Below are positions 1 through 64,000 of a DNA stretch of 64,000 nt, one piece after another. Below the pieces are notes generated by a model that had not been told where the DNA came from, searched no databases, and was given only the letters and a program-made list of their open reading frames with translations. The position numbers and the translations under genes were made by a program. The stretch comes from Arenicola marina (taxonomy: Eukaryota; Annelida; Polychaeta; Arenicolidae), in assembly GCA_964019135.1 (NCBI GenBank), contig CAXHSH010000322.1, positions 62,001 through 126,000 of the forward strand. The letters are read 5' to 3'. Positions within the stretch are counted from its first letter, which is position 1, and each line of letters starts with the position of its first letter.

Positions 1-161
1 CTTCGTGTAGTATATCCTTATGAAAGCGAATGTTTTAAGCAGTATATCGCTCGTACCGATTGTTTTGAGCAGTATGTCGCTCGTACCGCTTGTTTTGGGA
101 AGTAGGACACTGGAATCTGGTGTGTTTCCCCAGTATGTCGCTAAAACCGAGTGTGTTTTAC

Positions 162-463
162 AGTATATCGCTATAACCGAGTGTTATGTGTAATATATCC
201 TTAACACAGAGTGTTTTGAGTAGTATATCGTTAGAACCGAGTGTTTTGGTTAATAAAATGATCGAACCATATGTGTTTGTGTTGTGTATCTCTAAAGCCG
301 AGTGATTTGTAGAGTATGCCGATATAACTAAGTGTTTGATGGAGTATATCCCTAAAAGAGAGTGTTTTGAGTAGCATATCGCTCGTATCGCTTGTTTTAG
401 GAAGTAGAACACTGGAATCTGGCGTGTTTCCCCAGTATGTCGCTAAAACCGAGTGTGTTTTAC
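162..463. repeat. Reference short HOR (S, 302 bp, 10 monomers)
   Basis: Clean example of the short unit. Monomers are A 162-191, B 192-221, C 222-251, D 252-282 (31 bp), E 283-312, F 313-342, G 343-372, H 373-402, I 403-433 (31 bp) and J 434-463. The lengths sum to 302. H begins like monomer K (cgctcgta) and ends like monomer R (gcttgtttt), so it looks like a K/R fusion. D and E depart most from the general consensus. The same order recurs in about 61 short-type intervals in the window. Confidence 0.95.
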
Positions 464-1790
464 AGTATATCGCTATAACCGAGTGTTATGTGTAATATAT
501 CCTTAACACAGAGTGTTTTGAGTAGTATATCGTTAGAATCGAGTGTTTTCGTTAATAAAATGATCGAATCATGTGTGTTTGTGTTGTGTATCTCTAAAGC
601 CGAGTGATTTGTAGAGTATGCCGCTATAACTAAGTGTTTGATGGAGTATATCCCTAAAAGAGAGTGTTTTGAGTAGTATATCGCTCGTACCGAGTGTTTT
701 GAGCAGTATATCCCTCGTACCGAGTGTTTTGGGAAGTAGAATACTGGAATCTGGTGTGTTTCCCTAGTATGTGGCTAAAGCCGAGTGTTTGTACAGTATA
801 TCCCTATAACCGAGTACTTCGTGTAGTATATCCTTATGAAAGCGAATGTTTTAAGCAGTATATCGCTCGTACCGATTGTTTTGAGCAGTATGTCGCTCGT
901 ACCGCTTGTTTTGGAAGTAGGACACTGGAATCTGGTGTGTTTCCCCAGTATGTCGCTAAAACCGAGTGTGTTTTACAGTATATCGCTATAACCGAGTGTT
1001 ATGTGTAATATATCCTTAACACAGTGTTTTGAGTAGTATATCGTTAGAACCGAGTGTTTTGGTTAATAAAATGATCGAACCATATGTGTTTGTGTTGTGT
1101 ATCTCTAAAGCCGAGTGATTTGTAGAGTATGCCGATGTAACTAAGTGTTTGATGGAGTATATCCCTAAAAGAGAGTGTTTTGAGTAGCATATCGCTCGTA
1201 TCGCTTGTTTTAGGAAGTAGAACACTGGAATCTGGCGTGTTTCCCCAGTATGTCGCTAAAACCGAGTGTGTTTTACAGTATATCGCTAAAACCGAGTGTT
1301 ATGTGTAATATATCCTTAACACAGAGTGTTTTGAGTAGTAGATCGTTAGAATCGAGTGTTTTCGTTAATAAAATGATCGAATCATGTGTGTTTGTGTTGT
1401 GTATCTCTAAAGCCGAGTGATTTGTAGAGTATGCCGCTATAACTAAGTGTTTGATGGAGTATATCCCTAAAAGAGAGTGTTTTGAGTAGTATATCGCTCG
1501 TACCGAGTGTTTTGAGCAGTATATCGCTCGTACCGAGTGTTTTGGGAAGTAGAATACTGGAATCTGGTGTGTTTCCCTAGTATGTGGCTAAAGCCGAGTG
1601 TTTGTACAGTATATCCCTATAATCGACCGCTTCGTGTAGTATATCCTTATAAAAGCGAGTGTTTGAAGCAGTATATCGCTCGTACCGATTGTTTTGAGCA
1701 GTATGCCGCTCGTACCGCTTGTTTTGGGAAGTAAGAAACTGGAATCTGGTGTGTTTCCCCAGTATGTCGCTAAAACCGAGTGTGTTTTAC

Positions 1791-2304
1791 AGTATATCGC
1801 TATAACCGAGTGTTATGTGTAATATATCTATAACACAGAGTGTTTTGAGTAGTATATCGTTAGAACCGAGTGTTTTCGTTAATAAAATGATCGAACCATG
1901 TGTGTTTGTGTTGTGTATCTCTAAAGCCGAGTGATTTGTAGAGTATGCCGCTATAACTAAGTGTTTGATGGAGTATATCCCTAAAAGAGAGTGTTTTGAG
2001 TAGTATATCGCTCGTACCGAGTGTTTTGAGCAGTATATCGCTCGTACCGAGTGTTTTGGGAAGTAGAATACTGGAATCTGGTGTGTTTCCCTAGTATGTC
2101 GCTAAAGCCGAGTGTTTGTACAGTATATCCCTATAACCGAGTGCTTCGTGTAGTATATCCTTATGAAAGCGAATGTTTTAAGCAGTATATCGCTCGTACC
2201 GATTGTTTTGAGCAGTATGTCGCTCGTACCGCTTGTTTTGGGAAGTAGGACACTGGAATCTGGCGTGTTTCCCCAGTATGTCGCTAAAACCGAGTGTGTT
2301 TTAC
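1791..2304. repeat. Reference long HOR, subfamily La (514 bp, 17 monomers)
   Basis: Monomers are A 1791, B 1821, C 1851, D 1881 (31 bp), E 1912, F 1942, G 1972, K 2002, L 2032, M 2062 (31 bp), N 2093 (29 bp), O 2122, P 2152 (32 bp), Q 2184, R 2214, I 2244 (31 bp) and J 2275-2304. Compared with S, H is replaced by K-L-M-N-O-P-Q-R. La is recognised by gtttgtacag in N, atccttatgaaag in P and cagtatgtcgctcg at Q/R. M, N, O and P resemble I, J, A and B respectively, so L carries an internal four-monomer duplication. Confidence 0.95.
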
Positions 2305-3985
2305 AGTATATCGCTATAACCGAGTGTTATGTGTAATATATCCTTAACACAGTGTTTTGAGTAGTATATCGTTAGAATCGAGTGTTTTCGTTTATAAAAT
2401 GATCGAATCATGTGTGTTTGTGTTGTGTATCTCTAAAGCCGAGTGATTTGTAGAGTATGCCGCTATAACTAAGTGTTTGATGGAGTAAATCCCTAAAAGA
2501 GAGTGTTTTGAGTAGTATATCGCTGGTACCGAGTGTTTTGAGCAGTATATCGCTCGTACCGAGTGTTTTGGGAGGTAGAATACTGGAATCTGGTGTGTTT
2601 CCCTAGTATGTCGCTAAAGCCGAGTGTTTGTACAGTATATCCCTATAACCGAGTGCTTCGTGTAGTATATCCTCATGAAAGCGAATGTTTTAAGCAGTAT
2701 ATCGCTCGTACCGATTGTTTTGAGCAGTATGTCGCTCGTACCGCTTGTTTTGGGAAGTAGGACACTGGAATCTGGTGTGTTTCCCCAGTATGTCGCTAAA
2801 ACCGAGTGTGTTTTACAGTATATCGCTATAACCGAGTGTTATTTGTAATATATCCTTAACACAGAGTGTTTTGCGTAGTATATCGTTAGAACCGAGTGTT
2901 TTGATTAATAAAATGATCGAACCATATGTGTTTGTGTTGTGTATCTCTAAAGCCGAGTGATTTGTAGAGTATGCCGATATAACTAAGTGTTTGATGGAGT
3001 ATATCCATAAAAGAGAGTGTTTTGAGTAGCATATCGCTCGTACCGCTTGTTTTGGGAAGTAGGACACTGGAATCTGGCTTGTTTCCCCAGTATGTCGCTA
3101 AAACCGAGTGTGTTTTACAGTATATCGCTATAACCGAGTGTTATGTGTAATATATCCTCAACACAGAGTGTTTTGAGTAGTATATCGTTAGAATCGAGCG
3201 TTTTCGTTAATAAAATGATCGAATCATGTGTGTTTGTGTTGTGTATCTCTAAAGCCGAGTGATTTGTAGAGTATGCCGCTATAACTAAGTGTTTGATGGA
3301 GTAAATCCCTAAAAGAAAGTGTTTTGAGTAGTATATCGCTCGTACCGAGTGTTTTGAGCAGTATATCGCTCGTACCGAGTGTTTTGGGAAGTAGAATACT
3401 GGAATCTGGTGTGTTTCCCTAGTACGTCGCAAAAGCCGAGTGTTTGTACAGTATATCCCTATAACCGACCGCTTCGTGTAGTATATCCTTATAAAAGCGA
3501 ATGTTTGAAGCAGTATATCGCTCGTACCGATTGTTTTGAGCAGTAGGCCGCTCGTACCGCTTGTTTTGGGAAGTAGGACACTGGAATCTCGTGTGTTTCC
3601 CCAGTATGTCACTAAAACCGAGTGTGTTTTACAGTATATCGCTATAACCGAGTGTTATGTGTAATATATCCTTAACACAGAGTGTTTTGAGTAGTATATT
3701 GTTAGAACCGAGTGTTTTCGTTAATAAAATGATCGAACCATGTGTGTTTGTGTTGTGTATCTCTAAAGCCGAGTGATTTGTAGAGTATGCCGCTATAACT
3801 AAGTGTTTGATGGAGTATATCCCTAAAAGAGAGTGTTTTGAGTAGTATATCGCTCGTACCGAGTGTTTTGAGCAGTATATCGCTCGTACCGAAGGTTTTG
3901 GGCAGTAGAATACTGGAATCTGGTGTGTTTCCCTAGTATGTCGCTAAAGCCGAGTGTTTGTACAGTATATCCCTATAACCGAGTG

Positions 3986-6610
3986 CTTCGTGTAGTATAT
4001 CCTTATGAAAGCGAATGTTTTAAGCAGTATATCGCTCGTACCGATTGTTTTGGGAAGTAGGACACTGGAATCTGGCGTGTTTCCCCAGTATGTCGCTAAA
4101 ACCGAGTGTGTTTTACAGTATATCGCTATAACCGAGTGTTATGTGTAATATATCCTTAACACAGAGTGTTTTGAGTAGTATATCGTTAGAACCGAGTGTT
4201 TTGGTTAATAAAATGATCGAACCATATGTGTTTGTGTTGTGTATCTCTAAAGCCGAGTGATTTGTAGAGTATGCCGATATAACTAAGTGTTTGATGGAGT
4301 ATATCCCTAAAAGAGAGTGTTTTGAGTAGCATATCGCTCGTATCGCTTGTTTTAGGAAGTAGAACACTGGAATCTGGCGTGTTTCCCCAGTATGTCGCTA
4401 AAACCGAGTGTGTTTTACAGTATATCGCTATAACCGAGTGTTATGTGTAATATATCCTTAACACAGAGTGTTTTGAGTAGTATATCGTTAGAATCGAGTG
4501 TTTTCGTTAATAAAATGATCGAATCATGTGTGTTTGTGTTGTGTATCTCTAAAGCCGAGTGATTTGTAGAGTATGCCGCTATAACTAAGTGTTTGATGGA
4601 GTATATCCCTAAAAGAGAGTGTTTTGAGTAGTATATCGCTCGTAACGAGTGTTTTGAGCAGTATATCCCTCGTACCGAGTGTTTTGGGAAGTAGAATACT
4701 GGAATCTGGTGTGTTTCCCTAGTATGTGGCTAAAGCCGAGTGTTTGTACAGTATATCCCTATAACCGAGTGCTTCGTGTAGTATATCCTTATGAAAGCGA
4801 ATGTTTTAAGCAGTATATCGCTCGTACCGATTGTTTTGAGCAGTATGTCGCTCGTACCGCTTGTTTTGGAAGTAGGACACTGGAATCTGGTGTGTTTCCC
4901 CAGTATGTCGCTAAAACCGAGTGTGTTTTACAGTATATCGCTATAACCGAGTGTTATGTGTAATATATCCTTAACACAGTGTTTTGAGTAGTATATCGTT
5001 AGAACCGAGTGTTTTGGTTAATAAAATGATCGAACCATATGTGTTTGTGTTGTGTATCTCTAAAGCCGAGTGATTTGTAGAGTATGCCGATGTAACTAAG
5101 TGTTTGATGGAGTATATCCCTAAAAGAGAGTGTTTTGAGTAGCATATCGCTCGTATCGCTTGTTTTAGGAAGTAGAACACTGGAATCTGGCGTGTTTCCC
5201 CAGTATGTCGCTAAAACCGAGTGTGTTTTACAGTATATCGCTATAACCGAGTGTTATGTGTAATATATCCTTAACACAGAGTGTTTTGAGTAGTAGATCG
5301 TTAGAATCGAGTGTTTTCGTTAATAAAATGATCGAATCATGTGTGTTTGTGTTGTGTATCTCTAAAGCCGAGTGATTTGTAGAGTATGCCGCTATAACTA
5401 AGTGTTTGATGGAGTATATCCCTAAAAGAGAGTGTTTTGAGTAGTATATCGCTCGTACCGAGTGTTTTGAGCAGTATATCGCTCGTACCGAGTGTTTTGG
5501 GAAGTAGAATACTGGAATCTGGTGTGTTTCCCTAGTATGTGGCTAAAGCCGAGTGTTTGTACAGTATATCCCTATAATCGACCGCTTCGTGTAGTATATC
5601 CTTATAAAAGCGAGTGTTTGAAGCAGTATATCGCTCGTACCGATTGTTTTGAGCAGTATGCCGCTCGTACCGCTTGTTTTGGGAAGTAAGAAACTGGAAT
5701 CTGGTGTGTTTCCCCAGTATGTCGCTAAAACCGAGTGTGTTTTACAGTATATCGCTATAACCGAGTGTTATGTGTAATATATCTATAACACAGAGTGTTT
5801 TGAGTAGTATATCGTTAGAACCGAGTGTTTTCGTTAATAAAATGATCGAACCATGTGTGTTTGTGTTGTGTATCTCTAAAGCCGAGTGATTTGTAGAGTA
5901 TGCCGCTATAACTAAGTGTTTGATGGAGTATATCCCTAAAAGAGAGTGTTTTGAGTAGTATATCGCTCGTACCGAGTGTTTTGAGCAGTATATCGCTCGT
6001 ACCGAGTGTTTTGGGAAGTAGAATACTGGAATCTGGTGTGTTTCCCTAGTATGTCGCTAAAGCCGAGTGTTTGTACAGTATATCCCTATAACCGAGTGCT
6101 TCGTGTAGTATATCCTTATGAAAGCGAATGTTTTAAGCAGTATATCGCTCGTACCGATTGTTTTGAGCAGTATGTCGCTCGTACCGCTTGTTTTGGGAAG
6201 TAGGACACTGGAATCTGGCGTGTTTCCCCAGTATGTCGCTAAAACCGAGTGTGTTTTACAGTATATCGCTATAACCGAGTGTTATGTGTAATATATCCTT
6301 AATACAGTGTTTTGAGTAGTATATTGTTAGAACCGAGTGTTTTCGTTAATAAAATGATCGAACCATGTGTGTTTGTGTTGTGTATCTCTAAAGCCGAGTG
6401 ATTTGTAGAGTATGCCGCTATAACTAAGTGTTTGATGGAGTATATCCCTAAAAGAGAGTGTTTTGAGTAGTATATCGCTCGTACCGAGTGTTTTGAGCAG
6501 TATATCGCTCGTACCGAAGGTTTTGGGCAGTAGAATACTGGAATCTGGTGTGTTTCCCTAGTATGTCGCTAAAGCCGAGTGTTTGTACAGTATATCCCTA
6601 TAACCGAGTG
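3986..6610. repeat. Superblock 2 of the left triplication (shortened, 2625 bp)
   Basis: D anchors are at 4207, 4509, 5020, 5322, 5836 and 6348 (S L S L L L). It matches superblock 1 at +3955 up to about 6310. It then jumps to match superblock 1 at +2625, from the atattgttag marker at 6321. The missing 1330 bp equals 514 + 514 + 302, that is two L and one S units lost in register. The left flank has the two-base-short B monomer of the 2350 region, and the right flank has the marker found at 3696. The junction is therefore a clean crossover between different HOR copies. Confidence 0.9.
4026..4055. repeat. Q/R fusion monomer in a 16-monomer L unit
   Basis: The left half is Q (accgatt) and the right half is R (gttttggga), so one 30-bp monomer is lost. 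The host L unit is 3633-4116 (484 bp). Identical fusions sit at 6651-6680, 10606-10635 and 13418-13447, at shifts of 2625, 6580 and 9392. They mark the end of each left superblock and of its 2812-bp-shifted copy. Confidence 0.9.
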
Positions 6611-9600
6611 CTTCGTGTAGTATATCCTTATGAAAGCGAATGTTTTAAGCAGTATATCGCTCGTACCGATTGTTTTGGGAAGTAGGACACTGGAATCTGG
6701 CGTGTTTCCCCAGTATGTCGCTAAAACCGAGTGTGTTTTACAGTATATCGCTATAACCGAGTGTTATGTGTAATATATCCTTAACACAGAGTGTTTTGAG
6801 TAGTATATCGTTAGAACCGAGTGTTTTGGTTAATAAAATGATCGAACCATATGTGTTTGTGTTGTGTATCTCTAAAGCCGAGTGATTTGTAGAGTATGCC
6901 GATATAACTAAGTGTTTGATGGAGTATATCCCTAAAAGAGAGTGTTTTGAGTAGCATATCGCTCGTATCGCTTGTTTTAGGAAGTAGAACACTGGAATCT
7001 GGCGTGTTTCCCCAGTATGTCGCTAAAACCGAGTGTGTTTTACAGTATATCGCTATAACCGAGTGTTATGTGTAATATATCCTTAACACAGAGTGTTTTG
7101 AGTAGTATATCGTTAGAATCGAGTGTTTTCGTTAATAAAATGATCGAATCATGTGTGTTTGTGTTGTGTATCTCTAAAGCCGAGTGATTTGTAGAGTATG
7201 CCGCTATAACTAAGTGTTTGATGGAGTATATCCCTAAAAGAGAGTGTTTTGAGTAGTATATCGCTCGTACCGAGTGTTTTGAGCAGTATATCCCTCGTAC
7301 CGAGTGTTTTGGGAAGTAGAATACTGGAATCTGGTGTGTTTCCCTAGTATGTGGCTAAAGCCGAGTGTTTGTACAGTATATCCCTATAACCGAGTGCTTC
7401 GTGTAGTATATCCTTATGAAAGCGAATGTTTTAAGCAGTATATCGCTCGTACCGATTGTTTTGAGCAGTATGTCGCTCGTACCGCTTGTTTTGGAAGTAG
7501 GACACTGGAATCTGGTGTGTTTCCCCAGTATGTCGCTAAAACCGAGTGTGTTTTACAGTATATCGCTATAACCGAGTGTTATGTGTAATATATCCTTAAC
7601 ACAGTGTTTTGAGTAGTATATCGTTAGAACCGAGTGTTTTGGTTAATAAAATGATCGAACCATATGTGTTTGTGTTGTGTATTTCTAAAGCCGAGTGATT
7701 TGTAGAGTATGCCGATGTAACTAAGTGTTTGATGGAGTATATCCCTAAAAGAGAGTGTTTTGAGTAGCATATCGCTCGTATCGCTTGTTTTAGGAAGTAG
7801 AACACTGGAATCTGGCGTGTTTCCCCAGTATGTCGCTAAAACCGAGTGTGTTTTACAGTATATCGCTATAACCGAGTGTTATGTGTAATATATCCTTAAC
7901 ACAGAGTGTTTTGAGTAGTAGATCGTTAGAATCGAGTGTTTTCGTTAATAAAATGATCGAATCATGTGTGTTTGTGTTGTGTATCTCTAAAGCCGAGTGA
8001 TTTGTAGAGTATGCCGCTATAACTAAGTGTTTGATGGAGTATATCCCTAAAAGAGAGTGTTTTGAGTAGTATATCGCTCGTACCGAGTGTTTTGAGCAGT
8101 ATATCGCTCGTACCGAGTGTTTTGGGAAGTAGAATACTGGAATCTGGTGTGTTTCCCTAGTATGTGGCTAAAGCCGAGTGTTTGTACAGTATATCCCTAT
8201 AATCGACCGCTTCGTGTAGTATATCCTTATAAAAGCGAGTGTTTGAAGCAGTATATCGCTCGTACCGATTGTTTTGAGCAGTATGCCGCTCGTACCGCTT
8301 GTTTTGGGAAGTAAGAAACTGGAATCTGGTGTGTTTCCCCAGTATGTCGCTAAAACCGAGTGTGTTTTACAGTATATCGCTATAACCGAGTGTTATGTGT
8401 AATATATCTATAACACAGAGTGTTTTGAGTAGTATATCGTTAGAACCGAGTGTTTTCGTTAATAAAATGATCGAACCATGTGTGTTTGTGTTGTGTATCT
8501 CTAAAGCCGAGTGATTTGTAGAGTATGCCGCTATAACTAAGTGTTTGATGGAGTATATCCCTAAAAGAGAGTGTTTTGAGTAGTATATCGCTCGTACCGA
8601 GTGTTTTGAGCAGTATATCGCTCGTACCGAGTGTTTTGGGAAGTAGAATACTGGAATCTGGTGTGTTTCCCTAGTATGTCGCTAAAGCCGAGTGTTTGTA
8701 CAGTATATCCCTATAACCGAGTGCTTCGTGTAGTATATCCTTATGAAAGCGAATGTTTTAAGCAGTATATCGCTCGTACCGATTGTTTTGAGCAGTATGT
8801 CGCTCGTACCGCTTGTTTTGGGAAGTAGGACACTGGAATCTGGCGTGTTTCCCCAGTATGTCGCTAAAACCGAGTGTGTTTTACAGTATATCGCTATAAC
8901 CGAGTGTTATGTGTAATATATCCTTAACACAGTGTTTTGAGTAGTATATCGTTAGAATCGAGTGTTTTCGTTAATAAAATGATCGAATCATGTGTGTTTG
9001 TGTTGTGTATCTCTAAAGCCGAGTGATTTGTAGAGTATGCCGCTATAACTAAGTGTTTGATGGAGTAAATCCCTAAAAGAGAGTGTTTTGAGTAGTATAT
9101 CGCTCGTACCGAGTGTTTTGAGCAGTATATCGCTCGTACCGAGTGTTTTGGGAGGTAGAATACTGGAATCTGGTGTGTTTCCCTAGTATGTCGCTAAAGC
9201 CGAGTGTTTGTACAGTATATCCCTATAACCGAGTGCTTCGTGTAGTATATCCTCATGAAAGCGAATGTTTTAAGCAGTATATCCCTCGTACCGATTGTTT
9301 TGAGCAGTATGTCGCTCGTACCGCTTGTTTTGGGAAGTAGGACACTGGAATCTGGTGTGTTTCCCCAGTATGTCGCTAAAACCGAGTGTGTTTTACAGTA
9401 TATCGCTATAACCGAGTGTTATTTGTAATATATCCTTAACACAGAGTGTTTTGCGTAGTATATCGTTAGAACCGAGTGTTTTGATTAATAAAATGATCGA
9501 ACCATATGTGTTTGTGTTGTGTATCTCTAAAGCCGAGTGATTTGTAGAGTATGCCGATATAACTAAGTGTTTGATGGAGTATATCCATAAAAGAGAGTGT

Positions 9601-10565
9601 TTTGAGTAGCATATCGCTCATACCGCTTGTTTTGGGAAGTAGGACACTGGAATCTGGCTTGTTTCCCCAGTATGTCGCTAAAACCGAGTGTGTTTTACAG
9701 TATATTGCTATAACCGAGTGTTATGTGTAATATATCCTCAACACAGAGTGTTTTGAGTAGTATATCGTTAGAATCGAGCGTTTTCGTTAATAAAATGATC
9801 GAATCATGTGTGTTTGTGTTGTGTATCTCTAAAGCCGAGTGATTTGTAGAGTATGCCGCTATAACTAAGTGTTTGATGGAGTAAATCCCTAAAAGAAAGT
9901 GTTTTGAGTAGTATATCGCTCGTACCGAGTGTTTTGAGCAGTATATCGCTCGTACCGAGTGTTTTGGGAAGTAGAATACTGGAATCTGGTGTGTTTCCCT
10001 AGTACGTCGCAAAAGCCGAGTGTTTGTACAGTATATCCCTATAACCGACCGCTTCGTGTAGTATATCCTTATAAAAGCGAATGTTTGAAGCAGTATATCG
10101 CTCGTACCGATTGTTTTGAGCAGTAGGCCGCTCGTACCGCTTGTTTTGGGAAGTAGGACACTGGAATCTCGTGTGTTTCCCCAGTATGTCACTCAAACCG
10201 AGTGTGTTTTACAGTATATCGCTATAACCGAGTGTTATGTGTAATATATCCTTAACACAGAGTGTTTTGAGTAGTATATTGTTAGAACCGAGTGTTTTCG
10301 TTAATAAAATGATCGAACCATGTGTGTTTGTGTTGTGTATCTCTAAAGCCGAGTGATTTGCAGAGTATGCCGCTATAACTAAGTGTTTGATGGAGTATAT
10401 CCCTAAAAGAGAGTGTTTTGAGTAGTATATCGCTCGTACCGAGTGTTTTGAGCAGTATATCGCTCGTACCGAAGGTTTTGGGCAGTAGAATACTGGAATC
10501 TGGTGTGTTTCCCTAGTATGTCGCTAAAGCCGAGTGTTTGTACAGTATATCCCTATAACCGAGTG
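6611..10565. repeat. Superblock 3 of the left triplication (full length, 3955 bp)
   Basis: D anchors are at 6832, 7134, 7645, 7947, 8461, 8973, 9487, 9789 and 10303 (S L S L L L S L L). It is nearly identical to superblock 1 at +6580. It shares rare markers such as ttgattaata (2901 and 9481), the tagcg variant near 3198 and 9778, and gaaggttttgggcag (3891 and 10471). Private differences include tatttct at 7680 and atatccctcg near 9280. It retains the 1330 bp that superblock 2 lacks. Confidence 0.9.
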
Positions 10566-10696
10566 CTTCGTGTCGTATATCCTTATGAAAGCGAATGTTT
10601 TAAGCAGTATATCGCTCGTACCGATTGTTTTGGGAAGTAGGACACTGGAATCTGGCGTGTTTCCCCAGTATGTCGCTAAAACCGAGTGTGTTTTAC

Positions 10697-11028
10697 AGTA
10701 TATCGCTATAACCGAGTGTTATGTGAAATATATCCTCAACACAAAGTGTTTTGAGTAGTATATCGTTAGAATCGAGTGTTTTCGTTAATAAAATGATCGA
10801 ATCATGTGTGTTTGTGTTGTGTATCTCTAAAGCCGAGTGATTTGTAGAGTATGCCGCTATAACTAAGTGTTTGATGGAGTAAATCCCTAAAAGAGAGTGT
10901 TTTGAGTAGTATATCGCTCGTACCGAGTGTTTTGAGCAGTATATCGCTCGCACCGTGTGTTTTGGGAAGTAGAATACTGGAATCTGGTGTGTTTCCCCAG
11001 TATGTCGCTAAAACCGAGTGTGCTTTAC
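10697..11028. repeat. 11-monomer short HOR (332 bp)
   Basis: The order is A-G, then K (10908-10937), an L-like monomer ending gtgttttggga (10938-10967), an M-like monomer with a cccc end (10968-10998) and a J-like monomer (10999-11028). It is S plus one 30-bp monomer. A copy at 13811-14142 has the same structure and spacing (+3114). Confidence 0.88.
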
Positions 11029-11845
11029 AGTATATCACTATAACCGAGTGTTATGTGTAATATATCCTTAACACAGAGTTTTTTGAGTAGTCTATCGTTA
11101 GAACCGAGTGTTTTCGTTAATAAAATGATCGAACCATGTGTGTTTGTGTTGTGTATCTCTAAGGCCGAGTGATTTGTAGAGTATGCCGCTATAACTAAGT
11201 GTTTGATGGAGAATATCCCTAAAAGAGAGTGTTTTGAGTAGTATATCGCTCGTACCGAGTGTTTTGAGCAGTATATCGCTCGTACCGAGTGTTTTGGGAG
11301 GTAGAATACTGGAATCTGGTGTGTTTCCCTAGTATGTCGCTAAAGCCGAGTGTTTGTACAGTATGTCCCTATAACCGAGTGCTTCGTGTTGTACATTCTT
11401 ATAAAAGCGAATGTTTTAAGCATTATATCGCTCGTACCGATTGTTTTGAGCAGTAATGTCGCTCGTACCGCTTGTTTTGGGAAGTAGGACACTGGAATCT
11501 CGTGTGTTTTCCTAGTATGTCGCTAAAACCGAGTGTGTTTTACATTATATCGATATAACCGAGTGTTATGTGTAGTATATCCTTAAAACATAGTGTTTTG
11601 AGTAGTATATCGTTAGAACCGAGTGTTTTGGTTAATAAAATGATCGAATCATGTGTGTTTGTGTTGTGTATCTCTAAAGCCGAGTGATTTGTAGAGTATG
11701 CCGCTATAACTAAGTGTTTGATGGAGTAAATCCCTAAAAGAGAGTGTTTTGAGTAGTATATCGCTCGTACTGAGTGTTTTGGGAAGTAGGACACTGGAAT
11801 CTGGCGTGTTTCCCCAGTATGTCGCTAAAACCGAGTGTGTTTTAC

Positions 11846-12208
11846 AGTATATCGCTATAACCGAGTGTTATGTATAATATATCCTTAACACAGAGTGTTT
11901 TGAGTAGTATATCGCTCGTACCGAGTGTTTTGAGCAGTATATCGCTCGTACCGAGTGTTTTGGGAAGTAGAATACTGGAATCTGGTGTGTTTCCCCAGTA
12001 CGTCGCAAAAGCCGAGTGTTTGTACAGTATATCCCTATAACCGACCGCTTCGTGTAGTATATCCTTATGAAAGCGAATGTTTTAAGCAGTATATCGCTCG
12101 TACCGATTGTTTTGAGCAGTCTGCCGCTCGTACCGCTTGTTTTGGGAAGTAAGACACTGGAATCTGGTGTGTTTCCCCAGTATGTCGCTAAAACCGAGTG
12201 TGTTTTAC
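11846..12208. repeat. Long HOR lacking monomers C-G (363 bp)
   Basis: A (11846-11875) and B (11876-11905) run straight into K at 11906. C, D, E, F and G, 151 bp in all, are absent. The D anchor is therefore missing and the anchor interval is 665 bp. The join keeps the 30-bp monomer phase. Confidence 0.9.
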
Positions 12209-12419
12209 AGTATATCGCTATAACCGAGTGTTATGTGTAATAAATTCTTAACACAGAGTGTTTTGAGTAGTATATCGTTAGAATCGAGTGTTTTCGTTAA
12301 TAAAATGATCGAATCATGTGTGTTTGTGTTGTGTATCTCTAAAGCCGAGTGATTTGTAGGGTATGCCGCTATAAATAAGTGTTTGATGGAGTAAATCCCT
12401 AAAAGAGAGTGTTTTGAGT

Positions 12420-12449
12420 AGTATATCGCTCGTACCGAGTGTTTTGGGA
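12420..12449. repeat. K/L fusion monomer (founder-type marker)
   Basis: A single monomer replaces K and L before an M monomer spelled actgaaatctgg. The same pairing of one missing monomer with the tgaaatctgg spelling occurs at 18041-18070, 33166-33195, 44143-44172, 50733-50762 and 54151-54180. In the last four the fusion reads accgggtg. The shared spelling suggests common descent. Confidence 0.85.
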
Positions 12450-13810
12450 GGTAGAATACTGAAATCTGGTGTGTTTCCCTAGTATGTCGCTAAAACCGAG
12501 TGTGTTTTACAGTATATCGCTATAACCGAGGGTTTTGTGTAGTATATCCTTAAAACATAGTTTTTTTAGTAGTATATCGTTAGAACCGAGTGTTTTCATT
12601 ATTAAAATGATCGAATCATGTGTGTTTGTGTTGTGCATCTCTAAAGCCGAGTGATTTGTAGAGTATGCCGCTATAACTATATGTTTGATGGAGTATATCC
12701 CTAAAAGAGAGTGTTTTGAGTAGTATATCGCTCGTACCGAGTGTTTTGAGCAGTATATCGCTCGTACCGAGTGTTTTGGGAAGTAGAATACTGGAATCTG
12801 GTGTGTTTCCCTAGTACGTCGCAAAAGCCGAGTGTTTGTACAGTATATCCCTATAACCGACCGCTTCGTGTAGTATATCCTTATAAAAGCGAATGTTTGA
12901 AGCAGTATATCGCTCGTACCGACTGTTTTGAGCAGTAGGCCGCTCGTACCGCTTGTTTTGGAAAGTAAGACACTGGAATCTGGTGTGTTTCCCCAGTATG
13001 TCACTAAAACCGAGTGTGTTTTACAGTATATCGCTATAACCGAGTGTTATGTGTAATATATCCTTAACACAGAGTGTTTTGAGTAGTATATTGTTAGAAC
13101 CGAGTGTTTTCGTTAATAAAATGATCGAACCATGTGTGTTTGTGTTGTGTATCTCTAAAGCCGAGTGATTTGTAGAGTATGCCGCTATAACTAAGTGTTT
13201 GATGGAGTATATCCCTAAAAGAGAGTGTTTTGAGTAGTATATCGCTCGTACCGAGTGTTTTGAGCAGTATATCGCTCGTACCGAAGGTTTTGGGCAGTAG
13301 AATACTGGAATCTGGTGTGTTTCCCTAGTATGTCGCTAAAGCCGAGTGTTTGTACAGTATATCCCTATAACCGAGTGCTTCGTGTAGTATATCCTTATGA
13401 AAGCGAATGTTTTAAGCAGTATATCGCTCGTACCGATTGTTTTGGGAAGTAGGACACTGGAATCTGGTGTGTTTCCCCAGTATGTCGCTAAAACCGAGTG
13501 TGTTTTACAGTATATTGCTATAACCGAGTGGTATGTGTAATATATCCTTAACACAGAGTGTTTTGAGTCGTATATCGTTAGAACCGAGTGTTTTGGTTAA
13601 TAAAATGATCGAACCATGTGTGTTTGTGTTGTGTATCTCTAAAGCCGAGTGATTTGTAGAGTATGCCGATATAACTAAGTGTTTGATGGAGTATATCTCT
13701 AAAAGAGAGTGTTTTGAGTAGCATATCGCTCGTACCGCTTGTTTTGGGAAGTAGGACACTGGAATCTGGCGTGTTTCCCCAGTATGTCGCTAAAACCGAG
13801 TGTGTTTTAC

Positions 13811-14142
13811 AGTATATCGCTATAACCGAGTGTTATGTGAAATATATCCTCAACACAAAGTGTTTTGAGTAGTATATCGTTAGAATCGAGTGTTTTCGTT
13901 AATAAAATGATCGAATCATGTGTGTTTGTGTTGTGTATCTCTAAAGCCGAGTGATTTGTAGAGTATGCCGCTATAACTAAGTGTTTGATGGAGTAAATCC
14001 CTAAAAGAGAGTGTTTTGAGTAGTATATCGCTCGTACCGAGTGTTTTGAGCAGTATATCGCTCGTACCGTGTGTTTTGGGAAGTAGAATACTGGAATCTG
14101 GTGTGTTTCCCCAGTATGTCGCTAAAACCGAGTGTGCTTTCC
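13811..14142. repeat. 11-monomer short HOR (332 bp), second copy
   Basis: Copy of the 10697-11028 unit at +3114, with the same gtgaaatatatcctcaac B monomer and the same accgtgtgttttggga monomer. It differs by a few single bases, for example gctttcc against gcttta in J. Confidence 0.87.
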
Positions 14143-14657
14143 AGTATATCACTATAACCGAGTGTTATGTGTAATATATCCTTAACACAGAGTTTTTTGA
14201 GTAGTCTATCGTTAGAACCGAGTGTTTTCGTTAATAAAATGATCGAACCATGTGTGTTTGTGTTGTGTATCTCTAAAGCCGAGTGATTTGTAGAGTATGC
14301 CGCTATAACTAAGTGTTTGATGGAGAATATCCCTAAAAGAGAGTGTTTTGAGTAGTATATCGCTCGTACCGAGTGTTTTGAGCAGTATATCGCTCGTACC
14401 GAGTGTTTTGGGAGGTAGAATACTGGAATCTGGTGTGTTTCCCTAGTATGTCGCTAAAGCCGAGTGTTTATACAGTATGTCCCTATAACCGAGTGCTTCG
14501 TGTAGTACATTCTTATAAAAGCGAATGTTTTAAGCATTATATCGCTCGTACCGATTGTTTTGAGCAGTAATGTCGCTCGTACCGCTTGTTTTGGGAAGTA
14601 GGACACTGAAATCTCGTGTGTTTTCCTAGTATGTCGCTAAAACCGAGTGTGTTTTAC

Positions 14658-15019
14658 AGTATATCGCTATAACCGAGGGCTATGTGTAGTATATCCTTAA
14701 AACATAGTGTTTTGAGTAGTATATCGTTAGAACCGAGTGTTTTCGTTAATAAAATGATCGAATCATGTGTGTTTGTGTTGTGTATCTCTAAAGCCGAGTG
14801 ATTTGTAGAGTATGCCGTTATAACTATGTGTTTGATGAAGTATGCCGTTATAACTATGTGTTTGATGAAGTATATCCCTAAAAGAGAGTGTTTTGAGTAG
14901 TTTATCGCTCGTACCGAGTGTTTTGAGCAGTATGTCGCTCGTACCGCTTGTTTTGGGAAGTAGGACACTGGAATCTGGTGTGTTTCCCCAGTATGTCGCT
15001 AAAACCGAGTGTGTTTTAC
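14658..15019. repeat. 12-monomer short HOR (362 bp) with duplicated F monomer
   Basis: Monomer F is present twice as an exact tandem pair, 14809-14838 and 14839-14868, both carrying the unusual gccgtta and gatgaag changes. Separate K and R monomers follow. This is a direct snapshot of a one-monomer gain, and it must be recent because the two F copies are identical. Confidence 0.92.
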
Positions 15020-16135
15020 AGTATATCGCTATAACCGAGTGTTATGTGTAATATATCCTTAACGCAGAGTGTTTTGAGTAGTATATCGTTAGAACCGAGT
15101 GTTTTGGTTAATAAAATGATCGAACCATGTGTGTTTGTGTTGTGTATCTCTAAAGCCGAGTGATTTGTAGAGTATGCCGATATAACTAAGTGTTTGATGG
15201 AGTATATCCCTAAAAGCGAGCGTTTTGAGTAGCATATCGCTCGTACCACTTGTTTTGGGAAGTAGGACACTGGAATCTGGCTTGTTTCCCCAGTATGTCG
15301 CTAAAACCGAGTGTGTTTTACAGTATATCGCTATAACCGAGTGTTATGTGTAATATATCCTTAACACAGAGTGTTTTGAGTAGTATATCGTTAGAACCGA
15401 GTGTTTTCGTTAATAAAATGATCGAATCATGTGTTTGTGTTGTGTATCTCTAAAGCCGAGTGATTTGTAGAGTATGCCGCTATAACTAAGTGTTTGATGG
15501 AGTAAATCCCTAAAAGAGAGTGTTTTGAGTAGTATATCGCTCGTTCCGAGTGTTTTGAGCAGTATATCGCTCGTACCGAGTGTTTTGGGAAGTAGAATAC
15601 TGGAATCTGGTGTGTTTCCCTAGTATGTCGCTAAAGCCGAGTGTTTGTACAGTATATCCCTATAACCGAGTGCTTAATGTAGTATATCCTTATGAAAGCG
15701 AATGTTTTAAGCAGTATATCGCTCGTACCGATTGTTTTGAGCAGTATGTCGCTCGTACCGCTTGTTTTGGGAAGTAGGACACTGGAATCTGGTGTGTTTC
15801 CCCAGTATGTCGCTAAAACCGAGTGTGTTTTACAGTATATCGCTATAACCGAGTGTTATTTGTAATATATCCTTAACACAGAGTGTTTTGAGTAGTATAT
15901 CGTTAGAACCGAGTGTTTTGGTTAATAAAATGATCGAACCATATGTGTTTGTGTTGTGTATCTCTAAAGCCGAGTGATTTGTAGAGTATGTCGCTATAAC
16001 TAAGTGTTTGATGGAGTATATCCCTAAAAGAGAGTGTTTTGAGTAGCATATCGCTCGTACCGCTTGTTTTGGGAAGTAGAACACTGGAATCTGGTGTGTC
16101 TCCCCAGTATGTCGCTAAAACCGAGTTTGGTTTAC

Positions 16136-16650
16136 AGTATATCGCTATAACCGAGTGTTATGTGTAATATATCCTTAACACAGAGTGTTTTGAGTAGTAT
16201 ATCGTTAGAATCGAGTGTTTTCGTTAATAAAATGATCGAATCATGTGTGTCTGTGTTGTGTATCTCTAAAGCCGAGTGATTTGTAGAGTATGCCGCTATA
16301 ACTAAGTGTTTGATGGAGTAAATCCCTAAAAGAGAGTGTTTTGAGTAGTATATCGCTCGTACCGAGTGTTTTGAGCAGTATATCGCTCGTACCGAGTGTT
16401 TTGGGAGGTAGAATACTGGAATCTGGTGTGTTTCCCTAGTATGTCGCTAAAGCCGAGTGTTTATACAGTATGTGCCTATAACCGAGTGCTTCGTGTAGTA
16501 CATTCTTATAAAAGCGAATGTTTTAAGCATTATATCGCTCGTACCGATTGTTTTGAGCAGTAATGTCGCTCGTACCGCTTGTTTTGGGAAGTAGGACACT
16601 GGAATCTCGTGTGTTTTCCTAGTATGTCGCTAAAACCGAGTGTGTTTTAC
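16136..16650. repeat. Reference long HOR, subfamily Lb (515 bp)
   Basis: Monomers are A 16136, B 16166, C 16196, D 16226, E 16257, F 16287, G 16317, K 16347, L 16377, M 16407, N 16438, O 16467, P 16497, Q 16529, R 16559-16589 (31 bp), I 16590 and J 16621-16650. Lb differs from La by tttatacagtatgt at N/O, tacattcttataa in P, aagcattatatcg at P/Q and an extra a in R (cagtaatgtcgc), which makes the unit 515 bp. L often carries gggaggtag or gggaggcag in place of gggaagtag. Lb is absent before about 11.4 kb and is interspersed with La afterwards. Confidence 0.93.
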
Positions 16651-17466
16651 AGTATATCGCTATAACCGAGTGTTATGTGTAATATATCCTTAACACAGAG
16701 TGTTTTGAGTAGTATATCGTTAGAACCGAGTGTTTTCGTTAATAAAATGATCGAATCATGTGTTTGTGTTGTGTATCTCTAAAGCCGAGTGATTTGTAGA
16801 GTATGCCGCTATAACTAAGTGTTTGATGGAGTAAATCCCTAAAAGAGAGTGTTTTGAGTAGTATATCGCTCGTACCGAGTGTTTTGAGCAGTATATCGCT
16901 CGTACCGAGTGTTTTGGGAGGTAGAATACTGGAATCTGGTGTGTTTCCCTAGTATGTCGCTAAAGCCGAGTGTTTGTACAGTATGTCCCTATAACCGAGT
17001 GCTTCGTGTAGTACATTCTTATAAAAGCGAATGTTTTAAGCATTATGTCGCTCGTACCGATTGTTTTGAGCAGTAATGTCGGTCGTACCGCTTGTTTTGG
17101 GAAGTAGGACACTGGAATCTGGTGTGTTTCCCCAGTATGTCGCTAAAACCGAGTGTGTTTTACAGTATATCGCTATAACCGAGTGTTATGTGTAGTATAT
17201 CCTTAAAACATAGTGTTTTGAGTAGTATATCGTTAGAACCGAGTGTTTTGGTTAATAAAATGATCGAACCATGTGTGTTTGTGTTGTGTATCTCTAAAGC
17301 CGAGTGATTTGTAGAGTATGCCGATATAACTAAGTGTTTGATGGAGTATATCCATAAAAGAGAGTGTTTTCAGTAGCATATCGCTCGTACCGCTTGTTTT
17401 GGGAAGTAGGACACTGGAATCTGGCGTGTTTCCCCAGTATGTCGCTAAAACCGAGTGTGTTTTTAC

Positions 17467-17829
17467 AGTATATCGCTATAACCGAGTGTTATGTATAATA
17501 TATCCTTAACACAGAGTGTTTTGAGTAGTATATCGCTCGTACCGAGTGTTTTGAGCAGTATATCGCTCGTACCGAGTGTTTTGGGAAGTAGAATACTGGA
17601 ATCTGGTGTGTTTCCCCAGTACGTCGCAAAAGCCGAGTGTTTGTACAGTATATCCCTATAACCGACCGCTTCGTGTAGTATATCCTTATAAAAGCGAATG
17701 TTTTAAGCAGTATATCGCTCGTACCGATTGTTTTGAGCAGTCTGCCGCTCGTACCGCTTGTTTTGGGAAGTAAGACACTGGAATCTGGTGTGTTTCCCCA
17801 GTATGTCGCTAAAACCGAGTGTGTTTTAC
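17467..17829. repeat. Long HOR lacking monomers C-G (363 bp), second copy
   Basis: Same junction as at 11906, here B into K at 17527. The flanks match at a shift of about 5621 bp, including the atgtataata spelling of A. One duplication of a single original deletion explains both better than two independent losses. Confidence 0.9.
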
Positions 17830-18829
17830 AGTATATCGCTATAACCGAGTGTTATGTGTAATATATCCTTAACACAGAGTGTTTTGAGTAGTATATCGTT
17901 AGAATCGAGTGTTTTCGTTAATAAAATGATCGAATCATGTGTGTTTGTGTTGTGTATCTCTAAAGCCGAGTGATTTGTAGAGTATGCCGCTATAAATAAG
18001 TGTTTGATGGAGTAAATCCCTAAAAGAGAGTGTTTTGAGTAGTATATCGCTCGTACCGAGTGTTTTGGGAGGTAGAATACTGAAATCTGGTGTGTTTCCC
18101 TAATATGTCGCTAAAGCCGAGTGTTTATATAGTATGTCCCTATAACCGAGTGCTTCGTGTAGTACATTCTTATAAAAGCGAATGTTTTAAGCATTATATC
18201 GCTCGTACCGATTGTTTTGAGCAGTAATGTCGCTCGTACCGCTTGTTTTGGGAAGTAGAACACTGGAATCTGGTGTGTCTCCCCAGTATGTCGCTAAAAC
18301 CGAGTTTGGTTTACAGTATATCGCTATAACCGAGTGTTATGTGTAATATATCCTTAACACAGAGTGTTTTGAGTAGTATATCGTTAGAATCGAGTGTTTT
18401 CGTTAATAAAATGATCGAATCATGTGTGTTTGTGTTGTGTATCTCTAAAGCCGAGTGATTTGTAGAGTATGCCGCTATAACTAAGTGTTTGATGGAGTGA
18501 ATCCCTAAAAGAGAGTGTTTTGAGTAGTATATCGCTCGTACCGAGTGTTTTGAGCAGTATATCGCTCGTACCGAGTGTTTTGGGAGGTAGAATACTGGAA
18601 TCTGGTGTGTTTCCCTAGTATGTCGCTAAAGCCGAGTATTTATACAGTATGTTCATATAACCGAGTGCTTCGTGTAGTACATTCTTATAAAAGCGAATGT
18701 TTTAAGCATTATATCGCTCGTACCGATTGTTTTGAGCAGTAATGTCGCTCGTACCGCTTGTTTTGGGAAGTAGGACACTGGAATCTCGTGTGTTTTCCTA
18801 GTATGTCGCTAAAACCGAGTGTGTTTTAC

Positions 18830-19131
18830 AGTATATCGCTATAACCGAGTGTTATGTGGAATATATCCTTAACACAGAGTGTTTTGAGTAGTATATCGTT
18901 AGAACCGAGTGTTTTGGTTAATAAAATGATCGAACCATGTGTGTTTGTGTTGTGTATCTCTAAAGCCGAGTGATTTGTAGAGTATGCCGATATAACTAAG
19001 TGTTTGATGGAGAATATCCCTAAAAGCGAGTGTTTTGAGTAGCATATCGCTCGTACCACTTGTTTTGGGAAGTAGGACACTGGAATCTGGCTTGTTTCCC
19101 CAGTATGTCGCTATAACCGAGTGTTATGTGT
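18830..19131. repeat. Short HOR with J/A fusion monomer
   Basis: After I (ending 19101) the next monomer, 19102-19131, starts as J (agtatgtcgct) and ends as A (ataaccgagtgttatgtg). One monomer has been lost between this S and the next unit, giving a 272-bp anchor interval. The 29.5 kb relative keeps both monomers. Confidence 0.9.
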
Positions 19132-21127
19132 AATATATCCTTAACACAGAGTGTTTTGAGTAGTATATCGTTAGAACCGAGTGTTTTCGTTAATAAAATG
19201 ATCGAATCATGTGTGTTTGTGTTGTGTATCTCTAAAGCCGAGTGATTTGTAGAGTATGCCGCTATAACTAAGTGTTTGATGGAGTAAATCCCTAAAAGAG
19301 TGTGTTTTGAGTAGTATATCGCTCGTACCGAGTGTTTTGAGCAGTATATCGCTCGTACCGAGTGTTTTGGGAAGTAGAATACTGGAATCTGGTGTGTTTC
19401 CCTAGTATGTCGCTAAAGCAGAGTGTGTGTACAGTATATCCCTATAACCGAGTGCTTCGTGTAGTATATCCTTATGAAAGCGAATGTTTTAAGCAGTATA
19501 TCGCTCGTACCGATTGTTTTGAGCAGTATGTCGCTCGTACCGCTTGTTTTGGGAAGTAGGACACTGGAATCTGGTGTGTTTCCCCAGTATGTCGCTAAAA
19601 CCGAGTGTGTTTTACAGTATATCGCTATAACCGAGTGTTATTTGTAATATATCCTTAACACAGAGTGTTTTGAGTAGTATATCGTTAGAACCGAGTGTTT
19701 TGGTTAATAAAACGATCGAACCATATGTGTTTGTGTTGTGTATCTCTAAAGCCGAGTGATTTGTAGAGTATGCCGATATAACTAAGTGTTTGATGGAGTA
19801 TATCCCTAAAAGAGAGTGTTTTGAGTATCATATCGCTCGTACCGCTTGTTTTGGGAAGTAGAACACTGGAATCTGGTGTGTTTCCCCAGTATGTCGCTAA
19901 AACCCAGTGTGTTTTACAGTATATCGCTTTAACCGAGTGTTATGTGTAATATATCCTTAACACAGAGTGTTTGGAGTAGTATATCGTTAGAATCGAGTGT
20001 TTTCGTTAATAAAATGATCGAATCATGTGTGTTTGTGTTGTGTATCTCTAAAGCCGAGTGATTTGTAGAGTATGCCGCTATAACTAAGTGTTTGATGGAG
20101 TAAATCCCTAAAAGAGAGTGTTTTGAGTAGTATATCGCTCGTACCGAGTGTTTTGAGTAGTATATCGCTCGTACCGAGTGTTTTGGGAGGTAGAATACTG
20201 GAATCTGGTGTGTTTCCCTAGTATGTCGCTAAAGCCGAGTGTTTATACAATATGTCCCTATAACCGAGTGCTTCGTGTAGTACATTCTTATAAAAGCGAA
20301 TGTTTTAAGCATTATATCGCTCGTACCGATTGTTTTGAGCAGTAATGTCGCTCGTACCGCTTGTTTTGGGAAGTAGGACACTGGAATCTCGTGTGTTTCC
20401 CCAGTATGTCGCTAAAACCGAGTGTGTTTTACAGTATATCGCTATAACCGAGTGTTATGTGTAATATATCCTTAACACAGAGTGTTTTGAGTAGTATATC
20501 GTTAGAACCGAGTGTTTTGGTTAATAAAATGATCGAACCATGTGTGTTTGTGTTGTGTATCTCTAAAGCCGAGTGATTTGTAGAGTATGCCGATATAACT
20601 AAGTGTTTCATGGAGTATATCCCTAAAAGCGAGTGTTTTGAGTAGCATATCGCTCGTACCACTTGCTTTGGGAAGTAGGACACTGGAATCTGGCTTGTTT
20701 CCCCAGTATGTCGCTAAAACCGAGTGTGTTTTACAGTATATCGCTATAACCGAGTGTTATGTGTAATATATCCTTAACACAGAGTGTTTTGAGTAGTATA
20801 TCGTTAGAACCGAGTGTTTTCGTTAAAAAAATGATCGAATCATGTGTGTTTGTGTTGTGTATCTCTAAAGCCGAGTGATTTGTAGAGTATGCCGCTATAA
20901 CTAAGGGTTTGATGGAGTAAATCCCTAAAAGAGAGTGTTTTGAGTAGTATATCGCTCGTACCGAGTGTTTTGAGCAGTATATCGCTCGTACCGAGTGTTT
21001 TGGGAGGTAGAATAAGGGAATCTGGTGTGTTTCCCTAGTATGTCGCTAAAGCCGAGTGTTTATACAGTCTGTCCCTATAACCGAGTGCTTCGTGTAGTAC
21101 ATTCTTATAAAAGCGAATGTTTTAAGC

Positions 21128-21157
21128 ATTATATCGCTCGTACCGATTGTTTTGGGA
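21128..21157. repeat. Q/R fusion in an Lb unit
   Basis: Part of Q and the 31-bp Lb-type R have merged, leaving a 484-bp L interval. The following I monomer has the unusual ggatgcgcgtg spelling. The fusion appears independent of the La fusions at 4026 and its copies, because the flanking P is of the tacattc type. Confidence 0.82.
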
Positions 21158-22850
21158 AGTAGGACACTGGATGCGCGTGTGTTTCCCCAGTATGTCGCTA
21201 AAACCGAGTGTGTTTTACAGTATATCGCTATAACCGAGTGTTATGGGTAATATATCCTTAACACAGAGTGTTTTGAGTAGTATATCGTTAGAACCGAGTG
21301 TTTTGGTTAATAAAATGATCGAACCATGTGTGTTTGTGTTGTGTATCTCTAAAGCCGAGTGATTTGTAGAGTATGCCGTTATAAATAAGTGTTTGATGGA
21401 GTATATCCCTAAAAGCGAGTGTTTTGAGTAGCATATCGCTCGTACCACTTGTTTTGGGAAGTAGGACACTGGAATCCGGCTTGTTTCCCCAGTATGTCGC
21501 TAAAACCGAGTGTGTTTTACAGTATATCGCTATAACCGAGTGTTATGTGTAATATATCCTTAACACAGAGTGTTTTGAGTAGTATATCGTTAGAACCGAG
21601 TGTTTTCGTTAATAAAATGATCGAATCATGTGTGTTTGTGTTGTGTATCTCTAAAGCCGAGTGATTTGTAGAGTATGCCGCTATAACTAAGTGTTTGATG
21701 GAGTAAATCCCTAAAAGAGAGTGTTTTGAGTAGTATATCGCTCGTACCGAGTGTTTTGAGCAGTATATCGCTCGTACCGAGTGTTTTGGGAAGTAGAATA
21801 CTGGAATCTGGTGTGTTTCCCTAGTATGTCGCTAAAGCCGAGTGTTTGTACAGTATAGCCCTATAACCGAGTGCTTCGTGTAGTAGATCCTTATGAAAGC
21901 GAATGTTTTAAGCAGTATATCGCTCGTACCGATTGTTTTGAGCAGTATGTCGCTCGTACCGCTTGTTTTGGGAAGTAGGACACTGGAATCTGGTGTGTTT
22001 CCCCAGTATGTCGCTAAAACCGAGTGTGTTTTACAGTATATCGCTATAACCGAGTGTTATTTGTAATATATCCTTAACACAGAGTGTTTTGAGTAGTATA
22101 TCGTTAGAACCGAGTGTTTTGGTTAATAAAATGATCGAACCATATGTGTTTGTGTTGTGTATCTCTAAAGCCGAGTGATTTGTAGAGTATGCCGATATAA
22201 CTAAGTGTTTGATGGAGTATATCCCTAAAAGAGAGTGTTTTGAGTAGCATATCGCTCGTACCGCTTGTTTGGGGAAGTAGAACACTGGAATCTGGTGTGT
22301 TTCCCCAGTATGTCGCTAAAACCGAGTGTGTTTTACAGTATATCGGTATAACCGAGTGTTATGTGTAATATATCCTTAACACATAGTGTTTTGAGTAGTA
22401 TATCGTTAGAATCGAGTGTTTTCGTTAATAAAATGATCGAATCATGTGTGTTTGTGTTGTGTATCTCTAAAGCCGAGTGATTTGTAGAGTATGCCGCTAT
22501 AACTAAGTGTTTGATTGAGTAAATCCCTAAAAGAGAGTGTTTTGGGTAGTATATCGCTCGTACCGAGTGTTTTGAGCAGTATATCGCTCGTACCGAGTGT
22601 TTTGGGAGGCAGAATACTGGAATCTGGTGTGTTTCCTTAGTATGTCGCTAAAGCCGAGTGTTTATACAGTATGTCCCTATAACCGAGTGCTTCGTGTAGT
22701 ACATTCTTATAAAAGCGAGTGTTTTAACATTATATCGCTCGTACCGATTGTTTTGAGCAGTAATGTCGCTCGTACCGCTTGTTTTGGGAAGTAGGACACT
22801 GGAATCTGGTGTGTTTCCCCAGTATGTCGCTAAAACCGAGTGTGTTTTAC

Positions 22851-25814
22851 AGTATATCGCTATAACCGAGTGTTATGTGTAATATATCCTTAACACAGAG
22901 TGTTTTGAGTAGTATATCGTTAGAACCGAGTGTTTTGGTTAATAAAATGATCGAACCATGTGTGTTTGTGTTGTGTATCTCTAAAGCCGAGTGATTTGTA
23001 GAGTATGTCGATATAACTAAGTGTTTGATGGAGTATATCCCTAAAAGCGAGTGTTTTGAGTAGCATATCGCTCGTACCACTTGTTTTGGGAAGTAGGACA
23101 CTGGAATCTGGTGTGTTTCCCCAGTATGTCGCTAAAACCGAGTGTGTTTTACAGTATATCGCTATAACCGAGTGTTATGTGTAATATATCCTTAACACAT
23201 AGTGTTTTGAGTAGTATATCGTTAGAATCGAGTGTTTTCGTTAATAAAATGATCGAATCATGTGTGTTTGTGTTGTGTATCTCTAAAGCCGAGTGATTTG
23301 TAGAGTATGCCGCTATAACTAAGTGTTTGATGAAGTAAATCCCTAAAACAGAGTGTTTTGAGTAGTATATCGCTCGTACCGAGTGTTTTGAGCAGTATAT
23401 CGCTCGTACCGAGTGTTTTGGGAAGTAGAATACTGGAATCTGGTGTGTTTCCCTAGTATGTCGCTAAAGCCGAGTGTTTGTACAGTATATCCGTATAACC
23501 GAGTGCTTCGTGTAGTACATTCTTATAAAAGCGAATGTTTTAAGCATTATATCGCTCGTACCGATTGTTTTGAGCAGTAATGTCGCTCGTACCGCTTGTT
23601 TTGGGAAGTAGGACACTGGAATCTCGTGTGTTTTCCTAGAATGTCGCTAAAACCGAGTGTGTTTTACAGTATATCGCTATAACCGAGGGCTATGTGTAGT
23701 ATATCCTTAAAACATAGTGTTTTGAGTAGTATATCGTTAGAACCGAGTGTTTTCGTTAATAAAATGATCGAATCATGTGTGTTTGTGTTGTGTATCTCTA
23801 AAGCCGAGTGATTTGTAGAGTATGCCGCTATAACTATGTGTTTGATGGAGTATATCCCTAAAAGAGAGTGTTTTGAGTAGTATATCGCTCGTACCGAGTG
23901 TTTTGAGCAGTATATCGCTCGTACAGAGTGTTTTGGGAAGTAGAATACTGGAATCTGGTGTGTTTCCCTAGTATGTCGCTAAAGCCGAGTGTTTGTACAG
24001 TATATCCCTATAACCGAGTGCTTCGTGTAGTATATCCTTATGAAAGCGAATGTTTTAAGCAGTATATCGCTCGTACCGATTGTTTTGAGCAGTATGTCGC
24101 TCGTACCGCTTGTTTTGGGAAGTAGGACACTGGAATCTGGTGTGTTTCCCCAGTATGTCGCTAAAACCGAGTGTGTTTTACAGTATATCGCTATAACCGA
24201 GTGTTATGTGTAATATATCCTTAACACAGAGTGTTTTGAGTAGTATATCGTTAGAACCGAGTGTTTTGGTTAATAAAATGATCGAACCATGTGTGTTTGT
24301 GTTGTGTATCTCTAAAGCCGAGTGATTTGTAGAGTATGCCGATATAATTAAGTGTTTGATGGAGTATATCCCTAAAAGCGAGTGTTTTGAGTAGCATATC
24401 GCTCGTACCACTTGTTTTGGGAAGTAGGACACGGGAATCTGGCTTGTTTCCCCAGTATGTCGCTAAAACCGAGTGTGTTTTACAGTATATCGCTATAACC
24501 GAGTGTTATGTGTAATATATCCTTTACACAGAGTGTTTTGAGTAGTATATCGTTAGAACCGAGTGTTTTCGTTAATAAAATGATCGAATCATGTGTGTTT
24601 GTGTTGTGTATCTCTAAAGCCGAGTGATTTGTAGAGTATGCCGCTATAACTAAGTGTTTGATGGAGTAAATCCCTAAAAGAGAGTGTTTTGAGTAGTATA
24701 TCGCTCGTACCGAGTGTTTTGAGCAGTATATCGCTCGTACCGAGTGTTTTGGGAAGTAGAATACTGGAATCTGGTGTGTTTCCCTAGTATGTCGCTAAAG
24801 CCGAGTGTTTGTACAGTATATCCCTATAACCGAATGCTTCGTGTAGTATATCCTTATGAAAGCGAATGTTTTAAGCAGTATATCGCTCGTACCGATTGTT
24901 TTGAGCAGTATGTCGCTCGTACCGCTTGTTTTGGGAAGTAGGACACTGGAATCTGGTGTGTTTCCCCAGTATGTCGCTAAAACCGAGTGTGTTTTACAGT
25001 ATATCGCTATAACCGAGTGTTATTTGTAATATATCCTTAACACAGAGTGTTTTGAGTAGTATATCGTTAGAACCGAGTGTTTTGGTTAATAAAATGATCG
25101 AACCATATGTGTTTGTGTTGTGTATCTCTAAAGCCGAGTGATTTGTAGAGTATGCCGATATAACTAAGTGTTTGATGGAGTATATCCCTAAAAGAGAGTG
25201 TTTTGAGTAGCATATCGCTCGTACCGCTTGTTTGGGGAAGTAGAACACTGGAATCTGGTGTGTTTCCCCAGTATGTCGCTAAAACCGAGTGTGTTTTACA
25301 GTATATCGGTATAACCGAGTGTTATGTGTAATATATCCTTAACACATAGTGTTTTGAGTAGTATATCGTTAGAATCGAGTGTTTTCGTTAATAAAATGAT
25401 CGAATCATGTGTGTTTGTGTTGTGTATCTCTAAATCCGAGTGATTTGTAGAGTATGCCGCTATAACTAAGTGTTTGATTGAGTAAATCCTTAAAAGAGAG
25501 TGTTTTGGGTAGTATATCGCTCGTACCGAGTGTTTTGAGCAGTATATCGCTCGTACCGAGTGTTTTGGGAGGCAGAATACTGGAATCTGGTGTGTTTCCC
25601 TAGTATGTCGCTAAAGCCGAGTGTTTATACAGTATGTCCCTATAACCGAGTGCTCCGTGTAGTACATTCTTATAAAAGCGAGTGTTTTAAGCAGTATATC
25701 GCTCGTACCGATTGTTTTGAGCAGTAATGTCGCTCGTACCGCTTGTTTTGGGAAGTAGGACACTGGAATCTCGTGTGTTTTCCTAGTATGTCGCTAAAAC
25801 CGAGTGTGTTTTAC
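22851..25814. repeat. S/L HOR block, first copy of the 11920-bp-spaced duplication
   Basis: D anchors are at 22941, 23243, 23758, 24272, 24574, 25088 and 25390 (S L L S L S L). It shares private markers with the block 11920 bp further right: ttcctagaatgtcgc (23632 and 35552) and gtacagagtg (23921 and 35841). Unlike its partner it carries gatgaagtaa near 23329 and gaatgcttcg near 24832. Confidence 0.88.
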
Positions 25815-28800
25815 AGTATATCGCTATAACCGAGTGTTATGTGGAATATATCCTCAACACAGAGTGTTTTGAGTAGTATATCGTTAGAACCGAGTGTTTT
25901 GGTTTATAAAATGATCGAACCATGTGTGTTTGTGTTGTGTATCTCTAAAGCCGAGTGATTTGTAGAGTATGCCGATATAACTAAGTTTTTGATGGAGAAT
26001 ATCCCTAAGAGCGAGTGTTTTGAGTAGCATATCGCTCGTACCACTTGTTTTGGGAAGTAGGACACTGGAATCTGGCTTGTTTCCCCAGTATGTCGGTAAA
26101 ACCGAGTGTGTTTTACAGTATATCGCTATAACCGAGTGTTATGTGTAATATATCCTTAACACAGAGTGTTTTGAGTAGTATATCGTTAGAACCGAGTGTT
26201 TTCGTTAATAAAATGATCGAACCATGTGTGTTTGTGTTGTGTATCTCTAAAGCCGAGTGATTTGTAGAGTATGCCGCTATAACTAAGTGTTTGATGGAGT
26301 AAATCCCTAAAAGAGTGTGTTTTGAGTAGTATATCGCTCGTACCGAGTGTTTTGAGCAGTATATCGCTCGTACCGAGTGTTTTGGGAAGTAGAATACTGG
26401 AATCTGGCGTGTTTCCCTAGTATGTCGCTAAAGCCGAGTGTTTGTACAGTATATCCCTATAACCGAGTGCTTCGTGTAGTATATCCTTATGAAAGCGAAT
26501 GTTTTAAGCAGTATATCGCTCGTACCGATTGTTTTGAGCAGTATGTCGCTCGTACCGCTTGTTTTGGGAAGTAGGACACTGGAATCTGGTGTGTTTCCCC
26601 AGTATGTCGCTAAAACCGAGTGTGTTTTACAGTATATCGGTATAACCGAGTGTTATGTGTAATATATCCTTAACACATAGTGTTTTGAGTAGTATATCGT
26701 TAGAATTGAGTGTTTTCGTTAATAAAATGATCGAATCATGCGTGTTTGTGTTGTGTATCTCTAAAGCCGAGTGATTTGTAGAGTATGCCGCTATAACTAA
26801 GTGTTTGATTGAGTAAATCCCTAAAAGAGAGTGTTTTGGGTAGTATATCGCTCGTACCGAGTGTTTTGAGCAGTATATCGCTCGTACCGAGTGTTTTGGG
26901 AGGCAGAATACTGGAATCTGGTGTGTTTCCCTAGTATGTCGCTAAAGCCGAGTGTTTATACAGTATGTCCCTATAACCGAGTGCTTCGTGTAGTACATTC
27001 TTATAAAAGCGAGTGTTTTAAGCATTATATCGCTCGTACCGATTGTTTTGAGCAGTAATGTCGCTCGTACCGCTTGTTTTGGGAAGTAGGACACTGGAAT
27101 CTCGTGTGTTTTCCTAGTATGTCGCTAAAACCGAGTGTGTTTTACAGTATATCGCTATAACCGAGGGCTTTATGTAGTATATACTTAAAACATAGTGTTT
27201 TGAGTAGTATATCGTTAGAACCGAGTGTTTTCGTTAATAAAATGATCGAATCATGTGTGTTTGTGTTGTGTATCTCTAAAGCCGAGTGATTTGTAGAGTA
27301 TGCCGCTATAACTATGTGTTTGATGGAGTATATCCCTAAAAGAGAGTGTTTTGAGTAGTATATCGCTCGTACCGAGTGTTTTGAGCAGTATATCGCTCGT
27401 ACCGAGTGTTTTGGGAAGTAGAATACTGGAATCTGGTGTGTTTCCCTAGTATGTCGCTAAAGCCGAGTGTTTGTACAGTATATCCCTATAACCGAGTGCT
27501 TCGTATAGTATATCCTGATGAAAGCGAATGTTTTAAGCAGTATATCTCTCGTACCGATTGTTTTGAGCAGTATGTCGCTCGTACCGCTTGTTTTGGGAAG
27601 TAGGACACTGGAATCTGGTGTGTTTCCCCAGTATGTCGCTAAAACCGAGTGTGTTTTACAGTATATCGCTATAACCGAGTGTTATGTGTAATATATCCTT
27701 AACACAGAGTGTTTTGAGTAGTATATCGTTAGAACCGAGTGTTTTGGTTAATAAAATGATCGAACCATGTGTGTTTGTGTTGTGTATCTCTAAAGCCGAG
27801 TGATTTGTAGAGTATGTCGATATAACTAAGTGTTTGATGGAGTATATCCCTAAAAGAGAGTGTTTTGAGTAGTATATCGCTCATACCGAGTGTTTTGAGC
27901 AGTATATCGCTCGTACCGAGTGTTTTGGGAAGTAGAATACTGGAATCTGGTGTGTTTCCCTAGTATGTCGCTAAAGCCGAGTGTTTGTACAGTATATCCC
28001 TATAACCGAGTGCTTCGTGTAGTATATCCTTATGAAAGCGAATGTTTGAAGCAGTATATCGCTCGTACCGATTGTTTTGAGCAGTATGTCGCTCGTACCG
28101 CTTGTTTTGGGAAGTAGGACACTGGAATCTGGTGTGTTTCCCCAGTATGTCGCTAAAACCGAGTGTGTTTTACAGTATATCGCTATAACCGAGTGTTATT
28201 TGTAATATATCCTTAACACAGAGTGTTTTGAGTAGTATATCGTTAGAACCGAGTGTTTTGGTTAATAAAATGATCGAACCATATGTGTTTGTGTTGTGTA
28301 TCTCTAAAGCCGAGTGATTTGTAGAGTATGCCGCTATAACTAAGTGTTTGATGGAGTATATCCCTAAAAGAGAGTGTTTTGAGTAGCATATCGCTCGTAC
28401 CGCTTGTTTTGGGAAGTAGAACACTGGAATCTGGTGTGTCTCCCCAGTATGTCGCTAAAACCGAGTTTGGTTTACAGTATATCGCTATAACCGAGTGTTA
28501 TGTGTAATATATCCTTAACACAGAGTGTTTTGAGTAGTATATCGTTAGAATCGAGTGTTTTCGTTAATAAAATGATCGAATCATGTGTGTTTGTGTTGTG
28601 TATCTCTAAAGCCGAGTGATTTGTAGAGTATGCCGCTATAACTAAGTGTTTGATGGAGTAAATCCCTAAAAGAGAGTGTTTTGAGTAGTATATCGCTCGT
28701 ACCGAGTGTTTTGAGCAGTATATCGCTCGTACCGAGTGTTTTGGGAGGTAGAATACTGGAATCTGGTGTGTTTCCCTAGTATGTCGCTAAAGCCGAGTGT

Positions 28801-31800
28801 TTATACAGTATGTCCCTATAACCGAGTGCTTCGTGTAGTACATTCTTATAAAAGCGAATGTTTTAAGCATTATATCGCTCGTACCGATTGTTTTGAGCAG
28901 TAATGTCGCTCGTACCGCTTGTTTTGGGAAGTAGGACACTGGAATCTCGTGTGTTTTCCTAGTATGTCGCTAAAACCGAGTGTGTTTTACAGTATATCGC
29001 TATAACCGAGGGCTTTATGTAGTATATCCTTAAAACATAGTGTTTTGAGTAGTATATCGTTAGAACCGAGTGTTTTCGTTAATAAAATGATCGAATCATG
29101 TGTGTTTGTGTTGTGTATCTCTAAAGCCGAGTGATTTGTAGAGTATGCCGCTATAACTAAGTGTTTGATGGAGTAAATCCCTAAAAGAGAGTGTTTTGAG
29201 TAGTATATCGCTCGTACCGAGTGTTTTGAGCAGTATATCGCTCGTACCGAGTGTTTTGGGAGGTAGAATACTGGAATCTGGTGTGTTTCCCTAGTATGTC
29301 GCTAAAGCCGAGTGTTTATACAGTATGTCCCTATAACCGAGTGCTTCGTGTAGTACATTCTTATAAAAGCGAATGTTTTAAGCATTATATCGCTCGTACC
29401 GATTGTTTTGAGCAGTAATGTCGCTCGTACCGCTTGTTTTGGGAAGTAGGACACTGGAATCTCGTGTGTTTTCCTAGTATGTCGCTAAAACCGAGTGTGT
29501 TTTACAGTATATCGCTATAACCGAGTGTTATGTGGAATATATCCTTAACACAGAGTGTTTTGAGTAGTATATCGTTAGAACCGAGTGTTTTGGTTAATAA
29601 AATGATCGAACCATGTGTGTTTGTGTTGTGTATCTCTAAAGCCGAGTGATTTGTAGAGTATGCCGATATAACTAAGTGTTTGATGGAGAATATCCCTAAA
29701 AGCGAGTGTTTTGAGTAGCATATCGCTCGTACCACTTGTTTTGGGAAGTAGGACACTGGAATCTGGCTTGTTTCCCCAGTATGTCGGTAAAACCGAGTGT
29801 GTTTTACAGTATATCGCTATAACCGAGTGTTATGTGTAATATATCCTTAACACAGAGTGTTTTGAGTAGTATGTCGTTAGAACCGAGTGTTTTCGTTAAT
29901 AAAATGATCGAATCATGTGTGTTTGTGTTGTGTATCTCTAAAGCCGAGTGATTTGTAGAGTATGCCGCTATAACTAAGTGTTTGATGGAGTAAATCCCTA
30001 AAAGAGTGTGTTTTGAGTAGTATATCGCTCGTACCGAGTGTTTTGAGCAGTATATCGCTCGTACCGAGTGTTTTGGGAAGTAGAATACTGGAATCTGGTG
30101 TGTTTCCCTAGTATGTCGCTAAAGCCGAGTGTTTGTACAGTATATCCCTATAACCGAGTGCTTCGTGTAGTATATCCTTATGAAAGCGAATGTTTTAAGC
30201 AGTATATCGCTCGTACCGATTGTTTTGAGCAGTATGTCGCTCGTACCGCTTGTTTTGGGAAGTAGGACACTGGAATCTGGTGTGTTTCCCCAGTATGTCG
30301 CTAAAACCGAGTGTGTTTTACAGTATATCGGTATAACCGAGTGTTATGTGTAATATATCCTTAACACATAGTGTTTTGAGTAGTATATCGTTAGAATTGA
30401 GTGTTTTCGTTAATAAAATGATCGAATCATGCGTGTTTGTGTTGTGTATCTCTAAAGCCGAGTGATTTGTAGAGTATGCCGCTATAACTAAGTGTTTGAT
30501 TGAGTAAATCCCTAAAAGAGAGTGTTTTGGGTAGTATATCGCTCGTACCGAGTGTTTTGAGCAGTATATCGCTCGTACCGAGTGTTTTGGGAGGCAGAAT
30601 ACTGGAATCTGGTGTGTTTCCCTAGTATATCGCTAAAGCCGAGTGTTTATACAGTATGTCCCTATAACCGAGTGCTTCGTGTAGTACATTCTTATAAAAG
30701 CGAGTGTTTTAAGCATTATATCGCTCGTACCGATTGTTTTGAGCAGTAATGTCGCTCGTACCGCTTGTTTTGGGAAGTAGGACACTGGAATCTCGTGTGT
30801 TTTCCTAGTATGTCGCTAAAACCGAGTGTGTTTTACAGTATATCGCTATAACCGAGGGCTTTATGTAGTATATCCTGAACACAGAGTGTTTTGAGTAGTA
30901 TATCGTTAGAACCGAGTGTTTTGGTTAATAAAATGATCGAACCATGTGTGTTTGTGTTGTGTATCTCTAAAGCCGAGTGATTTGTAGAGTATGTCGATAT
31001 AACTAAGTGTTTGATGGAGTATATCCCTAAAAGAGAGTGTTTTGAGTAGTATATCGCTCGTACCGAGTGTTTTGAGCAGTATATCGCTCGTACCGAGTGT
31101 TTTGGGAAGTAGAATACTGGAATCTGGTGTGTTTCCCTAGTATGTCGCTAAAGCCGAGTGTTTGTACAGTATATCCCTATAACCGAGTGCTTCGTGTAGT
31201 ATATCCTTATGAAAGCGAATGTTTTAAGCAGTATATCGCTCGTACCGATTGTTTTGAGCAGTATGTCGCTCGTACCGCTTGTTTTGGGAAGTAGGACACT
31301 GGAATCTGGTGTGTTTCCCCAGTATGTCGCTAAAACCGAGTGCGTTTTACAGTATATCGCTATAACCGAGTGTTATTTGTAATATATCCTTAACACAGAG
31401 TGTTTTGAGTAGTATATCGTTAGAACCGAGTGTTTTGGTTAATAAAATGATCGAACCATATGTGTTTGTGTTGTGTATCTCTAAAGCCGAGTGATTTGTA
31501 GAGTATGCCGCTATAACTAAGTGTTTGATGGAGTATATCCCTAAAAGAGAGTGTTTTGAGTTGCATATCGCTCGTACCGCTTGTTTTGGGAAGTAGAACA
31601 CTGGAATCTGGTGTGTCTCCCCAGTATGTCGCTAAAACCGAGTTTGGTTTACAGTATATCGCTATAACCGAGTGTTATGTGTAATATATCCTTAACACAG
31701 AGTGTTTTGAGTAGTATATCGTTAGAATCGAGTGTTTTCGTTAATAAAATGATCGAATCATGTGTGTTTGTGTTGTGTATCTCTAAAGCCGAGTGATTTG

Positions 31801-33439
31801 TAGAGTATGCCGCTATAACTAAGTGTTTGATGGAGTAAATCCCTAAAAGAGAGTGTTTTGAGTAGTATATCGCTCGTACCGAGTGTTTTGAGCAGTATAT
31901 CGCTCGTACCGAGTGTTTTGGGAGGTAGAATACTGGAATCTGGTGTGTTTCCCTAGTATGTCGCTAAAGCCGAGTGTTTATACAGTATGTCCCTATAACC
32001 GAGTGCTTCGTGTAGTACATTCTTATAAAAGCGAATGTTTTAAGCATTATATCGCTTATACCGATTGTTTTGAGCAGTAATGTCGCTCGTACCGCTTGTT
32101 TTGGGAAGTAGGACACTGGAATCTCGTGTGTTTTCCTAGTATGTCGCTAAAACCGAGTGTGTTTTACAGTATATCGCTATAACCGAGTGTTATGTGGAAT
32201 ATATCCTTAACACAGAGTGTTTTGAGTAGTATATCGTTAGAACCGAGTGTTTTGGTTAATAAAATGATCGAACCATGTGTGTTTGTGTTGTGTATCTCTA
32301 AAGCCGAGTGATTTGTAGAGTATGCCGATATAACTAAGTGTTTGATGGAGAATATCCCTAAAAGCGAGTGTTTTGAGTAGCATATCGCTCGTACCACTTG
32401 TTTTGGGAAGTAGGACACTGGAATCTGGCTTGTTTCCCCAGTATGTCGCTAAAACCGAGTGTGTTTTACAGTATATCCCTATAACCGACCGCTTCGTGTA
32501 GTATATCCTTATGAAAGCGAATGTTTTAAGCAGTATATCGCTCGTACCGATTGTTTTGAGCAGTATGTCGCTCGTACCGCTTGTTTTGGGAAGTAGGACA
32601 CTGGAATCTGGTGTGTTTCCCCAGTATGTCGCTAAAACCGAGTGTGTTTTACAGTATATCGCTATAACCGAGTGTTATTTGTAATATATCCTTAACACAG
32701 AGTGTTTTGAGTAGTATATCGTTAGAACCGAGTGTTTTGGTTAATAAAATGATCGAACCATATGTGTTTGTGTTGTGTATCTCTAAAGCCGAGTGATTTG
32801 TAGAGTATGCCGATATAACTAAGTGTTTGATGGAGTATATCCCTAAAAGAGAGTGTTTTGAGTATCATATCGCTCGTACCGCTTGTTTTGGGAAGTAGAA
32901 CACTGGAATCTGGTGTGTTTCCCCAGTATGTCGCTAAAACCGAGTGTGTTTTACAGTATATCGCTTTAACCGAGTGTTATGTGTAATATATCCTTAACAC
33001 AGAGTGTTTGGAGTAGTATATCGTTAGAATCGAGTGTTTTCGTTAATAAAATGATCGAATCATGTGTGTTTGTGTTGTGTATCTCTAAAGCCGAGTGATT
33101 TGTAGAGTATGCCGCTATAACTAAGTGTTTGATGGAGTAAATCCCTAAAAGAGAGTGTTTTGAGTAGTATATCGCTCGTACCGGGTGTTTTGGGAGGTAG
33201 AATACTGAAATCTGGTGTGTTTCCCTAGTATGTCGCTAAAGCCGAGTGTTTATACAGTATGTCCCTATAACCGAGTGCTTCGTGTAGTACATTCTTATAA
33301 AAGCGAATGTTTTAAGCATTATATCGCTCGTACTGATTGTTTTGAGCAGTAATGTCGCTCGTACCGCTTGTTTTCGGAAGTAGGACACTGGAATCTCGTG
33401 TGTTTTCCTAGTATGTCGCTAAAACCGAGTGTGTTTTAC
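25815..33439. repeat. HOR region with nested 2.7-3.7 kb duplications
   Basis: D anchors are at 25905, 26207, 26721, 27236, 27750, 28264, 28566, 29081, 29596, 29898, 30412, 30927, 31441, 31743, 32258, 32743 and 33045. Four L intervals in a row (26207 to 28264) break the S/L alternation. About 26.06-27.17 kb repeats at +3691 (shared atgtcggtaaaacc and agaattgagtg). About 27.75-29.0 kb repeats at +3177 (shared atgtcgatataac). About 29.3-29.8 kb repeats at +2662. The difference of 515 between the last two shifts is exactly one Lb unit. Confidence 0.87.
32168..32652. repeat. Short HOR joined to a long-HOR remnant (O-P-Q-R-I-J)
   Basis: A complete S (32168-32469) is followed directly by O at 32470, then P, Q, R, I and J to 32652. 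The expected A-G plus K-N (331 bp) is missing. The O spelling cgaccgcttcg is otherwise typical of the leftmost 18 kb, so the remnant may derive from that lineage. Confidence 0.88.
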
Positions 33440-36400
33440 AGTATATCGCTATAACCGAGTGTTATGTGTAATATATCCTTAACACAGAGTGTTTTGAGTG
33501 GTATATCGTTAGAACCGAGTGTTTTGGTTAATAAAATGATCAAACCATATGTGTTTGTGTTGTGTATCTCTAAAGCCGAGTGATTTGTAGAGTATGCCGA
33601 TATAACTAAGTGTTTGATGGAGTATATCCCTAAAAGAGAGTGTTTTGAGTAGCATATCGCTCGTACCGCTTGTTTGGGGAAGTAGAACACTGGAATCTGG
33701 TGGGTTTCCCCAGTATGTCGCTAAAACCGAGTGTGTTTTACAGTATATCGGTATAACCGAGTGTTATGTGTAATATATCCTGAACACATAGTGTTTTGAG
33801 TAGTATATCGTTAGAATCGAGTGTTTTCGTTAATAAAATGATCGAATCATGTGTGTTTGTGTTGTGTATCTCTAAAGCCGAGTGATTTGTAGAGTATGCC
33901 GCTATAACTAAGTGTTTGATTGAGTAAATCCCTAAAAGAGAGTGTTTTGGGTAGTAAATCGCTCGTACCGAGTGTTTTGAGCAGTATATCGCTCGTACCG
34001 AGTGTTTTGGGAGGCAGAATACTGGAATCTGGTGTGTTTCCCTAGTATGTCGCTAAAGCCGAGTGTTTATACAGTATGTCCCTATAACCGAGTGCTTCGT
34101 GTAGTACATTCTTATAAAAGCGAGTGTTTTAAGCATTATATCGCTCGCACCGATTGTTTTGAGCAGTAATGTCGCTCGTACCGCTTGTTTTGGGAAGTAG
34201 GACACTGGAATCTCGTGTGTTTTCCTAGTATGTCGCTAAAACCGAGTGTGTTTTACAGTATATCGCTATAACCGAGGGCTTTATGTAGTATATCCTTAAA
34301 ACATAGTGTTTTGAGTAGTATATCGTTAGAACCGAGTGTTTTCGTTAATAAAATGATCGAATCATGTGTGTTTGTGTTGTGTATCTCTAAAGCCGAGTGA
34401 TTTGTAGAGTATGCCGCTATAACTATGTGTTTGATGGAGTATATCCCTAAAAGAGAGTGTTTTGAGTAGTATATCGCTCGTACCGAGTGTTTTGAGCAGT
34501 ATATCGCTCGTACCGAGTGTTTTGGGAAGTAGAATACTGGAATCTGGTGTGTTTCCCTAGTATGTCGCTAAAGCCGAGTGTTTGTACAGTATATCCCTAT
34601 AACCGAGTGCTTCGTGTAGTATATCCTTATGAAAGCGAATGTTTTAAGCAGTATATCGCTCGTACCGATTGTTTTGAGCAGTATGTCGCTCGTACCGCTT
34701 GTTTTGGGAAGTAGGACACTGGAATCTGGTGTGTTTCCCCAGTATGTCGCTAAAACCGAGTGTGTTTTACAGTATATCGCTATAACCGAGTGTTATGTGT
34801 AATATATCCTTAACACAGAGTGTTTTGAGTAGTATATCGTTAGAACCGAGTGTTTTGGTTAATAAAATGATCGAACCATGTGTGTTTGTGTTGTGTATCT
34901 CTAAAGCCGAGTGATTTGTAGAGTATGTCGATATAACTAAGTGTTTGATGGAGTATATCCCTAAAAGCGAGTGTTTTGAGTAGCATATCGCTCGTACCAC
35001 TTGTTTTGGGAAGTAGGACACTGGAATCTGGTGTGTTTCCCCAGTATGTCGCTAAAACCGAGTGTGTTTTACAGTATATCGCTATAACCGAGTGTTATGT
35101 GTAATATATCCTTAACACATAGTGTTTTGAGTAGTATATCGTTAGAATCGAGTGTTTTCGTTAATAAAATGATCGAATCATGTGTGTTTGTGTTGTGTAT
35201 CTCTAAAGCCGAGTGATTCGTAGAGTATGCCGCTATAACTAAGTGTTTGATGGAGTAAATCCCTAAAAGAGAGTGTTTTGAGTAGTATATCGCTCGTACC
35301 GAGTGTTTTGAGCAGTATATCGCTCGTACCGAGTGTTTTGGGAAGTAGAATACTGGAATCTGGTGTGTTTCCCTAGTATGTCGCTAAAGCCGAGTGTTTG
35401 TACAGTATATCCCTATAACCGAGTGCTTCGTGTAGTACATTCTTATAAAAGCGAATGTTTTAAGCATTATATCGCTCGTACCGATTGTGTTGAGCAGTAA
35501 TGTCGCTCGTACCGCTTGTTTTGGGAAGTAGGACACTGGAATCTCGTGTGTTTTCCTAGAATGTCGCTAAAACCGAGTGTGTTTTACAGTATATCGCTAT
35601 AACCGAGGGCTATGTGTAGTATATCCTTAAAACATAGTGTTTTGAGTAGTATATCGTTAGAACCGAGTGTTTTCGTTAATAAAATGATCGCATCATGTGT
35701 GTTTGTGTTGTGTATCTCTAAAGCCGAGTGATTTGTAGAGTATGCCGCTATAACTATGTGTTTGATGGAGTATATCCCTAAAAGAGAGTGTTTTGAGTAG
35801 TATATCGCTCGTACCGAGTGTTTTGAGCAGTATATCGCTCGTACAGAGTGTTTTGGGAAGTAGAATACTGGAATCTGGTGTGTTTCCCTAGTATGTCGCT
35901 AAAGCCGAGTGTTTGTACAGTATATCCCTATAACCGAGTGCTTCGTGTAGTATATCCTTATGAAAGCGAATGTTTTAAGCAGTATATCGCTCGTACCGAT
36001 TGTTTTGAGCAGTATGTCGCTCGTACCGTTTGTTTTGGGAAGTAGGACACTGGAATCCGGTGTGTTTCCCCAGTATGTCGCTAAAACCGAGTGTGTTTTA
36101 CAGTATATCGCTATAACCGAGTGTTATGTGTAATATATCCTTAACACAGAGTGTTTTGAGTAGTATATCGTTAGAATCGAGTGTTTTGGTTAATAAAATG
36201 ATCGAACCATGTGTGTTTGTGTTGTGTATCTCTAAAGCCGAGTGATTTGTAGAGTATGCCGATATAACTAAGTGTTTGATGGAGTATATCCCTAAAAGCG
36301 AGTGTTTTGAGTAGCATATCGCTCGTACCACTTGTTTTGGGAAGTAGGACACGGGAATCTGGCTTGTTTCCCCAGTATGTCGCTAAAACCGAGTGTGTTT

Positions 36401-37734
36401 TACAGTATATCGCTATAACCGAGTGTTATGTGTAATATATCCTTAACACAGAGTGTTTTGAGTAGTATATCGTTAGAACCGAGTGTTTTCGTTAATAAAA
36501 TGATCGAATCATGTGTGTTTGTGTTGTGTATCTCTAAAGCCGAGTGATTTGTAGAGTATGCCGCTATAACTAAGTGTTTGATGGAGTAAATCCCTAAAAG
36601 AGAGTGTTTTGAGTAGTATATCGCTCGTACCGAGTGTTTTGAGCAGTATATCGCTCGTACCGAGTGTTTTGGGAAGTAGAATACTGGAATCTGGTGTGTT
36701 TCCCTAGTATGTCGCTAAAGCCGAGTGTTTGTACAGTATATCCCTATAACCGAGTGCTTCGTGTAGTATATCCTTATGAAAGCGAATGTTTTAAGCAGTA
36801 TATCGCTCGTAACGATTGTTTTGAGCAGTATGTCGCTCGTACCGCTTGTTTTGGGAAGTAGGACACTGGAATCTGGTGTGTTTCCCCAGTATGTCGCTAA
36901 AACCGAGTGTGTTTTACAGTATATCGCTATAACCGAGTGTTATTTGTAATATATCCTTAACACAGAGTGTTTTGAGTAGTATATCGTTAGAACCGAGTGT
37001 TTTGGTTAATAAAATGATCGAACCATACGTGTTTGTGTTGTGTATCTCTAAAGCCGAGTGATTTGTAGAGTATGCCGCTATAACTAAGTGTTTGATGGAG
37101 TATATCCCTAAAAGAGAGTGTTTTGAGTAGCATATCGCTCGTACAGCTTGTTTTGGGAAGTAGAACACTGGAATCTGGCGTGTCTCCCCAGTATGTCGCT
37201 AAAGCCGAGTGTGGTTTACAGTACATCGCTATACCCGAGTGTTATGTGTAATATATCCTTAACACAGAGTGTTTTGAGTAGTATATCGTTAGAATCGAGT
37301 GTTTTCGTTAATAAAATGATCGAATCATGTGTGTTTGTGTTGTGTATCTCTAAAGCCGAGTGATTTGTAGAGTATGCCGCTATAACTAAGTGTTTGATGG
37401 AGTAAATCCCTAAAGGAGAGTGTTTTGAGTAGTATATCGCTCGTACCGAGTGTTTTGAGCAGTATATCGCTCGTACCGAGTGTTTTGGGAGGTAGAATAC
37501 TGGAATCTGGTGTGTTTCCCTAGTATGTCGCTAAAGCCGAGTGTTTAGGCAGTATGTCCCTATAACCGAGTGCTTCGTGTAGTACATTCTTATAAAAGCG
37601 AATGTTTTAAGCATTATATCGCTCGTACCGATTGTTTTGAGCAGTAATGTCGCTCGTACCGCTTGTTTTGGGAAGTAGGACACTGGAATCTCGTGTGTTT
37701 TCCTAGTATGTCGCTAAAACCGAGTGTGTTTTAC
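33440..37734. repeat. S/L HOR block, second copy of the 11920-bp-spaced duplication
   Basis: D anchors are at 33530, 33832, 34347, 34861, 35163, 35678, 36192, 36494, 37008 and 37310. Anchors from 34861 to 37008 each equal an anchor in 22941-25088 plus 11920, so seven HORs were copied in order. Similarity is very high, with occasional private changes such as tgattcgtag near 35215 and ctcgtaacg near 36810. The flanks follow other partners. Confidence 0.88.
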
Positions 37735-40700
37735 AGTATATCGCTATAACCGAGTGTTATGTGGAATATATCCTTAACACAGAGTGTTTTGAGTAGTATA
37801 TCGTTAGAACCGGGTGTTTTGGTTAATAAAATGATCGAACCATGTGTGTTTGTGTTGTGTATCTCTAAAGCCGAGTGATTTGTAGAGTATGCCGATATAA
37901 CTAAGTGTTTGATGGAGAATATCCCTAAAAGCGAGTGTTTTGATTAGCATATCGCTCGTACCACTTGTTTTGGGAAGTAGGACACTGGAATCTGGCTTGT
38001 TTCCCCAGTATGTCGCTAAAACCGAGTGTGTTTTACAGTATATCGCTATAACCGAGTGTTATGTGTAATATATCCTTAACACAGAGTGTTTTGAGTAGTA
38101 TATCGTTAGAACCGAGTGTTTTCGTTAATAAAATGATCGAATCATGTGTGTTTGTGTTGTGTATCTCTAAAGCCGAGTGATTTGTAGAGTATGCCGCTAT
38201 AACTAAGTGTTTGATGGAGTAAATCCCTAAAAGAGTGTGTTTTGAGTAGTATATCTCTCGTACCGAGTGTTTTGAGCAGTATATCGCTCGTACCGAGTGT
38301 TTTGGGAAGTAGAATACTGGAATCTGGTGTGTTTCCCTAGTATGTCGCTAAAGCCGAGTGTTTGTACAGTATATCGCTATAACCGAGTGCTTCGTGTAGA
38401 ATATCCTTATGAAAGCGAATGTTTTAAGCAGTATATCGCTCGTACCGATTGTTTTGAGCAGTATGTCGCTCGTACCGCTTGTTTTGGGAAGTAGGACACT
38501 GGAATCTGGTGTGTTTCCCCAGTATGTCGCTAAAACCGAGTGTGTTTTACAGTATATCGCTATAACCGAGTGTTATTTGTAATATATCCTTAACACAGAG
38601 TGTTTTGAGTAGTATATCGTTAGAACCGAGTGTTTTGGTTAATAAAATGATCGAACCATATGTGTTTGTGTTGTGTATCTCTAAAGCCGAGTGATTTGTA
38701 GAGTATGCCGATATAACTAAGTGTTTGATGGAGTATATCCCTAAAAGAGAGTGTTTTGAGTATCATATCGCTCGTACCGCTTGTTTTGGGAAGTAGAACA
38801 CTGGAATCTGGTGTGTTTCCCCAGTATGTCGCTAAAACCGAGTGTGTTTTACAGTATATCGCTTTAACCGAGTGTTATGTGTAATATATCCTTAACACAG
38901 AGTGTTTTGCGTAGTATATCGTTAGAACCGACTGTTTTGGTTAATAAAATGATCGAACCCTATGTGTTTGTGTTGTGTATCTCTAAAGCCGAGTGATTTG
39001 TAGAGTATGCCGATATAACTAAGTGTTTGATGGAGTATATCCCTAAAAGAGAGTGTTTTGAGTAGCATATCGCTCGTACCGCTTGTTTTGGGAAGTAGAA
39101 CACTGGAATCTGGTGTGTTTCCCCAGTATGTCGCTAAAACCGAGTGTGTTTTACAGTATATCGCTATAACCGAGTGTTATGTGTAATATATCCTTAACAC
39201 AGAGTGTTTTGAGTAGTATATCGTTAGAATCGAGTGTTTTCGTTAATAAAATGATCGAATCATGTGTGTTTGTGTTGTGTATCTCTAAAGCCGAGTGATT
39301 TGTAGAGTATGCCGCTATAACTAAGTGTTTGATGGAGTAAATCCCTAAAAGAGAGTGTTTTGAGTAGTATATCGCTCGTACCGAGTGTTTTGAGCAGCAT
39401 ATCGCTCGTACCGAGTGTTTTGGGAGGTAGAATACTGGAATCTGGTGTGTTTCCCTAGTATGTCGCTAAAGCCGAGTGTTTATACAGTATGTCCCTATAA
39501 CCGAGTCCTTCGTGTAGTACATTCTTATAAAAGCGAATGTTTTAAGCATTATATCGCTCGTACCGATTGTTTTGAGCAGTAATGTCGCTCGTACCGCTTG
39601 TTTTGGGAAGTAGGACACTGGAATCTCGTGTGTTTCCCCAGTATGTCGCTAAAACCGAGTGTGTTTTACAGTATATCGCTATAACCGAGTGTTATGTGTA
39701 ATATATCCTTAACACAGAGTGTTTTGAGTAGTATATCGTTAGAACCGAGTGTTTTGGTTAATAAAATGATCGAACCATGTGTGCTTGTGTTGTGTATCTC
39801 TAAAGCCGAGTGATTTGTAGAGTATGCCGATATAACTAAGTGTTTGATGGAGTATATCCCTAAAAGCGAGTGTTTTGAGTAGCATATCGCTCGTACCACT
39901 TGTTTTGGGAAGTAGGACACTGGAATCTGGCTTGTTTCCCCAGTATGTCGCTAAAACCGAGTGTGTTTTACAGTATATCGCTATAACCGAGTGTTATGTG
40001 TAATATATCCTTAACACAGAGTGTTTTGAGTAGTATATCGTTAGAACCGAGTGTTTTCGTTAATAAAATGATCGAATCATGTGTGTTTGTGTTGTGTATC
40101 TCTAAAGCCGAGTGATTTGTAGAGTATGCCGCTATAACTAAGTGTTTGATGGAGTAAATCTCTAAAAGAGAGTGTTTTGAGTAGTATATCGCTCGTACCG
40201 AGTGTTTTGAGCAGTATATCGCTCGTACCGAGTGTTTTGGGAGGTAGAATACTGGAATCTGGTGTGTTTCCCTAGTATGTCGCTAAAGCCGAGTGTTTAT
40301 ACAGTATGTCCCTATAACCGAGTGCTTCGTGTAGTACATTCTTATAAAAACGAATGTTTTAAGCATTATATCGCTCGTACCGATTGTTTTGAGCAGTAAT
40401 GTCGCTCGTACCGCTTGTTTTGGGAAGTAGGACACTGGAATCTTGTGTGTTTCCCCAGTATGTCGCTAAAACCGGGTGTGTTTTACAGTATATCGCTATA
40501 ACCGAGTGTTATGTGTAATATATCCTTAACACAGAGTGTTTTGAGTAGTATATCGTTAGAACCGAGTGTTTTGGTTAATAAAATGATCGAACCATGTGTG
40601 TTTGTGTTGTGTATCTCTAAAGCCGAGTGATTTGTAGAGTATGCCGATATAACTAAGTGTTTGATGGAGTATATCCCTAAAAGCGAGTGTTTTGAGTAGC

Positions 40701-40758
40701 ATATCGCTCGTACCACTTGTTTTGGGAAGTAGGACACTGGAATCGGGCTTGTTTCCCC
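37735..40758. repeat. S/L alternating HOR region b, with one S-S pair
   Basis: D anchors are at 37825, 38127, 38641, 38943, 39245, 39760, 40062 and 40577. The intervals are 302, 514, 302, 302, 515, 302 and 515. Two S units are adjacent at 38943-39546. The gagcagcatatcg and gtccttcg markers near 39392 and 39507 reappear at 53662 and 53776 (shift 14270), linking this segment to the right flank of the 6590-bp duplication. Confidence 0.88.
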
Positions 40759-43700
40759 AGTATGTCGCTAAAACCGAGTGTGTTTTACAGTATATCGCTA
40801 TAACCGAGTGTTATGTGTAATATATCCTTAACACAGTGTTTTGAGTAGTATATCGTTAGAACCGAGTGTTTTCGTTAATAAAATGATCGAATCATGTGTG
40901 TTTGTGTTGTGTATCTCTAAAGCCGAGTGATTTGTAGAGTATGCCGCTATAACTAAGTGTTTGATGGAGTAAATCCCTAAAAGAGAGTGTTTTGAGTAGT
41001 ATATCGCTCGTACCGAGTGTTTTGAGCAGTATATCGCTCGTACCGAGTGTTTTGGGAAGTAGAATACTGGAATCTGGTGTGTTTCCCTAGTATGTCGCTA
41101 AAGCCGAGTGTTTGTACAGTATATCCCTATAACCGAGTGCTTCGTGTAGTATATCCTTATGAAAGCGAATGTTTTAAGCAGTATATCGCTCGTACCGATT
41201 GTTTTGAGCAGTATGTCGCTCGTACCGCTTGTTTTGGGAAGTAGGACACTGGAATCTGGTGTGTTTCCCCAGTATGTCGCTAAAACCGAGTGTGTTTTAC
41301 AGTATATCGCTATAACCGAGTGTTATTTGTAATATATCCTTAACACAGTGTTTTGAGTAGTATATCGTTAGAACCGAGTGTTTTGGTTAATAAAATGATC
41401 GAACCATATGTGTTTGTGTTGTGTATCTCTAAAGCCGAGTGATTTGTAGAGTATGCCGATATAACTAAGTGTTTGATGGAGTATATCCCTAAAAGAGAGT
41501 GTTTTGAGTAGCATATCGCTCGTACCGCTTGTTTTGGGAAATAGAACACTGGAATCTGGTGTGTTTCCCCAGTATGTCGCTAAAACCGAGTGTGTTTTAC
41601 AGTATATCGGTATAACCGAGTGTTATGTGTAATATATCCTTAACACATAGTGTTTTGAGTAGTATATCGTTAGAATCGAGTGTTTTCGTTAATAAAATGA
41701 TCGAATCATGTGTGTTTGTGTTGTGTATCTCTAAAGCCGAGTGATTTGTAGAGTATGCCGCTATAACTAGGTGTTTGATGGAGTAAATCCCTAAAAGAAA
41801 GTGTTTTGGGTAGTATATCGCTCGTACCGAGTGTTTTGAGCAGTATATCGCTCGTACCGAGTGTTTTGGGAGGCATAATACTGGAATCTGGTGTGTTTCC
41901 CTAGTATGTCGCTAAAGCCGAGTGTTTATACAGTATGTCCCTATAACCGAGTGCTTCGTGTAGTACATTCTTATAAAAGCGAGTGTTTTAAGCATTATAT
42001 CGCTCGTACCGATTGTTTTGAGCAGTAATGTCGCTCGTACCGCTTGTTTTGGGAAGTAGGACACTGGAATCTCGTGTGTTTTCCTAGTATGTCGCTAAAA
42101 CCGAGTGTGTTTTACAGTATATCGCTATAACCGAGGGCTATATGTAGTATTTCCTTAAAACATAGTGTTTTGAGTAGTATATCGTTAGAACCGAGTGTTT
42201 TCGTTAATAAAATGATCGAATCATGTGTGTTTGTGTTGTGTATCTCTAAAGCCGAGTGATTTGTAGAGTATGCCGCTATAACTAAGTGTTTGATGGAGTA
42301 AATCCCTAAAAGAGAGTGTTTTGAGTAGTATATCGCTCGTACCGAGTGTTTTGAGCAGTATATCGCTCGTACCGAGTGTTTTGGGAAGTAGAATACTGGA
42401 ATCTGGTGTGTTTCCCTAGTATGTCGCTAAAGCCGAGCGTTCGTACAGTATATCCCTATAACCGAGTGCTTCGTGTAGTACATTCTTATAAAAGCGAATG
42501 TTTTAAGCATTATATCGCTCGTACCGATTGTTTTGAGCAGTAATGTCGCTCGTACCGCTTGTTTTGGGAAGTAGGACACTGGAATCTCGTGTGTTTTCCT
42601 AGAATGTCGCTAAAACCGAGTGTGTTTTACAGTATATCGCTATAACCGAGGGCTATGTGTAGTATATCCTTAAAACATAGTGTTTTGAGTAGTATATCGT
42701 TAGAACCGAGTGTTTTCGTTAATAAAATGATCGAATCATGTGTGTTTGTGTTGTGTATCTCTAAAGCCGAGTGATTTGTAGAGCATGCCGCTATAACTAT
42801 GTGTTTGATGGAGTATATCCCTAAAAGAGAGTGTTTTGAGTAGTATATCGCTCGTACCGAGTGTTTTGGGAAGTAGAATACTGGAATCTGGTGTGTTTCC
42901 CTAGTATGTCGCTAAAGCCGAGTGTTTGTACAGTATATCCCTATAACCGAGTGCTTCGTGTAGTATATCCTTATGAAAGCGAATGTTTTAAGCAGTATAT
43001 CGCTCGTACCGATTGTTTTGAGCAGTATGTCGCTCGTACCGCTTGTTTTGGGAAGTAGGACACTGGAATCTGGTGTGTTTCCCCAGTATGTCGCTAAAAC
43101 CGAGTGTGTTTTACAGTATATCGCTATAACCGAGTGTTATGTGTAATATATCCTTAACACAGAGTGTTTTGAGTAGTATATCGTTAGAACCGAGTGTTTT
43201 GGTTAATAAAATGATCGAACCATGTGTGTTTGTGTTGTGTATCTCTAAAGCCGAGTGATTTGTAGAGTATGCCGATATAACTAAGTGTTTGATGGAGTAT
43301 ATCCCTAAAAGCGAGTGTTTTGAGTAGCATATCGCTCGTACCACTTGTTTTGGGAAGTAGGACACGGGAATCTGGCTTGTTTCCCCAGTATGTCGCTAAA
43401 ACCGAGTGTGTTTTACAGTATATCGCTATAACCGAGTGTTATGTGTAATATATCCTTAACACAGAGTGTTTTGAGTAGTATATCGTTAGAACCGAGTGTT
43501 TTCGTTAATAAAATGATCGAATCATGTGTGTTTGTGTTGTGTATCTCTAAAGCCGAGTGATTTGTAGAGTATGCCGCTATAACTAAGTGTTTGATGGAGT
43601 AAATCCCTAAAAGAGAGTGTTTTGAGTAGTATATCGCTCGTACCGAGTGTTTTGAGCAGTATATCGCTCGTACCGAGTGTTTTGGGAAGTAGAATACTGG

Positions 43701-46700
43701 AATCTGGTGTGTTTCCCTAGTATGTCGCTAAAGCCGAGTGTTTGTACAGTATATCCCTAAAACCGAGTGCTTCGTGTAGTATATCCTTATAAAAGCGAAT
43801 GTTTTAAGCATTATATCGCTCGTACCGATTGTTTTGAGCAGTAATGTCGCTCGTACCGCTTGTTTTGGGAAGTAGGACACTGGAATCTCGTGTGTTTCCC
43901 CAGTATGTCGCTAAAACCGAGTGTGTTTTACAGTATATCGCTATAACCGAGTGTTATGTGTAATATATCCTTAACACAGAGTGTTTTGAGTAGTATATCG
44001 TTAGAATCGAGTGTTTTCGTTAATTAAATGATCGAATCATGTGTGTTTGTGTTGTGTATCTCTAAAGCCGAGTGATTTGTAGAGTATGCCGCTATAACTA
44101 AGTGTTTGATGGAGTAAATCCCTAAAAAAGAGTGTTTTGAGTAGTATATCGCTCGTACCGGGTGTTTTGGGAGGTAGAATACTGAAATCTGGTGTGTTTC
44201 CCTAGTATGTCGCTAAAGCCGAGTGTTTATACAGTATGTCCCTATAACCGAGTGCTTCGTGTAGTACATTCTTATAAAAGCGAATGTTTTAAGCATTATA
44301 TCGCTCGTACCGATTGTTTTGAGCAGTAATGTCGCTCGTACCGCTTGTTTTCGGAAGTAGGACACTGGAATCTCATGTGTTTTCCTAGTATGTCGCTAAA
44401 ACCGAGTGTGTTTTACAGTATATCGCTATAACCGAGTGTTATTTGTAATATATCCTTAACACAGAGTGTTTTGCGTAGTATATCGTTAGAACCGAGTGTT
44501 GTGGTTAATAAAATGATCGAACCATATGTGTTTGTGTTGTGTATCTCTAAAGCCGAGTGATTTGTAGAGTATGCCGATATAACTAAGTGTTTGATGAAGT
44601 ATATCCCTAAAAGAGAGTGTTTTGAGTAGCATATCGCTCGTACCGAGTGTTTTGGGAAGTAGAACACTGGAATCTGGTGTGTTTCCCCAGTATGTCGCTA
44701 AAACCGAGTGTGTTTTACAGTATATCGCTATAACCGAGTGTTATTTGTAATATATCCTTAACACAGTGTTTTGAGTAGTATATCGTTAGAACCGAGTGTT
44801 TTGGTTAATAAAATGATCGAACCATATGTGTTTGTGTTGTGTATCTCTAAAGCCGAGTGATTTGTAGAGTATGCCGATATAACTAAGTGTTTGATGGAGT
44901 ATATCCCTAAAAGAGAGTGTTTTGAGTAGCATATCGCTCGTACCGCTTGTTTTGGGAAGTAGAACACTGGAATCTGGTGTGTTTCCCCAGTATGTCGCTA
45001 AAACCGAGTGTGTTTTACAGTATATCGGTATAACCGAGTGTTATGTGTAATATATCCTTAACACATAGTGTTTTGAGTAGTATATCGTTAGAATCGAGTG
45101 TTTTCGTTAATAAAATGATCGAATCATGTGTGTTTGTGTTGTGTATCTCTAAAGCCGAGTGATTTGTAGAGTATGCCGCTATAACTAAGTGTTTGATGGA
45201 GTAAATCCCTAAAAGAAAGTGTTTTGGGTAGTATATCGCTCGTACCGAGTGTTTTGAGCAGTATATCGCTCGTACCGAGTGTTTTGGGAGGCAGAATACT
45301 GGAATCTGGTGTGTTTCCCTAGTTGTCGCTAAAGCCGAGTGTTTATACAGTATGTCCCTATAACCGAGTGCTTCGTGTAGTACATTCTTATAAAAGCGAG
45401 TGTTTTAAGCATTATATCGCTCGTACCGATTGTTTTGAGCAGTAATGTCGCTCGTACCGCTTGTTTTGGGAAGTAGGACACTGGAATCTCGTGTGTTTTC
45501 CTAGTATGTCGCTAAAACCGAGTGTGTTTTACAGTATATCGCTATAACCGAGGGCTATATGTAGTATATCCTTAAAACATAGTGTTTTGAGTAGTATATC
45601 GTTAGAACCGAGTGTTTTCGTTAATAAAATGATCGAATCATGTGTGTTTGTGTTGTGTATCTCTAAAGCCGAGTGATTTGTAGAGTATGCCGCTATAACT
45701 AAGTGTTTGATGGAGTAAATCCCTAAAAGAGAGTGTTTTGAGTAGTATATCGCTCGTACCGAGTGTTTTGAGCAGTATATCGCTCGTACCGAGTGTTTTG
45801 GGAAGTAGAATACTGGAATCTGGTGTGTTTCCCTAGTATGTCGCTAAAGCCGAGTGTTCGTACAGTATATCCCTATAACCGAGTGCTTCGTGTAGTTCAT
45901 TCTTATGAAAGCGAATGTTTTAAGCATTATATCGCTCGTACCGATTGTTTTGAGCAGTAATGTCGCTCGTACCGCTTGTTTTGGGAAGTAGGACACTGGA
46001 ATCTCGTGTGTTTTCCTAGAATGTCGCTAAAACCGAGTGTGTTTTACAGTATATCGCTATAACCGAGGGCTATGTGTAGTATATCCTTAAAACATAGTGT
46101 TTTGAGTAGTATATCGTTAGAACCGAGTGTTTTCGTTAATAAAATGATCGAATCATGTGTGTTTGTGTTGTGTATCTCTAAAGCCGAGTGATTTGTAGAG
46201 TATGCCGCTATAACTATGTGTTTCATGGAGTATATCCCTAAAAGAGAGTGTTTTGAGTAGTATATCGCTCGTACCGAGTGTTTTGAGCAGTATATCGCTC
46301 GTACCGAGTGTTTTGGGAAGTAGAATACTGGAATCTGGTGTGTTTCCCTAGTATGTCGCTAAAGCCGAGTGTTTGTACAGTATATCCCTATAACCGAGTG
46401 CTTCGTGTAGTATATCCTTATGAAAGCGAATGTTTTAAGCAGTATATCGCTCGTACCGATTGTTTTGAGCAGTATGTCGCTCGTACCGCTTGTTTTGGGA
46501 AGTAGGACACTGGAATCTGGTGTGTTTCCCCAGTATGTCGCTAAAACCGAGTGTGTTTTACAGTATATCGCTATAACCAAGTGTTATGTGTAATATATCC
46601 TTAACACAGAGTGTTTTGAGTAGTATATCGTTAGAACCGAGTGTTTTGGTTAATAAAATGATCGAACCATGTGTGTTTGTGTTGTGTATCTCTAAAGCCG

Positions 46701-47348
46701 AGTGATTTGTAGAGTATGCCGATATAACTAAGTGTTTGATGAAGTATATCCCTAAAAGCGAGTGTTTTGAGTAGCATATCGCTCGTACCACTTGTTTTGG
46801 GAAGTAGGACACGGGAATCTGGCTTGTTTCCCCAGTATGTCGCTAAAACCGAGTGTGTTTTACAGTATATCGCTATAACCGAGTGTTATGTGTAATATAT
46901 CCTTAACACAGAGTGTTTTGAGTAGTATATCGTTAGAACCGAGTGTTTTCGTTAATAAAATGATCGAATCATGTGTGTTTGTGTTGTGTATCTCTAAAGC
47001 CGAGTGATTTGTAGAGTATGCCGCTATAACTAAGTGTTTGATGGAGTAAATCCCTAAAAGAGAGTGTTTTGAGTAGTATATCGCTCGTACCGAGTGTTTT
47101 GAGCAGTATATCGCTCGTACCGAGTGTTTTGGGAAGTAGAATACTGGAATCTGGTGTGTTTCCCTAGTATGTCGCTAAAGCCGAGTGTTTGTACAGTATA
47201 TCCCTAAAACCGAGTGCTTCGTGTAGTATATCCTTATAAAAGCGAATGTTTTAAGCATTATATCGCTCGTACCGATTGTTTTGAGCAGTAATGTCGCTCG
47301 TACCGCTTGTTTTGGGAAGTAGGACACTGGAATCTCGTGTGTTTCCCC
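40759..47348. repeat. 6590-bp superblock, copy 1
   Basis: D anchors are at 40877, 41389, 41691, 42206, 42721, 43205, 43507, 44022, 44507, 44807, 45109, 45623, 46138, 46652 and 46954. Anchors up to 44807 plus 6590, and those after the copy-specific indels plus 6561, land exactly on the copy 2 anchors. The block is itself two related halves: 41389 to 44807 is 3418 bp, and 44807 to 47979 is 3172 bp. Copy-1-only states include gggaaatag near 41537, aactaggtg near 41766, aggcataat near 41871 and a missing base at agttgtcgc near 45321. Confidence 0.93.
42842..42871. repeat. K/L loss in an La unit, present in both 6590-bp superblocks
   Basis: G passes to a single monomer that ends gggaagtag, giving a 484-bp interval. 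The same state is found at 49432-49461 (+6590), so the loss predates the superblock duplication. M here is the normal actggaatc spelling, unlike the tgaaatc lineage. Confidence 0.87.
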
Positions 47349-50300
47349 AGTATGTCGCTAAAACCGAGTGTGTTTTACAGTATATCGCTATAACCGAGTG
47401 TTATGTGTAATATATCCTTAACACAGTGTTTTGAGTAGTATATCGTTAGAACCGAGTGTTTTCGTTAATAAAATGATCGAATCATGTGTGTTTGTGTTGT
47501 GTATCTCTAAAGCCGAGTGATTTGTAGAGTATGCCGCTATAACTAAGTGTTTGATGGAGTAAATCCCTAAAAGAGAGTGTTTTGAGTAGTATATCGCTCG
47601 TACCGAGTGTTTTGAGCAGTATATCGCTCGTACCGAGTGTTTTGGGAAGTAGAATACTGGAATCTGGTGTGTTTCCCTAGTATGTCGCTAAAGCCGAGTG
47701 TTTGTACAGTATATCCCTATAACCGAGTGCTTCGTGTAGTATATCCTTATGAAAGCGAATGTTTTAAGCAGTATATCGCTCGTACCGATTGTTTTGAGCA
47801 GTATGTCGCTCGTACCGCTTGTTTTGGGAAGTAGGACACTGGAATCTGGTGTGTTTCCCCAGTATGTCGCTAAAACCGAGTGTGTTTTACAGTATATCGC
47901 TATAACCGAGTGTTATTTGTAATATATCCTTAACACAGTGTTTTGAGTAGTATATCGTTAGAACCGAGTGTTTTGGTTAATAAAATGATCGAACCATATG
48001 TGTTTGTGTTGTGTATCTCTAAAGCCGAGTGATTTGTAGAGTATGCCGATATAACTAAGTGTTTGATGGAGTATATCCCTAAAAGAGAGTGTTTTGAGTA
48101 GCATATCGCTCGTACCGCTTGTTTTGGGAAGTAGAACACTGGAATCTGGTGTGTTTCCCCAGTATGTCGCTAAAACCGAGTGTGTTTTACAGTATATCGG
48201 TATAACCGAGTGTTATGTGTAATATATCCTTAACACATAGTGTTTTGAGTAGTATATCGTTAGAATCGAGTGTTTTCGTTAATAAAATGATCGAATCATG
48301 TGTGTTTGTGTTGTGTATCTCTAAAGCCGAGTGATTTGTAGAGTATGCCGCTATAACTAAGTGTTTGATGGAGTAAATCCCTAAAAGAAAGTGTTTTGGG
48401 TAGTATATCGCTCGTACCGAGTGTTTTGAGCAGTATATCGCTCGTACCGAGTGTTTTGGGAGGCAGAATACTGGAATCTGGTGTGTTTCCCTAGTATGTC
48501 GCTAAAGCCGAGTGTTTATACAGTATGTCCCTATAACCGAGTGCTTCGTGTAGTACATTCTTATAAAAGCGAGTGTTTTAAGCATTATATCGCTCGTACC
48601 GATTGTTTTGAGCAGTAATGTCGCTCGTACCGCTTGTTTTGGGAAGTAGGACACTGGAATCTCGTGTGTTTTCCTAGTATGTCGCTAAAACCGAGTGTGT
48701 TTTACAGTATATCGCTATAACCGAGGGCTATATGTAGTATTTCCTTAAAACATAGTGTTTTGAGTAGTATATCGTTAGAACCGAGTGTTTTCGTTAATAA
48801 AATGATCGAATCATGTGTGTTTGTGTTGTGTATCTCTAAAGCCGAGTGATTTGTAGAGTATGCCGCTATAACTAAGTGTTTGATGGAGTAAATCCCTAAA
48901 AGAGAGTGTTTTGAGTAGTATATCGCTCGTACCGAGTGTTTTGAGCAGTATATCGCTCGTACCGAGTGTTTTGGGAAGTAGAATACTGGAATCTGGTGTG
49001 TTTCCCTAGTATGTCGCTAAAGCCGAGCGTTCGTACAGTATATCCCTATAACCGAGTGCTTCGTGTAGTACATTCTTATAAAAGCGAATGTTTTAAGCAT
49101 TATATCGCTCGTACCGATTGTTTTGAGCAGTAATGTCGCTCGTACCGCTTGTTTTGGGAAGTAGGACACTGGAATCTCGTGTGTTTTCCTAGAATGTCGC
49201 TAAAACCGAGTGTGTTTTACAGTATATCGCTATAACCGAGGGCTATGTGTAGTATATCCTTAAAACATAGTGTTTTGAGTAGTATATCGTTAGAACCGAG
49301 TGTTTTCGTTAATAAAATGATCGAATCATGTGTGTTTGTGTTGTGTATCTCTAAAGCCGAGTGATTTGTAGAGCATGCCGCTATAACTATGTGTTTGATG
49401 GAGTATATCCCTAAAAGAGAGTGTTTTGAGTAGTATATCGCTCGTACCGAGTGTTTTGGGAAGTAGAATACTGGAATCTGGTGTGTTTCCCTAGTATGTC
49501 GCTAAAGCCGAGTGTTTGTACAGTATATCCCTATAACCGAGTGCTTCGTGTAGTATATCCTTATGAAAGCGAATGTTTTAAGCAGTATATCGCTCGTACC
49601 GATTGTTTTGAGCAGTATGTCGCTCGTACCGCTTGTTTTGGGAAGTAGGACACTGGAATCTGGTGTGTTTCCCCAGTATGTCGCTAAAACCGAGTGTGTT
49701 TTACAGTATATCGCTATAACCGAGTGTTATGTGTAATATATCCTTAACACAGAGTGTTTTGAGTAGTATATCGTTAGAACCGAGTGTTTTGGTTAATAAA
49801 ATGATCGAACCATGTGTGTTTGTGTTGTGTATCTCTAAAGCCGAGTGATTTGTAGAGTATGCCGATATAACTAAGTGTTTGATGGAGTATATCCCTAAAA
49901 GCGAGTGTTTTGAGTAGCATATCGCTCGTACCACTTGTTTTGGGAAGTAGGACACGGGAATCTGGCTTGTTTCCCCAGTATGTCGCTAAAACCGAGTGTG
50001 TTTTACAGTATATCGCTATAACCGAGTGTTATGTGTAATATATCCTTAACACAGAGTGTTTTGAGTAGTATATCGTTAGAACCGAGTGTTTTCGTTAATA
50101 AAATGATCGAATCATGTGTGTTTGTGTTGTGTATCTCTAAAGCCGAGTGATTTGTAGAGTATGCCGCTATAACTAAGTGTTTGATGGAGTAAATCCCTAA
50201 AAGAGAGTGTTTTGAGTAGTATATCGCTCGTACCGAGTGTTTTGAGCAGTATATCGCTCGTACCGAGTGTTTTGGGAAGTAGAATAGTGGAATCTGGTGT

Positions 50301-53300
50301 GTTTCCCTAGTATGTCGCTAAAGCCGAGTGTTTGTACAGTATATCCCTAAAACCGAGTGCTTCGTGTAGTATATCCTTATAAAAGCGAATGTTTTAAGCA
50401 TTATATCGCTCGTACCGATTGTTTTGAGCAGTAATGTCGCTCGTACCGCTTGTTTTGGGAAGTAGGACACTGGAATCTCGTGTGTTTCCCCAGTATGTCG
50501 CTAAAACCGAGTGTGTTTTACAGTATATCGCTATAACCGAGTGTTATGTGTAATATATCCTTAACACAGAGTGTTTTGAGTAGTATATCGTTAGAATCGA
50601 GTGTTTTCGTTAATTAAATGATCGAATCATGTGTGTTTGTGTTGTGTATCTCTAAAGCCGAGTGATTTGTAGAGTATGCCGCTATAACTAAGTGTTTGAT
50701 GGAGTAAATCCCTAAAAAAGAGTGTTTTGAGTAGTATATCGCTCGTACCGGGTGTTTTGGGAGGTAGAATACTGAAATCTGGTGTGTTTCCCTAGTATGT
50801 CGCTAAAGCCGAGTGTTTATACAGTATGTCCCTATAACCGAGTGCTTCGTGTAGTACATTCTTATAAAAGCGAATGTTTTAAGCATTATATCGCTCGTAC
50901 CGATTGTTTTGAGCAGTAATGTCGCTCGTACCGCTTGTTTTCGGAAGTAGGACACTGGAATCTCATGTGTTTTCCTAGTATGTCGCTAAAACCGAGTGTG
51001 TTTTACAGTATATCGCTATAACCGAGTGTTATTTGTAATATATCCTTAACACAGAGTGTTTTGCGTAGTATATCGTTAGAACCGAGTGTTGTGGTTAATA
51101 AAATGATCGAACCATATGTGTTTGTGTTGTGTATCTCTAAAGCCGAGTGATTTGTAGAGTATGCCGATATAACTAAGTGTTTGATGGAGTATATCCCTAA
51201 AAGAGAGTGTTTTGAGTAGCATATCGCTCGTACCGAGTGTTTTGGGAAGTAGAACACTGGAATCTGGTGTGTTTCCCCAGTATGTCGCTAAAACCGAGTG
51301 TGTTTTACAGTATATCGCTATAACCGAGTGTTATTTGTAATATATCCTTAACACAGTGTTTTGAGTAGTATATCGTTAGAACCGAGTGTTTTGGTTAATA
51401 AAATGATCGAACCATATGTGTTTGTGTTGTGTATCTCTAAAGCCGAGTGATTTGTAGAGTATGCCGATATAACTAAGTGTTTGATGGAGTATATCCCTAA
51501 AAGAGAGTGTTTTGAGTAGCATATCGCTCGTACCGCTTGTTTTGGGAAGTAGAACACTGGAATCTGGTGTGTTTCCCCAGTATGTCGCTAAAACCGAGTG
51601 TGTTTTACAGTATATCGGTATAACCGAGTGTTATGTGTAATATATCCTTAACACATAGTGTTTTGAGTAGTATATCGTTAGAATCGAGTGTTTTCGTTAA
51701 TAAAATGATCGAATCATGTGTGTTTGTGTTGTGTATCTCTAAAGCCGAGTGATTTGTAGAGTATGCCGCTATAACTAAGTGTTTGATGGAGTAAATCCCT
51801 AAAAGAAAGTGTTTTGGGTAGTATATCGCTCGTACCGAGTGTTTTGGGAGGCAGAATACTGGAATCTGGTGTGTTTCCCTAGTATGTCGCTAAAGCCGAG
51901 TGTTTATACAGTATGTCCCTATAACCGAGTGCTTCGTGTAGTACATTCTTATAAAAGCGAGTGTTTTAAGCATTATATCGCTCGTACCGATTGTTTTGAG
52001 CAGTAATGTCGCTCGTACCGCTTGTTTTGGGAAGTAGGACACTGGAATCTCGTGTGTTTTCCTAGTATGTCGCTAAAACCGAGTGTGTTTTACAGTATAT
52101 CGCTATAACCGAGGGCTATATGTAGTATATCCTTAAAACATAGTGTTTTGAGTAGTATATCGTTAGAACCGAGTGTTTTCGTTAATAAAATGATCGAATC
52201 ATGTGTGTTTGTGTTGTGTATCTCTAAAGCCGAGTGATTTGTAGAGTATGCCGCTATAACTAAGTGTTTGATGGAGTAAATCCCTAAAAGAGAGTGTTTT
52301 GAGTAGTATATCGCTCGTACCGAGTGTTTTGAGCAGTATATCGCTCCTACCGAGTGTTTTGGGAAGTAGAATACTGGAATCTGGTGTGTTTCCCTAGTAT
52401 GTCGCTAAAGCCGAGTGTTCGTACAGTATATCCCTATAACCGAGTGCTTCGTGTAGTTCATTCTTATGAAAGCGAATGTTTTAAGCATTATATCGCTCGT
52501 ACCGATTGTTTTGAGCAGTAATGTCGCTCGTACCGCTTGTTTTGGGAAGTAGGACACTGGAATCTCGTGTGTTTTCCTAGAATTTCGCTAAAACCGAGTG
52601 TGTTTTACAGTATATCGCTATAACCGAGGGCTATGTGTAGTATATCCTTAAAACATAGTGTTTTGAGTAGTATATCGTTAGAACCGAGTGTTTTCGTTAA
52701 TAAAATGATCGAATCATGTGTGTTTGTGTTGTGTATCTCTAAAGCCGAGTGATTTGTAGAGTATGCCGCTATAACTATGTGTTTCATGGAGTATATCCCT
52801 AAAAGAGAGTGTTTTGAGTAGTATATCGCTCGTACCGAGTGTTTTGAGCAGTATATCGCTCGTACCGAGTGTTTTGGGAAGTAGAATACTGGAATCTGGT
52901 GTGTTTCCCTAGTATGTCGCTAAAGCCGAGTGTTTGTACAGTATATCCCTATAACCGAGTGCTTCGTGTAGTATATCCTTATGAAAGCGAATGTTTTAAG
53001 CAGTATATCGCTCGTACCGATTGTTTTGAGCAGTATGTCGCTCGTACCGCTTGTTTTGGGAAGTAGGACACTGGAATCTGGTGTGTTTCCCCAGTATGTC
53101 GCTAAAACCGAGTGTGTTTTACAGTATATCGCTATAACCGGGTGTTATGTGTAATATATCCTTAACACAGAGTGTTTTGAGTAGTATATCGTTAGAACCG
53201 AGTGTTTTGGTTAATAAAATGATCGAACCATGTGTGTTTGTGTTGTGTATCTCTAAAGCCGAGTGATTTGTAGAGTATGCCGATATAACTAAGTGTTTGA

Positions 53301-53660
53301 TGGAGTATATCCCTAAAAGCGAGTGTTTTGAGTAGCATATCGCTCGTACCACTTGTTTTGGGAAGTAGGACACGGGAATCTGGCTTGTTTCCCCAGTATG
53401 TCGCTAAAACCGAGTGTGTTTTACAGTATATCGCTATAACCGAGTGTTATGTGTAATATATCCTTAACACAGAGTGTTTTGAGTAGTATATCGTTAGAAC
53501 CGAGTGTTTTCGTTAATAAAATGATCGAATCATGTGTGTTTGTGTTGTGTATCTCTAAAGCCGAGTGATTTGTAGAGTATGCCGCTATAACTAAGTGTTT
53601 GATGGAGTAAATCCCTAAAAGAGAGTGTTTTGAGTAGTATATCGCTCGTACCGAGTGTTT
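47349..53660. repeat. 6590-bp superblock, copy 2
   Basis: D anchors are at 47467, 47979, 48281, 48796, 49311, 49795, 50097, 50612, 51097, 51397, 51699, 52184, 52699, 53213 and 53515. Reading both copies side by side I noticed about ten single-base differences, a 1-bp indel and one 30-bp (single monomer) loss over about 6.3 kb. That is roughly 0.2 percent by eye. The match ends near 53660, where gagcagcat replaces gagcagtat, so the last ~240 bp of copy 1 have no counterpart. Confidence 0.92.
51820..51849. repeat. Monomer loss private to superblock copy 2
   Basis: Copy 1 (from 45230) has K followed by an L monomer ending gggaggcag. Copy 2 has only one monomer here. This 30-bp loss changes the inter-copy shift from 6590 to 6560, and the 1-bp indel near 45321 makes it 6561. 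It happened after the superblock duplicated. Confidence 0.92.
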
Positions 53661-56600
53661 TGAGCAGCATATCGCTCGTACCGAGTGTTTTGGGAGGTAG
53701 AATACTGGAATCTGGTGTGTTTCCCTAGTATGTCGCTAAAGCCGAGTGTTTATACAGTATGTCCCTATAACCGTGTCCTTCGTGTAGTACATTCTTATAA
53801 AAGCGAATGTTTTAAGCATTATATCGCTCGTACCGATTGTTTTGAGCAGTAATGTCGCTCGTACCGCTTGTTTTGGGAAGTAGGACACTGGAATCTCGTG
53901 TGTTTCCCCAGTATGTCGCTAAAACCGAGTGTGTTTTACAGTATATCGCTATAACCGAGTGTTATGTGTAATATATCCTTAACACAGAGTGTTTTGAGTA
54001 GTATATCGTTAGAATCGAGTGTTTTCGTTAATAAAATGATCGAATCATGTGTGTTTGTGTTGTGTATCTCTAAAGCCGAGTGATTTGTAGAGTATGCCGC
54101 TATAACTAAGTGTTTGATGGAGTAAATCCCTAAAAGAGAGTGTTTTGAGTAGTATATCGCTCGTACCGGGTGTTTTGGGAGGTAGAATACTGAAATCTGG
54201 TGTGTTTCCCTAGTATGTCGCTAAAGCCGAGTGTTTATACAGTATGTCCCTATAACCGAGTGCTTCGTGTAGTACATTCTTATAAAAGCGAATGTTTTAA
54301 GCATTATATCGCTCGTACCGATTGTTTTGAGCAGTAATGTCGCTCGTACCGCTTGTTTTCGGAAGTAGGACACTGGAATCTCATGTGTTTTCCTAGTATG
54401 TCGCTAAAACCGAGTGTGTTTTACAGTATATCGCTATAACCGAGTGTTATTTGTAATATATCCTTAACACAGAGTGTTTTGCGTAGTATATCGTTAGAAC
54501 CGAGTGTTGTGGTTAATAAAATGATCGAACCATATGTGTTTGTGTTGTGCATCTCTAAAGCCGAGTGATTTGTAGATTATGCCGATATAACTAAGTGTTT
54601 GATGGAGTATATCCCTAAAAGAGAGTGTTTTGAGTAGCATATCGCTCGTACCGAGTGTTTTGGGAAGTAGAACACTGGAATCTGGTGTGTTTCCCCAGTA
54701 TGTCGCTAAAACCGAGTGTGTTTTACAGTATATCGCTATAACCGAGTGTTATGTGTAATATATCCTTAACACAGAGTGTTTTGGGTAGTATATCGTTAGA
54801 ATCGAGTGTTTTCGTTAATAAAATGATCGAATCATGTGTGTTTGTGTTGTGTATCTCTAAAGCCGAGTGATTTGTAGAGTATGCCGCTATAACTAAGTGT
54901 TTGATGGAGTAAATCCCTAAAAGAGAGTGTTTTGAGTAGTACATCGCTCGTACCGAGTGTTTTGAGCAGTATATCGCTCGTACCGAGTGTTTTGGGAGGT
55001 AGAATACTGGAATCTGGTGTGTTTCCCTAGTATGTCGCTAAAGCCGAGTGTTTATAGTATGTCCCTATAACCGAGTGCTTCGTGTAGTACATTCTTATAA
55101 AAGCGAATGTTTTAAGCATTATATCGCTCGTACCGATTGTTTTGGGCAGTAATGTCGCTCGTACCGCTTGTTTTGGGAAGTAGGACACTGGAATCTCGTG
55201 TGTTTCCCCAGTATGTCGCTAAAATCGAGTGTGTTTTACAGTATATCGCTATAACCGAGTGTTATGTGTAATATTTCCTTAACACAGAGTGTTTTGAGCA
55301 GTATATCGTTAGAACCGAGTGTTTCGGTTAATAAAATGATCGAACCATGTGTGTTTGTGTTGTGTATCTCTAAAGCCGAGTGATTTGTAGAGTATGCCGA
55401 TATAACTAAGTGTTTGATGGAGTATATCCCTAAAAGCGGGTGTTTTGAGTAGCATATCGCTCGTACCACTTGTTTTGGGAAGTAGGACACTGGAATCTGG
55501 CTTGTTTCCCCAGTATGTCGCTAAACCGAGTGTGTTTTACAGTATATCGCTATAACCGAGTGTTATGTGTAATATATCCTTAACACAGAGTGTTTTGAGT
55601 AGTATATCGTTAGAACCGAGTGTTTTCGTTAATAAAATGATCGAATCATGTGTGTTTGTGTTGTGTATCTCTAAAGCCGAGTGATTTGTAGTGTATGCCG
55701 CTATAACTAAGTGTTTGATGGAGTAAATCCCTAAAAGAGAGTGTTTTGAGTAGTATATCGCTCGTACCGAGTGTTTGGAGCAGTATATCGCTCGTACCGA
55801 CTGTTTTGGGAAGTAGAATACTGGAATCTGGTGTGTTTCCCTAGTATGTCGCTAAAGCCGAGTGTTTGTACAGTATATCCCTATAACCGAGTGCTTCGTG
55901 TAGTATATCCTTATGAAAGCGAATGTTTTAAGCAGTATATCGCTCGTACCGATTGTTTTGAGCAGTATGTCGCACGTACCGCTTGTTTTGGGAAGTAGGA
56001 CACTGGAATCTGGTGTGTTTCCCCAGTATGTCGCTAAAACCGAGTGTGTTTTACAGTATATCGCTATAACCGAGTGTTATTTGTAATATATCCTTAACAC
56101 AGAGTGTTTTGCGTAGTATATCGTTAGAACCGAGTGTTTTGGTTAATAAAATGATCGAACCATATGTGTTTGTGTTGTGTATCTCTAAAGCCGAGTGATT
56201 TGTAGAGTATGCCGATATAACTAAGTGTTTGATTGAGTATATCCCTAAAAGAGAGTGTTTTGAGCAACATATCGCTCGTACCGCTTGTTTTGGGAATTAG
56301 AACACTGGAATCTGGTGTGTTTCCCCAGTATGTCGCTAAAACCGATTGTGTTTTACAGTATATCGCTATAACCGAGTGTTATGTGTAATATATCCTTAAC
56401 ACAGAGTGTTTTGAGTAGTATATCGTTAGAATCGAGTGTTTTCGTTAATAAAATGATCGAATCATGTGTGTTTGTGTTGTGTATCTCTAAAGCCGAGTGA
56501 TTTGTAGAGTATGCCGCTATAACTAAGTGTTTGATGGAGTAAATCCCTAAAAGAGAGTGTTTTGAGTAGTATATCGCTCGTACCGAGTGTTTTGAGCAGT

Positions 56601-57203
56601 ATATCGCTCGTACCGAGTGTTTTGGGAGGTAGAATACTGGAATCTGGTGTGTTTCCCTAGTATGTCGCTAAAGCCGAGTGTTTATACAGTATGTCCCTAT
56701 AACCGAGTGCTTCGTGTAGTACATTCTTATAAAAGCGAATGTTTTAAGCAGTATATCGCTCGTACCGATTGTTTTGAGCAGTAATGTCGCTCGTACCGCT
56801 TGTTTTGGGAAGTAGGACACTGGAATCTCGTGTGTTTTCCTAGTATGTCGCTAAAACCGAGTGTGTTTTACAGTATATCGCTATAACCGAGGGCTATGTG
56901 TAGTATATCCTTAAAACATAGTGTTTTGAGTAGTATATCGTTAGAACCGAGTGTTTTCGTTAATAAAATGATCGAATCATGTGTGTTTGTGTTGTGTATC
57001 TCTAAAGCCGAGTGATTTGTAGAGTATTCCGCTACAACTATGTGTTTGATGGAGTATATCCCTAAAAGAGAGTGTTTTGAGTAGTATATCGCTCGTACCG
57101 AGTGTTTTGAGCAGTATGTCGCTCGTACCGCTTGTTTTGGGAAGTAGGACACTGGAATCTTGTGTGTTTCCCCAGTATGTCGCTAAAACCGAGTGTGTTT
57201 TAC
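53661..57203. repeat. S/L alternating HOR region c
   Basis: D anchors are at 54030, 54515, 54817, 55330, 55631, 56145, 56447 and 56962. The left part follows 39.39 kb onward at a 14270-bp shift. It includes an L unit with the K/L fusion monomer, a two-base loss in Lb (tttatagtatg near 55052), a one-base loss in J (gctaaaccg near 55521) and an 11-monomer S unit at its right end. Confidence 0.87.
56872..57203. repeat. 11-monomer short HOR (332 bp), K and R unfused
   Basis: The order is A-G, K, R, I, J. K reads cgctcgtaccgagtg and R reads tgtcgctcgtaccgcttg. In ordinary S units these two are replaced by the single H monomer, which is K at its left and R at its right. The unit therefore looks like the state before the K/R fusion. 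Confidence 0.88.
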
Positions 57204-60200
57204 AGTATATCGCTATAACCGAGTGTTATGTGTAATATATCCTTAACACAGAGTGTTTTGAGTAGTATATCGTTAGAACCGAGTGTTTTGGTTAATAAAA
57301 TGATCGAACCATGTGTGTTTGTGTTGTGTATCTCTAAAGCCCAGTGATTTGTAGAGTATGCCAATATAACTAAGTGTTTGATGGAGTATATCCCTAAAAG
57401 CGAGTGTTTTGAGTAGCATATCGCTCGTACAACTTGTTTTGGGAAGTAGGACACTGGAATCTGGTGTGTTTTCCTGGTATGTCGCTAAAACCGAGTGTGT
57501 TTTACAGTATATCGCTATAACCGAGGGTTTTGTGTAGTATATCCTTAAAACATAGTGTTTTGAGTAGTATATCGTTAGAACCGAGTGTTTTCGTTAATAA
57601 AATGATCGAATCATGTGTGTTTGTGTTGTGTATCTCTAAAGCCGAGTGATTTGAAGAGTATGCCGCTATAACTATATGTTTGATGGAGTATATCCCTAAA
57701 AGAGAATGTTTTGAGTAGTATATCGCTCGTACCGAGTGTTTTGAGCAGTATATCGCTCGTACCGAGTGTTTTGGGAAGTAGAATACTGGAATCTGGTGTG
57801 TTTCCCTAGTATGTCGCTGAAGCCGAGTGTTTGTACAGTATATCCCTATAACCGAGTGCTTCGTGTAGTATATCCTTATGAAAGCGAATGTTTTAAGCAG
57901 TATATCGCTCGTACCGATTGTTTTGAGCAGTATGTCGCTCGTACCGCTTGTTTTGGGAAGTAGGACACTGGAATCTGGTGTGTTTCCCCAGTATGTCGCT
58001 AAAACCGAGTGTGTTTTACAGTATATCGCTATAACCGAGTGTTATGTGTAATATATCCTTAACACAGAGTGTTTTGCGTAGTATATCGTTAGAACCGAGT
58101 GTTTTGGTTAATAAAATGATCGAACCATATGTGTTTGTGTTGTGTATCTCTAAAGCCGAGTGATTTGTAGAGTATGCCGATATAACTAAGTGTTTGATGG
58201 AGTATATCCCCAAACGAGAGTGTTTTGAGTAGCATATGGCTCGTACCGCTTGTTTTGGGAAGTAGAACACTGGAATCTGGTGTGTTTCCCCAGTATGTCG
58301 CTAAAACCGAGTGTGTTTTACAGTATATCGCTATAACCGAGTGTTATGTGTAATATATCCTTAACACAGAGTGTTTTGAGTAGTATATCGTTAGAATCGA
58401 GTGTTTTCGTTAATAAAATGATCGAATCATGTGTGTTTGTGTTGTGTATCTCTAAAGCCGAGTGATTTGTAGAGTATGCCGATATAACTAAGTGTTTGAT
58501 GGAGTATATCCCTAAAAGCGAGTGTTTTGAGTAGCATATCGCTGGTACCACTTGTTTTGGGAAGTAGGACACTGGAATCTGGTGTGTTTTCCTAGTATGT
58601 CGCTAAAACCGAGTGTGTTTTACAGTATATCGCTATAACCGAGGGTTTTGTGTAGTATATCCTTAAAACATAGTGTTTTGAGTAGTATATCGTTAGAACC
58701 GAGTGTTTTCGTTAATAAAATGATCGAATCATGTGTGTTTGTGTTGTGTATCTCTAAAGCCGAGTGATTTGAAGAGTATGCCGCTATAACTATATGTTTG
58801 ATGGAGTATATCCCTAAAAGAGAGTGTTTTGAGTAGTATATCGCTGGTACCGAGTGTTTTGAGCAGTATATCGCTCGTACCGAGTGTTTTGGGAAGTAGA
58901 ATACTGGAATCTGGTGTGTTTCCCTAGTATGTCGCTAAAGCCGAGTGTTTGTACAGTATATCCCTATAACCGAGTGCTTCGTGTAGTATATCCTTATGAA
59001 AGCGAATGTTTTAAGCAGTATATCGCTCGTACCGATTGTTTTGAGCAGTATGTCGCTCGTACCGCTTGTTTTGGGAAGTAGGACACTGGAATCTGGTGTG
59101 TTTCCCCAGTATGTCGCTAAAACCGAGTGTGTTTTACAGTATATCGCTATAACCGAGTGTTATTTGTAATATATCCTTAACACAGAGTGTTTTGCGTAGT
59201 ATATCGTTAGAACCGCGTGTTTTGGTTAATAAAATGATCGAACCATATGTGTTTGTGTTGTGTATCTCTAAAGCCGAGTGATTTGTAGAGTATGCCGATA
59301 TAACTAAGTGTTTGATGGAGTACATCCCTAAAAGCGAGTGTTTTGAGTAGCATATCGCTCGTACCACTTGTTTTGGGAAGTAGGACACTGGAATCTGGTG
59401 TGTTTTCCTAGTATGTCGCTAAAACCGAGTGTGTTTTACAGTATATCGCTATAACCGAGGGTTTTGTGTAGTATATCCTTAAAACATAGTGTTTTGAGTA
59501 GTATATCGTTAGAACCGAGTGTTTTCGTTAATAAAATGATCGAATCATGTGTGTTTGTGTTGTGTATCTCTAAAGCCGAGTGATTTGAAGAGTATGCCGC
59601 GTTAACTATATGTTTGATGGAGTATATCCCTAAAAGAGAGTGTTTTGAGTAGTATATCGCTCGTACCGAGTGTTTTGAGCAGTATATCGCTCGTACCGAG
59701 TGTTTTGGGAAGTAGAATACTGGAATCTGGTGTGTTTCCCTAGTATGTCGCTAAAGCCGAGTGTTTGTACAGTATATCCCTATAACCGAGTGCTTCGTGT
59801 AGTATATCCTTATGAAAGCGAATGTTTTAAGCAGTATATCGCTCGTACCGATTGTTTTGAGCAGTATGTCGCTCGTACCGCTTGTTTTGGGAAGTAGGAC
59901 ACTGGAATCTGGTGTGTTTCCCCAGTATGTCGCTAAAACCGAGTGTGTTTTACAGTATATCGCTATAACCGAGTGTTATTTGTAATATATCCTTAACACA
60001 GAGTGTTTTGCGTAGTATATCGTTAGAACTGAGTGTTTTGGTTAATAAAATGATCGAACCATATGTGTTTGTGTTGTGTATCTCTAAAGCCGAGTGATTT
60101 GTAGAGCATGCCGATATAACTAAGTGTTTGATGGAGTATATCCCCAAAAGAGAGTGTTTTGAGTAGCATATCGCTCGTACCGCTTGTTTTGGGAAGTAGA

Positions 60201-61373
60201 ACACTGGAATCTGGTGTGTTTCCCCAATATGTCGCTAAAACCGAGTGTGTTTTACAGTATATCGATATAACCGAGTGTTATGTGTAATATATCCTTAACA
60301 CAGAGTGTTTTGAGTAGTATATCGTTAGAATCGAGTGTTTTCGTTAATAAAATGATCGAATCATGTGTGTTTGTGTTGTGTATCTCTAAAGCCCAGTGAT
60401 TTGTAGAGTATGCCGATATAACTAAGTGTTTGATAGAGTATATCCCTAAAAGCGAGTATTTTGAGTAGCATATCGCTCGTACCACTTGTTTTGGGAAGTA
60501 GGACACTGGAATCTGGTGTGTTTTCCTAGTATGTCGCTAAAACCGAGTGTGTTTTACAGTATATCGCTATAACCGAGGGTTTTGTGTAGTATATCCTTAA
60601 AACATAGTGTTTTGAGTAGTATATCGTTAGAACCGAGTGTTTTCGTTAATAAAATGATCGAATCATGTGTGTTTGTGTTGTGTATCTCTAAAGCCGAGTG
60701 ATTTGAAAAGTATGCCGCTATAACTATATGTTTGATGGAGTATATCCCTAAAAGAGAGTGTTTTGAGTAATATATCGCTCGTACCGAGTGTTTTGAGCAG
60801 TATATCGCTCGTACCGAGTGTTTTGGGAAGTAGAATACTGGAATCTGGTGTGTTTCCCTAGTATGTCGGTAAAGCCGTGTGTTTGTACAGTATATCCCTA
60901 TAACCGAGTGCTTCGTGTAGTATATCCTTATGAAAGCGAATGTTTTAAGCAGTATATCGCTCGTACCGATTGTTTTGAGCAGTATGTCGCTCGTACAGCT
61001 TGTTTTGGGAAGTAGGACACTGGAATCTGGTGTGTTTCCCCAGTATGTCGCTAAAACCGAGTGTGTTTTACAGTATATCGCTATAACCGAGTGTTATTTG
61101 TAATATATCCTTAACACAGAGTGTTTTGCGTAGTATATCGTTAGAACCGCGTGTTTTGGTTAATAAAATGATCGAACCATATGTGTTTGTGATGTGTATC
61201 TCTAAAGCCGAGTGATTTGTAGAGTATGCCGATATAACTAAGTGTTTGATGGAGTATATCCCCAAAAGAGAGTGTTTTGAGTAGCATATCGCTCGTACCG
61301 CTTGTTTTGGGAAGTAGAACACTGGAATCTTGTGTGTTTCCCCAGTATGTCGCTAAAACCGAGTGTGTTTTAC
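57204..61373. repeat. S-S-L (1118 bp) superrepeat region
   Basis: D anchors are at 57294, 57596, 58110, 58412, 58714, 59228, 59530, 60044, 60346, 60648 and 61162. The intervals are 302, 514, 302, 302, 514, 302, 514, 302, 302, 514 and 302. S-S-L (1118 bp) therefore recurs alongside S-L (816 bp). Local markers are gagggttttgtg in A, gatttgaag in E and gtgttttgcgtag in B. All long units here are La, with no Lb. Confidence 0.9.
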
Positions 61374-64000
61374 AGTATATCGCTATAACCGAGTGTTATG
61401 TGTAATATATCCTTAACACAGAGTGTTTTGAGTAGTATATCGTTAGAATCGAGTGTTTTCGTTAATAAAATGATCGAATCATGTGTGTTTGTGTTGTGTA
61501 TCTCTAAAGCCGAGTGATTTGTAGAGTATGCCGCTATAACTAAGTGTTTGATGGAGTAAATCCCTAAAAGAGAGTGTTTTGAGTAGTATATCGCTCGTAC
61601 CGAGTGTTTTGAGCAGTATATCGCTCGTACCGAGTGTTTTGGGAGGTAGAATACTGGAATCTGGTGTGTTTCCCTAGTATGTCGCTAAAGCCGAGTGTTT
61701 ATACAGTATGTCCCTATAACCGAGTGCTTCGTGTAGTACATTCTTATAAAAGCGAATGTTTTAAGCATTATATCGCTCGTACCGATTGTTTTGAGCAGTA
61801 ATGTCGCTCGTACCGCTTGTTTTGGGAAGTAGGACACTGGAATCTCGTGTGTTTCCCCAGTATGTCGCTAAAACCGAGTGTGTTTTACAGTATATCGCTA
61901 TAACCGAGTGTTATGTGTAATATATCCTTAACACAGAGTGTTTTGAGTAGTATATCGTTAGAACCGAGTGTTTTGGTTAATAAAATGATCGAACCATGTG
62001 TGTTTGTGTTGTGTATCTCTAAAGCCGAGTGATTTGTAGAGTATGCCGATATAACTAAGTGTTTGATGGAGTATATCCCTAAAAGCGAGTGTTTTGAGTA
62101 GCATATCGCTCGTACCACTTGTTTTGGGAAGTAGGACACTGGAATCTGGCTTGTTTCCCCAGTATGTCGCTAAAACCGAGTGTGTTTTACAGTATATTGC
62201 TATAACCGAGTGTTATGTGTAATATATCCTTAACACAGAGTGTTTTGAGTAGTATATCGTTAGAATCGAGTGTTTTCGTTAATAAAATGATCGAATCATG
62301 TGTGTTTGTGTTGTGTATCTCTAAAGCCGAGTGATTTGAAGAGTATGCCGCTATAACTAAGTGTTTGATGGAGTAAATCCCTAAAAGAGAGTGTTTTGAG
62401 TAGTATATCGCTCGTACCGAGTGTTTTGAGCAGTATATCGCTCGTACCGAGTGTTTTGGGAAGTAGAATACTGGAATCTGGTGTGTTTCCCTAGTATGTC
62501 GCAAAAGCCGAGTGTTTGTACAGTATATCCCTATAACCGAGTGCTTCGTGTAGTATATCCTTATGAAAGCGAATGTTTTAAGCAGTATATCGCTCGTACC
62601 GATTGTTTTGAGCAGTATGTCGCTCGTACCGCTTGTTTTGGGAAGTAGGACACTGGAATCTGGTGTGTTTCCCCAGTATGTCGCTAAAACCGGGTGTGTT
62701 TTACAGTATATCGCTATAACCGAGTGTTATTTGTAATATATCCTTAACACAGAGTGTTTTGCGTAGTATATCGTTAGAACCGAGTGTTTTGGTTAATAAA
62801 ATGATCGAACCATATGTGTTTGTGTTGTGTATCTCTAAAGCCGAGTGATTTGTAGAGTATGCCGATATAACTAAGTGTTTGATGGAGTATATCCCTAAAA
62901 GAAAGTGTTTTGAGTAGCATATCGCTCGTACCGCTTGTTTTGGGAAGTAGAACACTGGAATCTGGTGTGTTTCCCCAGTATGTCGCTAAAACCGAGTGTG
63001 TTTTACAGTATATCGCTATAACCGAGTGTTATGTGTAATATATCCTTAACACAGAGTGTTTTGAGTAGTATATCGTTAGAATCGAGTGTTTTCGTTAATA
63101 AAATGATCGAATCATGTGTGTTTGTGTTGTGTATCTCTAAAGCCGAGTGATTTGTAGAGTATGCCGCTATAACTAAGTGTTTGATGGAGTAAATCCCTAA
63201 AAGAGAGTGTTTTGAGTAGTATATCGCTCGTACCGAGTGTTTTGAGCAGTATATCGCTCGTACCGAGTGTTTTGGGAGGTAGAATACTGGAATCTGGTGT
63301 GTTTCCCTAGTATGTCGCTAAAGCCGAGTGTTTATACAGTATGTCCCTATAACCGAGTGCTTCGTGTAGTACATTCTTATAAAAGCGAATGTTTTAAGCA
63401 TTATATCGCTCGTACCGATTGTTTTGAGCAGTAATGTCGCTCGTACCACTTGTTTTGGGAAGTAGGACACTGGAATCTGGCGTGTTTCCCCAGTATGTCG
63501 CTAAAACCGAGTGTGTTTTACAGTATATCGCTATAACCGAGGGCTATGTGTAGTATATCCTTAAAACATAATGTTTTGAGTAGTATATCGTTAGAACCGA
63601 GTGTTTTCGTTAATAAAATGATCGAATCATGTGTGTTTGTGTTGTGTATCTCTAAAGCCGAGTGATTTGTAGAGTATTCCGCTATAAATATGTGTTTGAT
63701 GGAGTATATCCCTAAAAGAGAGTGTTTTGAATAGTATATCGCTCGTACCGAGTGTTTTGAGCAGTATGTCGCTCGTACCGCTTGTTTTGGGAAGTAGGAC
63801 ACTGGAATCTGGTGTGTTTCCCCAGTATGTCGCTAAAACCGAGTGTGTTTTACAGTATATCGCTATAACCGAGTGTTATGTGTAATATATCCTTAACACA
63901 GAGTGTTTTGAGTAGTATATCGTTAGAACCGAGTGTTTTGGTTAATAAAATGATCGAACCATGTGTGTTTGTGTTGTGTATCTCTAAAGCCGAGTGATTT
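61374..64000. repeat. S/L alternating HOR region d (cut by window end)
   Basis: D anchors are at 61464, 61979, 62281, 62795, 63097, 63612 and 63944. It alternates Lb, S, La, S, Lb and then an 11-monomer S unit. The sequence stops inside monomer E, so the array continues to the right. Confidence 0.9.
63522..63853. repeat. 11-monomer short HOR (332 bp), K and R unfused, second copy
   Basis: Same A-G, K, R, I, J order as 56872-57203, sharing the gagggctatg A monomer and the gtattccgcta F change. It has a few private single-base differences, such as cataatg in B and tttgaatag in G. Confidence 0.87.

What the first reader, a model, noticed from the sequence alone, without database searches (positions are those of the whole stretch)
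1..64000. Three-tier satellite: 30-bp monomers, 302/514-bp HORs, 2.6-6.6 kb superblocks
Monomer types keep a fixed order over 64 kb. They form two HORs that share A-G and I-J, and runs of HORs are copied again as superblocks. Superblock shifts seen are 2625, 2662, 3114, 3177, 3691, 3955, 5621, 6590 and 11920 bp. Multi-monomer HORs are known from primate alpha satellite. A nested, two-HOR system built on so short a monomer is less familiar to me, and I do not recognise the family.
Basis: partly seen in the sequence, partly recalled or inferred. Interest (0 to 1): 0.7.

Follow-up and report, generated by a model that had tools for sequence, protein, structure and literature searches.

The report
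Short-monomer higher-order satellite in a worm
This stretch is satellite DNA of a known general kind, from what looks like an annelid worm: 30-letter units in a fixed order, grouped into bigger repeats that probably grew by misaligned recombination, with an unproven hint that whole arrays are present at some sites on one chromosome copy and missing on the other.

Summary
The window is non-coding tandem repeat throughout: 2116 monomers of about 30 bp, 17 types, near-fixed order (next-monomer entropy 0.415 bits against 3.84 shuffled). The two units are confirmed (302 bp = 10 monomers, 514 bp = 17), with three corrections. (1) A tier was missed: the units are built from a 5-monomer, 151-bp ancestor. 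(2) The 302-bp unit is most simply the 514-bp unit less 7 monomers (212 bp); its last monomer looks like a fusion of the two monomers at the deletion ends, and the two forms mostly alternate as 816 bp. (3) Superblocks are real duplications (up to 4.55 kb at 99.8%), but each has its own shift, so they are not a regular tier; 2 of 9 claimed shifts were not found by my strict test. The source is an 867-Mb genome with 18 large scaffolds, TTAGGG telomeres and annelid-type mtDNA. The family (very roughly 2.9 Mb) was seen on four chromosome scaffolds and at least eleven unplaced contigs. At two single-copy sites the assembly holds both an array and a no-array version. Best reading: heterochromatic, perhaps (peri)centromeric, satellite evolving by unequal exchange, as in alpha satellite with its ancestral pentamer. 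New member of a known kind.

The parts
1..64000 (+). continuous satellite array; 2116 complete monomers from base 30 on, plus cut ends; 3 ORFs of 150 aa or more, no tRNA, no Rfam match
90..391 (+). first complete 302-bp unit (10-mer GBCJEFDHIA), the proposed deletion form
392..905 (+). first complete 514-bp unit (17-mer GBCJEFDHIA-AKBNMLO)
392..542 (+). pentamer 1 (GBCJE), 151 bp
   Evidence: in-register similarity to the other pentamers; coordinates
543..693 (+). pentamer 2 (FDHIA), 151 bp
724..875 (+). pentamer 3 (KBNML) inside the 7-monomer cassette AKBNMLO (694-905)
362..391 (+). A/O-type fusion monomer at the end of the 302-bp unit, proposed scar of the 7-monomer deletion
90..905 (+). 816-bp composite (10-mer + 17-mer), the commonest alternation
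40704..45256 (+). superblock copy 1, shift 6590
   Evidence: 4553 bp at 99.78% to 47294-51846
47294..51846 (+). superblock copy 2, shift 6590
61..4342 (+). superblock copy 1, shift 6580 (copy 2 at 6641-10922)
   Evidence: 4282 bp at 99.4%
22252..26868 (+). superblock copy 1, shift 11920 (copy 2 at 34172-38788)
   Evidence: 4618 bp at 98.0%

Best explanation
A non-coding satellite DNA family of an annelid genome with nested repeat levels, built and kept similar by unequal exchange between copies. Steps: (1) a 30-bp monomer amplified and diverged; (2) a 5-monomer block (151 bp) became the unit; (3) three diverged copies of that block plus two extra monomers of the fifth class became the 17-mer (514 bp); (4) an exchange between monomer A (position 10) and its relative O (position 17) removed 7 monomers, leaving the 10-mer (302 bp) with an A/O fusion as last monomer; (5) 10-mer and 17-mer were co-amplified, mostly alternating (816 bp); (6) repeated larger exchanges duplicated kilobase blocks with varying shifts. 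Shown from sequence: the layers, the A-before-G monomer type, the duplications, the presence on several chromosomes. Inferred: the order of the steps, unequal exchange as the mechanism, and the role. The likeliest role is passive heterochromatin at or beside centromeres on a subset of chromosomes (about 0.45), else other heterochromatin.
For: Layers: the two halves of the 10-mer are closest in register (sum of edit distances 40, lowest of 120 permutations, mean 51.4); cassette KBNML matches GBCJE (23, lowest of 120, mean 49.2) and FDHIA (39, lowest of 120). Deletion, contig C198 1-206000: A followed by G (end of the 302-bp unit, n=178) starts like A in 163 (GTGTTTTGAGTA), has the O-like last letter C in at least 167, and carries the private TAGCAT in 162; A followed by A (n=280) ends CCGA in 276 and has TAGCAT in 6; O followed by G ends CCGC in 247 of 262. 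One shared private variant points to one event. In the pieces read from C3, C18 and C20 (296 monomers) there are 13 O-G joins and no A-G join, while A-G joins occur on C2 (2), C27 (17), C548 (3) and C198 (178): the 17-mer form is the wider one. Of 132 adjacent complete units in the window 94 are mixed pairs, 31 long-long, 7 short-short. Of 113 non-canonical transitions 73 keep pentamer register, 17.8 expected. Duplications up to 6545 bp at 99.57%. Same monomer types in pieces of C2, C3, C18, C20, C27, C548. One region on each placed chromosome, internal (C2 27.70 of 61.5 Mb; C18 30.65 of 38.4) or near an end (C3 60.26-60.31 of 60.48; C20 from 32.65 to its end at 33.05 Mb), beside N gaps on C2, C18, C20.
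Against: Direction of step 4: the O-like part of the fusion is one letter at the 3' end (the middle is A-like), so a point mutation could mimic it; the cross-chromosome support is a small sample (296 monomers). Exchange model: by distinct kinds only 5 of 11 non-canonical transitions are in register, one kind (L-G, 49 copies) makes up most of the 73, and 31 of 113 are out of register; gene conversion or replication slippage would leave similar traces. Centromere part: exact matches were listed on only 4 of 18 chromosome scaffolds (cut listings) and at least 11 array contigs are unplaced; no CENP-B box excess (0 exact, 5 one-mismatch matches, 7.78 expected); at two sites the array abuts single-copy DNA with a no-array version at the same base, and near C12 coding-like sequence lies within about 4 kb (by eye), unlike a deep centromere.
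Confidence: 0.8

Rival explanations
1. The arrays are subtelomeric or scattered heterochromatic blocks with no centromere role.
For: C20 ends in array and C3 carries it within about 220 kb of the scaffold end; exact matches listed on only 4 of 18 chromosome scaffolds; array edges lie in apparently ordinary single-copy DNA on C12 and C2.
Against: C2, C18 and the C12 fork lie far from scaffold ends (45%, 80%, 68% of scaffold length); on C2 and C3 exact matches were listed only at 27.70 and 60.26-60.31 Mb, not at their TTAGGG-bearing starts.
Confidence: 0.4
2. Heterozygous (present/absent) insertion of satellite arrays at single-copy sites: the array copied itself into new places by joining at short matches, for example through extrachromosomal circles or template switching.
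For: C12: the flank on C548 is 99.12% identical over 1133 bp up to the base where one goes into array and the other goes on without it; C2: 99.89% over 2777 bp, likewise. Short partial matches between flank and the array's own upstream sequence at both joints (ACG; AGCG.C.T, read by eye, no chance control).
Against: The other side of each insertion was not found: the right-hand stretches searched (1410 bp from C12, 1011 bp from C2) occur once in full (1 match; 1 full-length match among 82, the rest short pieces of one minisatellite; only 40 of 72 candidates were scored). Chimeric reads or contig ends could give the same picture.
Confidence: 0.3
3. Assembly artefact: joints and superblocks come from chimeric reads or from collapsed or duplicated graph paths.
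For: Array pieces end at N gaps and contig ends; C2 carries the same 2.8-kb flank twice around a gap, as a misplaced second haplotype would.
Against: Does not explain monomer order, pentamer layer or A-G joins, which recur across C198, C27 and C548; the long duplicated blocks differ by 0.1-3%, so they are not plain copies.
Confidence: 0.2
4. The repeat is a coding or RNA-gene array.
For: 30 bp is a multiple of three, and three 165-aa minus-strand ORFs exist.
Against: Only 3 ORFs of at least 150 aa in 64 kb, open ends included; 302 and 514 are not multiples of three, so no frame persists; no Rfam match at gathering score and no tRNA.
Confidence: 0.02

Closest known systems
Human alpha satellite of chromosomes 17 and X (D17Z1, DXZ1)
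   Same: Diverged monomers in fixed order form a HOR; [quoted passage not shown] Chromosome 15 has cascading HORs with repeated monomer types and alternating 13- and 21-monomer copies summing to 34 (PMC11050224, passages).
   Different: 171-bp monomer and no sequence relation tested or expected; alpha satellite is shown to be centromeric, this one is not.
Bovine/cervid satellite I (1.715 family) with 31-bp subrepeats
   Same: A unit of about 30 bp inside a longer unit (PMC2760882 passages: muntjac satellite I about 1 kb with internal 31-bp subrepeats).
   Different: Other taxon; sequence not compared; no alternating long unit and deletion form that I recall.
Mouse major satellite
   Same: 234-bp unit of four sub-repeats (PMC8191757 passages); their 28/30-bp parts are recalled.
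   Different: One unit, pericentric on every mouse chromosome; no 17-type order (recall).
HORs across animals and plants (Melters et al. 2013)
   Same: HOR in 76 of 171 species with Sanger data, short monomers more often detected; units with truncated monomers in switchgrass (PMC4053949 passages).
   Different: That survey rarely saw units of three or more monomers; the term annelid has no occurrence in its main text.

Membership tests
Satellite DNA with higher-order repeats | long non-coding tandem array | tested here: met
   64 kb without break, and the 208,000 bp read of the 216,942-bp contig C198
Satellite DNA with higher-order repeats | diverged monomers in fixed order, types much more alike within than between | tested here: met
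   type consensuses differ by 3-17 edits, copies of a type by 0.4-2.2 on average; entropy 0.415 against 3.84
Satellite DNA with higher-order repeats | located in heterochromatin | not testable with these tools
   no chromatin or FISH data
Centromeric satellite | CENP-A (CenH3) chromatin | not testable with these tools
   no ChIP data
Centromeric satellite | one site per chromosome on most chromosomes | tested here: inconclusive
   one region each on 4 of 18 chromosome scaffolds in cut listings, plus a fork site on C12; at least 11 unplaced array contigs
Centromeric satellite of the CENP-B box type | CENP-B box (motif recalled) | tested here: not met
   window only: 0 exact, 5 one-mismatch matches, 7.78 expected
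Alpha satellite | 171-bp primate monomer | tested here: not met
   30-bp monomer; TTAGGG genome with annelid-type mtDNA
Bovine satellite I / mouse major satellite | sequence similarity to their units | not tested
   no eukaryote repeat library was available; mtDNA is not mammalian in code or gene order

The most novel reading that the evidence does not exclude
Whole satellite arrays of this family are heterozygous, present/absent insertions at single-copy sites (at least C12:29.046 Mb and C2:27.70 Mb), so the family is colonising new loci in an annelid, possibly seeding new centromere sites, with both the filled and the empty allele caught in one genome.
Probability: 0.3. Interest if true: 0.6.

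Novelty: new member of a known kind. Interest (0 to 1): 0.36.

Why it matters
It gives a readable history, from sequence alone, of how a higher-order satellite can be assembled (30 bp to pentamer to 17-mer to shortened form to duplicated blocks) in a phylum for which my two searches listed no satellite HOR paper, and it resembles the pentamer history reported for human chromosomes 17 and X. If the two array/no-array forks are real, they offer paired filled and empty sites for asking how satellite arrays move.

Tried and rejected
Coding and RNA-gene readings: no persistent frame, no Rfam or tRNA match. CENP-B box: no excess. Superblocks as a regular third tier: no common shift. Literature: eight searches (listings) and eight papers opened by term search only, passages seen; PMC11371463 (annelid genomes) has no occurrence of centromer, satellite or tandem repeat in its main text, and PMC5139131 none of microhomolog, eccDNA or extrachromosomal. 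Naming the species: none of the 30 records listed of 232 fits 867 Mb with 18 chromosomes, so it stays open. Genome searches for repeats score only part of the candidates and the listings are cut, so no full list of array sites could be made.

Not done: Repbase/Dfam comparison, read-level checks, FISH, ChIP.
Full report
What was checked. The window is G000:C198:62001-126000 of an 867-Mb assembly with 762 contigs. Autocorrelation peaks at 30, 151, 302, 816 and 514 bp. A wrap-around alignment to one monomer cut it into 2116 monomers, clustered into 17 types plus two single outliers. The type string is nearly deterministic: in the window every type except A, B, C, G and L has one follower apart from at most two exceptions; next-monomer entropy is 0.415 bits against 3.843 after shuffling. 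1977 of 2116 monomers lie in complete 10-mers (63), 17-mers (67) or 16-mer variants (13) (there types P and Q were counted with B and J).

The 10-mer GBCJEFDHIA is two diverged pentamers, and the 17-mer is three pentamers plus two further monomers of the fifth class: GBCJE FDHIA A KBNML O. In-register pairing is the best of all 120 orders in each of three comparisons, and the 151-bp lag is the second strongest in the window. Across C198 1-206000 (6811 monomers, none further than 8 edits from a known type), 73 of 113 unusual transitions keep pentamer register against 17.8 expected; 31 do not and 9 are fifth-class to fifth-class. By kinds it is 5 of 11, and one kind (L-G, 49 copies) carries most of the 73, so this test alone is weak.

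The 302-bp unit as a deletion form. Where A is followed by G (n=178), the monomer starts like A (163), ends in the O-type letter C (at least 167), and 162 carry one private variant that only 6 of 280 A-before-A monomers carry. In the window itself 48 of 58 such monomers show both the A-type start and the last letter C, 6 only the last letter and 4 only the start. This is what one exchange between A and O, seven monomers apart (212 bp), would leave; the O-like part is one letter, so it is not proof. In the pieces read from C3, C18 and C20 there are 13 O-G joins and no A-G join in 296 monomers, whereas C2, C27, C548 and C198 have both, which makes the 17-mer the wider and probably older form. 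Of 132 neighbouring complete units in the window 94 are mixed, 31 long-long and 7 short-short; independence would give about 22 short-short (by hand), though block duplication makes the counts dependent.

Superblocks. Gapped self-comparison of C198 1-206000 gave 3351 direct matches at 97% or more; inverted matches were dropped before counting. The longest are 6545 bp (99.57%, shift 10070), 6433 bp (99.46%, 10698) and 6311 bp (99.22%, 178831); in the window 4618 bp (97.96%, 11920), 4553 bp (99.78%, 6590) and 4282 bp (99.42%, 6580). Under the strict ungapped test 7 of 9 claimed shifts are present, 2662 and 5621 absent. No common shift emerges, so these read as separate duplications.

Where it lies. 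The 208,000 bp read of C198 (216,942 bp) is array; C27 (315 kb) is array in each of the four stretches read, and C548 (78 kb) in the three read except its first 1.13 kb. A 26-letter piece of monomer D with up to 3 mismatches has 4010 + 2588 matches and none for the reversed control; at one per 442 bp in C198 this is about 2.9 Mb, 0.34% of the assembly, a rough figure. Exact matches on chromosome scaffolds were listed only on C2, C3, C18 and C20, those of a second variant on C3, C18 and C20; further contigs are C30, C55, C60 and C225, C391, C458, C733, C755, with C27, C198 and C548 eleven in all. Listings are cut; absence elsewhere is shown only for exact matches on scaffolds earlier in the list, taking the list to run in contig order. 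Pieces at C3, C18 and the end of C27 carry more diverged monomers and another module; the C18 edge also turns round in orientation, and copies of its module at 95-96% recur on C20, C27, C733, C18 and C3.

Source organism. 18 scaffolds of 33-77 Mb, 9789 pattern matches for TTAGGG against 55 for TTAGG, and a 15.9-kb mitochondrial contig read with code 5, with long frames in the order cox1-cox2-atp8-cox3-nad6-cytb-atp6-nad5-nad4L-nad4-nad1-nad3-nad2 on one strand (cox1 by profile, the others named by eye). That order is, by recall, the common annelid one; PMC8924214 (passages) says one order is common among Errantia and Sedentaria but the passages do not spell it out. I therefore call it an annelid, species open.

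The forks. C548 starts with 1133 bp that match C12 at 99.12% up to one base, after which C548 is array and C12 is not; no array 12-mer occurs in the two C12 stretches read. On C2 the same 2777-bp flank occurs twice around a gap at 99.89%, once running into array and once into other DNA at the same base. The right-hand stretches searched were found in full once each. Both could be heterozygous arrays, or assembly or read chimeras; reads are needed.

Function. Nothing points to a product. AA/AT/TA/TT steps peak every 10 bp or so (2 of 300 column shuffles reach the observed contrast, the shuffles using the first 1500 thirty-base monomers), fitting three helical turns per monomer, and 151 bp is close to a nucleosome core; both are suggestive only. 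No CENP-B box excess. I put (peri)centromeric heterochromatin at about 0.45 and other heterochromatin at about 0.4.

Comparison. It works like alpha satellite HORs, bovine/cervid satellite I and mouse major satellite; membership of those families was not met or not tested. Papers were seen as passages only. My searches for annelid or polychaete satellite work listed nothing on such a system (9 papers, none by title; 0 papers), in a library that lacks most subscription journals.

Noticed in passing
C548:1-1133 (L026) against C12:29044891-29046022 (L030): Same flank, one copy running into the array and the other not; 99.12% identity up to the joint.
   Followed up: partly
C2:27697001-27700700 (L079, L046) and C2:27701501-27708500 (L047, L078): A 2777-bp flank repeated at 99.89% around a gap of about 200 N, once followed by array, once by other DNA.
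   Followed up: partly
L046 1-1300: A second tandem repeat of about 30 bp (GC-rich, different by eye) lies next to the array on C2.
   Followed up: no
L030 3060-3840: Another tandem repeat of about 30 bp, seen by eye, lies about 0.5 kb right of the C12 fork.
   Followed up: no
L049 from about 975: The C3 array ends against sequence that looks by eye like a retroelement; described only, not searched.
   Followed up: no
C10:15997462-15997931: A patch of TTAGG repeats (53 overlapping matches) inside a genome whose telomere motif is TTAGGG.
   Followed up: no
C225 around 194-202 kb, 487-492 kb and 604-614 kb: A large unplaced contig with several separate array patches in both orientations.
   Followed up: no
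window and C198: AA/AT/TA/TT steps recur about every 10 bp, three times per monomer.
   Followed up: partly
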